A stretch of 64,000 nt of DNA from Actinoallomurus purpureus. GTDB lineage: Bacteria > Actinomycetota > Actinomycetes > Streptosporangiales > Streptosporangiaceae. Below are positions 1 through 64,000 of this stretch, piece by piece. Under the pieces are notes generated by a model, which worked only from the letters and a program-made list of their open reading frames with translations, made no database searches and was not told the origin of the DNA. How positions within the stretch are numbered: position 1 is the first letter of the stretch; every line of letters begins with the position of its first letter. A program made the translations under genes and the position numbers. The stretch covers positions 186,001 through 250,000 of the forward strand of contig NZ_JAMXMY010000013.1 of assembly GCF_024055795.1 (NCBI RefSeq). Direction: 5' to 3'.

Positions 1-1223
1 GAGATGCCGGCGGCGGCCGCGATCCGGTTGCGCGATTCCAGCAACCTGGTCTGCAATGCCGACAGGTCCATGCCCACCAGCTGCCCGTCGCGCTTGACCA
101 CGCGGCCGGCCACCAGAACCGTGTCGACCAGGCCGGGATGGCCGGCGGCGACGATGGTGCCGGCGGGGTCGGTGACCGGGAATGCGGTGGGGTCGTTGGC
201 GCGCAGCAGGATGATGTCGGCGTCCTTGCCGGGTGTGAGGCTGCCCGTTCGGGCGGCGAGTCCGCACGCCTGGGCGCCGTCGACGGTGGCGAACTTCAGC
301 AGGTCGCGGGAGTTCAGGCCGCCGTCGAGGCCGCGCTGCACGGCGTAGGCGGTGCGCATGGTGGCGAACATGTCGCCGCCGGCCGAAGGGCAGTCGTCGA
401 TGGACAACGTCGGGCGTAGGCCGGTCGCCAGCATGCGTCTGGTCATCGGCCAGCCGAAGCCCATCTTCAGCTCGACGTCCGGGCTGATCGACACCGAACT
501 GCCGGCGTCGGCGAGCATCCGCAGCTCGTCGTCGCTGATCCCGTTGGCGTGCACGAAGGTCGTGGTGTCGAAAAGCAGACCGTGCTCGCGGAGCTCGGCG
601 ATCGGGCGGCCGCCCGTCAGGCCGTCGACGTGCACACTGGTCCGGAGTCCGAGATCGGCTGCCAGCTTCAGGTCTGTGGCGACCATGTCCATTGTGGCCT
701 CACCCGGACCGCGCAGTCCCAAGGCCATGGTGACCAGGCCGTCCTCCGGAACGTCGGACCGGACGCGGCGGACCTCGGCGTCGATCTGGTCATCGGTGCG
801 GTACCCCGCGCCGTAGCAGAAGATCGACCGTCCTGGCACGGCTCGCAGGCCGGCGAGGGCGGCGTCCGCGTGTTCGGGGCTCTGCGCGGCGTGGAACCAG
901 TCCAGCATCGTCGTGACGCCGGAGTGCAGCGCCTCCAGCCGGCCCAGCAGGTTGCCCAGATAGACGTCCTCAGGCCGGTAATGGGGCTTCAACGTGCCGT
1001 GCACCGCCACCACGTAGTCGGCGAACGTCCAATCCGCGCCGACGCCGCGGAACGCGGTCTGCCAGGTGTGCCGGTGGGTGTCGACGAAGCCGGGCAGCAC
1101 GATCCGGTCGGTCGCGTCGATCACCGCCGCGTCCGGCGCGTCGATCCGCTCGGCCACCTCGACGATCACGCCGTCTTCGATCAGCACGTCGCCGCGGTCG
1201 AAATCGCTGACAGCCGCGTTCAT
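1..1223 (-). CDS. Amidohydrolase (cytosine deaminase / TRZ-ATZ type), partial at left edge
   Basis: Reading leftwards from an ATG at 1223, the frame stays open to the window edge (about 407 codons). The sequence shows the metal-binding GFVDTHRH motif about 55 residues in, a later VHANGISDDEL stretch, SIDDCPS, and the C-terminal LTPGKDADIIL and VDTVLVAGRVV blocks. These are the usual landmarks of metal-dependent deaminases and hydrolases acting on ring nitrogens (the SsnA/AtzA/TrzN group), so only a few C-terminal residues should be missing. The substrate cannot be told. Oddity: an ATG at 1249 in another frame gives MRTLIAGSA then stop, which looks like the true N-terminus of this family, followed by NAAVSDFDRGDVLIEDG in the 1223 frame. 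A small deletion or frameshift in the first ten codons is therefore likely. Confidence 0.85.
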   Translation of the reverse strand, partial: MNAAVSDFDRGDVLIEDGVIVEVAERIDAPDAAVIDATDRIVLPGFVDTHRHTWQTAFRGVGADWTFADYVVAVHGTLKPHYRPEDVYLGNLLGRLEALHSGVTTMLDWFHAAQSPEHADAALAGLRAVPGRSIFCYGAGYRTDDQIDAEVRRVRSDVPEDGLVTMALGLRGPGEATMDMVATDLKLAADLGLRTSVHVDGLTGGRPIAELREHGLLFDTTTFVHANGISDDELRMLADAGSSVSISPDVELKMGFGWPMTRRMLATGLRPTLSIDDCPSAGGDMFATMRTAYAVQRGLDGGLNSRDLLKFATVDGAQACGLAARTGSLTPGKDADIILLRANDPTAFPVTDPAGTIVAAGHPGLVDTVLVAGRVVKRDGQLVGMDLSALQTRLLESRNRIAAAAGI

Positions 1224-1245
1224 GCGGACCCGGCAATCAGGGTCC

Positions 1246-1305
1246 TCATTGGGCAAACGCCTCCACGAACGCCTTCGCATTGTCCAACATCAAGTTGTGG
1301 CGGGA
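1246..1305 (-). pseudogene. Remnant of an alpha/beta-hydrolase C-terminus
   Basis: Just upstream of the amidohydrolase, the minus strand encodes SRHNLMLDNAKAFVEAFAQ and a TGA that overlaps the ATG at 1249. A His followed by a hydrophobic/acidic run and a short terminal helix resembles the end of alpha/beta-hydrolases, where this His is catalytic. The family call is an inference from about 20 residues. The coupled stop/start suggests the lost hydrolase was once in an operon with the amidohydrolase. Confidence 0.4.
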
Positions 1306-1502
1306 GCCCCGTGCCGCCGAGCGGTCAGCAGCTCGCCGTTGTGGCGACCACCGCGTCGGCCCCGCCGGTCGACGGCGGCCTGCGCGAACTGCTCCGCGTC
1401 CTCGGCCCAGAACGTCGCCGTCTGGTAGATGGGCCGGGCCACTGCGCGACTGGGATGGACGTCGCGGTCGGCATGAACGGCAACTGTGCTGCTACCCGAC
1501 AT
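1290..1502 (-). pseudogene. N-terminal fragment of a Cys/Met-metabolism PLP enzyme
   Basis: An ATG at 1502 preceded by a GAGAGGGGA ribosome site starts MSGSSTVAVHADRD, then ARPIYQTATFWAEDAEQFA. This matches the N-terminal start of cystathionine gamma-synthase or methionine gamma-lyase-like enzymes (the conserved PIYQT block). After about 47 residues the reading becomes unrelated and stops. The PLP lysine and the rest of the roughly 400-aa enzyme are missing, and the fragment joins the hydrolase tail described separately, so a deletion has fused two genes. Confidence 0.7.
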
Positions 1503-1588
1503 GGTTCCCCTCTCCATGGACCACCTGACGTGACGTCACAAGCGTGGCCGACCGGCATGCCGCCTCGGTCGGCCCCGTGCGTCGGAGG

Positions 1589-2356
1589 TCAGCGCACGCC
1601 GAGGTGCCGTGCCTGCTGGGTGGCGGTTCGGATGCCGTCGGTGAAGGGTGCGCCGTGGCCGGGCAGCAGCAGGTCTGCCGTCAGTTCGTCGAGGCGGTCG
1701 AGGGCGGTGATCGCGGCTCGGCTGTCGTGGGTGAAGCAGCGGCTCACGATCGTGGGTCCGATGTGGCCTGACAGTCCGTCCTGGGTGACCAGGGCGTCGC
1801 CGGTGAAGAGCAGCCCGCGGTCGGCGAAGAGGTACGCGGCGCTGCCGGGTGTGTGGCCGGGCAGCACGACGGCCTGCGGGGCACCGGGGACATCTTCCAG
1901 CACCTGGTCGGCGTCGAAGACCCGCGCATTCTTGACGGCGGGAGCGGTGAAGGCCCCCGCGCGGGCCAGTTGGAGGAGGAGGGCGAACGAGGAGGGCCTG
2001 CGCAGCAGGTAGGGGAGCATCGAACGCTCGGGCTTGGCGTGGCGGGTCGCGCTCCGTGGGCCGTCGTGCAGGATGGCGGCGTCCCGCTCGTGGATCCAGA
2101 TGACGGCGCCGGCCTCCTGGAGTGTGCGGGCCAGACCGGTGTGGTCGGGGTGTCCATGGGTCAGAAGCACGGCACGGACGTCGGCCACGGAGCTGCCGAG
2201 GCCGGCCAGCAGCCCGCGCAACTGATCCAGATGGGCGGGCACCCCCGCGTCGATCAGGATGAGACCGTCGGGGCCCTCGATCAGGTAGAAGTTGACGCCG
2301 TGATCGCCGAGGCGGTGGACGCCGGGTGCCACCTGCGTGGGTGCGGGACGGGACAT
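1589..2356 (-). CDS. Metallo-beta-lactamase-fold hydrolase
   Basis: A 255-aa protein with the complete MBL metal set: THGHPDH at residues 66-72, then His168 in LPGHTPGS, Asp187 in FTGDAL and His234 in LLPGHGAP. This is the glyoxalase II-like/quinolinase-type fold that hydrolyses esters, thioesters or lactones. The substrate is unknown. I start at ATG 2356 because a strong AGGAGG lies 6 bases upstream; the frame is open further up but has no ribosome site there. It is divergent from a TetR gene across 65 bp holding a perfect palindrome, so it is probably the target of that repressor. Confidence 0.92.
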   Translation of the reverse strand: MSRPAPTQVAPGVHRLGDHGVNFYLIEGPDGLILIDAGVPAHLDQLRGLLAGLGSSVADVRAVLLTHGHPDHTGLARTLQEAGAVIWIHERDAAILHDGPRSATRHAKPERSMLPYLLRRPSSFALLLQLARAGAFTAPAVKNARVFDADQVLEDVPGAPQAVVLPGHTPGSAAYLFADRGLLFTGDALVTQDGLSGHIGPTIVSRCFTHDSRAAITALDRLDELTADLLLPGHGAPFTDGIRTATQQARHLGVR

Positions 2357-2386
2357 GCGAACCTCCTGCAACCGAGCAGAATTCGA

Positions 2387-2400
2387 TACAGTCGACTGTA
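2387..2400. promoter_or_regulatory. 14-bp perfect palindrome, candidate TetR operator
   Basis: TACAGTCGACTGTA is fully self-complementary and lies between the divergent starts of the MBL hydrolase (2356) and the TetR gene (2422), 30 bp from the former and 21 bp from the latter. A TetR-family dimer bound here would cover both promoters. The position and symmetry are visible; the assignment to this TetR protein is inference. Confidence 0.6.
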
Positions 2401-2421
2401 GCAAATTTGGAGGGTGTGCCG

Positions 2422-3075
2422 ATGGCAGGTGAGACGTCACGCCGGCCCTACAACTCCGAGCGCCGGCGCGAGGCCGCGCGCCGCAACCGCGCCGCGGTGC
2501 TGGCGGCATGCCGTGAGCTGCTCTTCCGGGACGGCTACCACGCCACGACCGTGCGTGCCGTGGCCGAGCGGGCGGGTGTCTCCGCCGAAACGGTGTACAA
2601 GACGTTCGGTGGCAAACCGGGCATGGTCAAGGCCCTGTGGGACATCACGCTGGCCGGAGACGACGAACCGGTGCCCATGGCGGATCGCCCCCAGACGCGG
2701 GAGATCCTGCGGACGAGGGAGCCGGGCGCCAAGCTCCGGCTCTACGCCGCATACGTGCGCGGAATCCATGAACGGATCGCCGCGCTGTTCACACTGCTGG
2801 CCCAGGCCGGGCCGGACGTCGGGGAGGTCCTGGAGATCGGTGAGCGGGAGCGGCTCACCGCCGTCACCGCGTTCGTCACACACCTCGACGAGGCCGGTGC
2901 GCTGGGTCCGGAAGCGGATCCGGCCCACCTGGCGGACGCCCTCTGGGCCCTGGCCGGCCCACAGTTGTACACCCAGCTCACAGCAGGACGGGGCTGGTCA
3001 ACCGACACGTACGAGGAATGGCTGGCCGCCACGCTCACCGCCACGCTCTTGCCCCCTTCGCCCCGGAAGCGGTAG
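2422..3075 (+). CDS. TetR/AcrR-family transcriptional regulator
   Basis: A 217-aa protein with an N-terminal TetR helix-turn-helix at about residues 20-66 (LLFRDGYHATTVRAVAERAG followed by VSAETVYKTFGGK) and a helical ligand-binding region after it. ATG 2422 has GGAGG about 9 bases upstream. It is divergent from the MBL hydrolase and shares a short intergenic region with a palindromic operator candidate, so it probably represses that gene and itself. The inducer is unknown. Confidence 0.92.
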   Translation: MAGETSRRPYNSERRREAARRNRAAVLAACRELLFRDGYHATTVRAVAERAGVSAETVYKTFGGKPGMVKALWDITLAGDDEPVPMADRPQTREILRTREPGAKLRLYAAYVRGIHERIAALFTLLAQAGPDVGEVLEIGERERLTAVTAFVTHLDEAGALGPEADPAHLADALWALAGPQLYTQLTAGRGWSTDTYEEWLAATLTATLLPPSPRKR

Positions 3076-3210
3076 GCGCTCGTGGTCGAGTCGGCCTGGG
3101 GCGCGGTGCCGGGATTGCTCCCGGTCCGTTTCCCCAGGCCGCTCGCCGAACCCGCCGTGCCGATCTCTCGGCAACGGGCTCTCCACGGTTTCTCACGTCG
3201 TCCCAGCTCA

Positions 3211-3233
3211 GAACCTATGGATTAAAAGTCCAC
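3211..3233 (-). other. tRNA-Lys anticodon-arm-like scrap
   Basis: The minus strand reads GTGGACTTTTAATCC, two bases, then AGGTTC. It matches the segment at 45311-45333 except for those two bases. GTGGA/TCC-type stem halves around CTTTTAA resemble the anticodon arm of tRNA-Lys(UUU). No acceptor or D arm is present, so it is not a tRNA gene. It may be an attachment-site scar, but it is too short to be sure. Confidence 0.3.
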
Positions 3234-3269
3234 GGAATTGCGAGAACTCACGAAATGAACCGATTTCTT

Positions 3270-3291
3270 CCTGTAATTGATTGATTACAGG
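3270..3291. promoter_or_regulatory. AT-rich inverted repeat upstream of the cis-prenyltransferase
   Basis: CCTGTAAT and ATTACAGG face each other across 6 bases in an unusually AT-rich stretch (about 3220-3305). The 331-bp gene-free gap between the TetR gene and the prenyltransferase holds only this and the tRNA-Lys-like scrap. It may be an operator or promoter element for the downstream pair. No run of T follows on either side, which makes a terminator less likely. Confidence 0.4.
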
Positions 3292-3406
3292 AGATTTATT
3301 ATCGTGATGAGTCATGCGGTAGATGGGATGGGGTTCCGCATGACACATTCCTGTGGGATCGGCGGACGGCAGGAGCGGTGATGTCCTCCTCTTTAGGACG
3401 GGCGGC

Positions 3407-4129
3407 GTGAGAGGCATGCCCCGGCATGTGGCGTTTGTGATGGACGGGAACGGCCGGTGGGCCGCGCAGCGGTTGCTGCCCCGGACCGCGGGGCACATGG
3501 CGGCGGAGGCCGCCGTGATCGACGTGATCGAGGCGGCGCACACGGCCGGTGTCGAGTGGTTGAGCCTGTACGCCTTCTCCACGGAGAACTGGCGGCGCCC
3601 CGCGGTCGAGGTCGACGTCCTTATGCGGCTGGTACGGCGCGCCATCCGAAAACACGCCCTGGCGCTGCACATGCGCGGAATCCGATGCCGCTTCCTCGGG
3701 GTCACCGACCCCCGGATCCCGCCATGGCTGGCCCGCGACATCGCTGACCTGATGGTGCTCACCCGAGACAACCGGCGAATGACCTTGACGGTGGCGTTCG
3801 ACCACGGCGGACGCCGCGACATCGTCGAGGCCGCCCGGTCGCTGATCCGCGACGGGGTACCGCCCGAGGAGGTCACCGAGGAGAGCTTCGCCCGTCATCT
3901 ACCCCACCCCGACATGCCGGAGGTTGATCTGGTGATCCGTACCTCAGGGGAACAGCGGATCTCCAACTTCATGCTCTGGCAGGTCGCCTACGCCGAATGG
4001 ATGTTCCCTCCGGTGCTATGGCCGGACTTCCGCGCCGCGCACTTTCGGGAATGCCTGGACACCTACCAGCGGCGGGACCGCCGATTCGGCGGCGTCCAGG
4101 TACCGACCGTGACAGGAAAGGGACTTTGA
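3407..4129 (+). CDS. cis-prenyltransferase (undecaprenyl diphosphate synthase family)
   Basis: A 240-aa member of the UppS family, which adds isopentenyl diphosphate units in cis to an allylic diphosphate. Visible are the catalytic block VMDGNGRWA (Asp13), the FSTENW block and the C-terminal RTSGEQRISNF through AEWMFP with WPDF. Length is normal. I start at GTG 3407, 9 bases after AGGA; ATG 3416 is an alternative. The stop overlaps the start of the next gene (TGATG), so the two are translationally coupled. Pairing with a DUF2236 oxygenase rather than cell-wall genes suggests a dedicated, secondary isoprenoid role rather than the housekeeping lipid carrier. Product chain length is unknown. Confidence 0.9.
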   Translation: MRGMPRHVAFVMDGNGRWAAQRLLPRTAGHMAAEAAVIDVIEAAHTAGVEWLSLYAFSTENWRRPAVEVDVLMRLVRRAIRKHALALHMRGIRCRFLGVTDPRIPPWLARDIADLMVLTRDNRRMTLTVAFDHGGRRDIVEAARSLIRDGVPPEEVTEESFARHLPHPDMPEVDLVIRTSGEQRISNFMLWQVAYAEWMFPPVLWPDFRAAHFRECLDTYQRRDRRFGGVQVPTVTGKGL

Positions 4130-5610
4130 TGAGCGACGCCGCATCCGCCGAGACCGATGACGGCACCACGCCCACCGGCCCCGCCGACCCGCTCGGCCCG
4201 GGCTCGATGCTCTACGAGCTGAGCCATCAGGCGCGCTGGGGGCTGGTGGCGACCCGAGCCATCGTCCTGGAGGCCGCGCACCCGCAGATCGGCGCCGCGC
4301 TGATCACTAACTCGACCTTCGTGGCCCACCCCTGGCGGCGGCTGCACAACACCGTGATCAGCACCCAGCGAATGGTCGACCCCGACGAACAGGTACGACA
4401 CCGGGAGGCGGCCCGGCTCAACCGCCTGCACGCGCGCATCACCGGGGTCGACGCCGAAGGCCGCCCGTTCAACGCGGCAGATCCCGAGGCACGTACCTGG
4501 GTGGTGGCGACGCTGTTCGAGTCCACCGTCATGATGCGCCGGCTGAGTGGCCAGTCCCTCGACGGCCCCGCCCTGGACCGGCTGTACGCCGAGTTCCGGG
4601 CGTTCCTCGCCCTGATGGAACCGGACGGGGGAAAGCTCCCACCCACGCTGCGGGAGTTCTGGCACTACTACGACTTCATGGTCAATGAGCGGCTGGAGAA
4701 CACCGAAGCGGTCCACGTCATCCTCGACCGCCTGTTCACGCAGGTACCCGCTCCCCCTCTCCTACGCGACCGGCCGGCCGTGTGGGCGGCGGGCAGGGCC
4801 CTCGTCAGCCCCGTGGCCACCGCGATCACCGTGGCGTCGCTACCCGAGACGCTCCGCATACGGCTGGGGCTGTCCGAGCTACCGGGCACACACACGTTGA
4901 TGCACACCGCCTATGTGTCCACGAGGCTCGCGACGCAGCTGCTGCCGGAGGCGTGGACACGACTGGACACGGTCATGGCCATGCTCGACCCGGCGTACGC
5001 TCCTCAAACGGGCGGCGACGCGCTCTCGGGGCTGCGCTCCGGTGCCGCGAAGGCCGGGGCGCTACTCCGCCTCCTCACCCCCGTCCCGGGCACGGCCGCC
5101 GTCGGCGACTCGACAGTGCGGTCTGCAGCACGGTTCTTCTCCGAGGTCCTAGACCAGACCGGTAACGGCTACCTCGACTGGCCCGACGTCGCCGCGATGG
5201 CCCGGGAGATCGCCACCCGCCTCGACCTGGACGCCGCAGAGGAGGACCGCTTGTTCACCGCATTCGCCGACTGGTGGAAAGACCTGCAGAGAGAGCTGGA
5301 CTCCGACAGCGACGGACGCATCACCGGCCACGAGTACGCCGCGGCAGCCGCCGCCATGACCAGCCCCGCCCTCATCAAGGTCGCTGAGGTCCTTTTCGAT
5401 GTGACCGACACCGACAACGACGAGACCATCGACACCCAGGAGTACCGCGATCTCTTCCGAACCGCTTTCAATCACAACCCCGGCAACGGCGGCGATGCCG
5501 ACAACAGTGACGAGCAATTGAAGCGTAGCGAGTTCGTCCGCCGGTTCCTGAACTTCATGACCGGCCGTCAACACTCCGGCGCCTACGACCGGTTGTTCGC
5601 CCAATCATGA
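4129..5610 (+). CDS. DUF2236 (MpaB/Lcp-like) oxygenase fused to EF-hand domain
   Basis: A 493-aa fusion. Residues about 20-270 match the DUF2236 haem oxygenase family, which includes latex-clearing protein (cleaves poly-cis-isoprene) and fungal MpaB (cleaves a farnesyl chain): LEAAHPQIG with His51, FVAHPWRRLHNT, NAADPEARTWVVATLFES and EFWHYYDFM. Residues about 330-490 form a calerythrin-like EF-hand region with canonical loops at 342-353 (DQTGNGYLDWPD), 391-402 (DSDSDGRITGHE) and 427-438 (DTDNDETIDTQE). The oxygenase match and the EF-hands are clear; calcium control of the oxygenase is inference. It starts at ATG 4129, overlapping the prenyltransferase stop, so the substrate may be the cis-polyprenyl product of that gene. 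Confidence 0.85.
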   Translation: MSDAASAETDDGTTPTGPADPLGPGSMLYELSHQARWGLVATRAIVLEAAHPQIGAALITNSTFVAHPWRRLHNTVISTQRMVDPDEQVRHREAARLNRLHARITGVDAEGRPFNAADPEARTWVVATLFESTVMMRRLSGQSLDGPALDRLYAEFRAFLALMEPDGGKLPPTLREFWHYYDFMVNERLENTEAVHVILDRLFTQVPAPPLLRDRPAVWAAGRALVSPVATAITVASLPETLRIRLGLSELPGTHTLMHTAYVSTRLATQLLPEAWTRLDTVMAMLDPAYAPQTGGDALSGLRSGAAKAGALLRLLTPVPGTAAVGDSTVRSAARFFSEVLDQTGNGYLDWPDVAAMAREIATRLDLDAAEEDRLFTAFADWWKDLQRELDSDSDGRITGHEYAAAAAAMTSPALIKVAEVLFDVTDTDNDETIDTQEYRDLFRTAFNHNPGNGGDADNSDEQLKRSEFVRRFLNFMTGRQHSGAYDRLFAQS

Positions 5611-5645
5611 CATCGCGCGATGTCCGGAGCTGCGGCAGGGCCACC

Positions 5646-5862
5646 GGCCGGGAGCACTGCTCCTGGCTGATCCCGACCGACGAAAAGTATTGACCCCGAC
5701 CTACAGAATGGGTAGTCCCGGGCGGCCGTGGAGCGGTCTGCTCCCGATTCCGGCCGATCATTAGCGCTCGAAACCAAAATGCAGGCCAGGCACATGGCCT
5801 GACCTGCATCGATGTGGTGGGCGATGCTGGGATTGAACCAGTGACCTCTACCGTGTCAAGGT
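5646..5862 (-). repeat. Direct repeat copy A: element end with tRNA-Val(GAC) 3' half
   Basis: Bases 5815-5862 on the minus strand are the 3' half of tRNA-Val(GAC): an anticodon loop TTGACAC, the variable region, a T arm with GGTTCAATCC, the acceptor strand ATCGCCC and CCA. The 5' half (D arm) is absent. The next 170 bases towards 5646 match those after the second copy (47925-48161), including an imperfect hairpin near 5780-5808. This looks like an integration scar of the element family whose integrase lies at 46722. The region 5611-6002 has no gene. Confidence 0.75.
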
Positions 5863-5877
5863 TCGTTCCGATCAATT

Positions 5878-5913
5878 GCTGACCTGCGGCTTTTCGAGGT
5901 GTCGCAGGTCAGC
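5878..5913. terminator. 11-bp stem hairpin after the LAL regulator gene
   Basis: GCTGACCTGCG and CGCAGGTCAGC are perfect inverted arms separated by 14 bases. The hairpin lies about 90 bases past the stop of the minus-strand LAL gene and next to the tRNA-Val scar. It could terminate that gene, though no clear T-run follows. It could equally be an integrase-arm site. Confidence 0.4.
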
Positions 5914-6002
5914 GCCCGAACCCAATAGTCGAGCGGCACAGGGCTGGTTTGTCGCATCGCTCGGCAGGGACGCTCGGACGGTGAGTACCGTGTGCCGTCA
6001 AC

Positions 6003-8681
6003 TCATTCCGCCGCGGCTTGCAGACCAAGCCGGGCGATTCGGCCGGCGGCGGCACGGCGTGATACGCCGAGCTTCGCAAGTATGGCCGAGACGTGGTGAT
6101 CGACGGTCTTGGCGGAGATGAACAGTCGTGCCGCGATCTGTACGTTCGTGTGTCCTTCGGCGATCAGTTCGAGTACCTCGTGCTCGCGACGCGTGAGTCC
6201 GAAGGGATGCACCTGTGTGGTGCCGCGTGGTCCGGTGGGAATGGATCGTGCGCCCAGTCGGCGCAGCGCGTGACGTGTCAGCTTGACCGTGGCCTTGGCA
6301 CCGAGATCGGTGAAGATGGTGAATGCCTGCCGGAGGAGTGGCTCCTGCCCGGAATCCAGCAGGGCCAGCCCGGCCTCATAGGGGCAGCCCAGGCTGGTCC
6401 AGGCGGCCGCGGCCCGCATCGGGTCCCCATCGAGCAGGTGCCGGTAAGGCTCGGCGATGTCGGTGCGGGTCGGACGCTCGGAACCGGTACGGCGCAGCCA
6501 TGCCGCGACGCCGCCGTGCCAGGCGCTGCAGTTGGTGCAGGCCTCGTCAGCCGATTCCGCTTCGCGACGGGCCTCAGCGAGGCGACCTGCGAGCCAGTGC
6601 GCCTCGGCGCGGGCCAGCCGCGCCAGCACCAGGAACGGCGGTTCACGTTGTTCGTCAGCCGTCACGCCCGCCTCGTCCAGGCACTCCCAGACGCCGGGTA
6701 GGCCACGCCGGGCCCGGATGGCCCCGAGCCGGATCAGCCCGCACATCCGGTTGACCGGGGACAGATCGACCTCTTTGAGCAGCGCCTGGGTCACGGCGAC
6801 GGCCTCGTCCCACCGCCCGGTGCGTTCGAATATGTCCGCCTGCTCACTGCGCAGGCAGATGGCGTACGTAGTGACGTCGTGCTCGTCGCAGTATGCGATC
6901 CCGTCGGCGAGGTAACGCTCGGCCTCGGCGAATCGGGACTGATCGATGTGGATGCCGCACAGGTTGGTGTACGCCCGCGCCGCCTGATCCTGGTGTCGAC
7001 CGGCCAGGGCGATATCGAGCGCACGACGCATCCGCGTGGTCCACTCCAGGCCCTGATAGGCAGCACTGGCGGCTTCTGTGTTCAACGCGTCGCTCAACAC
7101 GTCGGTGGCGCCGAACCGCTGGGCTTGCTCCTGTGCCCGCCGCGCCAGGAAGATCGCCGTGTCGTAGTCGGCATGCAGCATCCGCTGGTTGGCCAGCGTC
7201 GCGTGGGCCTCGGCGAGTTCGACCGTGGGCCCGAGCGGTTCGAGGGTGGCCACCGCCGCCCGTGCCGCCGCGACGGCATCCTGGCCATGGCATAGGCGCC
7301 ATCTGATCCGCGACAGCCGCGCGAGGGCGGCCCCCTCCCGCAGCCGGTCGCCTGCCTCGCGCCATAGTGAGAGCGCCCATTCAGCGGCGTCCTCGGCCGC
7401 CGGCAAGCGATCCAGCAGGGCTGCCTCGTCGGCGACTCCTTCGTACAGCCTGGCGCGCTCGGCCACACCGGCACTGCCGGCGAAACGCAGTGCCCGCTCG
7501 AACTGGGCAGCCGCTTCATGATGGGAGCCGAGCTCCCTGGCGCGTCGCGCGGCTGCGCGAGCATAGTGCAGCACAGCCTCCTCGTCGCCACTCGCCTCGG
7601 CGTGAAAGGCCATGCGGGCGTCGCCGTCACAGCCCCGCGCACGTAGCACCTGCAGTATCTGCCGGTGAATGGATTGACTCCGGAATGCGGGAACGGCCTG
7701 GGCGACCGCGAGCCGCGCGATCTCGTGGCGGAACCGTAGCCACCTGCCATCCGTGACGAGCACGCCGGATGCGACCACCTCGTCCAGCGCCGCTATCGAG
7801 TGCGCGCTGAGCTGCGCCAACAGCGACAGCTCGACCTTGGTGCCGATGAGCGCGGCGATGTCCAGGCACGTGCGTGCCTGGCCGCTCAGGCGAGCGGCCC
7901 GCGCGAGCACCACGTCCCGCGCCGACGCCGGCACCCCGGTCATCCCGGCCTGGAGCACCTCCGTCACATAGAACGGATTCCCGCCGGTCAGCCGGAACAG
8001 CTGGTCCCCCGCGAATCCGCTGCCCTCGGCGAGTACCTTCACCGCATCGAACGACAGCGGGGATAGCCGGATGCGCAGGGTGGACGGCTGCGCGGCCAGG
8101 TCGCCCAAGGCCACGCGCAGCGCATCGCTGGTGGTCTCGTCATCGCGGTATGTGGCGATGACGAGAACGGCTGCGTCCCGTAGCCGCCGCCCCAGGAACC
8201 GGAGCAGGTCCAGGGTGGCTTCGTCGGCCCAGTGAATGTCCTCGATGACCACCACGTCCACCACGCCTGGTGCGGTGACTTCGCGCAACAAGGCCCGGAA
8301 CAGGTCTTCGCGATCGTCATCGGCACGGCAGCGGTCCAGCAGGACACCGCCGACCTGGTCGGCCAGATCGAACAGCGGCCCGAGCGGCCGTGGGATGAAC
8401 AGCCCGTCGCAGGCGCTCCAAGACCACCGCGCGTCCGTCAAGCCATGACGCAGGGTCTCCAGCAGCGTCGATTTACCCACGCCCGCTTCACCGGAAAGCA
8501 GTACCAGCCGCCCGGCGCCCTGCTCAGCCTCGATCGTGTATTGCCTCAATAAGGCGAGCTGCGACTCCCGCTCCAGCAGCGGTATCACCGGTTGCGTATG
8601 TGATGGCGCGAGCCTGTCCGGCGACGGTCGAGCTAAATCGGAGGCCACCTCGACTTCCGGATCCGCATGCTCAAAATCCAC
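6003..8681 (-). CDS. LAL-type LuxR transcriptional regulator with AAA/NTPase domain
   Basis: An 892-aa regulator of the MalT-like LAL class. It has an N-terminal P-loop (GEAGVGKST), a Walker B-like VVVIEDIHWAD, a long TPR-like helical middle and a C-terminal LuxR helix-turn-helix (LTRREHEVLELIAEG through SAKTVDHHVSAILAKLGV). Such proteins bind ATP and a ligand and usually activate neighbouring operons. I start at GTG 8681 with GGGAGG upstream; the frame extends further but without a ribosome site. It is divergent from the eight-gene subtilase/kelch operon, and paired direct repeats lie in the shared promoter region, so it is the likely pathway-specific activator. Confidence 0.9.
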   Translation of the reverse strand: MDFEHADPEVEVASDLARPSPDRLAPSHTQPVIPLLERESQLALLRQYTIEAEQGAGRLVLLSGEAGVGKSTLLETLRHGLTDARWSWSACDGLFIPRPLGPLFDLADQVGGVLLDRCRADDDREDLFRALLREVTAPGVVDVVVIEDIHWADEATLDLLRFLGRRLRDAAVLVIATYRDDETTSDALRVALGDLAAQPSTLRIRLSPLSFDAVKVLAEGSGFAGDQLFRLTGGNPFYVTEVLQAGMTGVPASARDVVLARAARLSGQARTCLDIAALIGTKVELSLLAQLSAHSIAALDEVVASGVLVTDGRWLRFRHEIARLAVAQAVPAFRSQSIHRQILQVLRARGCDGDARMAFHAEASGDEEAVLHYARAAARRARELGSHHEAAAQFERALRFAGSAGVAERARLYEGVADEAALLDRLPAAEDAAEWALSLWREAGDRLREGAALARLSRIRWRLCHGQDAVAAARAAVATLEPLGPTVELAEAHATLANQRMLHADYDTAIFLARRAQEQAQRFGATDVLSDALNTEAASAAYQGLEWTTRMRRALDIALAGRHQDQAARAYTNLCGIHIDQSRFAEAERYLADGIAYCDEHDVTTYAICLRSEQADIFERTGRWDEAVAVTQALLKEVDLSPVNRMCGLIRLGAIRARRGLPGVWECLDEAGVTADEQREPPFLVLARLARAEAHWLAGRLAEARREAESADEACTNCSAWHGGVAAWLRRTGSERPTRTDIAEPYRHLLDGDPMRAAAAWTSLGCPYEAGLALLDSGQEPLLRQAFTIFTDLGAKATVKLTRHALRRLGARSIPTGPRGTTQVHPFGLTRREHEVLELIAEGHTNVQIAARLFISAKTVDHHVSAILAKLGVSRRAAAGRIARLGLQAAAE

Positions 8682-8778
8682 GCGGCCTCCCTTCCGAGGG
8701 TTCTCGCAAGCTACCAAAAGACAGCGACGCCCGGGAAGCCGACGGCCGTGCGTGGCCATCTCGGATCCCGGTGCGGCG

Positions 8779-8814
8779 AATATGGGGAACCGGCGGCGCA
8801 AATATGGGGAACCG
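8779..8814. promoter_or_regulatory. Paired direct repeats, candidate LAL activator boxes
   Basis: AATATGGGGAACCG occurs twice, at 8779-8792 and 8801-8814, exactly 22 bp apart (about two helical turns). The flanks also agree (GCG/GCA before each). They sit between the divergent LAL gene (start 8681) and the operon (start 9048). Direct repeats on one face of the helix are typical activator sites. The 366-bp gap otherwise shows no gene. Confidence 0.6.
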
Positions 8815-9047
8815 CTCCCGATCCACGCGACGGGTCGGCCGCCGTAGCGTCCGATCATCGGTCGGGCGGCTGTACGGCCTTCTTCGGCCGATGCCACAGA
8901 TCGAGCCGGCCCCGGACCCGTGCCGGCACCCGCCCGTACGTCACGAGCAGTACGAGCAACGGGAGCACGCGGGTGCCGCCCATGCGGCGGTTCGTCGATG
9001 GCACCCGCGAACGTCTGTCAGTCAACGAGGGGTTAGAGGACCGAGCC

Positions 9048-11045
9048 ATGGCGAGTGAGCCCGTCCTGGGGTTGCGGGACTTCCGGCTGATGGTGGCGCC
9101 GGAGCCGTTCGATCCCGCGGAGGTGGAGCCGTCCGCCGCGTCGGCGACGGCCGGTGCGCGGGCGACGGTCGTGCAGTTCGCGGCGTTGCCGAGCGAGCCG
9201 GACATCGCCCGACTGAAGGCGGCCTACGGGTTGCGGCTGGATCGGTTCATTCCGAACCTGGCCTATCTCGAACGGCTCGACACGGCCACGGCCGACCGGG
9301 TCCGTACCGACTTCCTCGTACGGTCCGTCATCGCGCTCCCTCAGGCGTCGAAGCTCTCCCCGACGCTCCCCGCCTCCGGGCCGCTCGACCTGACGGTGAT
9401 CGTCTTCGAAGACGCGGACGCCGCCGCCATCACGGCGGCGCTCACCGCGATCGGCGCGCACGCCATGCAGGTCCTCGACGACCGGGACATCGGCGGGCAG
9501 CTGCACCTGCGCCTCACGCTGGACGACCCAGGTGGGGTCGCCGAGGCGGCGGCGATCGGCGACGTCATCTGGATTGAACCGGCGCCCGTGTTCACCGACT
9601 TCAACGTCGGCGCCGCGCAGACGAACCAGTCGGGTGACCCGAACCTGGGCACGGTCTGGGCCCGGCACATCACCGGCAAGAACCAGGTGATCGGGATCAT
9701 CGACAACGCCTTCATCGATATGGACCACGGCTTCTTCGCCGACGTCGCACCGAACAAGCCCGGCCCGGGCCACCGCAAGGTGCTCAGAGCGTTCAACGAC
9801 AACCTCGGCGCCAGCGACCACTTCATGCAGGTCGCCGGCATCGCGGTCGGCGACGCCCTCAATAACCCCGGCAAGCACGAAAACCGCGGTGCCGCCTATG
9901 ACGCCAAGATCGTCTGCCGCAGCCGCGGGGACATGGACATCGGGAAGCTCAACACAGGCGCCCTGGTCTTCAGCCTTCAGACCCTGCTGGAGCGGTCGAG
10001 GGAGGTCGGCGCGACCGTCCACAACCTCAGCTGGGGAACCGGTACCGGCTATGACACGGCCGCGCGAAACGTCGACGCATTCACCTTCGACCACGAGGAA
10101 CAGTTGGTGGTCGCGGCCGGCGAGGACACGGGCAAGGGACCGGTGAACCAGCCGCCCGGCATCGCGTTCAACACGATTCTCGTCGCGGCCGCCCAGGCCG
10201 CGCCCAACCACGGATCCATCGGCAGCGGGGTGCCCGGCCCGACGGACGACGGCCGCCGGAAACCGGATCTCACCGCGGTCGGCTGCGGCATCAGCACGGC
10301 GGTGAACCCGAAGGTGCCACCGAAGGTGCTCCCGTTCTACGACACCGGCCCGGTGCCGTGCGCCACCAGCTCCGCGACGCCGCACGTCTCGGCCGCGGCG
10401 GCGCTCGTACGCCAGTACTTCGCGGAGGGCTTCTACCCGAACGGCAAGCCGCAGCTGGACAAGGTGCTGGCCCCGACGGGTGCGCTGGTCAAGGCGGTGC
10501 TGCTCAACTCGACGGTCAACATGGACGGTGTCCCCGGCTATCCGTCGGACGCCGAGGGCTGGGGGCGCATCCAGCTGGACCGGACGCTGTTCTTCGAGGG
10601 CGGTAAGCGCCGGCTGATCGTCTGGGACGTCCCGCGCCGCGCCGGCCTGCGGATGTTCGAGACCCGCTCGTTCCAGTTCCCCGTCGTCAACGAGAGCGAG
10701 CAGCTGAAGATCACCTTCGTGTGGACCAATCGTCCAGCGGCCCCGCAAACCCAGCCTGATGCCCAGCAGAAGCCGCGGAAGCCCACGGTCGATCCCATCC
10801 GGTTCGAAGTGGAGGACTCCAGCGGCAACCTCTATCTCGGCAACGACTTCGACGTCGACAAGGGCGTCTCCAAGCGGGCGGCGGTGAGCCCGGGCCTCCC
10901 GCCGGACATGATCAACAACGTTCAGATGGTCGTGGTGGACCAGCCCGTCGCCGGGACCTGGACGATTCGGCTCCGCCCGTTCCTGCACTTCGAGAAGCAA
11001 GGCTTTGCGCTGGTGGTCTCCGGTGGCGTTCTCAAGGGGGTGTGA
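9048..11045 (+). CDS. Subtilisin-like (S8, Kp43-type) protein, paralogue 1
   Basis: A 665-aa protein. Residues about 40-185 form a propeptide-like region (LDRFIPNLAYLERL, VIWIEPAP). Residues about 200-500 form an S8 domain with the triad in place: Asp219 (IIDNAF), His258 (DHFMQVAGIA, the usual HGTHVAG) and Ser441 (TSSATPHV). The oxyanion-hole Asn of AAGN is Glu359 here. The C-terminal part (residues about 540-665) resembles the Kp43 beta-barrel (LKITFVWTN, NNVQMVVVDQP, GTWTIRLRP). There is no signal peptide, which is odd for a subtilase. ATG 9048 has AGAGGA upstream. First gene of the operon, with two close paralogues directly downstream. Activity is uncertain given the Glu. Confidence 0.85.
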   Translation: MASEPVLGLRDFRLMVAPEPFDPAEVEPSAASATAGARATVVQFAALPSEPDIARLKAAYGLRLDRFIPNLAYLERLDTATADRVRTDFLVRSVIALPQASKLSPTLPASGPLDLTVIVFEDADAAAITAALTAIGAHAMQVLDDRDIGGQLHLRLTLDDPGGVAEAAAIGDVIWIEPAPVFTDFNVGAAQTNQSGDPNLGTVWARHITGKNQVIGIIDNAFIDMDHGFFADVAPNKPGPGHRKVLRAFNDNLGASDHFMQVAGIAVGDALNNPGKHENRGAAYDAKIVCRSRGDMDIGKLNTGALVFSLQTLLERSREVGATVHNLSWGTGTGYDTAARNVDAFTFDHEEQLVVAAGEDTGKGPVNQPPGIAFNTILVAAAQAAPNHGSIGSGVPGPTDDGRRKPDLTAVGCGISTAVNPKVPPKVLPFYDTGPVPCATSSATPHVSAAAALVRQYFAEGFYPNGKPQLDKVLAPTGALVKAVLLNSTVNMDGVPGYPSDAEGWGRIQLDRTLFFEGGKRRLIVWDVPRRAGLRMFETRSFQFPVVNESEQLKITFVWTNRPAAPQTQPDAQQKPRKPTVDPIRFEVEDSSGNLYLGNDFDVDKGVSKRAAVSPGLPPDMINNVQMVVVDQPVAGTWTIRLRPFLHFEKQGFALVVSGGVLKGV

Positions 11046-11048
11046 GCG

Positions 11049-12989
11049 ATGACGAGTGAGCGGCAGGACTTCCGGCTGATGGTGACGCCGGAGCCGTTCG
11101 ATCCCGCCGAGGTGGAGCCGGCGGTGGCGGGTACGCAGGCGACGGTCGTGCAGTTCGCGGCGTTGCTGAGCGAGCCGGACACCGCCCGGCTGAAGGCGGC
11201 GTACGGGTTGCGGCTCGACCGGTTCATCCCGAACCTGGCCTACCTTGAACGGCTCGACACCGCGACCGCCCACCGCGTCCGCGCCGACTTCCTGGTCCGC
11301 GCCGTCATCCCGTTCCCCCAGGAGTCGAAGCTCGCCCCGGACATCCCGGCCACCGGGCCGCTCGACCTGGTAGCGGTGCTGTTCGACGACTCGGACGCCG
11401 TCGCCGTCACGGCGACGGTGACCGCGATCGGCGCGCACGACGTCGCGACGAGCGACGCCCGCGAGATCGGCGGCCGGCTGCGCCTGCGTCTCACCCTCGA
11501 CGACGCGACCAGGGTCACCCAGGTCGCCGCGCTCGGCGACATCACGTGGCTGGAACCGGTGCCCACGATCGTGGACGCGGACGTGCCGTCCGCCCAGACG
11601 ACCCAGTCGGGCGACCCGGCCAACGGCCCGATCTGGGCCCACGACCTGCACGGCGAGGACCAGGTGATCCAGATCATCGAACGGGGCACGCTCGACCTCA
11701 ACCACTGCTTCTTCGCCGGCATCGCCCCGAACACGCCCGGCCCGAACCATCGCAAGGTGCGGGAGCTGTTCAACCCGAACAAGGCCACCCCCCGCGACCA
11801 CTTCATGAAGGTCGCGGGCATCGCGGCCGGCGACCAGATCGGCAACTCCGGCCAGAACCAGGACCGCGGCGGCGCCTGGGCCGCGAAGATCGCCGGCAAC
11901 GATGCCAACCTGCTCCTCGCCCCGCCGGACAAGAATCGTGCCACGCGAAGCCTCCACGAACTGCTGGAGGACGGAAGGGGCGTCGGCGCGACCGTCCACA
12001 ACATCAGCTGGAGCACCAATCTCCGCTACGACACGGCCGCCCGGGACGTCGACGCGTTCTGCACCGCCCGCGAGGAACAGGTGGTGGTCGCCGCCGGCGA
12101 GAACACGGGCGTGAATCCGAAGAACGCGTCGCCCAGCATCGCGTACAACGCTATCTGCGTCGCCGCGGCGAAGGCCGACCCCGACCAGATGTCGCGGGGC
12201 AGCGGCGTGGACGGGCCGTCGCTCGACGGCCGCCGCAAGCCGGACCTGTTGGCCGTCGGCTGCGGCATCAGGACGTCCGTCCTGCCGCCCACGCCGTCCA
12301 CGGGCCCGTACTGCGACACCGACGTCCAGCCCCGGTGCAGCACCAGCTTCGCGACGCCGAACGTGTCGGCTGCGGCCGCGATGGTGCGCCAGTACTTCCA
12401 GAAGGGCTTCTATCCGAACGGCAAGCCACAGCGGGACAAGATCATCCCGCAGCCGTCCGGGGCGCTGATCAAGGCGGTGCTGCTGAACGCGACCGTGGAC
12501 ATGACCGGTCATCCCGGTTATCCGACCGACACCGAGGGCTGGGGGCTCATCCAGCTCGACCGGACCCTGTTCTTCGAGGGCGGCCCGCGCAAGCTGCTCG
12601 TGCACGACGTTCGGCGCGACGTTGCCCTGGCGACGTTCGAGGCCCGCTCGTACCACTTCTTCGTCGAGAACGAGAGCGAGCAACTGAAGATCACCCTCGT
12701 GTGGACGGGCCGGCCGTTGACCGAGGCGTCGCAGCCCACTCCGGATCCCATCCGGTTCGACGTGGAGGACTCCCAGGGGAGCTTCTATCTGGGCAACGAC
12801 TTCGACGTGCCCAACCGGGTCTCCCGGAAGCTGACGACGCGTCCGTCCTCCCCGGCGGACATCGCCAACAACGTCCAGATGGTCGTGGTGAACAACCCTG
12901 TTCCCGGGACCTGGACGATCCGGCTCCGCCCGGCCTTCGCGCTGGCCCCGCAGGGCTTCGCGCTGGTGATCTCCGGCCGGGTCTTCTAG
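11049..12989 (+). CDS. Subtilisin-like (S8, Kp43-type) protein, paralogue 2, probably inactive
   Basis: A 646-aa copy with the same layout as its upstream neighbour: propeptide-like region, S8 domain, Kp43-like C-terminal barrel. The catalytic Asp is replaced by Glu211 (QIIERGTLD), the oxyanion Asn by Glu351 (VAAGENTG), while His251 (DHFMKVAGIA) and Ser433 (STSFATPNV) remain. With two key substitutions it may be a pseudoenzyme that binds rather than cuts. No signal peptide. It starts 3 bases after the previous stop with GGGGGTGTGAG upstream. The first 60 codons closely match paralogues 1 and 3, pointing to tandem duplication. Confidence 0.85.
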   Translation: MTSERQDFRLMVTPEPFDPAEVEPAVAGTQATVVQFAALLSEPDTARLKAAYGLRLDRFIPNLAYLERLDTATAHRVRADFLVRAVIPFPQESKLAPDIPATGPLDLVAVLFDDSDAVAVTATVTAIGAHDVATSDAREIGGRLRLRLTLDDATRVTQVAALGDITWLEPVPTIVDADVPSAQTTQSGDPANGPIWAHDLHGEDQVIQIIERGTLDLNHCFFAGIAPNTPGPNHRKVRELFNPNKATPRDHFMKVAGIAAGDQIGNSGQNQDRGGAWAAKIAGNDANLLLAPPDKNRATRSLHELLEDGRGVGATVHNISWSTNLRYDTAARDVDAFCTAREEQVVVAAGENTGVNPKNASPSIAYNAICVAAAKADPDQMSRGSGVDGPSLDGRRKPDLLAVGCGIRTSVLPPTPSTGPYCDTDVQPRCSTSFATPNVSAAAAMVRQYFQKGFYPNGKPQRDKIIPQPSGALIKAVLLNATVDMTGHPGYPTDTEGWGLIQLDRTLFFEGGPRKLLVHDVRRDVALATFEARSYHFFVENESEQLKITLVWTGRPLTEASQPTPDPIRFDVEDSQGSFYLGNDFDVPNRVSRKLTTRPSSPADIANNVQMVVVNNPVPGTWTIRLRPAFALAPQGFALVISGRVF

Positions 12990-12999
12990 GGGGTGTGCG

Positions 13000-14988
13000 A
13001 TGACGAGTGAGCGACAGGACTTCCGGCTGATGGTGGGACCGGAACCGTTCGATCCCGCGGACGTGGAACCGTCGGCGTCGGTGGTGGCGGGTGCGCAGGC
13101 GACGATCGTGCAGTTCGCGGCGTTGCTGAGCGACCCGGACATCGCCCGGATCACGGCCGCGTACGGATTGCGGCTGGATCGGTTCATTCCGAACCTCGCC
13201 TATCTGGAACGGCTCGACGCGGCGACGGCTGACCGGGTGCGTGCCGACTTTCTCGTACGGGCTGTCCTCTCGTTCCCGCAGGAATCCAAGCTCTCATCGG
13301 AGATTCCGGCCACCGGGCCGCTCGACCTGCTCGCGGTGTTGTTCGACGACTCCGACGCGGCCGCGGTCACGGCCGCGCTCACCACGATCGGTGCGCACGA
13401 CATCGTCACCATCGACGACCGGGAGATCGGTGGCCGGCTGCACCTGCGTTTCACCCTCGACGACGCGACCAGGCTCACCGAGGTCGCGGCGGTCGACGAC
13501 ATCACCTGGATCGAGCCGGTACCCGCGATCGAGAACCTTGACGTCGAGGCCGCCCAGACGATCCAGTCGGGCACCGTCGGCCCGCAGGCCGGCACGATCT
13601 GGGACCACGACCTGCACGGCGAGGAACAGGTCATCAGCATCATCGATTCTGGCACGCTCAATCTCGACCACTGTTTCTTCGCCGACACGCCACCGAACAA
13701 CCCCGGCCCGGGGCACCGCAAGGTGCTTGCGGTGTTCGACGACAGCGGGGACCTCAGGAACCCGGGCGACCCCGCGGACAATCCCCCCGGCGAACACTTC
13801 ATGAGGGTCGCGGGCATCGCGGCCGGCGACGAGCTCGGCAACCCCGGCAATCACCCGCACCGCGGCGGCGCGTGGGCCGCCAAGATCGTCTGCCGCAACC
13901 GCCTCGATTTGTTCAGCAAGAAGCTCCCCAAGCCGCCCAGCCTCCGACAAGCGCTGGAGAAGTCGAAAAAAGTCGCTGCGACCATCCACAACCTCAGCTG
14001 GGCGAACCGCAGGAGCGAAAAGTACGAAACACAAGCCCGGGACGTCGACGCGTTCAGCTTCGACAACGAGGATCAGCTGGTGGTCGCCGCCGGTGACAAC
14101 TCGGGCCAGGGATCGGCGAACCGGTCGCCCGCCATCGCGTTCAACGCGATCTGCGTCGCGGCGGCCAAGGCCCACCCCGACCACATGTCGCGCGCGAGCG
14201 GCGTGGACGGGCCGGTCGACGGCCGCCGTAAACCGGACCTGATGGCCGTCGGCGACGGCATCACCACGGCCACCAAATTGTCTGCACCGCCCTCGGGGCC
14301 GTTCTGCGACATGGCCGGGGGAATAGGCGGCCACACCAGCTGGGCGACGCCCAACGTGGCGGCCGCGGCCGCGCTCGTGCGCCAGTACTTCCAGAAGGGC
14401 ATTTACCCCAACGGCACGCCTGAGCCGCACAGGCGCGTCGACCCGACGGGAGCGCTGATCAAGGCGGTGCTGCTCAACTCGACCGTCGACATGACCGGCC
14501 ATCCCGGCTACCCCTCCGACACCGAGGGCTGGGGGCTCATCCAACTCGACCGCACACTCTTCTTCGACGGCGGCAAACGGCGACTGTGGATGAAGGACGT
14601 CCCGCGCAAGGCCGGCCTGCGGCTCGACGAGAAACGCACATATCACTTCTCCGTCAACGACGAGACCGAGCAGCTGAAGATCACCTTCGTGTGGACCAAC
14701 CGGCCGCCGTCCGAGCCGATCCCGAAGCAGCCCACGGTGCAGCCCATCAGGTTCGAGGTGGAAGATCCCATCGGGAACCTCTACCTGGGCAACGACTTCG
14801 ACGTCCCGGGCGGTGTCTCCAAGAAGGCGACCGCGAGCCCGCGGGTCCCGCCGGACACCGCCAACAACGTCCAGATGGTCGTGGTGAACAACCCCCCCTT
14901 CGGGCCCTGGACGATTCGGCTCCGCCCGTTCTTGAACCGGGACAAGCAGGGCTACGCCCTGGTCGTCTCCGGCGGCCTTCTTCTCTAG
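13000..14988 (+). CDS. Subtilisin-like (S8, Kp43-type) protein, paralogue 3
   Basis: A 662-aa third copy. The triad is intact: Asp216 (SIIDSGTLN), His266 (EHFMRVAGIA) and Ser447 (HTSWATPNV). The oxyanion position is Asp366 (VAAGDNSG); proprotein convertase PC2, an active subtilase, also has Asp at this site, so activity is possible. The C-terminal barrel motifs (LKITFVWTN, NNVQMVVVNN) are kept. No signal peptide. It follows paralogue 2 by 10 bases and precedes the DUF6603-like gene by 15 bases, all in one transcription unit. Confidence 0.85.
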   Translation: MTSERQDFRLMVGPEPFDPADVEPSASVVAGAQATIVQFAALLSDPDIARITAAYGLRLDRFIPNLAYLERLDAATADRVRADFLVRAVLSFPQESKLSSEIPATGPLDLLAVLFDDSDAAAVTAALTTIGAHDIVTIDDREIGGRLHLRFTLDDATRLTEVAAVDDITWIEPVPAIENLDVEAAQTIQSGTVGPQAGTIWDHDLHGEEQVISIIDSGTLNLDHCFFADTPPNNPGPGHRKVLAVFDDSGDLRNPGDPADNPPGEHFMRVAGIAAGDELGNPGNHPHRGGAWAAKIVCRNRLDLFSKKLPKPPSLRQALEKSKKVAATIHNLSWANRRSEKYETQARDVDAFSFDNEDQLVVAAGDNSGQGSANRSPAIAFNAICVAAAKAHPDHMSRASGVDGPVDGRRKPDLMAVGDGITTATKLSAPPSGPFCDMAGGIGGHTSWATPNVAAAAALVRQYFQKGIYPNGTPEPHRRVDPTGALIKAVLLNSTVDMTGHPGYPSDTEGWGLIQLDRTLFFDGGKRRLWMKDVPRKAGLRLDEKRTYHFSVNDETEQLKITFVWTNRPPSEPIPKQPTVQPIRFEVEDPIGNLYLGNDFDVPGGVSKKATASPRVPPDTANNVQMVVVNNPPFGPWTIRLRPFLNRDKQGYALVVSGGLLL

Positions 14989-15003
14989 ACCGGAGGTAAC
15001 CCG

Positions 15004-18000
15004 GTGGCACTGTCCGTGGAATCGCTGATGCTCGAGGTGGGCAAGGCGTTCGCGCCACTCGAGCAACGCCTGCGCGGCGACGAGATCCCCCTGCTGTTCG
15101 CGGAGATCGGGCTGCCGGCGCCCGACATCGTCCTGGCCGCGCAACCCGTCCGCGCCGCGGTGGAGGGGGCCGCCACCGCGCTGTCCGGGCTGCCGCGCTC
15201 GCTGTCGGACCTGGTCACGGCGATTGACGCCCGTGACACCGGCCGGATCGCGGAGTCCGTGGCCGCGGTCGGCTCGTTGATCAAGACCGTCGCCGCCGCG
15301 GTCGATGTGGTGTCCGGCGCGATCCGGGCGGCCGCGGCGGCGGCCGGGCCGAACCGGGGCGAGGTCGAGGCGTTCGCCGGGGAACTGGCCGAGCGGCTGT
15401 TCGGCTTCGCGCTGATCACGTACCTGGGGGACCGGAAGCCGATCGCGGCGAACGTGCTGGAGCTGATCGGCGTCCTCGAGTCCACCCCGATCGCCGCGAC
15501 CCCTGGGGCGCCCACGTACGTGCGCCGGGTGCTGCGCCTGGACCGGGTGAGCGGCTTCCTGCACGACCCCGTGGGCACGCTGACGGAGCTCTACCGCTGG
15601 GGCGGCCCGGACTTCGAGTGGGACCTGCTGCTCCAGCGACTGTCGATCTTCCTGACCACGGTGTCGAACTTCGCTTTCCTGCAATCCGGGCCGCCGCCGT
15701 TCCTGCGGGTCGTCGCCGTGGACATCGGCGAGACCGACGACCCGGTACCCGGCGTGCAGGCCACGCTGCGGCTCGCGGCGAAAGACCACCTCCAGCTCAC
15801 CATGCCGGTCAACGACGCCGTGGCGCTGGTCGCGACGTCCGACGCGGCGATGGACGCGGAGACGGCGGTCAAGCTGCTGCCGCCCGCCGCCCTGCGGGTC
15901 ATCCCGCCGTCCGGTGAGGTACGGGGATCGGCGCGGTTCGGCGTCCAGGCGCCGCCGACCGCCGGCGGCCCGCCCCTCGTCATCCTCGGCACCGCCGGCG
16001 GTTCCCGGGTCGAGGCACGGTCCCTGCACATCACGGCCGGGGCGGACCTCGACTGGAACCCCGCGGAGGGCCGCGCCGAAGGCGGCCTGGTACTGGAGGC
16101 CGCCGTCGAGGGCGGCAAGGTCGTGCTGAACCTGGCGGACGCGGACGGCTTCCTCAGCACGCTCCTGCCGTTCGACTCGATCGAGCTCGACGCCGACGTG
16201 GGGCTGACCTGGTCGAGCGAGACCGGGCTGCGGTTCCGCGGTACGGGCGGGCTCCAGGCCGACATCCCGGTCGACCTGCACGTCGGCCCGGTGGACATCC
16301 GCGCGCTGCACCTCGGCCTCGGGCTCACCGGCGACGGCGTCGCGCTCGAGGCGTCCGGCTCGATCTCCGCCCAGCTCGGCCCGATCGCGGCCGTGGCCGA
16401 CCGGATCGGTGCCGTACTGCGCCTGTCGCAGCCGGACGGTGCCCTCGGGCTCGCCGCCGACTTCAAGCCGCCCAGCGGGGTCGGGCTCACGATCGCCGCG
16501 GCCGGGGCGTCCGGCGGCGGGTTCCTCTCGTTCGACCCCGACCGCGGCGAGTACGCCGGTGCGCTGGAGCTGGAGCTCTCGGACTTCCTGGCGGTCAAGG
16601 GCATCGGGGTCATCACCACCCGCCAGCCCGACGGCTCGCCGGGCTTCTCACTGCTGATCGTGCTGACCGCGGAGTTCCCGTCGGGCATCCAGCTCGGCGC
16701 CGGGTTCACGCTGCTGGCCGTCGGCGGGCTGCTGGGGCTCAACCGGGGGATGAACCTCCAGGCGCTCGTCGAGGGCGTACGGACCGGGGCGATCGAGTCG
16801 GTCGCGTTCCCCAAGGACGTGGTCGCGAACGCGCCGCGGATCCTGTCCGACCTCAACCGGTTCTTCCCGGCCCAGCCGGGCACGTTCCTCGTCGGCCCGA
16901 TGGTCAAGATCGGCTGGGGCACGCCGGCCCTCATCAGCGCCTCGATCGGCGTGATCATCGAGGACCCGGGCGACATCGCGGTCCTCGGCGTGGTGCGGGC
17001 CGCCCTGCCGTCCGCCGACCAACCGCTGCTCGTCATCCAGGCCCAGTTCATCGGTGCGCTGGAGCAGGACAAGTCGCGGCTGTGGTTCTTCGCGAAGCTC
17101 TTCGAGTCGCGCATCATGGGCATGACCGTCGAGGGCGGCATGGGCCTGCTGGTGTCATGGGGCGACGACCGCGAGCTGATCGTCAGCGTCGGCGGGTTCC
17201 ACCCCGGGTTCCGGCCGCCGCCGCTGCCGTTCCCCACACCGGACCGGCTCACGGTGGACCTGCTCAACCGCAGCAAGCAGCTGATCCGGGTGACCGGCTA
17301 CTTCGCGATCACCCCCAACACCGTGCAGTTCGGCGGGGGCATCGAGATACGGCTGGGGTTCAGCTCCTTCGGGGTCGAGGGCCATCTCACTCTCGACGGG
17401 CTGATCAACCGCGACCCGTTCCGGTACAGCGCGCACAGCTCGGGCCACGTGTCGCTCAAGGCGTTCGGCGTCGGCGTGTTCAGCATCAGCCTGGACTTCA
17501 CGCTGGAGGGCCCGGCGCCGTGGCGGGTGCACGGGCGCGGCTCGATCGGCTTCCTGTTCTTCTCCATCTCCGCCGACTTCGACTTCTCGTTCGGCGAGGA
17601 GCTGGCGCTCTTCCTGGCGCCGATTCCCGTACTCCCACTGCTGGTGGCGGAGATCGCCAAGACCGAGAGCTGGGAGGCCCGGCTTCCCGACGGCGGTGTC
17701 CGGACGCTGGTCACCCTGCGCCGGCTCCCCGCGGGCGGTGACCTGGTCCTGCACCCGCTCGGCACGCTTGTCGTACGGCAGCGGGCGCTGCCGCTGGACG
17801 TCCGGGTGGACCGGATCGGCGGGCAGCGGGCGAGCGACGGGCGGCGGTTCAGCCTCACCACGCCGGAGGGCGGCGGGTTTACCCAGAGGTCGGTCATCGG
17901 CGAGAAGTTCGCAATGGCCCAGTTCCAGGACATGTCCGACGCGGCGAAGCTGTCCCGTCCCTCGTACGAGACGCAGGACGCCGGCCTGGAGCTCACGTCC

Positions 18001-19554
18001 GACAAGGGCGCGCTGGCGACCGCCCGGGTGGTGCGCCGCGAGGTCCGGTTCGAGCTGCACCTCATCGACAGCGTCGGCAGCGCCGCGGCGCTGCCGGTCG
18101 GGGTCGCCACGCCGGCGGCCACGAACGGCACGCCCGTGCAGCGGTTCCACAGCGTCAGCGGGCCGGTGTTCGACGAGCTCCTGCGCGGGTCGAGCACCAG
18201 CCGGTCGGCGCTGTCGGCCCGGCAGGCCCGGCAGCGGCAGCCGTTCCTGGCCGCGGACACCGTGCGGGTCGACGAGCAGCGGTTCGTGGTGGCGTACGTG
18301 AAGAGCAACCGGCAGGCGTTCCCGCCGGGCCGGACCACGCGCCGGGTGCCCGCGACGTTCCGCAGCCGCGCGACGGCCGAGGACGCGCTGGCCGACTTCG
18401 TGGCGGCCGACGCGACCCTGGCCGGGCAGTTGCACGTCATCCCCGCGGCCGAGGCGGCCATCACGCCGGGCGTGCCCGGCACGTGGTCGCCGGCCGGCGT
18501 GCTGCCGGCCTCGGTGTCCGAGGTGGACCTGGTGCCGCTGCTGAACGGCCGCGTCCTGATCGCCGGCGGTACCGGCCCGGACGGCGCGCCGGTCGCGGCG
18601 ACCCAACTGTTCGACCCGGCCGGCGACTCGTGGTCCGCCGGGCCCGCGCTCGGCGCCGCGCGCCGCCGGCACGCCACCACTCGCCTGTCCGACGGGCGCG
18701 TGCTCGTCACGGGCGGGCAGGACGACCAGGCCGCGCCGCTCACATCCGTCGAGGTCCTCGACCCGGCCGCCGGCCGGTGGACCCCGGTGCCCGAGATGGC
18801 CGGCGCCCGCCACGGCCACTCCGCGACCGTCCTGCACGACGGCCGCGTGATGGTGGCCGGCGGTAGCGGTGCCCGGGACGGACAGGAGGACGGCGCGCTC
18901 GCGACCGCCGAACTGTACGACCCGGCGACCGGCACGTGGGCCACCACCGGCGAGCTGACCAGCGCCCGCACCGGGCACCAGGCGGTCCTGCTTGACGACG
19001 GCCGGGTGCTGGTCACCGGCGGCCTGCTCCCGACCGGTGTGGGCCGCGCGGAGCCGCTGGCCTACTGCGAGGTGTTCGACCCGGCCACCGGTGTGTGGAC
19101 CACCACCGGCGGCCTCGGCACGGCGCGGGCCGGCCACCAGGCCGTCCTGCTGTCCGACCACCGGGTGCTGGTGACCGGCGGCGACCCGGTCGTGGCCGTC
19201 GACGGCACGCTGGATCCGGACAGCCTCGCCACCGCCGAACTGTACGACCCGGTAGCCGAAACCTGGGGCCCGGCGCAGCCGATGCCGGGCGGCGGCCGGG
19301 CCGGCCACCGTGCGCTCGTGCTGCGGTCCGGCGAGGTGCTGGTGACCGGCGGCACCGGCGCGCCCGAGCGGACCGCCGGCTTCCGGTCCGTCATCTCCTA
19401 CGACCCGAGCGCCGGCACGTGGCGCGTGCTGGGCGGCCTGCTGCTGGGCCGTACCGCGCACGCCGTCGCCGAACTCCCCGACGACCGGGTGCTGGTCGCC
19501 GCGGGCACGGCCGGCACCGACCCCACCGGCACCGGTGAGGTGCTGATCCCGTGA
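15004..19554 (+). CDS. Giant DUF6603-like protein with C-terminal kelch propeller
   Basis: A 1516-aa protein. Residues 1-150 are helical and Ala-rich. A long beta-rich, hydrophobic, Gly-rich middle (roughly 330-900, with alternating patterns such as GSISAQLGPIAAVADRIG and FGVGVFSISLDFTLEG) resembles DUF6603, a family of unknown function; this assignment is from memory of its character and is moderate. From residue about 1159 there are seven kelch repeats, each with a DGRVLVTGG-type strand and TW-T--L--AR-GH spacing, enough for one seven-bladed propeller. GTG start at 15004 has GGAGG upstream. No signal peptide or clear membrane helix. The next gene is a free-standing kelch protein. Confidence 0.75.
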   Translation: MALSVESLMLEVGKAFAPLEQRLRGDEIPLLFAEIGLPAPDIVLAAQPVRAAVEGAATALSGLPRSLSDLVTAIDARDTGRIAESVAAVGSLIKTVAAAVDVVSGAIRAAAAAAGPNRGEVEAFAGELAERLFGFALITYLGDRKPIAANVLELIGVLESTPIAATPGAPTYVRRVLRLDRVSGFLHDPVGTLTELYRWGGPDFEWDLLLQRLSIFLTTVSNFAFLQSGPPPFLRVVAVDIGETDDPVPGVQATLRLAAKDHLQLTMPVNDAVALVATSDAAMDAETAVKLLPPAALRVIPPSGEVRGSARFGVQAPPTAGGPPLVILGTAGGSRVEARSLHITAGADLDWNPAEGRAEGGLVLEAAVEGGKVVLNLADADGFLSTLLPFDSIELDADVGLTWSSETGLRFRGTGGLQADIPVDLHVGPVDIRALHLGLGLTGDGVALEASGSISAQLGPIAAVADRIGAVLRLSQPDGALGLAADFKPPSGVGLTIAAAGASGGGFLSFDPDRGEYAGALELELSDFLAVKGIGVITTRQPDGSPGFSLLIVLTAEFPSGIQLGAGFTLLAVGGLLGLNRGMNLQALVEGVRTGAIESVAFPKDVVANAPRILSDLNRFFPAQPGTFLVGPMVKIGWGTPALISASIGVIIEDPGDIAVLGVVRAALPSADQPLLVIQAQFIGALEQDKSRLWFFAKLFESRIMGMTVEGGMGLLVSWGDDRELIVSVGGFHPGFRPPPLPFPTPDRLTVDLLNRSKQLIRVTGYFAITPNTVQFGGGIEIRLGFSSFGVEGHLTLDGLINRDPFRYSAHSSGHVSLKAFGVGVFSISLDFTLEGPAPWRVHGRGSIGFLFFSISADFDFSFGEELALFLAPIPVLPLLVAEIAKTESWEARLPDGGVRTLVTLRRLPAGGDLVLHPLGTLVVRQRALPLDVRVDRIGGQRASDGRRFSLTTPEGGGFTQRSVIGEKFAMAQFQDMSDAAKLSRPSYETQDAGLELTSDKGALATARVVRREVRFELHLIDSVGSAAALPVGVATPAATNGTPVQRFHSVSGPVFDELLRGSSTSRSALSARQARQRQPFLAADTVRVDEQRFVVAYVKSNRQAFPPGRTTRRVPATFRSRATAEDALADFVAADATLAGQLHVIPAAEAAITPGVPGTWSPAGVLPASVSEVDLVPLLNGRVLIAGGTGPDGAPVAATQLFDPAGDSWSAGPALGAARRRHATTRLSDGRVLVTGGQDDQAAPLTSVEVLDPAAGRWTPVPEMAGARHGHSATVLHDGRVMVAGGSGARDGQEDGALATAELYDPATGTWATTGELTSARTGHQAVLLDDGRVLVTGGLLPTGVGRAEPLAYCEVFDPATGVWTTTGGLGTARAGHQAVLLSDHRVLVTGGDPVVAVDGTLDPDSLATAELYDPVAETWGPAQPMPGGGRAGHRALVLRSGEVLVTGGTGAPERTAGFRSVISYDPSAGTWRVLGGLLLGRTAHAVAELPDDRVLVAAGTAGTDPTGTGEVLIP

Positions 19555-20723
19555 CGAGCAAAGGAACTGCGACCATGCCCACATCCACCGCGGCACCCGC
19601 CGGCACCTGGAAGACCGCCGGCGACCTGCCCACCCCGGCCGCCTGGTACGGCCAGCACGACGGGCCGGTCCTGCTCGACGGCGGCGCCGTGCTGGTGGCC
19701 GGCGGCGCCGACGCGGCGTCCGGCTCACTCGCCGACGCGGCCCTGTTCGACCCGGACCATGACGTCTGGAACCACGCCGACCCGATGGCCACACCGCGGC
19801 GGTTGCACTCGCTCACCCGCCTGGCGGACGGGCGCGTGCTCGCCGTCGGCGGCCTGAACGGCACCACCGGGCTGCCGACCGCCGAGGTGTACAACCCCGT
19901 GAACGGGCACTGGTCCGGGACCGGCCAGCTCACCACCGCCCGCTGGGGGCACAGCGCGACGCTGCTGGACGACGGGAGCGTCGTCGTCTCCGGCGGCAGC
20001 GCGGCGCGTCCCTCGGGCGGCACGATCGCGCTGCGGTCGGCCGAGCGGTTCGACCCCGGCAAGGGCACGTGGCGGTCCGCCGGCGTCATGAACGACGCGC
20101 GCACCGCCCACACGGCGGTACAGCTCCACAACGGGACCGTCCTGGTCGTCGGCGGCGTCGCACCGGTCGGCGCCCCCGACGACCCGGCGCTCGCGTTCTG
20201 CGAGCTGTACGACCAGGCGCACGACAAGTGGACGCCGACCGGCAGCCTGATCACCGGACGTCGGCACCACCGCGCGACCCGGTTGTCGGACACCAAGGTG
20301 CTCGTCACCGGCGGCACCGCGCCCGGCTCGCCGGGCACCGCCCCGTACGACCCGTTCAGCCAGCGCACGGTCGAGGTGTTCGACCTGGACGCCGGCAAGT
20401 GGTCGGCGAAGGCCGCGATGCCCTCCGGCCGCGCGCTGCACCGCGCCGTGCTGCTGCCGGGCGACCAGGTTCTGGTGGCCGGCGGCGCGGCGAGCGACCG
20501 CGACGAGTCCGGCTTCCGCAGCGTGCTGGCCTACGACGTCGCGGGCAACACGTGGGCGCCGCTGCCCGGCATGGCGGCGGGCCGCTGGTCCTTCGCCGCC
20601 ATCGTGCTGGACGACGGCCGGGTGCTGGTCGCCGGCGGCGTCGCCCGCTCCGGGCTGGCCGCCGCGGACCCGGCCGCCACCGAGCTGACCCGTACCTCCG
20701 AGGTGTTCGGGGGGACCCCGTGA
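19551..20723 (+). CDS. Kelch-repeat beta-propeller protein
   Basis: A 390-aa protein made almost wholly of seven kelch repeats (glycine-pair strands such as VLVAGG, VLAVGG, VVVSGG, VLVTGG), so one complete seven-bladed propeller, a protein- or glycan-binding scaffold. It parallels the propeller fused to the end of the preceding protein, as though that domain exists in tethered and free forms. GTG 19551 overlaps the upstream stop (GTGA); ATG 19575, with AAGGA 9 bases upstream, is an equally good start and shortens it by 8 residues. No signal peptide. Confidence 0.85.
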   Translation: MTSKGTATMPTSTAAPAGTWKTAGDLPTPAAWYGQHDGPVLLDGGAVLVAGGADAASGSLADAALFDPDHDVWNHADPMATPRRLHSLTRLADGRVLAVGGLNGTTGLPTAEVYNPVNGHWSGTGQLTTARWGHSATLLDDGSVVVSGGSAARPSGGTIALRSAERFDPGKGTWRSAGVMNDARTAHTAVQLHNGTVLVVGGVAPVGAPDDPALAFCELYDQAHDKWTPTGSLITGRRHHRATRLSDTKVLVTGGTAPGSPGTAPYDPFSQRTVEVFDLDAGKWSAKAAMPSGRALHRAVLLPGDQVLVAGGAASDRDESGFRSVLAYDVAGNTWAPLPGMAAGRWSFAAIVLDDGRVLVAGGVARSGLAAADPAATELTRTSEVFGGTP

Positions 20724-23700
20724 CCACCAACGCGTACACGTTCCTGCCGTGGCTGCGGACCGGGATCAACACCCGGATCACCGCGGACCCGGGCGCGGCC
20801 GCGCGGGCCAGCGTCCAGATCCCGCTCACCGTGTCCGGCGAGGCGCTCGACGGCGGCACGCTCACCCACGACGCCGGACGCCCCGCGCAGCTGTACGGGC
20901 CGGGCGACGTGGTGGGCGTGGACCCGCGGGAGGTCTCGCGGAACGAGCCGCGCCCGGGCACGGCCAACGTCGAGCCGAACTTCTTCGCGCACATCGAGTT
21001 CGCCGACGAGGACTTCCCCTGGCGCTACAGCCCCGCGCCGTCCGGGCCCACGACCGTGCGGCTCACCCCGTGGGTCGCCCTGGTGGTGCTGGCCACCGGC
21101 ACCGAGTTCACCGACGCGCCCGGCACGGACCCGCTGCCGGCCATCGACGTCACCGACCCGGCCAGTACGATGCCGCCGGCCGACCAGCTCGGCGCCTGGG
21201 CGCACGTACACGTGAACGGCTCGCTCGCCGACCCGGTGGCCACCGACAGCACGGCCGGCGCGCTCGCCGCGCTGAACAACGTGCTGACCGGTGACCCGGA
21301 CAGCGCCTGCGCGCGGCTGATCTGCCCGCGGCACCTGGAACCGGAGACCGCGTACGAGGCGTTCCTGGTGCCGGCCTTCGAGACCGGGCGGCTGGCCGGT
21401 CTGGGCTTCGACCCGGCCGGCGCGCCCAGCGGGCTGTACTCGAGTTGGGGCCCGCCGTACGCGAACCGACCGGTCGGGAACCGCATGCCGTACTACCACC
21501 GCTGGGCGTTCCGCACCGGCACGGCCGGCGACTTCGAGTTCCTGGTGCGCGAGCTCAAGCCGCGGCGGGCCGACGCGAAGGTGGGACGGCGGGAGATCGA
21601 CGTGCACGCCGAGCCCGGCCTCGGCCTGCCCGGCATCGCCGACCAGGGCGGCGTGCTGCCGCTCGGTGGCGCCTTGCGGGTACCGGAGACCGTCGACCCG
21701 GCGGACAACTGGGACCACTTCGCCGATCCGCCGTCGCCGACCCCGCTGTACCCGCACCCGTTCGAGCAGGCGCTGGCCCAGGTGATCAACCTGGCCGACG
21801 ACCTCCAGCACCAGTCGGGCCCGGACCCGATCGTCACGCCGCCGCTGTACGGCCGGTGGCACGCGCTCACCACGCGTCTACTCAACCGCCCGGACGGCAC
21901 CGAGCTGACCGCCGAGGAGAAGCACAACTGGGTGCACCGGCTGAACCTGGACCCGCGGTTCCGCGTCGCGGCCAACCTCGGCGCGCAGGTGGTGAAGGAC
22001 AACGACGAGGCGCTGATGGCGGCCGCGTGGGCGCAGGTCGGCGACGTGCTGGTGGCGAACGGCCGGATCCGCGCCGCCCAGCTCGCCCGCGAGGTGGGCC
22101 ATGTGCTGCAGACCCGGCACCTCGACCTGCCGGCCGGTACGGGGCAGATCGCGGCGGCCGCCGCGCCCTCGGGCCGCGCGCTGACCCTCACTGCCCCGGC
22201 CCACTCCCGCGTCACCACCACCACCACGACGTCGCTGGTGGCCGCGGCGGACAGCGAGGTGGCCGTCGGGTTCCACGTGGCCAGCAGCCGGGTTGCGGCC
22301 GCGCCCGTGTCGCCCGCCATGCGGCGGATCACCCGGCCCGGTTCGCGGCTGATCCGTTCGCTGGACTTCCCGGAGGGCCCGCGGGCGGACGCCCTCCTGT
22401 TCCGCATGGACGACCCGGTCGCCCCGGTCGTGGCCGCCCCGGTCAAGATCACCCCGGGCGCGCTCGTCACTCCGGCCGATGTCAACGCCGCCCTGCACCC
22501 GGACCGGCCGCCCGGTACGGACCCGGTCGACGTCCTCGCGCACAGCCCCGACTTCGTGCTCCGCGCGCTCGGCGACCCGGTCACCCCGCACCCCGGCACC
22601 AGCGACAGCGCCGAGGCGACCCGGTTCAAGGCCGCGCTCCGCGAGCTGCACCAGGGGATCGACGCCGGCGTGGCGGTCGGCCAGGCCCCCCAGGCGCCCG
22701 CGCTCGACCTGATCCCCACCACCGCGGCCACGCTCACCGGCCTGCGGTCCGACACGACGGTGCCGCGCGCGCTACTGGAGGGCGCCGTCAGCCTGCCGGA
22801 GCGCCTGCAGCCCTTCGCGGCCGCGTTCACCGAGGCCATGGCGTACCCGGTGTTCGACATCCCCACGTTCCGGTCGCTGCTCGACCTCTCGGTCGACGCG
22901 TTCGTACCGAACCTGAACTCGCTTCCGGCGAACTCCCTGACGCTCCTGGAGAACAACCACGAGTTCATCGAGTCGTACATGGTCGGGCTCAACCACGAGA
23001 TGGCCCGCGAGATGCTGTGGCGGGAGTTCCCGACCGATCAGCGCGGCACCCCGTTCCGCCAGTTCTGGGACCCGGTGACCGCATTGCCAGAGCCGGGCGT
23101 GACCCCCGCCGAGCGCCGGGAGCGCAACTACGACATCCCGCCGATCCACCTCTGGCGGCCGGACGCGCGGCTCGGGGAGAACGCCAATCCCCGCGATGGG
23201 ATCGTCCTCGTCGTCCGGGGCGAGCTGCTCAAGAAGTACCCGACGACCGCCATCTACGCGCACCGGGCCGAATGGCCGCCTGGCCCGGACGGCCTGCCCG
23301 ACAAGTCCCTGCCGCGCCGCCTGGTCACCATCACCGGCCCGCCCACCACCGAGCAGATCCAGCTGCCCCGCTTCGAGGCCACGGTGGACCCGGACATCTA
23401 CCTGATCGGGTTCGACCTCACCGCCGACAAGGCGGTCGGCGGGCCGGACGACCCCGGCTGGTTCTTCGTCCTGAAGGAACGGCCCGGCGACCCCAGGTTC
23501 GGCCTGGACGACCGGGACCCCGGCCAGCCGGCCGGGCCTATCGAGGTGTGGAACGACCTGACGTGGAGCGACGTCGACCCCGCCGGACGCGGGTTCGTCA
23601 CGCTCGACCCCGCCGTGACCGTACCGCTGGCCGGACTGGACGGGTCCGACGACGCCGAGAAGCTCGACCAGCACAACGAGGACGAGAACCTGCCGCTGTG

Positions 23701-23794
23701 GTTCAGCGGCCTGGGTTCGGCCGACCTCGCCTACATCCTGCTCCAGGTGCCCGTAATGGTCGCCGTGCACGCCCAGGAGATGGTGCCGCGATGA
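20720..23794 (+). CDS. Large orphan protein of the subtilase/kelch operon (1024 aa)
   Basis: A 1024-aa protein I cannot assign to a characterised family. The start is GTG 20720, overlapping the kelch gene stop as GTGA; the frame is open upstream, but only as a shadow of that gene. Visible blocks that look conserved are PNFFAHIEFADEDFPWRYSP near residue 92, RLTPWVALVVL near 115, and a C-terminal half with ESYMVGLNHEMAREMLWREF, PTDQRGTPFRQFWD and YDIPPIHLW. No signal peptide, membrane helix or known catalytic motif is seen. Position in the operon and overlapping starts on both sides imply co-expression in fixed ratio with the neighbouring giants. Confidence 0.75.
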   Translation: MTTNAYTFLPWLRTGINTRITADPGAAARASVQIPLTVSGEALDGGTLTHDAGRPAQLYGPGDVVGVDPREVSRNEPRPGTANVEPNFFAHIEFADEDFPWRYSPAPSGPTTVRLTPWVALVVLATGTEFTDAPGTDPLPAIDVTDPASTMPPADQLGAWAHVHVNGSLADPVATDSTAGALAALNNVLTGDPDSACARLICPRHLEPETAYEAFLVPAFETGRLAGLGFDPAGAPSGLYSSWGPPYANRPVGNRMPYYHRWAFRTGTAGDFEFLVRELKPRRADAKVGRREIDVHAEPGLGLPGIADQGGVLPLGGALRVPETVDPADNWDHFADPPSPTPLYPHPFEQALAQVINLADDLQHQSGPDPIVTPPLYGRWHALTTRLLNRPDGTELTAEEKHNWVHRLNLDPRFRVAANLGAQVVKDNDEALMAAAWAQVGDVLVANGRIRAAQLAREVGHVLQTRHLDLPAGTGQIAAAAAPSGRALTLTAPAHSRVTTTTTTSLVAAADSEVAVGFHVASSRVAAAPVSPAMRRITRPGSRLIRSLDFPEGPRADALLFRMDDPVAPVVAAPVKITPGALVTPADVNAALHPDRPPGTDPVDVLAHSPDFVLRALGDPVTPHPGTSDSAEATRFKAALRELHQGIDAGVAVGQAPQAPALDLIPTTAATLTGLRSDTTVPRALLEGAVSLPERLQPFAAAFTEAMAYPVFDIPTFRSLLDLSVDAFVPNLNSLPANSLTLLENNHEFIESYMVGLNHEMAREMLWREFPTDQRGTPFRQFWDPVTALPEPGVTPAERRERNYDIPPIHLWRPDARLGENANPRDGIVLVVRGELLKKYPTTAIYAHRAEWPPGPDGLPDKSLPRRLVTITGPPTTEQIQLPRFEATVDPDIYLIGFDLTADKAVGGPDDPGWFFVLKERPGDPRFGLDDRDPGQPAGPIEVWNDLTWSDVDPAGRGFVTLDPAVTVPLAGLDGSDDAEKLDQHNEDENLPLWFSGLGSADLAYILLQVPVMVAVHAQEMVPR

Positions 23795-26700
23795 CCGCGC
23801 TCAGCGACGCGTTCCCCGTTCTGCTCGCACCGATGCGGGTCGAGACCCGGTTCACCGCCACGGAACTGCTGGTCCGGGTGTTCCCGGACGAGTGGGCCGT
23901 GGACAAGTTCGAGCCCAAGCCGACCGCCGCCGAGATCGCCGCGGTCGACGCGTACTGGACCGCCCGCTGGGCGGCCGGCGGCCGCGCCGCGCCGCTGGCG
24001 GCCGCCTGGCAGGAGCTGGCCACGCGGATACCGCCGGGACGGGCGGCCTGGCTGCTGCGTGGCCGTACCCCGGCCAACCCGAACGAGGAACCGGCCGGGG
24101 TGGCGGACGACGCCGTGGTGCTGGTCATCCGGTCCGCCACGGCGCCGGCCGCGAACGACCGCCAGCCGTCCGTCACGTACTGGACCGCGGTGTGGCGGGC
24201 GCACGGCGACCGGCTGCGGTTGCGGCGGGCCGACGCCGCGCTCGCCGCCGCCGTCGGCACCAACCGGGCGAACGCCATCCGCGCCAAGCGCCCGTTCGGC
24301 GTGGACGGGGCGCTGACGACCCCGACGGACGACGTGCTGGTCGCGTTCCTGATACTGGCGGCGCCCGCCACGGGCAGCACGGCGACCGACGCCTGGACGC
24401 AGGGCGCCCAGGCCCGCCTGCTGCCGGACCACTTCCAGGTCCTCGGGTTCAACGCCGGCCGGCAGGTGGCGTCGGTGACCGGCACCGCGATACCGGCCAC
24501 GCTCGCCGTGAGCCCGGACCCGGCCGCCGCCGACCAGATCACCGTCAACGAGCAGACCGGCGCCCTGCACGTGCCGGACGCCCTGCGCTGGCTCGTCGAC
24601 TTCGACCGGGCCGTCGCCGTCGGCATGGGCGTACGGATTCCGCTCACCGACGAGATCCGCGGCGGGCTGGAACGACTCGTGGTGCTGGGCCTGCGCGAGC
24701 AGGCGACGCCCACGCAGACGGCGGCCGGCCTCACCGACCTGATCAACCGCCACCTGCGCAGCCCGGACGGGTTCGCCCTGCTGCCGCAGGGCACGCCGAC
24801 CAACAACTCCGAGGTGGTGCCGGCCGGCCAGGACGAGGAGGACGAGGCGGCCGCCGCGCTGCGCACCGCCGGCGGAGCCGCCGCCGCGGCGGCGGGAGAC
24901 TGGACAACCCGGACGGACGGCCGCCAGCTCACCGATCTGCTCGGCCTCGACCCCGGCGTGCTGACCGGCATGCCGAACGCGGACGGCACGGACCAGCGGG
25001 ACGCGCGCGCGGCGAACACCGCGCTGTGGCCGGCAACGTGGGGTTACTTCCTCCAGACGGCACTGCACCCGCTGCTCGGCCCGGACTCGGTCGCCCAGAC
25101 CCGCGACTTCTTCCTGAAGTACGTGTCCGGCCGCGGCCCACTGCCCATGGTGAAGATCGGCCGCCAGCCGTACGGGATCCTGCCCACCACCGCGTTCTCC
25201 CGGCTCACGTTCGCGGACTCGGCGGCACACCGCAGGGCGCTCAACCGGGTGCTGACCGAGGCGGGCAAGGACTGGGCGGCCGCCGCCGCGCAGGTGCCGC
25301 ACCTCGGCGACGGCGCGAGCGACGCGCACCAGCAGCTGCTCGACCTGGTCGCGCTGCACCCGACCTCGGCCGAGTACCACCAGCGGTACGCGCAGAGCGT
25401 CGAGGACCTGTTCAACCGGGAGAACCTCGCCGGGCTGGGCGGCACCGTCCTGTCCACGGTGGACCAGCTGGGGCTGGCCGCCCCGGTTCGGGCCCTGCTC
25501 GCCCGGTTCGGCGCGGACACCGGCCCCGGCCGGGACCCGGACCTGCTGCGCCGGCTGTTCACCGACTTCCAGCAGCCGCTGCTCGCGCCGCTGGTCGACG
25601 ATCGCCCGCTGTCCGAGACCGACCGCATCCGGCCCTACACGACCGACGGTCGCGACTACCTCAGCTGGCTCGCCGCGCTGGCCCGCACCGACCTGAACGG
25701 CATCCGGCTGGAGTCGGGCTTCGCCGAGGGCGCCCGCCCGGCGACACTGCTGTACCTGCTGCTGCGGCACGCGATCCTGCTCGGCTGGGACGACGCCGCC
25801 CGTGCGCTCACCACCGCGGCCGGCCAGCAGACCGGCCCGCCGGTCGACCCGCCGTTCATCCACGTGCACCTGCCCGGGCCCGGCGAGGACGCGTCCAGCG
25901 AGAGCCGCTTCCGGCCGCTGTACTCACCGGCCCCGGCCGTCACCGGCGACCCGGGCCGGCTGCTGGTCGACTACATCCCGTCCGTACTGAACCAGCCCGG
26001 CCCGACGGCGGCGCTCGCCGACCAGGCGCGCGCGCTGGACGTCCTGGCCACGCTGCCGACCGCGCGCCTGGAACGGGTGCTCTCCGAGCACCTCGACCTG
26101 GCCACGTATCGGCTGGACGCGTGGCGGCTGGGCCTGGCCACCGAGCGGCTCGGCGAGCTGCGGTTCGGGCCCGACGGAACCGCGAAGCCCGGCCTGCACC
26201 TGGGCGCGTACGGCTTCCTGGAGAACGTACGGCCGCACACCGCGAACCTGGAACCCGTCACGCTGACGGGTCCGCTCGCGACGGTGTTCGCCGGCAGCCA
26301 GCCGCTGCTGCACGACCCGGAGAACGAGGGCTTCGTGCATGCGCCATCGCTCGGCCACGCCCGTACGGCGGCCGTGCTCCGGGCCGGGTACGTCGCCAAC
26401 GCCGCCCCCGAGAACCCGGGCACGTTCGCGGTGAACCTCACCTCCGAACGCGTGCGGATCGCCCTGTCCATCCTCGACGGCATGCAGCGTGGCCAGTCGC
26501 TCGGCGCACTCCTGGGCTACCGGTTCGAGCGCGGCCTGCACGACCGGCACGACCAGGCCGAGGTGGACCGGTTCATCGGGGCGCTGCGGTTGCGGTTCCC
26601 CCTGCGGGCGAACCGGATCCCGCAGACAGCGGACGCCGAGCCGGACGAGATCGGGCAGGTCGAGGCGAGCAACGTGATCGACGGTCTCGCCCTGGCCCGT

Positions 26701-28989
26701 CACCTGACCCGCGGCAGCGTGTCGCGGACGTACCCGTTCGACATCGAGGGGCTGCCCCGGGCCGACCCGGCGCAGACCGCGGCGATCAGCGCGGAGGCCG
26801 GTCGGCTGCTCGACGCCAACGACGCGGTCGCCGACCTCGCCGTCGCCGAGGCCACGCACCAGGCGCTGGCCGGCAACCCCGAGCGCGCCTCCTCGACCCT
26901 CGACGCGTACGCCAAGGACGGGCTGCCGCCCGACCCCGACGTGGTCCGGTCGCCGCGCAGCGGCACCACGCTCACCCACCGGTTCGGGCTGCGCCTGAAG
27001 GCCGGCCTGCGCCCTGGGAACGGTGACGCTCCCCGCGCGCAGGCAGAACCGGCCGTGGACGACTGGCTGCCGAGCGTCCTGCCGCCGGATCGGTCGGTCG
27101 CCGCGCGGGTCACCTGGACCGACCCGGTCAACGGCCATGCCCAGGAGCACATCGTCACCCAGGATGACGTCGGCCTGGCACCGATCGACCTGCTGTGGGC
27201 GGTACGGCCGGCCGGCGAGGCCGCGATGACCGACCTGGACGACCGGATCATCGGCGTCGTCGTGGACAAGGACAAGCCGCGCCCGGACGCCGAGCTGACC
27301 ATCCGGTACACCGACCGCATCGACGGCAAGGTCACGTTCTTCGAGCTGTCCCCGCTGATCACCGCGCTGCGCACGCTGCTGACCACGGGCCGGCCGCTGA
27401 AGCCGACCGACCTGGTGCCCGCGTCCGGCCCGGTCACCGTCGATCGGACGCTGGACGACGCGGTGACGGTGCCCCGGCAGCGGCCGGTCGCGGTCCGCGA
27501 CTCGCTCACCGAGCTCGGCGGCGACGTGGCCGACCTGCTGGCCGACCTCACCCGGCTGTACCCGCCGGACCCGGCGCCGCCGCGGCGCGACGACATCGTC
27601 CACGGCATCGACACGCTGCTGACCCGCTACGCCCGACTGGTGACCACGGCCGCCGGGTTCGGCATGGTGCGCAGCGGATGGGGCGAGCTGACCGCGTGGC
27701 GGCGCGGAGTGTTCTCCGAGGTGCTGGCCGGAACGGCCGCGACCGCAGCCCGGATGGCGCGGACGCTCGCCCGGGCCGACGCGCTGCTGGCCGCGTACGA
27801 CAAGCTGCCGAAGAACACCCCGGACGACGAGCGGTTCCGCCGCCTGCACGAGGTGGAGCCGCTGCTCACCACCGCACCGGACCCCGACCCGCCGGACCGG
27901 CCCGACCGGTTCCGCAACGCCATCGGCCACCTGCGCGACACGTTCGCGCGGCGCCAGGGCGACCTGGGCGACGTCGCCCGGACCGGCCAGACGACGCTGA
28001 GCGGCCTGCTGAACAAAGTCGGCGACCTGCTGCCGCTGACCGACATCGACCCGGCGGGCCTGGACCTGACCCCGGAGCTGGACAAGGTGGTCGCGTTCGG
28101 GGCGGAGCTGCTGTCCCGTACGCAGGCGCTGCAGACCGAGATCACCCGCCGCGTCGCCACTGCCACGGCCGCGCTGACAGACGCCGACAACGCCGTCACC
28201 GCCCCGGACCGCGCGAAGTCGACGACCGACGCGCTACGCGCGCTGCTCGGCCCGGACGCGCTGGTCGTACCGGAGTACGCGCTGACCGGCGCCCTCGGCG
28301 ACGAGCTGGACGACGCGTTCGACGACAGCGACAAGCTGGTCCGGCACCTCACTCAGGCGCCGATCTCCCGGGACTTCCCGGTCGACGACTGGCTGCACGG
28401 CGTCGCGCGGGTCCGCGAGGCCCCGCGGTTGTGGGAGCGGGTGACGCTGCTCAGCGACGCGCTCCGCAACGACGACCTCGACGAGATCGACGACCAGGAG
28501 CCGCGGCTGCGGCCGATCCAGCTGCCGTTCGTGGCCAACGACCACTGGCTGGCCATGGAACTCAGCCCCGGCGCCACGATCGACCAGGACCGGCTGCTGT
28601 TCACCGCGCACTACGCCGACACCCCGCCCCGCGGGTCGGGGCCCGCGAGCGGCCTACTGTTCGACGAGTGGACCGAGGTCCTGCCGACCGACCGGGAGGC
28701 GACCGGGATCGCCGTGCACGCCGACAGTCCGGACTCCGAGCCCCCACAGAGCATGCTGCTCGTCGTACCGCCGGTCCGTACCGGATCGTGGCAGGTGGAC
28801 GACCTCGTCGCGGCGGTCACCGAGACGTTCGACCTGGCCCGTACGCGACTGGTGGAGCCCGCGCAGCTCGACGGCACCGGCTACGCGCAACTGCTGCCCG
28901 CGACCGTCCTGTCCGCGACCCACCAACCCATCACGATCAGCACCGACCTCGCCGTCGCCAACGCAAGGTGGAAGGCCGACCATGAGTGA
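23791..28989 (+). CDS. Giant orphan protein of the subtilase/kelch operon (1732 aa)
   Basis: A 1732-aa protein, Ala/Leu/Asp-rich, with no family I recognise. ATG 23791 overlaps the previous stop as ATGA; the frame continues open for over 2 kb upstream, but that part is antisense-like shadow of the neighbour. Distinct stretches are FPVLLAPMRVETRF at the N-terminus, an acidic and alanine-rich linker near residues 348-365, and GYFLQTALHPLLGP with MVKIGRQPYGILPTT near 420-465. The C-terminal third is rich in long helices. No signal peptide or membrane segment is seen. It ends 8 bases inside the next gene. Confidence 0.75.
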   Translation: MTALSDAFPVLLAPMRVETRFTATELLVRVFPDEWAVDKFEPKPTAAEIAAVDAYWTARWAAGGRAAPLAAAWQELATRIPPGRAAWLLRGRTPANPNEEPAGVADDAVVLVIRSATAPAANDRQPSVTYWTAVWRAHGDRLRLRRADAALAAAVGTNRANAIRAKRPFGVDGALTTPTDDVLVAFLILAAPATGSTATDAWTQGAQARLLPDHFQVLGFNAGRQVASVTGTAIPATLAVSPDPAAADQITVNEQTGALHVPDALRWLVDFDRAVAVGMGVRIPLTDEIRGGLERLVVLGLREQATPTQTAAGLTDLINRHLRSPDGFALLPQGTPTNNSEVVPAGQDEEDEAAAALRTAGGAAAAAAGDWTTRTDGRQLTDLLGLDPGVLTGMPNADGTDQRDARAANTALWPATWGYFLQTALHPLLGPDSVAQTRDFFLKYVSGRGPLPMVKIGRQPYGILPTTAFSRLTFADSAAHRRALNRVLTEAGKDWAAAAAQVPHLGDGASDAHQQLLDLVALHPTSAEYHQRYAQSVEDLFNRENLAGLGGTVLSTVDQLGLAAPVRALLARFGADTGPGRDPDLLRRLFTDFQQPLLAPLVDDRPLSETDRIRPYTTDGRDYLSWLAALARTDLNGIRLESGFAEGARPATLLYLLLRHAILLGWDDAARALTTAAGQQTGPPVDPPFIHVHLPGPGEDASSESRFRPLYSPAPAVTGDPGRLLVDYIPSVLNQPGPTAALADQARALDVLATLPTARLERVLSEHLDLATYRLDAWRLGLATERLGELRFGPDGTAKPGLHLGAYGFLENVRPHTANLEPVTLTGPLATVFAGSQPLLHDPENEGFVHAPSLGHARTAAVLRAGYVANAAPENPGTFAVNLTSERVRIALSILDGMQRGQSLGALLGYRFERGLHDRHDQAEVDRFIGALRLRFPLRANRIPQTADAEPDEIGQVEASNVIDGLALARHLTRGSVSRTYPFDIEGLPRADPAQTAAISAEAGRLLDANDAVADLAVAEATHQALAGNPERASSTLDAYAKDGLPPDPDVVRSPRSGTTLTHRFGLRLKAGLRPGNGDAPRAQAEPAVDDWLPSVLPPDRSVAARVTWTDPVNGHAQEHIVTQDDVGLAPIDLLWAVRPAGEAAMTDLDDRIIGVVVDKDKPRPDAELTIRYTDRIDGKVTFFELSPLITALRTLLTTGRPLKPTDLVPASGPVTVDRTLDDAVTVPRQRPVAVRDSLTELGGDVADLLADLTRLYPPDPAPPRRDDIVHGIDTLLTRYARLVTTAAGFGMVRSGWGELTAWRRGVFSEVLAGTAATAARMARTLARADALLAAYDKLPKNTPDDERFRRLHEVEPLLTTAPDPDPPDRPDRFRNAIGHLRDTFARRQGDLGDVARTGQTTLSGLLNKVGDLLPLTDIDPAGLDLTPELDKVVAFGAELLSRTQALQTEITRRVATATAALTDADNAVTAPDRAKSTTDALRALLGPDALVVPEYALTGALGDELDDAFDDSDKLVRHLTQAPISRDFPVDDWLHGVARVREAPRLWERVTLLSDALRNDDLDEIDDQEPRLRPIQLPFVANDHWLAMELSPGATIDQDRLLFTAHYADTPPRGSGPASGLLFDEWTEVLPTDREATGIAVHADSPDSEPPQSMLLVVPPVRTGSWQVDDLVAAVTETFDLARTRLVEPAQLDGTGYAQLLPATVLSATHQPITISTDLAVANARWKADHE

Positions 28990-30769
28990 GCCCCGAATCG
29001 CGGATCTCCCCGCGGCGCTGGCCCATCGCGACTTCCCCACGGTGGGCCTGTGGAACCGCCTTGAGGGACGTCCCCGCACCACCGACTTCGCCCGCGCGTT
29101 GCGGGCCGAGGTCCGTGACCCGCTGTGGCTGCTGGCCCGGCAGTGGCAGCTCGGCGAGTTCCGCGCCACCGACGGCGGCTCGCCGGTGACGGCCACGTAC
29201 TCGGTCGTCGCCGGTCCGCTCACCCGATTCCGCCCGGACGCCGACCCGGCGGGCCCGGCGGGCCCGCTTCCCGCCGGCCGCCCGCTGGAGACGGTGGTGG
29301 AACGGCGGCCGCTGCCGTTCGCGTTCGGCACCGAGCCGATCGCGTTCGACCTGCGGCTGTCGCTCGGCCGCCGCTGGCTGAAGCTCGTCGCCGGCTCCTC
29401 GGTCGCCAACCGGCGCGGCGTCGCCGGGCAGTACCTCGCCCGCTATCCCATCGCCCTGCCCGACCCGACCGCCGATGCCCGGGTCGCGCATCAGGAGGTG
29501 TGGGCGGGCATTCAGGCGGTGGCCGGTCGGCGGATGGACGGCTACCTGCTGTATCAGCACATCAAGGGCGGTGGGCCGGCCTCCGACGGCATCACCGGGC
29601 TGAAGAAGCAGGACCGCGACGCCCTCAACGCCCTCGGCACCCGCCTGACCGCCTGGTTCGACCAGCTCATCGACCAGCCCACCGCGGCGACCGCGTGGGA
29701 CCCGCGCCGGCTGGAGCACCGCTTCTCCGTCGCCACGGCGACGCCCGGCGGCGAGACGGTGCTGTCCGCCCCGGAGTATCCGGGCGGCGAGCTGGACTGG
29801 CACGCGTTCTCGGCGTCCCCAGGCGACACCCTCGGCGGCGCCGGAACCGCGCCGGCCGCGCTGAACCGTACGGTGTTCCCCACGCCGACGAGGTTCGCTG
29901 GCATGCCGCTGCCGCGCTGGTGGGCGGTCGAGGACGGCAGCACCAACTTCGCCGCGGTGACACCGGACAGCACCGACCTGGCCCGGCTCATCTTCCTCGA
30001 GTTCGCGCTCGTGTACAGCAACGACTGGTACCTGCTGCCGTGCGACGTGCCGGCCGGCACGTTCGCGACGGTGCAGGGGCTCGCGGTGACCGACGTGTTC
30101 GGCGCACGACGCTGGATCACCCCGGCCGGAACGGGCGCCGCGCACGACTGGCAGAACTGGTCCATGTTCACCCTGGGCGACACGGCGGGGCTGCTCCTGC
30201 CGCCCGGCACGCCGAAGGTGGCGAACGGCCCGGGGCTGGAAGAGGTCGCGCTGGTGCGGGATGAGAACGCCAACATGGTGTGGGGCATCGAGCAGACCGT
30301 ACGGATGGCCACCGGCGAGGGCCGGCCCGGCGCAGAGGCAGCCGCCGAGACGCTCGCGTTCCGCCGCCGGCTGCACCCGCCCACGCCGCCGGGCGATCCG
30401 CGCGCCCCGGTCGCCTATCAGGTGATGAGCTCGGTGCCGGAGAACTGGATTCCGTTCATCCCGGTCCACGTCCCCGGCGACGACCGCAGCGTGCAGATGC
30501 AGCGCGCCGCGATGCCGAGCGAGGTCGACGCCACCCCGGTCCCGCCGCGCACCGCCTTGCTGCGCGAGGGCTTCGACGCCGGCCACGCGTACTTCGTCAA
30601 CGAGGAGGAGGTACCGCTCACGGGCACCCGCCTGACCGCCGCGTACAACCGCACCCGCACCCGCACCGGCCAGGTGGTCGTATGGCTCACCGTGCGCCGC
30701 GACACCGGCCGCGGCGGACGCTCCAGCGGCCTGTCCTTCGACCTGCTGACCGACACGTCGCCAGCCTGA
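28982..30769 (+). CDS. Orphan protein of the subtilase/kelch operon (595 aa)
   Basis: A 595-aa protein and the last gene of the operon, overlapping its upstream neighbour by 8 bases. The N-terminal block DPLWLLARQWQLGEFRATDG and a later LEFALVYSNDWYLLPCDVP are striking Trp-rich motifs; I recall similar ones in unannotated bacterial proteins, but no function. The C-terminus has VPENWIPFIPVHV and a beta-rich RTGQVVVWLTVRRDTG. No signal peptide, membrane helix or catalytic motif is evident. The reading direction and overlaps imply it works with the 1024- and 1732-aa proteins. Confidence 0.75.
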   Translation: MSEPRIADLPAALAHRDFPTVGLWNRLEGRPRTTDFARALRAEVRDPLWLLARQWQLGEFRATDGGSPVTATYSVVAGPLTRFRPDADPAGPAGPLPAGRPLETVVERRPLPFAFGTEPIAFDLRLSLGRRWLKLVAGSSVANRRGVAGQYLARYPIALPDPTADARVAHQEVWAGIQAVAGRRMDGYLLYQHIKGGGPASDGITGLKKQDRDALNALGTRLTAWFDQLIDQPTAATAWDPRRLEHRFSVATATPGGETVLSAPEYPGGELDWHAFSASPGDTLGGAGTAPAALNRTVFPTPTRFAGMPLPRWWAVEDGSTNFAAVTPDSTDLARLIFLEFALVYSNDWYLLPCDVPAGTFATVQGLAVTDVFGARRWITPAGTGAAHDWQNWSMFTLGDTAGLLLPPGTPKVANGPGLEEVALVRDENANMVWGIEQTVRMATGEGRPGAEAAAETLAFRRRLHPPTPPGDPRAPVAYQVMSSVPENWIPFIPVHVPGDDRSVQMQRAAMPSEVDATPVPPRTALLREGFDAGHAYFVNEEEVPLTGTRLTAAYNRTRTRTGQVVVWLTVRRDTGRGGRSSGLSFDLLTDTSPA

Positions 30770-30810
30770 CCTAGCCCAAGGGACACGTTGGGCAGATTGG
30801 TCGGGGCATC

Positions 30811-30856
30811 TAGCTGCAGAGTCCTACCTCGTTTAGCTGCAGAGTCCTACCTCGTT
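30811..30856. repeat. Perfect 23-bp tandem duplication
   Basis: TAGCTGCAGAGTCCTACCTC plus GTT is repeated twice back to back (30811-30833 and 30834-30856) in the gap between the convergent orphan-protein gene and the DUF5997 gene. It could be a replication slip or a regulatory duplication at the ends of both transcripts. No strong terminator hairpin is seen in this 95-bp gap. Confidence 0.8.
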
Positions 30857-30864
30857 CCCGTGGG

Positions 30865-31248
30865 TCAAACCTCGGCGCGCTGCTGCTTGAGGCGGAGCTC
30901 CTCTTGGCGGACCTTGGTTTGGATGGCCTGCTCGCGTTCTAGCCAGTCGGGGTTTTCGGCCTTCAAGGTCTCGATCTCGGCGGTGGTGAGGGGGCCCGGG
31001 ATGCCGGCACGGGCTAGGCCCGAGGCGGAGACGCGGAGCTTGGCGGCGACGACCTGGCGGGGGTGGGGGCCCACGCGGCGCAGGTCGGCGAGCCAAGAGG
31101 GCGGGTCGGCCTGGAGCGCGTTCAGCTCGTCCCGGGAGACGACGCCCTCCTGGAATTCGGCGGGCGCTGCCGACAGCAGAATCCCCAGCTTCTTGGCCGC
31201 GGTCGCCGGCTTCATGGTCTGCGGAGTCTTCGCCTTGGACGTGCTCAT
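30865..31248 (-). CDS. DUF5997 family protein
   Basis: A 127-aa protein of a small actinobacterial family of unknown role. It has a basic N-terminus, then KPATAAKKLGILL, the signature QADPPSWLADLRRVGPHPR and a charged helical tail. A winged-helix-like fold has the right length, but that is a guess. ATG 31248 is 55 bp from the divergent LysR-like gene, the usual partner of this family in actinomycetes, so the two probably act together or share regulation. Confidence 0.85.
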   Translation of the reverse strand: MSTSKAKTPQTMKPATAAKKLGILLSAAPAEFQEGVVSRDELNALQADPPSWLADLRRVGPHPRQVVAAKLRVSASGLARAGIPGPLTTAEIETLKAENPDWLEREQAIQTKVRQEELRLKQQRAEV

Positions 31249-31303
31249 GACATCAAGGGTAGCCAGCGGGAGGGAGCCGTCTGGACGCGGCTAGGCTGAG
31301 AAG

Positions 31304-31987
31304 GTGACCAAGGGTGAGTTCCGGCTGGCCTACGCGCCGGGGGTGACGCCCGGGAAATGGGCCGGGGTGTGGGCCGAGCGGGTGCGGGAGGTGCCGCTTC
31401 GGCTGATCCAGATGCCTGCCGCCGAGACCGTCCCCCTGCTGCGGGACGGCGGCGTGGACGCGGCGTTCGTGCGCCTGCCCGTCGACCGCGAGGCCCTCCA
31501 CGTGATCCCGCTGTACCAGGAGACGACCGTGGTGGTGGTGCCGAAGGATCACGCGGTGGCCGCGGTCGAGGAGGTGGAGCTAGCCGATCTCGCCGACGAG
31601 GATGTGTTCGAGCCGCTCGACGAGGTCTTGGCCTGGGTCGACCGCCCCGGGCAGCCTGCCTTCACCCGTCCCGAGAGCACGGCGGACGCGATCGAGCTGG
31701 TGGCGTCGGGGGCCGGAGTCCTACTGCTCCCTCAGTCTCTGGCCCGCCTCCACCACCGCAAAGACCTCACCTACCGCACCGTGACCGACGCCCCCCAGTC
31801 CCAAATCGGCCTGGCCTGGCTCGAGGCCGCGACGACCGACCTCATGGAGGAACTGATCGGCATCGTCCGCGGCCGCACCCCCAACAGCTCCCGTGGCCGC
31901 ACCCCCCAACAACAACCCACCCGTAAGAAGCCCCCGCAAAAGCACTCCACTCCCAAGCCTCGCCGCCGGACGCGCCGCCGGACGTGA
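31304..31987 (+). CDS. LysR substrate-binding-domain protein lacking an HTH
   Basis: A 227-aa protein consisting of a periplasmic-binding-protein-like LysR effector domain (FRLAYAPGVTPGKW, DAAFVRLPVD, LYQETTVVVVPKDH, SGAGVLLLPQSLARLHHR) with no N-terminal helix-turn-helix. This HTH-less form is normal for the partner of DUF5997, so it is not a truncation. The last 40 residues are Pro/Arg/Lys-rich and low-complexity, perhaps for nucleic-acid contact. GTG 31304 is the first start in frame. Divergent from the DUF5997 gene across 55 bp. Ligand unknown. Confidence 0.85.
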   Translation: MTKGEFRLAYAPGVTPGKWAGVWAERVREVPLRLIQMPAAETVPLLRDGGVDAAFVRLPVDREALHVIPLYQETTVVVVPKDHAVAAVEEVELADLADEDVFEPLDEVLAWVDRPGQPAFTRPESTADAIELVASGAGVLLLPQSLARLHHRKDLTYRTVTDAPQSQIGLAWLEAATTDLMEELIGIVRGRTPNSSRGRTPQQQPTRKKPPQKHSTPKPRRRTRRRT

Positions 31988-32016
31988 AAAGGGGTCATGC
32001 TTACCGACGTCGCTTA

Positions 32017-32205
32017 GGGCCTGTCTCGAAGTCGGGTTTGGGTGGTCTACGGCGGCTACGGCGTGTCGTGATCGATAAATAGTGAGGCCTCCGGTAGTTG
32101 GGTTAATCGACCAAGAAGAACTGAACACCGGAGGCCTCGTCGGGCCACCTAGCGGTGACGAGGCGGTTCGACCTGACTGATGCGCAGTGGGCGAAACTCT
32201 TACAC
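32017..32205 (+). mobile_element. IS5-family insertion sequence, left-end remnant
   Basis: GGGCCTGTCTCGAAGTCGG at 32017 looks like an IS5-group terminal repeat. From GTG 32155 the frame reads TRRFDLTDAQWAKLL, the classic N-terminus of IS5-type transposases, and then departs from the family at about 32203. Between them, GAGGCCTCCGGT (32084-32095) and ACCGGAGGCCTC (32127-32138) form a perfect 12-bp inverted repeat around 31 bases, probably a control hairpin or terminator. The rest of the element, including the DDE residues, is lost. Confidence 0.7.
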
Positions 32206-32225
32206 CACGTCCGTGGACGCAACCC
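32201..32225. repeat. 25-bp repeat shared with 42742-42766
   Basis: TACACCACGTCCGTGGACGC plus AACCC is identical at both places and carries the short dyad CCACG-TC-CGTGG. It begins exactly where similarity to the IS5 transposase ends, so it may mark a recombination or insertion junction. The copy at 42742 lies in a gene-free region. Confidence 0.7.
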
Positions 32226-32254
32226 CGCCGCTGAGCCGGTTCCGGGACCTGAGC

Positions 32255-35221
32255 TCAGCGGGTTTCTTCGACGTCCGTGGGAAGAAGGGTGCGCAACTGG
32301 TCGCGGGTCGCCTGAGATCCGCTGCGCTCGAGCTGGGCGATACGGCGAGCGTGCGCGGTCTGGGCGGCCTCGAAGAGCTTGCGGATCTCGCGGCCGTTCC
32401 CCTGGTCGAACCTTTCGGTCCGGCCGGTCACGTGATCGCGGATGGCGGCGCGCGTACTGTCGGGAACGTCGAAGCCGGAGGACTTCGCGATGCCGACGAA
32501 GATGTCGACCAGCTCGTCCGGGCCATACGGGGCGAAGGTGATGGTCCGGGAGAACCGCGAGGCGAGTCCAGGGTTCGCGGCGAGGAAGCCGTCCATCTCA
32601 TCGGTGTATCCGGCGACGATGACGACGACCTCGTCGCGGTGGTCCTCCATGAGCTTGACGAGTGTGTCGATGGCTTCCTGCCCGAAGTCGGTATTCGCCC
32701 CGAACTGTCGCGAGAGGGTGTAGACCTCGTCGATGAACAGCACTCCACCACGCGCCTCGTCGAACGTGGCCGTGGTCTTCTGCGTGGTCTGGCCGAGGTA
32801 CTGGCCGACCAGATCGGCTCGGGAGGCTTCGATGAAGTGGCCGCGGGCCAGCACGCCGAGAGCGGCCAAGAGCTCTCCGTAGAGCCGCGCGACCGTGGTC
32901 TTCCCGGTTCCGGGCGGGCCTGCGAAGATCAGATGGCTGGAGATCGGTGCGGCGTCCAAGCCCTCCTGCCGCCTGCGCCGAGTGGCGGCGATCAGATCGA
33001 TGGTGTCACGGACCTGGCTCTTGACCGCCTCCAGGCCGATCATCACGTTGAGCCGGTCGAGGATCGCCTGGAGCTGTCCCGCGTCGCGTACCTCGCCCAG
33101 CCTGGTACTCAGGCCGGTGTCGACGACGCCGTCGAGATCTTCGGGCAGCAGAAGGGTCAGTTCCTCGGCCGTCGCAGGGCTGTCCTGACCGGACAGTCGC
33201 AGCGCCTGCTGTTCGACGACGGCTTCGAAGATGCGCCGGGCCTCCCGGCCGTTGCCAAAGGTCTCGTCTCTCCGGACCCGCTGAAAGTGGGCGAGAAGTG
33301 ACGCATGTGCCTGCTCGGTGAACCCGAAACCGTACTGCGCGGCGAGGGTCTCGGTGATGCTGGTCAACTCGGCCGGGCTGTAGTTCTCGAACTCGATGGT
33401 GCGAGAGATGCGCGACTTCAGCCCGGGATTCGCCGTCAAGAACGCGCGCATCTCGGCCGAATAACCGGCGACGATGACGACGATCTCGTCGCGGTGGTCC
33501 TCCATGAGCTTGACGAGTGTGTCGATGGCCTCCTGCCCGAAGTCGGTGCCCGTGCCGAAGCGGCGGGACAGGGTGTACGCCTCGTCGATGAACAGCACTC
33601 CGCCCAACGCTTTGGTGAAGACGGCCGCGGTCTTCTGCGTGGTCTCACCCAGCACCTGCCCGACCAACTCCGTGCGCGACACTTCGGTGAATTGCCCGGT
33701 AGGGACCACGTCAAGAGCGGCGAGCAGCCGTCCGTACAGCCGGGCAACCGTCGTCTTGCCGGTACCAGGGGCACCGGCGAAGATCATGTGGCGGCCGATG
33801 GCCGGTCCATGCGGAAGCCCTGCCTGCCTGCGCTGTTCGGCGATGCGCAGGAGGCCGACCAGCTTGCTGATCTCGCGCTTTACCTCCGCCAGACCCACCA
33901 TCGCGGTCAACTCGGCGAGCAGTTCGTCAACGTCGAGTTCCGGCGCCGCGCCCGAGGTCTCCGGGGCGGCGGCGCCGGGCTTGGCGACGGGTTCCGCGGG
34001 AGCCACCGTCGTGGCGGCGTTGGAGTCGGCGGCGGCGCCGATCTCGACTCCGATGATGTCGTCGGCGCCGTTCGCCTCGGAGCTCACCCGTTCCATGCGT
34101 ACCTGCGAGCCGGCCGTCGTGACGATGCCCTGGCCGGCGTTGCCCGTGATGGTGCAGTCGCGCAGAACCGCTCTGGCGCCCGGATCTACCGCGACGCCGA
34201 TGTTCTTGTTGTGCGACACCTTGGCTCCGTCGAGCGTGAGCACTCCTTCGTTCGCAGCCGACGCGCCGAACTGGGATTTGGTGATCGTGCCCCCGGTGAA
34301 CCGTGCCGTGCCCGCGCCGCTCACTGCCAGCCCGCAGCTCGCCGCCTGCGTGATGTCGCAGTCCTCGAAGGCGGCGGTGGAAAGCTCGTCCACCACCACA
34401 CCGTTGCGCCTGCCGTCCTCGATGTGTACTGACCGTGCGGTCAGCGTCGCGTTGGCCGTGACCCACACGCCGTCGGCTCCTGATCCGGTGACGAGGCAGT
34501 CCTCGGCGGTGGCGGAGGCGTTGTCACGTACCACAAGGCTGCTCTGGCCCGACGTGCGGAGCCGGGAGTCGCGGATGGTGGCCTTGGCGCGCCCCTGCGC
34601 CAGAATGCTCGCGGCCTTGGAATCCTCGATCTCACAATGCTCGATCAGCGGTGTCGAGCCCTCGGCCACCCAGATGCCGTGCTCGCCCGCCCGCTGGACG
34701 CGGCAGTCTCGGACGGTGACCCTGCTTCCGTTGCGGATGGCGATCCCGCACAGGTCAGCGTTGAACACCTCGGTGTGCTCGACCAGACCGGCGGAGTCGG
34801 AGTAGACGATGCCACCGCCGTGGACACGGCTGTCCCGGACGAAGAGTTCGGCTCTGTTCCACACGCTGATCGCGCGGCTCGACTTGCTGACGAACTCGCA
34901 CTGTTCGACGATCAGAGTGCCGCCCACCGCCTCCAGGGGGACGCCCTCGGCGTTCCCGTTGCGCAACGTCAGGCCCCGCAAGGTGACATGGCCCTCGATC
35001 CGCAGCGTGTAGCTCCCGGCGCAGTCCACCGTGACCGTTCCAGGACCCCCGACCGCGGTGATCACCGCGTTCCCCCAGTATCTGAGGGCGTCCGAACGGT
35101 AGATGCCCGGCTCCACTGCGATGTGGCGCAGTCGCTCCCCGGGCGGCCCCGAAGCCTTCGCCGCGTCGGCGATCGTCGGGAACGCCTGTGCATTCGTCTG
35201 GGATACGACAAAGCCCGGCAA
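32255..35221 (-). CDS. Right-handed beta-helix protein fused to two CbxX/EccA-type AAA+ domains
   Basis: A 988-aa protein. Residues about 15-385 are right-handed parallel beta-helix repeats (many G-x-x-V-x-D-C/S-x-I steps). After a Pro/Ala linker come two AAA+ modules of the CbxX/CfqX class: Walker A GAPGTGKTTVARLYG (near 478) with Walker B VLFIDEAYTL, then GPPGTGKTTVARLYG (near 757) with VLFIDEVYTL. EccA ATPases of type VII secretion and Rubisco activases share this AAA class. The start is TTG 35221, chosen for the GGGGGAGG directly upstream. Role unknown; a substrate-recognition helix feeding a double-ring remodeller is an inference. The T7SS-like pair lies 2.3 kb away. Confidence 0.88.
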   Translation of the reverse strand: MPGFVVSQTNAQAFPTIADAAKASGPPGERLRHIAVEPGIYRSDALRYWGNAVITAVGGPGTVTVDCAGSYTLRIEGHVTLRGLTLRNGNAEGVPLEAVGGTLIVEQCEFVSKSSRAISVWNRAELFVRDSRVHGGGIVYSDSAGLVEHTEVFNADLCGIAIRNGSRVTVRDCRVQRAGEHGIWVAEGSTPLIEHCEIEDSKAASILAQGRAKATIRDSRLRTSGQSSLVVRDNASATAEDCLVTGSGADGVWVTANATLTARSVHIEDGRRNGVVVDELSTAAFEDCDITQAASCGLAVSGAGTARFTGGTITKSQFGASAANEGVLTLDGAKVSHNKNIGVAVDPGARAVLRDCTITGNAGQGIVTTAGSQVRMERVSSEANGADDIIGVEIGAAADSNAATTVAPAEPVAKPGAAAPETSGAAPELDVDELLAELTAMVGLAEVKREISKLVGLLRIAEQRRQAGLPHGPAIGRHMIFAGAPGTGKTTVARLYGRLLAALDVVPTGQFTEVSRTELVGQVLGETTQKTAAVFTKALGGVLFIDEAYTLSRRFGTGTDFGQEAIDTLVKLMEDHRDEIVVIVAGYSAEMRAFLTANPGLKSRISRTIEFENYSPAELTSITETLAAQYGFGFTEQAHASLLAHFQRVRRDETFGNGREARRIFEAVVEQQALRLSGQDSPATAEELTLLLPEDLDGVVDTGLSTRLGEVRDAGQLQAILDRLNVMIGLEAVKSQVRDTIDLIAATRRRRQEGLDAAPISSHLIFAGPPGTGKTTVARLYGELLAALGVLARGHFIEASRADLVGQYLGQTTQKTTATFDEARGGVLFIDEVYTLSRQFGANTDFGQEAIDTLVKLMEDHRDEVVVIVAGYTDEMDGFLAANPGLASRFSRTITFAPYGPDELVDIFVGIAKSSGFDVPDSTRAAIRDHVTGRTERFDQGNGREIRKLFEAAQTAHARRIAQLERSGSQATRDQLRTLLPTDVEETR

Positions 35222-35843
35222 CGGACCTCCCCCTGATCGGTCAAAAATGAATCCACCACAGATGATCCACCACAGCTGCTGCTCGCACGGCCATGTTTGC
35301 TACTCGGCGCCGGTGACGAGTCCAGCCCTGGCCCGTCTCCCGCCTCATGGGCCGCCGCCTCGGCTCACCGTCGTACGCGCGGTGGCAGAGGGCGGTGCGC
35401 GGGCACCGCGGAGAACCGGCGCCGGCATCTCGACAGCGGGAGCCCGGCCCGGTGCCCGAGCGGCCGTACTGCTGTTCGGCGTGCCGTCGCACATTCATCT
35501 CGTATACCGTCCGGGAGTTCCCCTAGCTTCCCGCATTCATGGCGGACCGGTGGCGACGGGTCGTACTAAGGAGAAACTATCTAACTGGCCTATCGCGGAC
35601 GGTTGACCTGCGGGGATGCAATTCATGCAGGCCAGTAAGTAAGCATGAGAAAAGTGCTCTTTGAGCTGGGAGGATAGGGCTTGTCGAAGGTTCTGTCCGT
35701 GCCGATGTACATCCAGGCGGCTGCCCCGGCGACGGTACGCCCGATCGGTGCCTAAAATGCCCAGGCTCACTCCTGCCTGAACCTGCAGGTCAGCGCCCGA
35801 ATCCAATATTCCAGCGGTACAGGATTTTCGACACCCAACAGGG
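35222..35843. other. Gene-free stretch upstream of the beta-helix AAA gene
   Basis: I see no supportable gene. Short frames here lack family signals and ribosome sites. The part nearest 35222 should hold the promoter of the minus-strand beta-helix AAA gene, including an AT-rich patch around 35243-35275. From about 35580 the base composition drops and short repeats related to the region after the tRNA-Val scar appear. Confidence 0.5.
35785..35823. repeat. 39-bp repeat related to 5904-5942
   Basis: GCAGGTCAGCGCCCGAATCC and the following bases to 35823 match 5904-5942 at about 34 of 39 positions. The other copy sits beside the tRNA-Val scar. On the minus strand both encode a PL(E/D)YW(I/V)RALTC tail, so this may be either the same junk end of a lost gene or an element-end motif. 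Confidence 0.55.
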
Positions 35844-35945
35844 TCAGTAGCCGGTGGCGAGGTCGTTGATGGTCCAGAGCCAGTAGCCCTCGGGGTCGGC
35901 AAACGCCTTGGGGTCGAGCGCCCGCAGTTCCACCGCGACACCGGT
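35844..35945 (-). pseudogene. C-terminal remnant of an unidentified protein
   Basis: The minus strand reads VAVELRALDPKAF, DPEGYWLWTINDLATGY and stop, with an in-frame stop just upstream and no start. The residue pattern is that of a real protein end, but I do not recognise the family. It lies in a zone of gene scraps. Confidence 0.4.
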
Positions 35946-36128
35946 GCGTCCTCATCGACCCTGCGAGGGGTCACAACCTCCATACCTTGTCGGCCTGGCC
36001 TCGGGGAAGCGGATCTGCTGCCGCGGTTGTTCCGCTGGGATCGACGCCGAGGTCGGTTGCTCCGGACGCCGGTGATGCCGAACCGCATCGCTGTGGATCG
36101 CCGATGATGGAGGTCATGAGAGCCCGTG

Positions 36129-36281
36129 GTGCTGCCCATGGCGGTCCGGCAGAAGATTGCCCACCTTGGCAAGCCAGACGTGCGATGGCTGAGCGAACTG
36201 CCCGGCCTCATCACCGAGTTGGAGCAGCTATGGCCGATCATCGTGTGCAGGCCGGGACGGGCGTCGGCGGCGGGAAGCTGA
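36129..36281 (+). pseudogene. Aminoglycoside phosphotransferase N-terminal fragment
   Basis: From GTG 36129 the frame reads VLPMAVRQKIAHLG, WLSELPGLITELEQLW and CRPGRASAAGS, then stops after 50 residues. This is how actinobacterial aminoglycoside/hydroxyurea antibiotic phosphotransferases start (the LPxLVxELExxW pattern before the nucleotide loop). The kinase core is missing. GGAGG lies at 36109, somewhat far. Probably a truncated gene in a recombination zone. Confidence 0.5.
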
Positions 36282-36491
36282 GCTAGTCCAGGCCAGCACC
36301 GCAGCGATGAGCGCAGTCGTGGCCACGAATGCGAGTGGATCGTCGGTGCGTCCAGCCACCTGGAACGCTGGCACGAGAATGGTCAACGTGGTCGCCAGCG
36401 CGATCGGCATACGACGGCTCTGCAACGCCCGGCGCCACCGCGGGGCGTCCCGGCCGGACTCGGGCCTGAGCCGACCATACGTTCGCGACAT
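36228..36491 (-). CDS. Small two-helix membrane protein
   Basis: An 87-aa protein with a basic N-terminus, two hydrophobic helices (IALATTLTILVPAFQV and DPLAFVATTALIAAVLAW) separated by a short polar turn, and a basic tail. ATG 36491 is preceded by GGGGAGG at good spacing, which supports a real gene. No family is recognised. It overlaps the end of the antisense phosphotransferase fragment. Confidence 0.5.
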   Translation of the reverse strand: MSRTYGRLRPESGRDAPRWRRALQSRRMPIALATTLTILVPAFQVAGRTDDPLAFVATTALIAAVLAWTSSASRRRRPSRPAHDDRP

Positions 36492-36574
36492 GATCGTGCC
36501 TCCCCAACGGGTCGTTGCACTGGGCTAGGCGCGGTTTCACAGTCTGGCCGTCAGCTGGGTCTAGCCTCCGTCTA

Positions 36575-36844
36575 CTGCAGTAGGTCGTCCACCAGAGCTT
36601 CGCCTCCTCGCTTTGCATTCCGTGATCAACGAGGGCTCTGGGGTGCTCGGCGCGGAGGGTCTCATATAACGCGCTGGCGATACCGCGCCGCTGGTATTCC
36701 GTCACGACATCGAGGTTGCGGGATGCAGGCGGTAGGGCCAGGATGAAGCCAGGCTGATAGGTGACCGGCATGTCGACCATCGACGTAGGCGGTTAAGTGC
36801 AGGCGGCGGTCAGTATCGATCCGATGTGAGGCCGGTCCCAGCAC
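36575..36844 (-). pseudogene. Frameshifted GNAT-like acetyltransferase
   Basis: Two frames together rebuild a GNAT-like protein: RLHLTAYVDGRHAGHLSAW in one, then ILALPPASRNLDVVTEYQ and RRGIASALYETLRAEHP in the next, the latter containing the acetyl-CoA-binding RRxGxA motif, then DHGMQSEEAKLWW. The switch lies near 36745-36760. The gene is small for a GNAT and is probably dead; a sequencing error is the alternative. Confidence 0.6.
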
Positions 36845-36862
36845 AGGACGTCAACCGTTCGC

Positions 36863-37275
36863 TCAGCCCCTTGCGCAACCCCGCCCGGGGTTCTCTCCGA
36901 CGAAGCGCAGCACCAAGGCGCGGATGGAACGCACGGTCGGCGGCTGGCCCGGCCGCTTGGGCCTGGACCGGGCGGCGTGCCGACATTCGATCAGGTCGCG
37001 GTGCCAGCGCAGGACCGTGTGGGGGCGGACCAGTAACCGCATCCGGCGAAGCGTCTGTGGTCTCAACCGGTGCAGCAGCGCTGCCAACAAGGCCCTGTCC
37101 GGCCGGGTGAATCGGACCTCCCTTTCGCCCAGCTGGCGTTCCAGGACCGCGATCTGATGCCGCAGGACCAAGATCTCGGTGTCCTTGTCCCGATCGCTCG
37201 TGAGAAGAAGCCGCAGGATCGCGAACGTGTTCGTCGCCGTCAGGTAGGCCAGTCGTAGCAGTACAGCCGGTCATC
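36863..37275 (-). pseudogene. IS3/integrase-type transposase, N-terminal half
   Basis: The minus strand encodes LRLAYLTATNTFAILRLL, DTEILVLRHQIAVLERQL, FTRPDRALLAALLHRL, HTVLRWHRDLI and RSRPKRPGQPPTVRSI. These are the HTH part of a common actinobacterial integrase-like transposase. It breaks off at ENPGRG, where ENPGWGYRRIHGEL is expected, before the DDE core, and has no clear start. A fragment holding that missing ENPGWGYRRI block lies at 42088. Confidence 0.75.
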
Positions 37276-37472
37276 ATGCCGTGATGACCGCCGCGCCGTG
37301 AGCGTTCCCGTGCTGTTCCAAGGCGACGAAGCCCGGCACCCGGGGCCACCCATTATGCCTCTCACCTGCAGGGATGAGATTTTCGGCAACCGCAGTTCCC
37401 AGCTCGTTTCGGGCGGCCCGCAAATAGTGGTTTAATGTCAGTATTTTGACGTCGCCCGGCGCAGGAGGAGTG

Positions 37473-37925
37473 ATGGTAATAGGGGGAACAGGGAATCCCG
37501 AGCTCGATCGTGAGATCTCCAGACTCGTTGCGCAGGTCGGCATGACGAAGGATCTCCCGGCGCGCCTGGCCGCTGTCAAAGGCGAGTCCGAATCCGTCGA
37601 CCGGCTCATCAAAATCGTCGTGGATTCGAACGGAAGAATGATATCCCTCGACATCAATCCACGCGCGAAGCGCCTGGACGTGAAGAGTCTGGCGGATGAA
37701 ATCCTCCGCGCCGCGCAAAGCGCTTACGATCGAATGCAGGAAGCCATACGGGAGGCGATGGGCGATTCGGCGGCCGTTTCGGAGGCGCTGCATCGCGTCA
37801 TGTCCGGCGAGTTGGCAAAAGGAATACCGGAGGATATTCGGGGCGGTCCTGCGAGAGTGGCGAGATCGGCCGACCCGGTGGATGACCTGCAGGCTTTTCT
37901 TCGGCGAATTCAAGGCCTGCTGTAA
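37473..37925 (+). CDS. YbaB/EbfC-like protein, possibly type VII secretion-linked
   Basis: A 150-aa protein. Residues about 10-100 fit the YbaB fold: a helix, then IKIVVDSNGRMISLDINPRA (the typical V-V-D-xxGR-xxx-L-x-I-x-P strand pair) and a long terminal helix. Actinobacteria often carry such proteins beside ESX/WXG100 genes. ATG 37473 has AGGAGG 4 bases upstream. It is followed 24 bp later by a helical membrane protein in the same direction. Codon use is visibly less GC-rich than neighbours (many A/T third positions), suggesting transfer. Function inferred only from fold and context. Confidence 0.65.
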   Translation: MVIGGTGNPELDREISRLVAQVGMTKDLPARLAAVKGESESVDRLIKIVVDSNGRMISLDINPRAKRLDVKSLADEILRAAQSAYDRMQEAIREAMGDSAAVSEALHRVMSGELAKGIPEDIRGGPARVARSADPVDDLQAFLRRIQGLL

Positions 37926-37949
37926 AGCAGCGGAGGCAAAGGGGGCATC

Positions 37950-39068
37950 GTGACTCTTCACTACGACGCTGACAGCATCTATGTGGCGGCTAAGTCGTTC
38001 GTCGGTGAACCGCTGGCCCATATGAAAGCCGCCGAGCTGTACGCCAAGAACGATACGGATCTGAGCTGGCATGCGCTCGGCGCGATCGGATTTCCGGCCA
38101 TAAACGCCTACAATTCGTGTCTGGCGGAGATGCGTGGAAACCTTGCGGGTGGCGTCAAAACGATACAGAAGATCGCCGATTCGCTGGTGATCGTCGCACG
38201 GAACTACAGTAATGCCGATAAATATGGCACGATAGCGCCTTTTGCTGCGCGGGAAATCCCGTATTCTCCCGTGGTGGAGCGTAAGCCCGACTATACGGCC
38301 TCGCAGAGCGGCTGGGCCGCCGCCGAAGGATTGGCTGCCCTTGCCTCGTTCGGGGCGCACGCTGGCTGGTACGGCAACGGCATGCGAGCCAACTTCGTTA
38401 TCATCCGCTCATTGCTGCTGGCGGAGACAGCCTTGGAGCCTTTGTGCGCGGTGGCGCTCGGGCTGTGGGCGATGTTCAGCCCATCCGACGTCGAAGTCGA
38501 CAAGGCCATCGAAAGCTGGATCCAGATCGAACGGCAGCTCGATGCCGTCCAGAAGAGCGTCGACAACGTGATCGGAGTGAACCTGACCCTCGCCAAATGG
38601 GGAAATGACGCACAGAAGGGCGACAACGCGCGTCAGCGGTTTGATGAGTTCATGAAGAATTCGTTCAGTGCCGAGTTGAATGAATCAAAAGAGCGAGCGA
38701 AGACAACATACACCAGCCTCATCGACCTCAAAAAAGAGGTCAACCGGGTGCAGGCGGCCCTGTTCGTCTCCCTCTCCGCGCTGTCGGCGACGCTGGCGGC
38801 CGCCTGGGTCGCGCAGTTCTGGCCTCCGATGATGGCGGTGGCCAAGGCCGTGAAGGCGGTGTGCGCTTCCCTGATCGCGCTCAGCGTCGCCGGTGCTGTG
38901 GCCGTGATAGCCGGTTTGCTGTCCGGCACGTCCACGACGGTCCAGAACCTGTGGTTCGGCACCGAGGAAAGGTTCCCCGCCAACCGGATGAACCCGGACG
39001 GGAGCGTGGACTTCAACGATGTGAACAAGATGGACTGGCACTGGGGGGAGCCGGGCCAGGTCAAGTGA
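37950..39068 (+). CDS. Helical membrane protein of the YbaB-like pair (T7SS-like candidate)
   Basis: A 372-aa protein. The N-terminal 120 residues are helical with ESX-like spacing (a short helical hairpin around DLSWHALGAIGF), the middle has a hydrophobic stretch (LLAETALEPLCAVALGLWAM), and near residues 270-330 are two hydrophobic helices (LFVSLSALSATLAAAWVAQF and AVCASLIALSVAGAVAVIAG). The end, FNDVNKMDWHWGEPGQ, is polar. GTG 37950 with GGGGG upstream. It resembles actinobacterial type VII secretion-associated proteins in layout, but no diagnostic motif is present. As with its upstream partner, lower GC at third positions is seen. Confidence 0.65.
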   Translation: MTLHYDADSIYVAAKSFVGEPLAHMKAAELYAKNDTDLSWHALGAIGFPAINAYNSCLAEMRGNLAGGVKTIQKIADSLVIVARNYSNADKYGTIAPFAAREIPYSPVVERKPDYTASQSGWAAAEGLAALASFGAHAGWYGNGMRANFVIIRSLLLAETALEPLCAVALGLWAMFSPSDVEVDKAIESWIQIERQLDAVQKSVDNVIGVNLTLAKWGNDAQKGDNARQRFDEFMKNSFSAELNESKERAKTTYTSLIDLKKEVNRVQAALFVSLSALSATLAAAWVAQFWPPMMAVAKAVKAVCASLIALSVAGAVAVIAGLLSGTSTTVQNLWFGTEERFPANRMNPDGSVDFNDVNKMDWHWGEPGQVK

Positions 39069-39175
39069 GCGGGACGGCGGCGGGTGAGACCGGCGCCGCC
39101 GAGATGACCAGCAGCTGACGGACAGGCAGCATCTTGATCCGGGACCGGGACGGCAAGTTCCCCGAACACGACCGG
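39069..39175 (+). pseudogene. Transposase DDE-core scrap
   Basis: At 39132-39165 the plus strand reads ILIRDRDGKFPEH, a short block typical of the DDE catalytic core of integrase-type transposases (usually FLIRDRDGKF). Nothing on either side continues the family. It is another broken piece of the IS material scattered from 36.8 to 42.2 kb. Confidence 0.4.
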
Positions 39176-39194
39176 CCCGCGGTCCTGAGCGCGG

Positions 39195-39620
39195 CCGGGA
39201 CGGTGGCTTCGAAGGCGAGGTGGGCCGGAAGCTCGGACGTGAGGCGCTCGACCCGCTGGTCCCAGAGCGGGGCCCGCTCGGCCAGGTCCTCCGGCTTCTC
39301 GATGGCGCCGCCGAAGACCTCGTCGAAGGCCGCCATCGTCCGCTCGGTCAGGCCGGTACGCGCGCGGGCGAGGTCGTCTCCCGACAGCACCGGCTCCGGG
39401 TGGTCCTGCCGCCACCGCGCGTACGCCGCCGCGAAGACCTCCCCAGACTTCGCGGCCACGCCCTGCCGGGCCGTCTCCCGCGCGAACAGCGCGTGGAGCC
39501 GGGGCGTGCCGGTGGCCTCGCCGTACCAGGACCGCCACTGTTCCAGCCGCTCCGCTCGCCGGTGAACAGCTCACCGAACCGGTCGTTGACCGACCGGGCG
39601 ATGGACTGCCACCGGCTGCG
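39195..39620 (-). pseudogene. Unidentified gene fragment
   Basis: The minus strand carries SIARSVNDRFGELFTGE, then after a frame change AERLEQWRSWYGEATG and KSGEVFAAAYARWRQDHP, ending at HLAFEATVPAALRTAG where it runs into unrelated sequence. Codon use is that of a real protein, and no start is present. I do not recognise the family. It is trapped between two IS scraps. Confidence 0.4.
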
Positions 39621-39624
39621 GGCG

Positions 39625-39830
39625 GATGTGCCGGCCGGTGAACTGCTTGCCATTGTCCGACAGAACCTCGAACGGCACCCCATACCGGCGCATCGCTGCG
39701 GTGAACGCCGAGCACACCGCCCGCCCGGACGGCACCGTCACCACTGCGGCGATCACCACGAACCGGGAATGGTCATCGATACCGGTGACCATCTTGCACT
39801 CCCGGCCACCGTCCCGCGCGCGATGGACGT
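39625..39830 (-). pseudogene. IS481-type transposase catalytic-core fragment
   Basis: The minus strand reads KMVTGIDDHSRFVVIAAVV, AFTAAMRRYGVPFEVLSDNG and KQFTGR. These are two of the DDE blocks (D of GIDDHSR and D of LSDNGKQF) of an integrase-core transposase. It ends abruptly at 39630 and has no N-terminus. Together with the fragments at 36863, 39132 and 42088 this could be one or several broken elements. Confidence 0.7.
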
Positions 39831-39966
39831 CATCACCCGCCGGGCGTCTCCCAGTCCGACGAGCTGGACCCGACGAAGGGCGCCGTGAACGTACGGTCGG
39901 TCCCGATCCCCTGAGCCTCGCCTCCGCGGCCTGGGCGGGATGATGGCACGGGACGAAGGAGGCAGG

Positions 39967-40914
39967 ATGAGCCGGGAGAAGCACCGCGTCGCCGTGCTCG
40001 TGCTGGAGGGCGCGAAGCCGCTCGACGTCGGCATCCCCGCGCAGGTGTTCTCCAGCCGGCCGAGCATGCCGTACGAGGTGCGGGTGTGCGGTGCCGCACC
40101 CGGGCTGGTGACCGGCGGCGACGGCCTGTCGTATCACGTGGCCGACGGCCTGGAGGCCCTGGAACGCGCCGACACGATCTTCATCCCCGGCTATCGGGAG
40201 CCGGCGACCACCGACCCGCCGGCGGCGGTCGTCGGCGCGCTCATGGCCTCGCGCGAGCGCGGGACCCGGCTCGCGGCCATCTCGACCGGGGCGTTCGCAC
40301 TGGCGGCGACGGGCCTGCTCGACCGCAAGCGGGCGACGACGCACTGGCACTACACGAAGGCCCTGGCCGAACGGCATCCGCTCGTGCGGGTGGACGAGAA
40401 CGTGCTGTTCGTCGACGAGGGCGACGTGCTGACTTCGGCGGGTGCAGCGTCCGGCATCGATCTGTGCCTGCACCTGGTGCGGCGCGACCACGGCGTCGCG
40501 CTCTCCAACCGCGTGGCGAGACGGCTGGTGGCCGCGCCCTACCGCAGCGGCGGGCAGGCGCAGTACGTCCCCCGGAGTGTGCCCGAACCGCTCGGCGACG
40601 TGTTCGCGAGCACACGCGAGTGGGCGCTGAAGCACCTCGACGAGCCCCTGACCCTGGAGGTGCTCGCCCGCAACGCGCGGGTGTCGGCGCGTACCTTCTC
40701 GCGGCGGTTCGTGGAGGACACCGGCTACACGCCGATGCAGTGGGTGCTCCGGGCCCGGGTGGACCTGGCGCGCGAGCTGCTCGAACGCACCGATCTGGGC
40801 GTGGGGCAGATCGCCGACCGGGTCGGGCTCGGTACCGCCGCGAACCTGCGTCTGCACTTCCAGCGCATTCTCGGCACCTCGCCGACGGAGTACCGGCACA
40901 CCTTCTCGGCCTGA
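39967..40914 (+). CDS. GlxA-type AraC/XylS transcriptional activator
   Basis: A 315-aa regulator with an N-terminal DJ-1/PfpI-like domain (VAVLVLEGAKPLDVGIPAQV, AISTGAFALAATGLLDRKRA) and a C-terminal AraC double helix-turn-helix (LTLEVLARNARVSARTFSRR, PMQWVLRARVDLARELLER, IADRVGLGTAANLRLHFQR). ATG 39967 follows GGAGG closely. It lies 131 bp upstream of gap in the same direction. In Streptomyces, an AraC/XylS regulator (GapR) is required for expression of an adjacent gap gene, so this is a likely counterpart. Confidence 0.9.
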   Translation: MSREKHRVAVLVLEGAKPLDVGIPAQVFSSRPSMPYEVRVCGAAPGLVTGGDGLSYHVADGLEALERADTIFIPGYREPATTDPPAAVVGALMASRERGTRLAAISTGAFALAATGLLDRKRATTHWHYTKALAERHPLVRVDENVLFVDEGDVLTSAGAASGIDLCLHLVRRDHGVALSNRVARRLVAAPYRSGGQAQYVPRSVPEPLGDVFASTREWALKHLDEPLTLEVLARNARVSARTFSRRFVEDTGYTPMQWVLRARVDLARELLERTDLGVGQIADRVGLGTAANLRLHFQRILGTSPTEYRHTFSA

Positions 40915-41045
40915 GGTCCGTTGGCGCGATCCTTGCGGTCGGTGGCGAAAATGCTGGCGAGATACTTGCGCATGTTGTCGTTCAAGCCACTGTCCGCCCG
41001 TGGCCCCGGCGTCGAGCATGGAGGGGCGTAACGAAAGGAGCCTCC

Positions 41046-42062
41046 ATGACCCGCATCGCCGTCAACGGATTCGGCCGCATTGGACGCAGCACGCTCCGGG
41101 CCTTGCTGGAGCGCGACAGCAAGCTCGAAGTGGTCGCCGTCAACGACCTCACCGCCCCCGAGACGCTCGCGCACCTGCTCAAGTACGACAGCGCGCTCGG
41201 CCGCCTCGGCCGCTCCGTGGAGGTCGACGGATCCCGGCTCGTGGTCGACGGCCGCCGCATCACGGTGCTCGCCGAACGCGACCCCGCCGACCTGCCGTGG
41301 GCCGAGCTGGACGTCGACATCGTGCTGGAGTCGACCGGCCGCTTCACCGCGGCGGACGCCGCCCGCGCGCACATCCGCGCTGGTGCGGAACGCGTGCTGG
41401 TGAGCGCCCCCTCCGCCGACGCCGACGTCACGCTCGCCTACGGCGTGAACACCGACGCGTACGACCCTGCCGAGCATGTGATCGTCTCGAACGCCTCGTG
41501 CACCACGAACGCGCTGGCTCCGCTGGCATCCGTGCTGGACGACCTGGCCGGCATCGAGCACGGCTTCATGACCACGGTGCACGCCTACACACAGGAGCAG
41601 AACCTGCAGGACGGCCCCCACCGCGACCTGCGTCGCGCCCGCGCCGCCGGGGTGAACATCGTGCCCACCACCACCGGGGCCGCCAAGGCCATCGGCCTGG
41701 TGCTGCCAAACCTCGACGGCAAGCTGTCGGGCGACTCGATCCGCGTTCCGGTGCCGGTCGGCTCGATCGTGGAGCTGAACACCACGGTCTCCCGCGAGGT
41801 CACCCGCGACGAGGTGCTCGCGGCCTACCGCGCCGCCGCCGCCGACGGCCGGCTCGAGGGCATCCTCGACTACGCCGACGAGCCGCTGGTCTCCAGTGAC
41901 ATCACCGGCCAACCGGCGTCGGCGATCTTCGACGCCGCACTCACCCGCGTCGACGGCAGGCACGTCAAGGTGGCGGCCTGGTACGACAACGAGTGGGGCT
42001 TTTCCAACCGCCTCATCGACACGCTGGAGCTGCTCGCCGCACGTCAGGTCCCGGCCCCCTGA
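41046..42062 (+). CDS. gap: Glyceraldehyde-3-phosphate dehydrogenase
   Basis: A 338-aa NAD(P)-dependent enzyme of central glycolysis converting glyceraldehyde 3-phosphate to 1,3-bisphosphoglycerate. It has the N-terminal Rossmann motif NGFGRIGR, the catalytic Cys in SNASCTTNALAPL, the HAYT histidine block, and the C-terminal AWYDNEWGFSNR. Length is normal. ATG 41046 has AAAGGAG 8 bases upstream. It follows a GlxA/AraC-type activator gene that probably controls it. Being next to regulators and IS scraps rather than pgk and tpiA, it may be a second, condition-specific copy. Confidence 0.97.
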   Translation: MTRIAVNGFGRIGRSTLRALLERDSKLEVVAVNDLTAPETLAHLLKYDSALGRLGRSVEVDGSRLVVDGRRITVLAERDPADLPWAELDVDIVLESTGRFTAADAARAHIRAGAERVLVSAPSADADVTLAYGVNTDAYDPAEHVIVSNASCTTNALAPLASVLDDLAGIEHGFMTTVHAYTQEQNLQDGPHRDLRRARAAGVNIVPTTTGAAKAIGLVLPNLDGKLSGDSIRVPVPVGSIVELNTTVSREVTRDEVLAAYRAAAADGRLEGILDYADEPLVSSDITGQPASAIFDAALTRVDGRHVKVAAWYDNEWGFSNRLIDTLELLAARQVPAP

Positions 42063-42087
42063 CGTCTTGCGGGAGCGGCAGGCGCGG

Positions 42088-42228
42088 TCCGGGTGGCGGC
42101 GGAGAACCCCGGGTGGGGCTACCGGAGGATCGCCGGGGAACTGGCCCATCCGGGCCGCAGGATCGCACCCTGCCTGCCCGAGGTCGGCGTGCACCTCCTG
42201 TTCGGTGGTGGCGTTATGCCCTCATGCG
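42088..42228 (+). pseudogene. Transposase fragment (ENPGWGYRRI block)
   Basis: The plus strand reads AVRVAAENPGWGYRRIAGEL and AHPGRRIAP, the region linking the HTH half and DDE core in integrase-type transposases, then degenerates. It continues the family of the fragment at 36863, which stops at precisely this block, but on the opposite strand and 5 kb away. Confidence 0.65.
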
Positions 42229-42546
42229 TCGATAGGCCACGGCACGCCAGCCGAGCATGACCAACCCGAGAAACAGCATCGCGACAAGAACGAAGGTCAC
42301 CGCGGTCCCCTGACCGGAAACGACACGCAACGCCATACCGGCGGCGACGGTCACCAGCCAGACGCCGATGCCGGTGCCCACGAGCGCTGCGGGTCGCCGC
42401 CCAGCCGATCACTAGTCCCGTCAGGAACGGCCAGGCCGACTTCGCGATCCCGGCAATGGTCTCGCCCTCACTGTGCCAGCCCGCCCGATCACCACGAACG
42501 CCATCACACAGCACAGGTCAAGGACCACCGCGGTTACCGAACGCAT
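42214..42546 (-). pseudogene. DUF3054 membrane protein with two frameshifts
   Basis: Three frames rebuild one 111-codon protein: MRSVTAVVLDLCCVMAFVVI, then EGETIAGIAKSAWPFLTGLV, then IGVWLVTVAAGMALRVVSG and VTFVLVAMLFLGLVMLGWRA with VAYRR at the end. Four hydrophobic helices and these motifs match DUF3054, a small actinobacterial membrane family. The shifts lie near 42480 and 42405 and compensate each other, so total length is unchanged. Probably inactive, or two sequencing errors. Confidence 0.7.
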
Positions 42547-42966
42547 GTGCCTCAGCGTATCGACGGGCCCTTGATGGCCGGCTGCGCCACCGGACGACCT
42601 GGCTCATTCAGGATCGCTACCTGCGACTTTGTCGAGGCCCTTGCAACTGCCTGCAGGTCCGAACCCGCGGATTAAGAGCGAGCAACCAGCGCATGGCACG
42701 GGCAGGGAGCGCGACGTCGGCGGTCGGCCGCGGCTCTCTCGTACACCACGTCCGTGGACGCAACCCGCCCCGCCGCCGGCGGGCGTACTCTGCCCTGTCG
42801 ACCTTCGGCGGGCGGGACGGTGCCGTGGCGAAGGCCGGCCCTGCAGAGCGGGTACGTGGAGATCGCTCACGCTCATGCCGGGGAGACGCTGAAGCTGTCC
42901 TAGCCGTTCGAGCTGAGCTTCGATCCGGCCGATCTGGCGGGTCCCCGATGCGGAGGGCCCGCCTGC
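42547..42966. other. Gene-free stretch with tRNA-Lys scrap and shared 25-bp repeat
   Basis: No gene is supportable. On the minus strand 42659-42678 reads CTCTTAATCCGCGGGTTCGG, identical to the anticodon loop and 3' stem of the tRNA-Lys(CUU) half-gene at 45936-45980, with nothing else of the tRNA. Bases 42742-42766 repeat 32201-32225. Both suggest past recombination here. Confidence 0.5.
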
Positions 42967-43671
42967 TCAGAGTGCGAGGAGTTCGAAGGGCATCGCGTGG
43001 CGGACCCCCGCCGTCGTACCGGTGGCCTCGGCGATTCCGGTCAGGAACGCGGCCGGATCGAAGTCACTGCCGAGATTGTCCAGGTAGACCTTGTGCGCCC
43101 GAAGCGAGGCGATCCCGGCGTCGAGGTGACCGGTGACGTCCACGTAGTGCGCGGCGTTCGGAGAGTTGCTGAACAGCGCGAACCGCACGCCCTTCCACGG
43201 CTCCTCGGCCAGTTCGGTGAAGACCCACGGATTGGCCGCGTCTCGTACGGCGTCGGCCAGGGCCAGGCCGAACACCCGATGATCCGCCATGTTGAAGCCC
43301 TGCCCGCCGGACCACGTCTCGCGGAAGTTCAGCGACACGACGACCTCGGGCCGGTGACGGCGGATCGCGCGGGCGAGGTCACGGCGAAGAGGCAACCCGT
43401 ACTCCAGTATCCCGTCGGGATGACCGAGGAACTCGACGACCTCGACCCCGACCTCGCGCGCGGCCGCCACCTGCTCCTCCGAACGGAGTCGCCCCGTCGT
43501 GGCCGGGTCCATCGACTCGATGCCGGCCTCACCCCGGGTGCCGAGCACCTCGATCACGGTCTTGCCCTGCGCCGTCCACCGGGCGATCGCCGAGGCCGCA
43601 CCGTACTCCAGGTCATCGGGGTGGGCCACGACAGCGAGCGCCCGCCGCCAGTCCTCCGGTACCGCTTCCAT
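42967..43671 (-). CDS. PIG-L family deacetylase
   Basis: A 234-aa zinc-dependent N-acetyl-sugar deacetylase of the PIG-L/LmbE family. The AHPDD metal motif lies at residues 17-21 (LAVVAHPDDLEYG), followed by GTRGEAG, RSEEQVAAAREVGV and NMADHRVFG, all standard. Relatives include MshB and BshB of mycothiol/bacillithiol synthesis and antibiotic-modifying deacetylases; the substrate is not given by context. I start at ATG 43671 because AAGG lies 8-9 bases upstream; GTG 43680 lacks a ribosome site. Confidence 0.93.
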   Translation of the reverse strand: MEAVPEDWRRALAVVAHPDDLEYGAASAIARWTAQGKTVIEVLGTRGEAGIESMDPATTGRLRSEEQVAAAREVGVEVVEFLGHPDGILEYGLPLRRDLARAIRRHRPEVVVSLNFRETWSGGQGFNMADHRVFGLALADAVRDAANPWVFTELAEEPWKGVRFALFSNSPNAAHYVDVTGHLDAGIASLRAHKVYLDNLGSDFDPAAFLTGIAEATGTTAGVRHAMPFELLAL

Positions 43672-43815
43672 GACGCGCACCTTAGCGCGGTGTCACTCTC
43701 CGCCGATCATGGGCTGACCCGCGGATTCACAGCTCCCCAGCCGCTGCTCCAGCCGATACGGTCCGACCTGGTGCGGATTATTACCCTGCAGCGGCCCCCT
43801 CGTTCATAGCGGGAT

Positions 43816-43861
43816 GGTGCACCCGGCGGCTCGGCTATGAGCCGGAACCGCCGGGTGCACC
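43816..43861. terminator. Strong 14-bp hairpin downstream of the secreted protease gene
   Basis: GGTGCACCCGGCGG (43816-43829) and CCGCCGGGTGCACC (43848-43861) are perfect inverted arms with an 18-base loop. They lie 41 bases past the stop of the minus-strand protease gene, so they most likely end its transcript. The rest of the gap 43672-43901 has no gene. Confidence 0.75.
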
Positions 43862-43901
43862 AGGTGCCGGACGCCGGAGCCCAACACCTTCGTCTGCTTT
43901 C

Positions 43902-45020
43902 TCAGGGCTGGGGCCTGTCCCACAGTGTGAAGGCGAAGTCTCGCAGGATGGGGGTGACAGGCTGGTAGAACGTGGTGCCGCCTATGGAGCAGTTGCCGGA
44001 GCCGCCGGAGAGCATTCCGAGTCCGGTGGCGCTGTCGTAGAACGGGCCACCGCTATCGCCTGGCTCGGCGCAAGCGGTCGTTTGGGTCAGACCATTGACC
44101 GTTTCTCCACTGCCGTAGGTCACGGTCACGTTGAGCGCTGTGACTGTGCCACCGCGGACACCGGTGGTGCTGCCGCTATGCTGCACCGCCTCGCCAACGA
44201 AGGCGTCGCCCGAGCCGGCAATGAACTGCCTGGTGCCGGCCACCGTACCCCAAACGTGGATCCCAGCAGTGTCGTATTCGACGACGCCGTAGTCACCGCC
44301 GGCGCCGAAGACGTTCGCGTGGCCCGAGTTGCTGCCGAGACGGCTAGTCAGGCCCTGGTTGGCGTACCAGGTAGGGCTAAGGTGCGTGCAATGTCCGGCG
44401 GTAATGAAGAAGTGCCGGGCACCGTTGAAAACATTGAAACCGAGTGAGCAGCGTGCCGTACCTCCTGAAACGCCTGCGTAGATGGCTGTGCCGTCCAGCA
44501 TGGTAGGGCCGTCGAGCGTGCTCAGTTTTCCGTTGAGAGGCACGATCCTGGCCGACGCGCCTAGCTTGTTGGCAACGGACTTGAGCTTGGTCAGCTTGGA
44601 CCCCTTGACGGATTTGTCCGCTGAGATCACAACCTGGTCGGTGGCCGGGTCGATCGCCCACGCGGTACCGGGGATCCGGGCAGAGCGGTCGAGTTCGTCG
44701 GTCGCCCTTGTGAGATCGGCGTGGCTGTGAGCGACCATACGCGGGGTCGCGTCGGCCGCACGAACGCTCTGGGCGGCGGAGTTGTCGGTAACAGTGACGA
44801 TGAGCCGGCCCGTCGCCTTGTCGAAATACGAGCCGGCGCTTCGGTTGTCGCCTAGGTGCTTGGCCAGCGTGGTCGCGAGGTTCGCCAGATGTTGCCGGTC
44901 GGTCGGCGCGGCCGGTTTCGGCGGTGGCGACGCCGCAGCCTGCGCACTCGGCGTAGCAGCCGAGAAAGCGGCTGTCACAGCCATCGCGACCGCGCATGAG
45001 AATGAAGCGATCTTGACCAT
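43902..45020 (-). CDS. Secreted S1 serine protease with propeptide (streptogrisin/alpha-lytic type)
   Basis: A 372-aa preproprotein. A Sec signal (residues 1-28: hydrophobic SFSCAVAMAVTAAFSAA ending ATPSAQA) precedes a pro-region of about 150 residues typical of alpha-lytic/streptogrisin zymogens, then the chymotrypsin-fold domain: ITAGHC (catalytic His), GGDYGVVEYD (Asp) and CAEPGDSGGPFYD (Ser). Cysteines pair near His and Ser as usual. It is exported and self-processed to degrade extracellular protein. It starts at ATG 45020. A strong terminator hairpin follows. No neighbour is functionally linked. Confidence 0.93.
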   Translation of the reverse strand: MVKIASFSCAVAMAVTAAFSAATPSAQAAASPPPKPAAPTDRQHLANLATTLAKHLGDNRSAGSYFDKATGRLIVTVTDNSAAQSVRAADATPRMVAHSHADLTRATDELDRSARIPGTAWAIDPATDQVVISADKSVKGSKLTKLKSVANKLGASARIVPLNGKLSTLDGPTMLDGTAIYAGVSGGTARCSLGFNVFNGARHFFITAGHCTHLSPTWYANQGLTSRLGSNSGHANVFGAGGDYGVVEYDTAGIHVWGTVAGTRQFIAGSGDAFVGEAVQHSGSTTGVRGGTVTALNVTVTYGSGETVNGLTQTTACAEPGDSGGPFYDSATGLGMLSGGSGNCSIGGTTFYQPVTPILRDFAFTLWDRPQP

Positions 45021-45310
45021 AGTCCCTCCGGACAGATTTCTTGAACGCGCCGGTCATTACTGGCCGCGTCCTCGTCCGTGAGGACGCTAGGCGACTCACG
45101 AGACAGTGCGAATCGGCCGAATTATGCAACCCAGGCAGCCGGTGATGGGTAATTTCACCCACGCGTGGCGTTGACGCGATCCAGGCCGTGCCCACCTTCT
45201 CCGCGCATGATGGAACCGACCTCGCAGCCCCGCAGCGGTGGCGCCAAAGCCCGGATCGGTCGAACTCGATGTCGGTCCGGCCCTGTCCGATCGGGTAGCA
45301 CCGAAGAACT
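45021..45310. other. Gene-free stretch upstream of the protease
   Basis: It holds the promoter side of the minus-strand protease. No coding frame with family character or ribosome site is seen, and no clear operator. Confidence 0.4.
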
Positions 45311-45333
45311 GTGGACTTTTAATCCGCAGGTTC
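45311..45333 (+). other. tRNA-Lys(UUU)-like anticodon arm scrap
   Basis: GTGGACTTTTAATCCGCAGG then TTC: arms GTGGA and TCCGC can pair around the loop CTTTTAA (anticodon UUU), and AGGTTCGAAACC follows like part of a T arm. D arm and acceptor stem are missing. A near-identical 23-mer lies at 3211-3233 on the other strand. Most likely a mobile-element scar. Confidence 0.35.
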
Positions 45334-45935
45334 GAAACCGCAGGTAGGCGCCCTGGGCCAATTCGGACATTTCGAAACTCGCACGTCACGGCTGTTGTCG
45401 CAGGTGTGCGCCGAGTGCATCAAGGGATGATTCTCGGCCGCTGCTCAGGGTCGTTTCCTGGGCAGATTGTAGGCACTCCATCGGTATACGCCTGGTTCGT
45501 GAGTTCGCGAATGTGCCTATCCTGCCGCTCAAGGTCCATCGGGCGGTCGTGGCGGCGCTACCAGGCCGCGTCGGCTGGGCGTGATCACTGGAAGTCCCCT
45601 GCGCGCTGTAGCGACCGCCTGGGCCGATTGGAGAGTATTCCTGGGCGTGTGTCCTGGGGGAGTGGCGTGGCGGGGATAGGAGTGCTCGGTTACGCCGATG
45701 GGCGGTGATGGGGTCGGTTGGCCGCCTGTCGGCCTCGGACGGCGTAGATGTGATCTGGGGCCGGTTCGCTGGCGGCGGCTGTCGGGTGGTGGTCGGTGCC
45801 GTTCCGGTGGTGTCTGGGGGGCGGATTTACCAAGATCACGGCACGCGAGCACAGATGGAGCACACGTGGTCGCCAAACCGCCTGAAACGGACACTGGGCG
45901 TTCCCGGTGGTACCGAGAACGCCCAGGTCAGGACG
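45334..45935. other. Gene-poor stretch flanking the tRNA-Lys scar
   Basis: Several frames stay open by base composition, but none shows a recognisable family, a ribosome site or consistent codon use. The part next to 45936 is in the position an element-end flank would take downstream of a tRNA attachment site. Confidence 0.4.
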
Positions 45936-45980
45936 GGTGCGCCGCCAGGGACTTGAACCCCGAACCCGCGGATTAAGAGG
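45936..45980 (-). other. 3' half of tRNA-Lys(CUU), probable attachment-site scar
   Basis: The minus strand reads the anticodon loop CTCTTAA, the 3' stem TCCGC, variable GGGTT, a full T arm (CGGGG-TTCAAGT-CCCTG), the acceptor strand GCGGCGC, A and CC. Upstream of the loop the expected GCGGA stem and D arm are absent, so the gene cannot be functional. Duplication of a tRNA 3' half is the usual trace of tyrosine-recombinase integration, and an integrase lies 0.8 kb away. Confidence 0.75.
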
Positions 45981-46347
45981 CGTGAATGCTTGAGCCGGGA
46001 GTGTGGGTTTCACAGCCCATGGGCGTGCCTACATGTCGGGCGGCGTGCCCAACCCCGTGCCTGAGCGTGTGCCTAAGATCGTTAGCCCTGGTGCGAGGTA
46101 TGCCGACGGCGTGCCTAAGCGCGTGCCTAAGAAGTGCCTACGGGGTCAGGTTGGCTTGGTTGCGTGCCGTTCGGGCCGGATGGATGTGCAGAAGCCATCA
46201 GCCATGTTGAACACCCACGACCAGCCTCAGCAAGAGCAACGAGGCCCGGCGCTACGGTCTGCCTCCGATCGCCGGCCAGCCGACGCGCAACCGCCGCACT
46301 GCACGCGCCCGAAACGCCGGCAGGCCGCTGCAGGAGGACGCCAGTCC

Positions 46348-46596
46348 ATGGCATCTGCCAACGGCCGCTCAGGGGCACTGGAGCCTGCGATCCCATCGTC
46401 TGATCAGCGAGACGAGCCGCTGGTGTGCACGCCTGAAGAGGCTGCGCGGTTGCTCGGGGTGAAGCCGTCGTGGCTGCGCCGTAAAGCCGCCGCCCGGGCG
46501 ATTCCCTGCACCTTCTTGGGCAAGCATCTGCGGTTCTCCCGCGCCGACCTGGAGGCGATCGTCGCCGCCGGCCAGCAGACCCCGCGCCACCGATAG
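46348..46596 (+). CDS. Excisionase-type helix-turn-helix protein
   Basis: An 82-aa protein with a MerR/Xis-like winged helix: CTPEEAARLLGVKPSWLRRK, then CTFLGKHLRFSRADLEAIVA. This is the standard DNA-binding module of actinomycete element excisionases, which bend DNA at attachment sites and direct the integrase towards excision. ATG 46348 has AGGAGG 10 bases upstream; the frame is open further up but has no better start. It is followed 125 bp later by the integrase in the same direction. Confidence 0.85.
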   Translation: MASANGRSGALEPAIPSSDQRDEPLVCTPEEAARLLGVKPSWLRRKAAARAIPCTFLGKHLRFSRADLEAIVAAGQQTPRHR

Positions 46597-46721
46597 CCGG
46601 ATCCGCCCGGGGGAGCGGGGCGGGACTTGAGCGCTTACCCCGAGTTGAGCGGTGATGACCCCGACCCGCGCCGCCCCACAGCGGCGCGACCCGATTCCCG
46701 TATGCATGGAAGGAGATCATT

Positions 46722-47891
46722 ATGGCCTGGGCAGAAAAACGCGGACCGTGGTTCCGGGTCCGCTATCGCGATGGCGACGGTGTCGTCCGCACCACACCGG
46801 ACAAGTACCGGACGAAGACCGAAGCCCTCGCCGCGGCTGAGGATATGGACAGCGACCAGCGCCGCGGAACCTTCATCGACCCCAATGACTCACGGACCGG
46901 TCTGGCTGAGTGGGCGAGTCAATGGCGGACCACGCATCTGGTCGCGGCCAGTACCCAAGCCAAATACGACCACTACCTCGACCACTACCTCGACCAGCAC
47001 ATCCTGCCCGCCTTCGGGCACCTGTCCCTCGATCAAATCCGCCGCAGCGCGGTCAAGCAATGGGCGATCGACTTGCGCGCCCGTTACAGCCTGGCCAGCG
47101 TCCGCGGCATCGTCACCCTCATATCGCTGCTGCTCACCGCAGCGGTCGAGGAGCGCATGATCGCCATCAACCCGATCCAGGGCTTGCGCATGGCCGAACC
47201 CCGCACCCGCCACCAACCCGACACCACGCTGCGGCAGCCCCCAAAGCGCCCCATCCCCACCAGCGAGCAGATCCTGGCCATCGCCCACCGCATCCACCTG
47301 CTCGGCGGACGCTCGGCGCAGGTGATGGTGATCACAGCGGCCTTCACCGGGATGCGCTGGGGCGAGATCACCGGCCTGGCCAAGACCAACTGCCACCTCG
47401 AGCAGGGCTACCTGCGAGTCGACCCGGAGACCGGCTCATTGCACGAGGTCGGCGCGCGCCTGTGGCTCGGCCCGCCCAAGACCGACGCCGCCGCCCGGCG
47501 CATCGACCTGCCACCCTTCCTGGCCACGCTCATTCAGGAGGTGATCGACGGTCATGACCATTCGCAGGTGTTCATCACCCCGGACGGGCACTGGCACCGG
47601 CGATCCAACTTCGCCCGCCGCCTATGGCGCCCCGCCTGCGACGGCGACCCCGACCGCAAATGGCCGCCCATCCTGCCCAGGGCGGTCTTCCATGGCCTGC
47701 GCCACCACCACAAAACGATCCTGGACGAACTCGGCATCGAAGACGCCCTCAAATACGAGCGGATGGGGCACCACATGCCCGGCATCGCCGCTGTCTACAG
47801 CCACGTCACCGACCCCATGCGACAGAACCTGCAGAACCGGCTCCAGCAACGATGGACCACCCAAACCACCGATCAGCCATCGCAACCATAA
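46722..47891 (+). CDS. int: Tyrosine recombinase (phage/AICE-type integrase)
   Basis: A 389-aa site-specific recombinase. The N-terminal AP2-like arm-binding region (WFRVRYRDGDGVVRT) and core-binding domain precede a catalytic domain with all key residues: Arg212 (FTGMRWGE), Lys253 (GPPKTDAAARR), His324 and Arg327 (FHGLRHHH), His350 (MGHHMPG) and Tyr359 (AVYSHV). It therefore looks active. ATG 46722 has GGAGATC upstream. It lies with its 3' end 220 bp from a tRNA-Val 3' half, its probable attachment site, and pairs with the excisionase gene. Origin: an integrative element of actinomycetes. Confidence 0.95.
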   Translation: MAWAEKRGPWFRVRYRDGDGVVRTTPDKYRTKTEALAAAEDMDSDQRRGTFIDPNDSRTGLAEWASQWRTTHLVAASTQAKYDHYLDHYLDQHILPAFGHLSLDQIRRSAVKQWAIDLRARYSLASVRGIVTLISLLLTAAVEERMIAINPIQGLRMAEPRTRHQPDTTLRQPPKRPIPTSEQILAIAHRIHLLGGRSAQVMVITAAFTGMRWGEITGLAKTNCHLEQGYLRVDPETGSLHEVGARLWLGPPKTDAAARRIDLPPFLATLIQEVIDGHDHSQVFITPDGHWHRRSNFARRLWRPACDGDPDRKWPPILPRAVFHGLRHHHKTILDELGIEDALKYERMGHHMPGIAAVYSHVTDPMRQNLQNRLQQRWTTQTTDQPSQP

Positions 47892-47924
47892 CCCCGACCC
47901 ATCTCATGCCGAGGGGGAGCACGG

Positions 47925-48161
47925 CCGGGAGCATCACCGGGAGCACTGCTCCCGGTGACCCCGACCCACGAAAAGTACTGACCCCGACCTATGGAATGGG
48001 TAGTTCCGATCACCCGTGGAGCACCCTGCTCCCGATCTGCTCCCGATTCCGGCCGACCGTTAGCGTCAGAAACCAAAATGCAGGCCAGGCGCATGGCCTG
48101 ACCTGCATTGATGTGGTGGGCGATACTGGGATTGAACCAGTGACCTCTACCGTGTCAAGGT
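47925..48161 (-). repeat. Direct repeat copy B: element end with tRNA-Val(GAC) 3' half
   Basis: Minus-strand bases 48161-48114 are the 3' half of tRNA-Val(GAC). The anticodon stem is complete (CTACC-TTGACAC-GGTAG), followed by variable region, T arm, acceptor strand and CCA. The D arm and 5' acceptor strand are missing. With the following 170 bases it repeats 5646-5862, with one mismatch inside the tRNA part. It is the expected attachment site for the adjacent integrase. The gap 47892-48305 has no gene. Confidence 0.8.
47934..47958. terminator. 12-bp perfect hairpin after the integrase gene
   Basis: TCACCGGGAGCA and TGCTCCCGGTGA are perfect arms around a single C, 43 bases past the integrase stop. 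A degraded version lies in repeat copy A near 5650. It probably terminates integrase transcription; a role as an integrase-arm site is possible. Confidence 0.6.
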
Positions 48162-48305
48162 AGCCCGTGGTATCGGGTGAGCTGCGGTGATGCGTGAAAG
48201 TGCAGGTAAGGGCCCTCGATAAGGGTCAGTTGAGCGACGTTCGGCGACGTTACGGGAAGTGGCCGTCGCCCATTCCTCGCCCAGCCCCTGGTCGGGAGCT
48301 CAATC

Positions 48306-49244
48306 ATGGTTTCTGGAGATCTCGAGGCACAGGTCACCGGTTCCGAGGAGCGGCGCGGTGACCAGGTAATCCGCTGGGCGACCACGCTCAGCGTGGTCGT
48401 GCTGGCAGTGATCGCGGCCATCGTGTCGTATCGGCACATGTATCTGCTGGTGCGGCGGTACGAGGAGACCTCATGGACCGCTGTTCTGCTCCCGATCTCG
48501 GTCGATGGCATGATCGTCACCTCGTCGATGTCGTTGCTCATGGACTCGCGCTGCCACCGGCGGAGCGGGCTATTGCCCTGGGCGCTGCTGCTCATCGGCA
48601 GTGCGGCCAGCTTGGCGGCGAACGTGGCGGTGGCCGAGCCCTCGGCGGTGGGCCGTCTGATCGCCGCATGGCCGAGCTGCGCCTTGATCGGGTCGTATGA
48701 GCTGCTGATGCGCCAGGTCAGGCAAGCCGCCCTGCGGACCGTCCCGGAGGCTTCAGAGGTATCTCATACGTCCCCCATGACCGATGGCACCGCTCCGAGC
48801 GCGCACGCATACGAAGCGGCGGCGGTGCCTGCAGGCGCCTCTTATGTAGCTCAGACGGATCCAGCAGATGACGACATAGTCTCCTACGAGCCTCATACCA
48901 ACGGAGACGATCTAACGACCACCTCATTCAATCTCCAGACGGAGCACCCGAACCACATCGACGCCAAGCGCCTCGGCGCAAAGACAAGCGGGGTCTTGGC
49001 AGAGTCCTCCGAAAGCGCCGAGCGGACTCAAGGGCGGGGCGAGGCCGCGGGATGGGGGTTACAGCGCCGGGCGTGGCAGTGGGCGGTCGCCGAGCAGGAA
49101 CAGACGGGAGACCTGCCCACAGGGAAGGCGATCGCGGAGCATTTCGGGCGTCGTGAACGCTGGGGGCGTCTCGTCAAACAGGCTGGCCTCGGCGGGCGCT
49201 TTGATCGGATTCCAGATGATGGCCCGGCATTCAGGGCTGTTTGA
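48306..49244 (+). CDS. DUF2637 (Spd-like) membrane protein of integrative elements
   Basis: A 312-aa protein. Residues 20-145 hold four hydrophobic helices in the DUF2637 pattern (ATTLSVVVLAVIAAIVSYRH, LLPISVDGMIVTSSMSLLM, LLIGSAASLAANVAVAEP, AAWPSCALIGSYELLMR). A disordered middle leads to a C-terminal HTH-like end (TGKAIAEHFGRRERWGRLVK). Such proteins accompany conjugative AICEs and plasmids and are thought to help mycelial spread. ATG 48306 has GGGAG upstream. It lies beyond the tRNA-Val scar, so it belongs to a different element than the integrase to its left. Confidence 0.85.
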   Translation: MVSGDLEAQVTGSEERRGDQVIRWATTLSVVVLAVIAAIVSYRHMYLLVRRYEETSWTAVLLPISVDGMIVTSSMSLLMDSRCHRRSGLLPWALLLIGSAASLAANVAVAEPSAVGRLIAAWPSCALIGSYELLMRQVRQAALRTVPEASEVSHTSPMTDGTAPSAHAYEAAAVPAGASYVAQTDPADDDIVSYEPHTNGDDLTTTSFNLQTEHPNHIDAKRLGAKTSGVLAESSESAERTQGRGEAAGWGLQRRAWQWAVAEQEQTGDLPTGKAIAEHFGRRERWGRLVKQAGLGGRFDRIPDDGPAFRAV

Positions 49245-49336
49245 GGCGGCCTGGGATTTGCTTCACTGTCCTTTGTTGATCGATAATTGCGGCGTTTGAA
49301 CAAGGTCGTCCTATCCAAAGGGCGCGCAACAGCACA

Positions 49337-49351
49337 CCCACGGTGCGTGGG
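49337..49351. terminator. Small hairpin after the DUF2637 gene
   Basis: CCCACG and CGTGGG flank GTG, about 95 bases beyond the DUF2637 stop, in the convergent gap before the HNH gene. A short but GC-rich stem; a weak terminator candidate for either side. Confidence 0.35.
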
Positions 49352-49441
49352 CGTCTTCGCACGCAAGCCGACCGGGCGATAAGGGATTCTCAAGCAGATC
49401 CGCGTGCGATACGACGTTGATCGAGGTGTATCGCCGACGGG

Positions 49442-50323
49442 TCAGGCGGCGCGTGCGGGGGAGCGGAAGACCTCGTGAGCGTGCCAGGCGATGTGATGGT
49501 CGGCGACGTCCGGGAAGGCATTCTGCGGTCGGCCGACCTCGCGTCCGGCCAGCGCTGTCACCTGGCCTTGGGCGGCCGCGCTACGGCCGATGTAGTGCGC
49601 CGAGACGGTGATCTGCCGAGCGGGGGTCATGCCGAGGACGCCCTTGTCGAACAGCTTGTGGTGCAGCGCGCACAGGCAGATGCCGTTGGTCACCTCGTCG
49701 GGGCCGTCGAAGGCCCACCACCGTACGTGCGCGGCGTCGAGCCCGACCGCGGTTCCGCCCAGCCAGCCGTCGTAGCCGCAGAACGCGCACTGGTATTCGT
49801 AGGCCACCATGACCTGCTCCCGGAACTCCTGGCTGCGCCGTCGCCGCTCGCGGCCGACGGGCGCGCCGGCGCTGTCCAGGTCGAGCCCGGCCTCGACGCA
49901 GATGTCCTCGTGCAGGGACGGTTCGAAGTTGGCCTCCAGGATGGCCCGGCACAACTGCGAGAGCAGTCGTGGCTCACGCCTCAGGTCCCGGACGAGCTCA
50001 CCGGTCAGTTGTCCGGCGGCCCCGGTGTCGCGTAGGGCTCCAACCCGAGGGCCGGGGCTGGCTCCGCCGTCCGCGGTCCGTACCTCCCACAGGCCGTCGC
50101 TGGTCAGGTGATGGAACGGATAGGCGGGAGTCGTGGTCCGCGGCGGCCCGAACTCCCGGAGCAGCCGTACCAGATGTTCCTCTGCCGCGCTGTAAACGAT
50201 CGGCACATCGCCGTGACGCTGGAAGTGCCCCAGCGCGTAGAGCAAGAGCAATGGCTTGTGCGGCGCTCGCTCGCCCCCGCGTGCCCAGCGACGAACTCCT
50301 GTCACCCGCTCGACCCAGTCCAT
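49442..50323 (-). CDS. Phosphorothioated-DNA-binding restriction endonuclease (SBD-HNH)
   Basis: A 293-aa protein. The N-terminal sulfur-binding-like domain (RAPHKPLLLLYALGHFQRHG, then YPFHHLTSDGLWEV) is that of ScoMcrA-type enzymes, which recognise phosphorothioate-modified DNA. The C-terminal HNH nuclease has CAFCGYDG, LDAAHVRWWAFDGPDEVTNG and LCALHHKLFDKG, with the Cys-Cys zinc knuckle and HNH histidines in place. It should cut incoming sulfur-modified DNA. I start at ATG 50323; GTG 50326 is adjacent. No dnd modification genes lie in this window, which fits a type IV restriction role. It is divergent from a DUF4041 gene. Confidence 0.88.
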   Translation of the reverse strand: MDWVERVTGVRRWARGGERAPHKPLLLLYALGHFQRHGDVPIVYSAAEEHLVRLLREFGPPRTTTPAYPFHHLTSDGLWEVRTADGGASPGPRVGALRDTGAAGQLTGELVRDLRREPRLLSQLCRAILEANFEPSLHEDICVEAGLDLDSAGAPVGRERRRRSQEFREQVMVAYEYQCAFCGYDGWLGGTAVGLDAAHVRWWAFDGPDEVTNGICLCALHHKLFDKGVLGMTPARQITVSAHYIGRSAAAQGQVTALAGREVGRPQNAFPDVADHHIAWHAHEVFRSPARAA

Positions 50324-50487
50324 CACACGGCAGCGTAGGGAAACGACCAGCCGAGTGCATCTGACCGACCCCGGCCGAACGGGCAGATCGCGAGACCGGT
50401 TCTGGCCGAGATGGCAACGCGTGAGCGCTTGTGTGCGTCTTGTATCCGGTTCGCTCATCCGGCGTGCCGTATCGCGAGGAGATACCG

Positions 50488-52020
50488 ATGGGATTTCGGT
50501 ACAACCCGCCACCGAACTGGCCGCCTCCGCCGCCGGGGTGGTCACCCCCGCCGGGGTGGGCACCAGATCCCTCATGGCCGCAGCCACCACCCGGTTGGCA
50601 GATATGGATCCCTGACACCACTACTACGGGATTTCTCGGCCTTGACGGTGGCGTACCGCACCCTGCACCACCGACGGGAGCACCACCGAGGAGCGATCTC
50701 AGCACCTCGCCTTCGCCGCGGGACGCCTCTCGGCGCCACGGCGGCCTATTCGGCAACAAGAAACGGGTCGAAGAGCTGGAAGCGGAAAACGCCGCGCTGC
50801 TCGCCCTGGTCCAGCAGTTGCAGGGGATGGACGCGCTCGAGCTGTCGAAGAAAACGCAAGAGCTGCGCGCCCAGATCACCGACCTGCATCGGGAGATCGG
50901 TGAAGCCGAGCAGCAACTTGCGAACGCCCGTACCGAGGTCGTCCAGACCGAGGATGTCGCTCTGCTGCAGGAAGCCGGCGTCTATGAGTACCAGCATCCC
51001 CTCACGGACGCGGTCGCCTACAAGGCCGAGCTCGCCCGGCTCAAGGACACGATCAAGACCATGACCCGCGGCGGCGACGCCGTCTTGGCCACAACCAGCT
51101 GGACGGTGAACGGTTCGGCAGCCGAGGGACGCCGGATGACCCGCGACTTCTCCAAGCTGATGCTCCGGGCCTACAACGCCGAGGCCGACAATCTCGTACG
51201 CACAATGCGCCCGTACAAGCTGGCCTCGGCGATCGAGCGTTTGGGCAAGACCGCCGATACGATCGCCCGTCTCGGCAAGACGATGGACACCCGGATCAGC
51301 CTGGCCTACCACCGGGAACGCGTGCGTGAGCTGGAGTTGACTGCCGACTACCTCGCCAAGGTCGAAGAGGAGAAGGAGCGCATCCGGGCCGAACGCGAAC
51401 GCCAGCGCGAAGAGGACAAGGCACGCAAGGAGTTCGAGCGGGAGAAGGCGCGCCTGATCAAGGAGCAGACCCACTATCGGACGGCACTAAAGAAGCTCGA
51501 AGACAACCAGGACGAGGCGGCGGCCGCCGCCATGCGCGCCAAGCTCGAAGAGATCGCCACCGCCATCGCCGGGGTCGAAGAGCGCGCCGCCAACACCCGT
51601 GCCGGCTACGTCTATGTGATCTCCAACCTCGGTTCGTTCGGTGAACGCATGGTCAAGATCGGGCTCACCCGCCGGCTGGACCCGATGGACCGCGTCCGCG
51701 AGCTCGGCGACGCCTCAGTGCCGTTCCGCTTCGACGTCCACGCGCTGATCTTCAGCGAAGACGCCGTGAGACTGGAAACACGCCTGCACAACGAACTCGC
51801 CGACCGCCGCGTTAACCGCGTCAACCTGCGCCGGGAGTTCTTCTACGCCACCCCGACCGAAGTCCGGGAACTCCTTGAGCACCTCACTGACCAGCACATC
51901 CTCGAGTACCACGAAGCGCCTGAAGCCCTTGAATGGCGGGCCAGCAGAAACGTTGTCACCGACAACGAACAATCATCGACCGACCCGACCGACAGTTCCG
52001 ACAGCAGGAGGTCCACCTGA
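50488..52020 (+). CDS. DUF4041 protein with C-terminal T5orf172/GIY-YIG nuclease-like domain
   Basis: A 510-aa protein. The first 45 residues are Pro/Trp-rich (PPPNWPPPPPGW repeats). A long coiled coil follows (about 90-150), DUF4041 in the middle (residues about 165-290), then a highly charged helix (EEEKERIRAERERQREEDKA). From about 370 comes a T5orf172/GIY-YIG-like module: GYVYVISNLGSFGERMVKIG, LTRRLDPMDRVRELGD, VRLETRLHNELADRRVNRVN and EFFYATPTEV. Such proteins occur in phages, mobile elements and defence neighbourhoods. ATG 50488 follows GAGGAG. It lies next to a restriction endonuclease gene, so a defence link is plausible. Confidence 0.85.
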   Translation: MGFRYNPPPNWPPPPPGWSPPPGWAPDPSWPQPPPGWQIWIPDTTTTGFLGLDGGVPHPAPPTGAPPRSDLSTSPSPRDASRRHGGLFGNKKRVEELEAENAALLALVQQLQGMDALELSKKTQELRAQITDLHREIGEAEQQLANARTEVVQTEDVALLQEAGVYEYQHPLTDAVAYKAELARLKDTIKTMTRGGDAVLATTSWTVNGSAAEGRRMTRDFSKLMLRAYNAEADNLVRTMRPYKLASAIERLGKTADTIARLGKTMDTRISLAYHRERVRELELTADYLAKVEEEKERIRAERERQREEDKARKEFEREKARLIKEQTHYRTALKKLEDNQDEAAAAAMRAKLEEIATAIAGVEERAANTRAGYVYVISNLGSFGERMVKIGLTRRLDPMDRVRELGDASVPFRFDVHALIFSEDAVRLETRLHNELADRRVNRVNLRREFFYATPTEVRELLEHLTDQHILEYHEAPEALEWRASRNVVTDNEQSSTDPTDSSDSRRST

Positions 52021-52037
52021 CGCCCTGCGGCAGAGGC

Positions 52038-52390
52038 GGGGACTGTACGAATAACGGCTCTGTCGCTCTTTGGGACTGTACGAATAAAAATAAGAGCTCT
52101 GTCGCACATTCGGTGGTGGCGGAGCGTGAGCATCGGCCGCTACCAGTTGCAGAGAGTACGGTTGGCGCGCTGACCTCGATGTTTCACAACGGGGCGGCGC
52201 TGCAGTGGGGATGCCGGCCCCGGCGTGCCGGGCTCACATCGGCGACCACTGCGCAGGTCGGCCGACTCCATCGAACGACCGCTCCAATGTACGGACCTGC
52301 GACTCCGTGATCGGTGGGTCTAGCCATCGCCATCATCACCGTCCGTCACCACCGGATGTGCGACAGAGCCGAAAAGTGTTGACAGTCCCC
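52038..52390. mobile_element. MITE-like element or IS remnant with inverted ends
   Basis: The left end GGGGACTGTACGAATAACGG and CTCTGTCGC pairs with the right end, whose complement reads GGGGACTGTCAACACTTTTC then GGCTCTGTCGCACATCCGGTGGTG. The left end is doubled: GGGACTGTACGAATAA recurs at 52072-52087, followed by GAGCTCTGTCGCACATTCGG and TGGTG. No transposase frame is left inside the 353 bp. This is the shape of a MITE or deleted insertion sequence. The remaining gap to 52620 holds no gene. Confidence 0.6.
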
Positions 52391-52620
52391 ACCCGGGCGG
52401 GCCGTCTTCGCAGGGCGACCTACCGCGGGATGCGGGGCGGCCGGGCGGTGGCTACGGTGGGGTCATGGCCGTATCGGTCGGTCTCGCCGATGCGGGTCGC
52501 TCGGCCATCGAGGTCTACGCGCCGTCCCTGACCGATTGCCCGAAAACACACACTCGCAGGCGTGTGGTCGCGTTCGCCGCACGCCGCCGAGACCGGCTCC
52601 TGAGCGGGGGAGGAGCGACC

Positions 52621-53396
52621 ATGGACTACCGCGAGTTCATCCAAGTCACGCAGCGCGAGGGCGGCATCGACGGCGACCTGGCCGAACGCGCCGCGCGGGC
52701 GACCCTGACGACGCTGGCCAAGCGCCTGTCGCCCGGGCAGGCTCGCGGACTTCTCGAACGGCTCCCCGCAGAGATGAAGCCCTGGCTCCACACCCAACGC
52801 GTCGCCGAGGGCTTTGACGTCGATGAGTTCCTGTGCCGCGTCGCCGAGCGCGAGGGTGTTGACGTCGAGACCACCGAGCGGCACGCGCACGCCGTCTTCT
52901 TCGCGCTCGGGCGGGCGGTGAGCCGCGACGAGATCGCCGACGTGGCCGACGAGCTGCCCAGCGCTTCGCACCGCCGGTCGCCGAGGCCCACTGCAGGTTC
53001 TTCGACGTCACGCCGGACGAAGACTTCCTGGCCAAGGTCGCCGAACGCGCCAGCCTCGACGCCGACGAGGCGCTCCGCGCCACCGAGGCCGTACTGGAGA
53101 CGCTCGCCGAGCGCATCGCCGGTGGCGAGGTGGACGACCTGATCCCGCGGCTTCCCCTCGCGGTGCACGGTCTGCTCAGACGCGGCCGGGCCACGAGCGG
53201 CGGGACGGCGCGACGGATACCGCTGGACCGGTTCGTGGACCGCATCGCCGAGCTGGCGGGCGTGGACCCGTTCGAGGCGCGCGAGTACGCCCGCGCGGTC
53301 TTCGCCACGTTGCGCGAGGCGGTACGGGACGACGAGTACTTCGACGTCACCGTCCAGCTGCCGATGGACTACCACGCGCTGCTGCCGGAGCGATGA
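52621..53396 (+). pseudogene. DUF2267 protein split by a one-base frameshift
   Basis: The frame from ATG 52621 (GGAGGAGCGACC upstream) encodes MDYREFIQVTQREGG, LTTLAKRLSPGQA, ARGLLERLPAEMKPWL, then a second DUF2267 unit up to DEIADVADELPS near 52965. There it shifts: the -1 frame continues as FAPPVAEAHCRFFDVTP, DEDFLAKVAERASLDADEAL and so on to MDYHALLPER at 53396. DUF2267 repeats of this kind (about 130 aa each) are common in actinobacterial stress loci; their role is unknown. Restoring one base gives a protein of about 258 aa. Either a pseudogene or a sequencing error. The stop overlaps the next gene. Confidence 0.75.
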
Positions 53397-55662
53397 TGTC
53401 CACCCTTCCGGCGTACTGCACCGAGGAGGCTCACGGGCTGGCGACGATGCGCGGCCGTGCGGCCGAATGGAGCGCCGCCCTCGATCTGCTGACCGCGGCG
53501 CACGAGGGGCGCTCCGGAGTCCTGCTCGTCGAGGGCGAGCCCGGCATCGGCAAGAGCCTCCTCCTCCGCGAGGCGACGCGAACGGCCCGCGCGTGCGGCT
53601 TCTCGTCGGTGACGGCCGGCAGCCCCGAGCTCGGCCGGATGCCGCTCATGGAGTCGCTGCTCTCTGCGCTCGGCGAGGACGTGATCGCCGACGGCGAGGG
53701 ACCGTCCGCCGAGCCGGACCGGCGCATGTGGCGGGTCGAGAGGATCCGCGCCGGTCTCGACAAACGAGCCGGAGCCGACCCCGTGCTGGTTAGCCTCGAC
53801 GACCTTCAGCTGGTGGCGCCGACGGCCCTCGCGACACTGCGGGCCTGGACGTCACAGCTCGCCGGCCGGCCCGTCGCGTGGCTGCTGGCCTGCAGCACGG
53901 TGAAGGCGGGGAAGGCCGCCGGCCGCCTCTTCGACCTCCTCGAATACGACGGCGCGCGGCGGATCACCCTGCCGCCCCTCGACGACGACGCGCTGACCGG
54001 GATCGTCATCGACATGCTCGGTGCCGCGCCCGATCCGCGGCTGGCGGCGCTCGCCGGCCAGTCAGGCGGCAACCCGTACCTGCTCACCGGGCTCATCGCC
54101 GGGCTGCGCGGCGAGAACGGGATCCAGATCTGCGACGGCGGCGCACGGCTCGTCGCGGCCGGCCTGCCGCGGCGGTTCCAGGCGGCGGCACGGCACCTGC
54201 TCGACCAGCTGGGCCCGCGGACGCGCCATCTGCTGACCGTGACCGCGGTCCTGGCACGCTCGTTCTCGCCGGACGCCGCGGCCGCGGTGCTCGGCACGAC
54301 CCCGGCCGCGATCGTCCTGCAGCTCGACGAGGCGCTGTCGGCGGGCGTGCTCACCGTCGCGGGGGAGGAGCTGGCCGCGTGGGACGCGGACGACCTGGCC
54401 GAGGGACTGCGGCTCGCCCGCGAGGCCGTCCGCCGGGCGGCGTCCACCGACGCCTGGTGCCTGCACCCCCGGATGATCCTGGCGATGCTCCTGACTGACG
54501 TCCGGCGGCTGGACGAGGCACGTTCGGTGATGGCGAGCGCGGGCGACGACACCAAGGTGCGCGGACGTCTCGTGTGGGCGGCAGCGCCCGCCGTGCTCCG
54601 CGCCCGCCTGCATCTGGCCGCGGGCCGCTTCGACGACGCGATCGCCGAGGCCGAGGCGGGCCTGGCGGCCACCAGCGGGCTGGGCCCGCACGTGCTGATG
54701 TCGTCCGCGCTGGCGGTGCTCGCCGTCGCCGCGCTGCGGTCCGGGGACCCGAACGCCGCACAGCGGTGCGTCGACCGGGCACGGCCCGGGCTGTCGCAGT
54801 ACGGTTCGCCGCACGCGGAGGCCCGCTTCGCGCTCGTGAGGAGCCAGATCGCGAAGGGAGGGCGCGCGATGGTGCCGGTGCCGTGGCGACGGCGTTCGCG
54901 GAGCTGTGCGAGCAGGTGCCGGAGCACTCCTGGGCGCTGGTCAGCGACCCCACCGCGGCGGCCTGGCTGGTACGTACCGCACTCGCCCTGGACGATCGCG
55001 CGCGAGCCGAGACCGTGGTCGGCGCCGCGGAACGGCTCGCCCGCAACAACCCGGGCTTTCCCACCATCGCGGCGGCCGCCGAACACGCTCGCGGCCTGCT
55101 CGACGGGGACGCGTGCGCGCTGGACCGCGCGTCCGTGGACCACGCCGACCGGTGGGCACGCGCGTCCGCGGCGGAGGACCTCGGCGCACTGGCTGCGAGC
55201 CGGGGCACCGGGTCACGGCAGTCGGCCATCGCCGGCCTGGACCAGGCGCTGGCCGGCTACGACGGCATCGGCGCGACCTGGGACGCCGCCCGGGTGCGCC
55301 GCCGGCTTCGTCGGCTGGGCGTGCGGCGCCGCCACTGGACACAGGGCGACCGTCCCGTCTCGGGCTGGGGCAGCCTCACCGACACCGAGCGCCGGATCTC
55401 CGAGCTGGTCGCCCAGGGACTGACCAACCGGCAGGTGGCCGACCAGCTGTTCATCAGCGTGCACACGACCGCCTTCCACCTCCGTCACATCTTTCGCAAG
55501 CTCCAAATCGGCTCACGCTTCGAGCTGGCACGGCGGGTCATGGAGGAGAACCGGCAACGGACGCCGCCCGACGCACGTCTCGGCGCGGCGACACCGGTCA
55601 GCGCACCTCCCTGGCCAAGTCAGGGTCGTCCCGATCGAGCCGGCGGTCCACGGCCCGCATGA
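53393..55662 (+). pseudogene. LAL/LuxR regulator with frameshift and internal deletion
   Basis: The first part encodes an LAL N-terminus: LVEGEPGIGKSLLLREATRT (P-loop), VLVSLDDLQLV and a helical region up to ALVRSQIAKGG near 54865. After a frameshift the rest continues as VATAFAELCEQVPEHSWALV to the LuxR HTH (LTDTERRISELVAQG, LTNRQVADQLFISVHTTAFH, LRHIFRKLQIGSRFELARRV). Total size is about 755 codons against 900 or more for the class, and the segment near 54370 jumps from VAGEELA directly to DADDLAEGLRLA, suggesting an internal deletion. Probably a dead regulator of the stress island. ATG 53393 overlaps the DUF2267 stop. Confidence 0.75.
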
Positions 55663-55803
55663 CCTCCGCGCCGGCCGGGGCCCACGCGGCGTAGGGCGGT
55701 GCCCGATGGCGACCGGCCGGACCAGGGAGGAAGGACCAGTGTCGGCAGGAGTACGGCCGGGTATCGGGCAAAGTGCCGACTGCACGGGATGGAGCCGGCC
55801 ACG

Positions 55804-55940
55804 ATGCTGCGACGGGATCCTTTCGCGGACGTGCAGGAGCTGGTCAACCGCATGACAGGGCTAATCCAGCCCGCGGTCGAGGCCGAGGCCGAACGGCCCT
55901 GCGTGCCGGTCGCGGAGATCGACGAGACCCGGGGCGACCC
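55804..55940 (+). pseudogene. Hsp20-like small heat-shock protein, N-terminal fragment
   Basis: The frame has LRRDPFADVQELVNRM and CVPVAEIDETRGDP, the start of many actinobacterial Hsp20 proteins (RRDPFxxxxxLxxR, then xPVxEIxExxD before the alpha-crystallin domain). The alpha-crystallin domain is absent and the frame runs into Pro/Arg-rich sequence. Consistent with the decayed stress cluster on either side. Confidence 0.5.
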
Positions 55941-56005
55941 CGGGCGGTGCCCTGCACGCCCGCCCCGGGCGACCCGAGCAGCTGGCCGCGGATCGAGGGG
56001 GAGCC

Positions 56006-56356
56006 ATGGCAGTGAAGCTGAGTGAGCGGTCCTTCGAGTACGCGAAGAAACTGATCGACGAGGGGAGAGCCGTCGTCGACGAGATGGGCGAATGGAGCGA
56101 ACACCAGCCGTCCACACAGCAGGAGAACGAGTTCATCGAGAAGTTCGGATTCGACGACTACGGCAGGTGGTACCTCGGCATCGACGACGACTACTCCAAG
56201 GACGAGAAGTCCAGGTACAAGTTCCCCTACGGGGACTTCGAGAGGGTCCACAGGTGCGGTGTGATCGCCGCGGAGGTGCGGGCGGCGCAGCGGAAGTACG
56301 ACGACATCGAGGTCGCCGCGGCCCACTTGCACGGCATGCTCGACAAGCCGAAGTAA
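56006..56356 (+). CDS. Conserved hypothetical protein (116 aa)
   Basis: A 116-aa acidic, soluble protein: SERSFEYAKKLIDEGRAVVD, WSEHQPSTQQENEFIEKFGF, YGRWYLGIDDDYS and YKFPYGDFERVHRCGVIAAE, ending AAAHLHGMLDKPK. It resembles a widely distributed family without known function. ATG 56006 has GAGGGGGAG 2-3 bases further than usual but clear. No catalytic motif is obvious. It sits between an Hsp20 fragment and an oxidoreductase facing the other way. Confidence 0.8.
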   Translation: MAVKLSERSFEYAKKLIDEGRAVVDEMGEWSEHQPSTQQENEFIEKFGFDDYGRWYLGIDDDYSKDEKSRYKFPYGDFERVHRCGVIAAEVRAAQRKYDDIEVAAAHLHGMLDKPK

Positions 56357-56367
56357 CGCCCCGAGGT

Positions 56368-57213
56368 CTATCGCTGCGCGTTCCGGGCGACCGCCGCGAA
56401 CTCGTCCAGCGCCCGTACGGTCTCCTCCGCGGGGAGCGTGGGCAGGTCGAACAGCACCCGGTCCACGCCCGCATCCGCCAGCCGGGCGACGACGTCACGA
56501 TCGCCGGGCACGGCGTAGACGGTCACGGGGATCGGCCCGCGCCCGGCCTCGGACGCGCGGCGCCGCAGGTCGGCGACCTTGCGGGTGATCTCCTCGACGC
56601 CCAACCCGTAGGTCGGCATCCAGCCGTCGCCGTACTCCAGCACGCGATCGAGCGTTTTCGGCCCGGAACCGCCGACGAGGATCGGGGGATTCGGGCGTTG
56701 TACGGGCTTGGGCCAGGAGAAGATCGGGTCGAAGTCCACGAAGTCGCCGTGGAACTCGGCCTGTTCCTTTGCCCATATCTCCTTCATCGCGAGGACCCGT
56801 TCACGCAGCAGACTCATGCGGGTCTTCGGATCGGTGCCGTGATCGCGCATCTCCTCGCGGTTCCAGCCGGCGCCCACGCCGACGACGACCCGTCCGCCGG
56901 AGACGTGGTCGAGGCTCGCGATCTCCTTGGCCGCGATGATGGGGTCGCGTTCGATGAGGAGAAGGATCCCGGTGCCGAGCAGGAGCCGTTCGGTCGTCCC
57001 GGCCATCGCGGTGAGGGTCACGAACGGATCGAGCGTCCGGTAGTACTTCCGCGGAAGCTCGTCACCCTCGGGCCACGGCGACTCCCGCTTCACCGGGATG
57101 TGCGTGTGCTCGGCGATGAACACCGACTCGAAGCCGCGCCGCTCGAGTTCGCCGCCCAGCCGCGCAGGATGAATGCCCTCATCCGTGACGAACGTCGCGA
57201 TGCCAAATCTCAT
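56368..57213 (-). CDS. LLM-class F420-dependent oxidoreductase
   Basis: A 281-aa luciferase-like TIM-barrel oxidoreductase: MRFGIATFVTDEGI, ESVFIAEHTHIPV, LDPFVTLTAMAGTTERLLLG, DHVSGGRVVVGVGAGWNREE and PPILVGGSGPKTLDRVLEYG. In actinomycetes such enzymes usually use cofactor F420 for hydride transfer. The substrate is unknown. ATG 57213 has GGGGG about 5 bases upstream. Flanking genes are stress-related and on the other strand, so no operon partner is evident. Confidence 0.9.
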   Translation of the reverse strand: MRFGIATFVTDEGIHPARLGGELERRGFESVFIAEHTHIPVKRESPWPEGDELPRKYYRTLDPFVTLTAMAGTTERLLLGTGILLLIERDPIIAAKEIASLDHVSGGRVVVGVGAGWNREEMRDHGTDPKTRMSLLRERVLAMKEIWAKEQAEFHGDFVDFDPIFSWPKPVQRPNPPILVGGSGPKTLDRVLEYGDGWMPTYGLGVEEITRKVADLRRRASEAGRGPIPVTVYAVPGDRDVVARLADAGVDRVLFDLPTLPAEETVRALDEFAAVARNAQR

Positions 57214-57250
57214 GGGTGCCCCCGAATCTCCCTGCTGACTCCTTCCCCAA

Positions 57251-57400
57251 GGTGGGCGTCCCGGCAAACGCGACATCATCCAGCCGCACGATCTACCCGT
57301 GACCAAGGGCTTGCAGGAGAGCATCCACGAGTTCCGCAAGCTCGACGAGGAGATCGAGCTCGAGTCGCTCCTCGAGCGGCTCGCCAAGCACCCGCCGTAG
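57251..57400 (+). pseudogene. DUF1931 (histone-fold-like) protein fragment
   Basis: The frame reads GKRDIIQPHDLPVTKGLQES, IHEFRKLDEEIELESLLERL and AKHPP, then TAG at 57398. This is the central signature of DUF1931 proteins (RDIIQPxDLPITKGLQESI), which have a histone-like fold. The first and last thirds are missing and no start is seen. A truncated gene. Confidence 0.65.
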
Positions 57401-57564
57401 GCGCCGTCCTCCGTACGTCCCGTCTTGACCTGAGGACGCCGCGGCGCCCGCGCCGTGGCCGGCCACCGGGACCGCCCATGTCTACCAAGGCTGAGGACGC
57501 GACCGGCCGCACGATGGGCGAGCGTCGAGATGTAGGCCTATTGACGCAGGGCCTCGGGCGTCTG

Positions 57565-57708
57565 AGCCGGTCACGAACCGCCAAGTGGCCGACCAGCTCA
57601 TTCATGAGCGTGCACACGGTCGCCTTCCACCTGCGGCACGTCTTCCGCAAGCTCGAGGTGACCTCGCGGGTGGAGCTGACCCGGCTCGTCATGAAGGCGA
57701 GCAAGTGA
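57565..57708 (+). pseudogene. LuxR helix-turn-helix fragment with frameshift
   Basis: VTNRQVADQL in one frame is followed in another by FMSVHTVAFHLRHVFRKLEV and TSRVELTRLVMKASK. It closely matches the end of the LAL regulator at 53393-55662 (LTNRQVADQLFISVHTTAFH), so it is a second, more decayed copy of such a regulator. Confidence 0.65.
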
Positions 57709-57791
57709 TCAGGACGGGGCCGCCGCGAGTGGTCAGCAGCCTAGCCGATTAGGGGATGTCGCCCGAAGCGCCGGTGCATAGCGTCAAGGGC

Positions 57792-58082
57792 ATGGAAACC
57801 GTTGAGGACCACACGAGCGCCGCCCGTCTCTTCATCACGGGGACGCTCATCATGGATCCCAGGATGAGCCACGAGAAGCTCATGGCCGCTCAGGCCGAGG
57901 CCGCACTCGCGGACGGCGTGGCGGCGGCGGTCTGGGACGGCAGGGCGGTCGTTCGTCGCGGTGCCCGCCATCGTCGCCGACCGTTACCAAGTGCTGGTCG
58001 ACGCACCGTTCGCCGAGGAGCGCGGCGCGTACTGGCCGCGGCGCTGGTGGCTCCGGCCGACAGCGCGAGCCGGCCGGTGTGA
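57792..58082 (+). pseudogene. Possible frameshifted small gene, unidentified
   Basis: From ATG 57792 the frame reads ARLFITGTLIMDPRMSHEKL and MAAQAEAALADGVAAAVWDG; then a different frame continues SFVAVPAIVADRYQVLVDAP and FAEER, and the first returns with LAAALVAPADSASRPV and stop. This pieces together one protein of about 97 residues with two compensating shifts. Family not recognised. It may be a real pseudogene of the stress cluster. Confidence 0.35.
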
Positions 58083-58102
58083 CCCTTCGGGAGGAGATCG
58101 AG

Positions 58103-58462
58103 ATGAGCCAGGCCACAACGGTCGACCGCGGCAAGTGGGCGGAGTTCTTCGACACGCTTAGCGCGGATCACGCCGGTCACAGCGCCGCCATCGAACTGCT
58201 CGGCGCCGACTTCGGCGACCAGTTCGAGACCGAGCGCCTGCCGTTCGCGTACGCCTCCTACGATCCCCGTGACGATGTGGTCGTCATCGCGCTCGGGGGG
58301 AACTCGGCGCGATTCCCGGTTCTGCTCCGCCACATGATCGACCATCCCACGGAGATCGACTTCACGGTCCCAGCCCCGGCCGAGACCGACGTCCGGATCG
58401 TCGGCGGGGACGGGACCGCGACCCTGCTGCGCCTGCGACCGGAACCCGCCCTGCCTCCCTGA
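58103..58462 (+). CDS. DUF5335 family protein
   Basis: A 119-aa protein of an actinobacterial family of unknown function: KWAEFFDTLSADHAGHSAAI, ELLGADFGDQFETERLPFAY, SYDPRDDVVVIAL, HMIDHPTEIDFTV and DGTATLLRL. ATG 58103 has GGGAGGAG 5 bases upstream, which fixes the start. The C-terminal two-thirds overlap, antisense, the end of the reductase frame on the other strand. The family is common in stress and dormancy gene clusters. Confidence 0.85.
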   Translation: MSQATTVDRGKWAEFFDTLSADHAGHSAAIELLGADFGDQFETERLPFAYASYDPRDDVVVIALGGNSARFPVLLRHMIDHPTEIDFTVPAPAETDVRIVGGDGTATLLRLRPEPALPP

Positions 58463-60204
58463 GCCCGCCGACGGACGCCGTGCGGCGGCCGTCCGGTGCC
58501 CCAGGCCCCGGCGGACCGTGGAGACCTCGGGCTCCGGGCAGCCGCGTCGGCGGGCCTGAGCCTCGTCCGATCCACGGAGGCGTCCGCGGTCCGGACGTCG
58601 CCGCACCGTCCGAATAATCCGCTGAGACGCTCGTAAAGCAGCCGGACGGCCATCGCGCCTTCGCCCACGGCCGACGCGACCCGCTTGATGGACCCGCTCC
58701 TGACGTCGCCGACCGCGAACACGCCCGGCTGGCTGGTCTCCAGGGGAGGCGCGTCGTCGCCGGTGCGGATGAAGCCTTTCTCGTCCAGCTCCACCTGGCC
58801 GGCCAGCCAGCCGACACAGGGGTCGGCGCCGATGAAGATGAACAGGTTCCGGGCTTCGTGGACGCGCCGTTCGCCGGTGCGGTGGTCCTCGACGACGACC
58901 GCCTCCAGCGTCTCGTCGCCGACCAGCTCGCGCACCTCGGTGCGCAGGTGGACCTCGATGCCCGGGGAGTGCTCGATCTGGTCGATCAGGTAGCGGGACA
59001 TGTTCTCGCCCAGGTCACCGCCCCGGACGAAAAGCCTGACCCGGTCCGCGCGCTTGGCGAGATAAAGGGCGGCCTGGCCGGCCGAGTTGCCGCCGCCGAC
59101 GACCGCGACGGGCACGTGGACGCACTGCAGCGCCTCGACCTCGGTGGCGGCGTAGTAGATGCCGCAGCCCTCGAACCGTTCGAGGCCAGGGACGTCGAGC
59201 CGCCGGTAGCGGGCACCTGTGGCGAGCACCACCGTGCGGGCGCCGATCCGGCCGCCGTCGCCGAGGGCGACGCCGTAGCCGCCGTTCTCGACCTCCAGCG
59301 CGGTGGCCTCCGCGGGGACGCCGAGCTGCGCGCCGAACTTCTCGGCCTGGATGACCGCGCGCTCGGCGAGTTCGGCGCCGGAGATTCCAGAGGGGAACCC
59401 CAGGTAGTTCTCGATGCAGGAGGACGTGCCGGCCTGGCCGCCGGTGGCGACCGCGTCGACGACGATCGTGCTCAGGCCCTCGGACGCGCCGTAGACGGCC
59501 GCGGCCAGCCCGGCGGGCCCGGCACCGACGATGACGAGGTCGGCGGCGTCGCCGTGGGCGGCCGGTGTCGGCAGGCCGATCGCGCGGGCCAGCTCGGCGT
59601 TGTTCGGGTTGCGCAGGATCCGGTCGCCGTTGAGGATCACCAACGGTGTGTCCTCGGGCCGGACGCACAGCCGCCGCAGCGCCTGTTCGGCCTGCGTGTC
59701 CTGTTCCAGGTCGATCCACTGGTGCGGGAGCCGGTTGCGCGCCGCGAAGTCCCGCAGCCGGCGGATGTCGGGGGAGAACCGGGAGCCGATGATCCGCAGC
59801 CCGGCGCCGAGCTCGATCAGGAGTGAGCGCCGGATGAAGTAGGCGCGCAGGACGAGGTCCCCGAGCGCGAGGTCCCGGGCGATCAGCAGGCGCAGGCGCT
59901 CCGCCGGGATCCGCAGGACCGCTCCCGGCTCGTCGACCACGGCTCCGACCAGCGCCGCCTGCCCGGTGAGCAGGCCCAGCTCGCCGAGGAAGCGGCCCGG
60001 GCCGTGCACCCGGATCACCTTGTCGGCGTCGACCATCGCGACCGACCCCACCAGGACCACGAAGAAGTCATAGTCCGGCTCGCCCTGCCGGAACAGGACC
60101 TCGCCCTGTCGGGTCGGGAGGCGCTCGCCGTACGCGGACAGGTCCTCGATCTGCTCGGGGTCCAGCCGCGGCCACGCGCCGTGCAGGTCAGGTGTCTCTT
60201 GCAA
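58258..60204 (-). CDS. cNMP-binding-domain thioredoxin reductase-like flavoprotein
   Basis: A 648-aa protein. Residues 15-140 are a cyclic nucleotide-binding domain (EVLFRQGEPDYDFFVVLVGS, GELGLLTGQAAL). Residues 140-220 are a glutaredoxin-like linker (DTPLVILNGDRILRNP). From 225 comes a thioredoxin-reductase-type FAD/NAD(P)H enzyme (VIVGAGPAGLAAAVYGASEG, GGQAGTSSCIENYLGFPSGI, VAVVGGGNSAGQAALYLA, GVFAVGDVRSGSIKRV). The CxxC redox pair of classical TrxR is not seen. The last 100 residues, after GEGAMAVRLLYERLSG, are Arg/Ser/Pro-rich, unlike the family, and run antisense to the DUF5335 gene, so the normal stop may be lost. ATG 60204 overlaps the thioredoxin gene; the two probably form a pair. 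Confidence 0.88.
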   Translation of the reverse strand: MQETPDLHGAWPRLDPEQIEDLSAYGERLPTRQGEVLFRQGEPDYDFFVVLVGSVAMVDADKVIRVHGPGRFLGELGLLTGQAALVGAVVDEPGAVLRIPAERLRLLIARDLALGDLVLRAYFIRRSLLIELGAGLRIIGSRFSPDIRRLRDFAARNRLPHQWIDLEQDTQAEQALRRLCVRPEDTPLVILNGDRILRNPNNAELARAIGLPTPAAHGDAADLVIVGAGPAGLAAAVYGASEGLSTIVVDAVATGGQAGTSSCIENYLGFPSGISGAELAERAVIQAEKFGAQLGVPAEATALEVENGGYGVALGDGGRIGARTVVLATGARYRRLDVPGLERFEGCGIYYAATEVEALQCVHVPVAVVGGGNSAGQAALYLAKRADRVRLFVRGGDLGENMSRYLIDQIEHSPGIEVHLRTEVRELVGDETLEAVVVEDHRTGERRVHEARNLFIFIGADPCVGWLAGQVELDEKGFIRTGDDAPPLETSQPGVFAVGDVRSGSIKRVASAVGEGAMAVRLLYERLSGLFGRCGDVRTADASVDRTRLRPADAAARSPRSPRSAGAWGTGRPPHGVRRRAQGGRAGSGRRRSRVAVPSPPTIRTSVSAGAGTVKSISVGWSIMWRSRTGNRAEFPPSAMTTTSSRGS

Positions 60205-60613
60205 AGTTCTTCTCCACCCATGCGCGCAGCGCCGGAGCCGGCGCGGCGCCGGCCTGCCGATCGATCACCTTGCCGTCCCGCATGAGGAGCAAGGTCGGCA
60301 CGGCCTGGACGGCGAAGCGTTCCTGGATCTTCGGCGCATGGTCGATGTCGACCTTCACGAGCTTGATCCGGCCGGCCATCTCGCGGGCGAGCTGTTCGAG
60401 CGCCGGACTGACCATGCGGCACGGGCCGCACCAGGTCGCCCAGAGATCGACCACCACCGGGACGGATGCGCGTTCGGCGACGTCGGTGAAGTCGTCGTCA
60501 CCGGCATCGGCGATCCAGGGGAGCGGCCGGTGGCAGTTCCCGCAGCGAGGGGTGCCGTCGGCCGCCGTCGGCACCCGGTTCTTCCTGCCGCAGTTCGTGC
60601 ATTGGACGGTCAT
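60188..60613 (-). CDS. Thioredoxin with N-terminal zinc ribbon (Trx2/TrxC type)
   Basis: A 141-aa protein. An N-terminal zinc-binding pair (CTNCGRKNR and CGNCHRPLP) precedes a full thioredoxin domain with the active site WATWCGPCR, the cis-Pro block AVQAVPTLLLMRDG and normal length. It reduces protein disulfides, probably receiving electrons from the adjacent reductase, whose start overlaps its stop. ATG 60613 lies 9 bases after the clpB stop region, so it is in the same run as clpB. Confidence 0.95.
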   Translation of the reverse strand: MTVQCTNCGRKNRVPTAADGTPRCGNCHRPLPWIADAGDDDFTDVAERASVPVVVDLWATWCGPCRMVSPALEQLAREMAGRIKLVKVDIDHAPKIQERFAVQAVPTLLLMRDGKVIDRQAGAAPAPALRAWVEKNFARDT

Positions 60614-60622
60614 TCGGTCCCC

Positions 60623-63198
<2,576 letters not shown>

Positions 63199-63208
<10 letters not shown>

Positions 63209-63528
63209 GATCGGTCTCCGGGACGTGGACGGACGCGTCTTTGTGCGGCCTCGAGAGCGGCGATGCGGTCGAGCAGGTCGCACACGAGGCCGAGCGCGGC
63301 GTAGTTCAACGAGAAGTCGGCGCGGAGCCGCTGCACGCGGGCGAGGACCGCGAACTGGTCGCGGGCGAGCCACAGCGCGCCGGAGGCGTCCCGCTCGGCG
63401 TCGAGGATGCCCAGGACGACCAGGCGGCGGACCAGTTCCGGATGGACCCAGGCGGCCCGCGCGAACGTCTCCAGGTCGAACCGGACGGGTGGTACGGGCC
63501 GTGCCGGCCGGACGAGCGCGTATCTCAT
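63199..63528 (-). CDS. CbpM-like chaperone modulator (MerR-type HTH)
   Basis: A 109-aa protein of the CbpM class, which binds and controls the Hsp40 CbpA. It has [59 protein letters not shown] and [17 protein letters not shown] 63528 has GAGGAGG directly upstream and overlaps the dnaJ-like stop by one base (TGATG). The HspR-like alternative has a longer C-terminus, so CbpM fits better. Confidence 0.9.
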
Positions 63529-64000
63529 CACCGCCTCCTCGGGTCGAAGGACGACGTGGCGGCCAGCTCCTGGAAGAGGCGTTTCTCCTCCGGACTCAGC
63601 CGGTGCGGCACCTGGATCTGGACCTCGGCGAACAGGTCGCCGGGCCTGCCGCGCGGATTGGGCAGGCCGCGGCCGCGCAGCCGCAGCCGCCGCCCGCAGG
63701 ACGTGCCCGCCGGCACCTTCACCTTCGCCTCGCCGGCCGGAGTGTCGACCGGGGCGGTGGTCCCGAGCGCGGCCTCCCACGGCGTCAGCGGAAGCCGTAC
63801 GGTGACGTCGCGGCCGTCGACGCGATACCGCTCATGCGGCCGGAGCCGGACGACCAGGTACAGGTCGCCTCGCTGCCCGCCGTCCGAGCCGTGGCCGCCC
63901 TGACCGGCGAGCCGGATGCGCTGGCCGTCGGTGACCCCGGCGGGGATGTCGACGTCGATGGTCCGCGGGCCGTCGGGCCCGGAGATCGTGATCCTGTGGT
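63528..64000 (-). CDS. DnaJ/CbpA-type Hsp40, C-terminal part, partial at right edge
   Basis: The visible 156 residues are the C-terminal domains of a DnaJ-type co-chaperone: [73 protein letters not shown] and [20 protein letters not shown]. The J domain and any Gly/Phe region lie outside the window. The lack of a Cys-rich zinc finger in the visible part, plus the adjacent CbpM, points to the CbpA (type II) class. Its stop overlaps the cbpM start. Confidence 0.93.

What the first reader, a model, noticed from the sequence alone, without database searches (positions are those of the whole stretch)
9048..30769. Eight-gene operon of subtilase, DUF6603/kelch and orphan giant proteins: candidate undescribed system
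Seen: eight same-direction genes with gaps of 3-15 bp or overlaps of 4-8 bp: three subtilisin-like paralogues, a 1516-aa DUF6603-like/kelch protein, a free kelch protein, and 1024-, 1732- and 595-aa proteins with no family I recognise. None has a signal peptide or clear membrane helix, so the products appear to act in the cytoplasm or leave by an unknown route. Known: subtilases mature or degrade proteins and kelch propellers bind partners. Inference: a co-expressed assembly in which propellers and giant proteins form a scaffold and the subtilase-like subunits process or regulate it. There is no tail sheath, tube or baseplate gene, so it is not an obvious contractile injection system.
Basis: partly seen in the sequence, partly recalled or inferred. 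Interest (0 to 1): 0.9.

Follow-up and report, generated by a model that had tools for sequence, protein, structure and literature searches.

The report
Unknown operon with interchangeable enzyme genes
Four large, always-neighbouring proteins of unknown function, found in many bacterial phyla and in salt-loving archaea, sit next to an enzyme gene (protease, phospholipase, phosphatase or oxidase) that has been exchanged again and again, which suggests an undescribed enzyme-carrying protein machine.

Summary
The eight-gene operon is real, at the stated coordinates. Comparative genomics splits it into three layers.

(1) A conserved core, D (DUF6603), F (1024 aa), G (1732 aa) and H (595 aa). In the loci fetched with F from 10 bacterial phyla, D lies upstream of F in 70/71, G follows F in 74/74 and H follows G in 71/72, usually with 4-bp overlaps. 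Haloarchaea and Gemmatimonadota have the block too. F, G and H match no Pfam or NCBIfam family and no solved protein. No paper in the library mentions DUF6603.

(2) An exchangeable enzyme slot just upstream of D: subtilase here; elsewhere M64, trypsin-like or M14 peptidase, phospholipase D, PhoD phosphatase, galactose oxidase or tyrosinase. It changed at least 27 times on the tree of F. So the subtilases are cargo-like, not dedicated subunits.

(3) Propeller modules (the kelch D-tail and free kelch K), found only in Actinomycetota in this set.

The same genome carries a second, diverged operon that shares only D and F. The core has no secretion signal in any lineage, no tail-sheath gene nearby, no immunity gene and virtually no presence in viral contigs. 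D is predicted to be a large amphipathic beta meander.

Most likely a leaderless, enzyme-bearing assembly acting outside the cell. The architecture is shown; the function is inferred.

The parts
9048..11045 (+). S1: S8 subtilase, 665 aa, KP-43-like (PDB 1wmd); catalytic D-H-S kept, oxyanion Asn replaced by Glu; no signal peptide; enzyme slot
11049..12989 (+). S2: S8 subtilase paralogue, 646 aa; position of the catalytic Asp is Glu (IIE), Ser and His kept; possibly impaired
13000..14988 (+). S3: S8 subtilase paralogue, 662 aa; D-H-S kept, oxyanion Asn replaced by Asp
15004..19554 (+). D: core protein 1, 1516 aa; N-terminal helical region about 1-220, DUF6603 amphipathic beta meander about 340-865, kelch propeller about 1180-1516 (the last absent outside Actinomycetota in the fetched set)
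19551..20723 (+). K: free kelch propeller, 390 aa from GTG 19551 (382 aa from ATG 19575); in Actinomycetota only in the fetched set
20720..23794 (+). F: core protein 2, 1024 aa; N-terminal about 280 aa distantly related to F' of the second DUF6603 operon
23791..28989 (+). G: core protein 3, 1732 aa; a region near the C-terminal third resembles long helical bundles
28982..30769 (+). H: core protein 4, 595 aa; last gene of the operon; mixed alpha/beta model without a PDB fold match

Best explanation
The operon encodes a previously undescribed modular system: four conserved structural proteins (D, F, G, H) made in fixed order, which carry or deploy an interchangeable enzyme encoded just upstream. 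Here the enzymes are three KP-43-like subtilases and the adaptors are two kelch propellers. Shown: the gene content, the conserved order across phyla and domains, the repeated exchange of the enzyme, the lineage-specific propellers, and the absence of export signals. Inferred: (a) the four core proteins form one large complex; (b) D, with its long amphipathic beta sheet, is the part that meets a membrane or lipid, or forms the shell; (c) propellers and other binding modules choose the target; (d) the enzyme is loaded on the particle in the cytoplasm; (e) the particle leaves by lysis or a non-classical route and brings the enzyme to an extracellular polymer or another organism's cell.
For: Order D-(K)-F-G-H in 70/71, 74/74 and 71/72 testable neighbour pairs, with median overlap -4 bp for D-F, K-F, F-G and G-H. 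Independent seeding with H finds G beside it in nearly all relatives. The same block lies on haloarchaeal, Gemmatirosa, Rhizobium and Streptomyces plasmids. Slot upstream of D in 67 loci: M64 19, trypsin-like 18, S8 15, PLD 4, and galactose oxidase, PhoD, tyrosinase and DUF2515 2 each, unknown 3; at least 27 class changes on the F tree. Active-site motifs are mostly intact: HExxH-type motif in 16/19 M64, GDSG-type in 36/37, HKD in 5/5, S8 serine motif in 20/22. These are enzyme families usually exported (own knowledge), yet signal peptides are nearly absent in slot and core. In the second operon of this genome, D' and F' are profile-related to D and F (98.9% and 95.6%), and a metallo-beta-lactamase-like gene and a LamG protein lie upstream of D'. 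D model: about 29 strands with alternating polarity. F is absent from the viral collection and H is found in one 4-kb contig only.
Against: No direct evidence of complex formation, loading or export. No universal docking domain was found in the slot proteins; the one shared N-terminal domain is confined to the trypsin-like class. Structural matches of D to ushers, LptD and ApoB have TM-scores of only about 0.12-0.15, so they show amphipathic beta architecture, not a shared fold. S2 may be catalytically impaired. Leaderless proteins are cytoplasmic by default.
Confidence: 0.42

Rival explanations
1. Intracellular system: the assembly stays in the cytoplasm, and the enzyme acts there when triggered, for example in defence against phage or in stress-induced self-destruction, with propellers as sensors.
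For: No export signal in any phylum. The subtilases give weak matches to the PADLOC 'subtilase' model, and the PLD slot protein a very weak match to DrmC. Patchy distribution: 11% of good genomes among near relatives, 3% of the class.
Against: Core proteins match no PADLOC model. Tyrosinase, galactose oxidase and M64/M14 peptidases are not known defence effectors (own knowledge). No ATPase or nuclease sits in the core, and no sensor was recognised.
Confidence: 0.23
2. Dedicated export machine: D is a beta-barrel or usher-like conduit, F, G and H build the apparatus, and the slot enzyme is its substrate.
For: D is a meander of about 29 amphipathic strands; best fold neighbours are FimD/PapC ushers and LptD. 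Leaderless slot enzymes vary while the core stays.
Against: Same core in monoderm actinomycetes and in archaea without an outer membrane. D has no signal peptide. No ATPase or inner-membrane component. TM-scores are very low.
Confidence: 0.15
3. Lipid-bound or storage particle: D is an ApoB/vitellogenin-like lipid-binding sheet, and the complex is a lipoprotein-like body carrying an enzyme.
For: ApoB100 and vitellogenin appear among structure hits of D (E 1e-3 to 5e-2); one hydrophobic face on most strands.
Against: Low TM-scores; the slot chemistry (proteases, tyrosinase) does not fit lipid metabolism; pTM of the model is 0.46.
Confidence: 0.08
4. Component or cargo of a contractile injection system or phage-derived particle.
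For: Similar phyletic spread, leaderless proteins, variable effectors; such systems occur in haloarchaea (PMC3482391).
Against: No sheath, tube or baseplate genes in the operon; no sheath gene anywhere in this genome, and none in 11 of 16 core-bearing genomes; essentially absent from viral contigs.
Confidence: 0.04

Closest known systems
Pfam DUF6603 (PF20248)
   Same: D matches the whole 502-position domain at E 5e-116
   Different: A domain label without function; the constant partners F, G, H and the enzyme slot are not described in the library searched
Extracellular contractile injection systems / PVC and polymorphic toxin systems
   Same: Conserved leaderless core, variable enzyme module, bacteria plus haloarchaea
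   Different: No sheath, tube, baseplate, VgrG or AAA genes in the operon; no RHS; no immunity gene; the enzyme is a separate upstream gene
Tc (ABC) toxin complexes
   Same: Giant subunits, beta-propellers, separate enzymatic part (works-like comparison only, own knowledge)
   Different: No detectable sequence relation: no Tc, SpvB or RHS family among the Pfam matches of D, K, F, G, H
KP-43 / SubHal subtilases (PDB 1wmd, 5fax)
   Same: S1 and S3 align over the catalytic and C-terminal beta domains (E about 1e-24 to 1e-27)
   Different: No signal peptide; tandem copies; Asp to Glu in S2; oxyanion Asn replaced in all three
Second DUF6603 operon of the same genome (contig C11: 1137-aa protein, LamG, MBL, D', F')
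   Same: D' and F' are profile-related to D and F, and an enzyme-like gene lies just upstream of D'
   Different: No G or H; a different 1137-aa protein; equally undescribed

Membership tests
DUF6603 (PF20248) | domain match above the curated cut-off | tested here: met
   388.6 bits against a cut-off of 27
S8 subtilase | Peptidase_S8 domain above the cut-off | tested here: met
   70-86 bits against 21.8
S8 subtilase | Asp-His-Ser triad and oxyanion Asn | tested here: inconclusive
   S1 and S3 keep D-H-S; S2 has Glu for Asp; oxyanion Asn replaced in all
Contractile injection system | tail sheath gene (PF04984) | tested here: not met
   none in the operon or in the whole genome; absent from 11 of 16 core-bearing genomes
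Contractile injection system | tube, baseplate and AAA genes in the cluster | tested here: not met
   no such Pfam match among the operon proteins; the AAA protein at 32255-35221 is on the other strand outside the operon
Tc toxin complex | TcA/TcB/TcC (SpvB, RHS) domains | tested here: not met
   no such Pfam family in D, K, F, G, H
Polymorphic toxin system | toxin domain exchanged at the C-terminus of a carrier, with an adjacent immunity gene | tested here: not met
   the enzyme is a separate upstream gene; in 58 of 67 loci nothing continues the operon after H
Known anti-phage defence system | PADLOC model match for core proteins | tested here: not met
   none for D, K, F, G, H; only weak subtilase matches for S1 and S3
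Bacterial microcompartment or encapsulin | BMC or HK97-type shell protein | tested here: not met
   no such Pfam match; none seen in the listed fold matches of H and D
Usher / outer-membrane barrel | signal peptide and closed barrel fold | tested here: not met
   no signal peptide; TM-scores about 0.12-0.15

The most novel reading that the evidence does not exclude
A new class of leaderless protein machine, shared by many bacterial phyla and haloarchaea, that carries interchangeable enzymes on a four-protein chassis (D, F, G, H) and is itself one of several branches of a wider family built on the D-F pair. It would be a further route of enzyme deployment beside secretion systems and contractile or Tc-type injectors.
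Probability: 0.38. Interest if true: 0.95.

Novelty: categorically new. Interest (0 to 1): 0.84.

Why it matters
Three proteins of about 600-1,700 aa, conserved from actinomycetes to archaea and without any family, usually mean an unrecognised machine. The exchange of the enzyme (proteases, phospholipase, phosphatase, oxidases) against a constant core is the pattern that marks delivery or display systems. It turns a set of 'hypothetical proteins' into a testable system: pull-down, microscopy and deletion in one cultivable actinomycete would show whether a new kind of enzyme carrier exists.

Tried and rejected
PDB profile searches of D, F, G and H found no relatives beyond helical-bundle noise. 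Profile comparison among F, G and H found no shared domains. Fold search of the H model found nothing at E<=0.001. Fold search of D against viral proteins gave only generic beta matches. Looking for a universal docking domain in slot proteins failed: a shared N-terminal domain exists only in the trypsin-like class.

Paper searches for DUF6603, PF20248 and combinations gave nothing on the system. A scan for a terminator after H found none. The tRNA call inside H (29288-29365, four-base anticodon) is taken as an artefact of high-GC coding sequence.

Apparent exceptions to the core order: L062 has lost D and most of K upstream of an intact F-G-H. In L110 H is missing because the contig ends about 1 kb after G.

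Full report
Observation. The eight same-strand genes exist at the stated coordinates with the stated spacing. S1-S3 are S8 subtilases; S1 and S3 are closest to KP-43 and SubHal among solved structures. D is a 1516-aa DUF6603 protein with a C-terminal kelch propeller, K is a free kelch propeller, and F, G and H match no Pfam, NCBIfam or PHROG model. A simple hydropathy test sees no signal peptide. In 74% GC DNA long open frames are cheap (antisense frames reach 1384 aa), so the proof that these are genes is their conservation.

Who has it. tblastn of F and H against plasmids finds relatives on Streptomyces, Gemmatirosa, Rhizobium, Nocardia, Paraburkholderia and haloarchaeal plasmids, with DUF6603 directly upstream of F and G and H downstream where the records are annotated. 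A scan of 84,980 species genomes with a profile of F found 496 loci; the best 80 come from 10 bacterial phyla. Genes were called in each and labelled with profiles of D, F, G and H. Among loci with enough flank, D lies upstream of F in 70 of 71, G follows F in 74 of 74 and H follows G in 71 of 72. Median spacing is -4 bp at D-F, K-F, F-G and G-H, which implies translational coupling, and in 58 of 67 loci no further gene continues the operon after H. Seeding with H instead gives the same picture: G is beside H in nearly all relatives. The system is patchy: 19 of 169 good genomes among near relatives, 12 of 361 good genomes in the class. It is not viral: F has no hit and H one 4-kb contig in 2.9 million viral contigs.

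The enzyme slot. The gene(s) just upstream of D vary in kind. For 67 loci the class is M64 peptidase in 19, trypsin-like in 18, S8 in 15, phospholipase D in 4, galactose/glyoxal oxidase, PhoD phosphatase, tyrosinase and DUF2515 in 2 each, and unknown in 3. An M14 carboxypeptidase fills the slot in a family relative. On a tree of F the class changes at least 27 times (least possible 7; shuffled mean 37), so exchange is frequent although related cores tend to share a class. Catalytic motifs are mostly intact. These are families that cells normally export, yet they and the core almost all lack signal peptides, haloarchaea included. In this window the slot holds three paralogues. S2 has Glu where subtilases have the catalytic Asp, and the oxyanion Asn is replaced in all three, so their activity is not assured. 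The slot genes have lower GC (0.67-0.70) than the core (0.74-0.76), in keeping with separate histories.

Binding modules. K and the kelch tail of D occur only in Actinomycetota in the fetched set; all 38 K proteins are homologous to the window's K. Elsewhere F carries FG-GAP repeats (Streptomyces longwoodensis) or H a lamin-tail domain (Halalkalicoccus). These look like optional adaptors.

A wider family. This genome holds a second DUF6603 operon on contig C11: a 1137-aa protein, a LamG protein, a metallo-beta-lactamase-like protein, D' and F'. The order is conserved in relatives, and a third arrangement D''-F''-1137-aa relative exists. Profile comparison relates D' to D (98.9%, E 1e-17) and F' to the first 280 residues of F (95.6%, E 1e-8); G and H have no counterpart. 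So D and F look like the ancestral pair, and an enzyme-like gene precedes D' there as well.

Structure. AlphaFold of H (25 sequences, pLDDT 75.5, pTM 0.69) gives a mixed alpha/beta protein without a PDB match at E<=0.001. D residues 1-1180 (35 sequences, pLDDT 78.1, pTM 0.46) is predicted as N-terminal helices followed by about 29 antiparallel strands, most with one hydrophobic face. The nearest solved structures are pilus ushers, LptD and ApoB, but with TM-scores of about 0.12-0.15: this supports 'large amphipathic beta sheet', not membership. No relatives of F, G or H were found by sequence profile in the PDB.

Mechanism. The constant chassis with an exchanged, usually secreted type of enzyme, optional binding modules, no export signal, no immunity gene and no tail genes is best read as a cytoplasmically assembled carrier that brings an enzyme to its place of action, probably outside the cell. 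Complex formation, loading, release and target are inferred, not shown. The main rival is an intracellular system such as defence: PADLOC gives nothing for the core, but leaderless proteins are cytoplasmic by default. A conduit role for D is hard to square with monoderm bacteria and archaea. A link to contractile injectors is unlikely, since 11 of 16 core-bearing genomes, this one included, have no sheath gene.

Limits. The adjacency statistics rest on the 80 loci most similar to the query out of 496, although plasmid and H-seeded loci agree. The gene caller was a simple codon model. Cargo classes rest on Pfam and profile hits. The tree is a quick one with some long branches. Paper searches cover open-licence full text only.

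Noticed in passing
G000 contig C11, loci L132-L133 (L132:3642-16957): Second DUF6603 operon in the same genome (1137-aa orphan, LamG, MBL-like, D', F'), with order conserved in relatives and a third arrangement in others; also undescribed.
   Followed up: partly
L062 (Actinomadura sp. K4S16), 9765-20186: F-G-H intact but D missing and K cut to its last 70 residues: a natural break point inside the block.
   Followed up: partly
L007 (Streptomyces anthocyanicus plasmid), 19784-21806: Only H and the last 73 residues of G remain, near IS5 transposases: a decayed copy.
   Followed up: no
L008 19988-23287 and L004 17902-25790: F is split by a frame change in Gemmatirosa, and F and G are each split into two genes in Rhizobium lusitanum p_3.
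   Followed up: no
window 32255-35221 (-): 988-aa protein joining a right-handed beta-helix to two CbxX/CfqX-like AAA domains.
   Followed up: partly
window 46722-52020: Phage-type integrase, HNH endonuclease and DUF4041/T5orf172 protein close together: probably a small integrated element.
   Followed up: no
window 29288-29365: tRNA call with a four-base anticodon inside the H coding sequence: an artefact.
   Followed up: partly
window 30865-31248 (-): DUF5997 gene convergent with the end of H.
   Followed up: no
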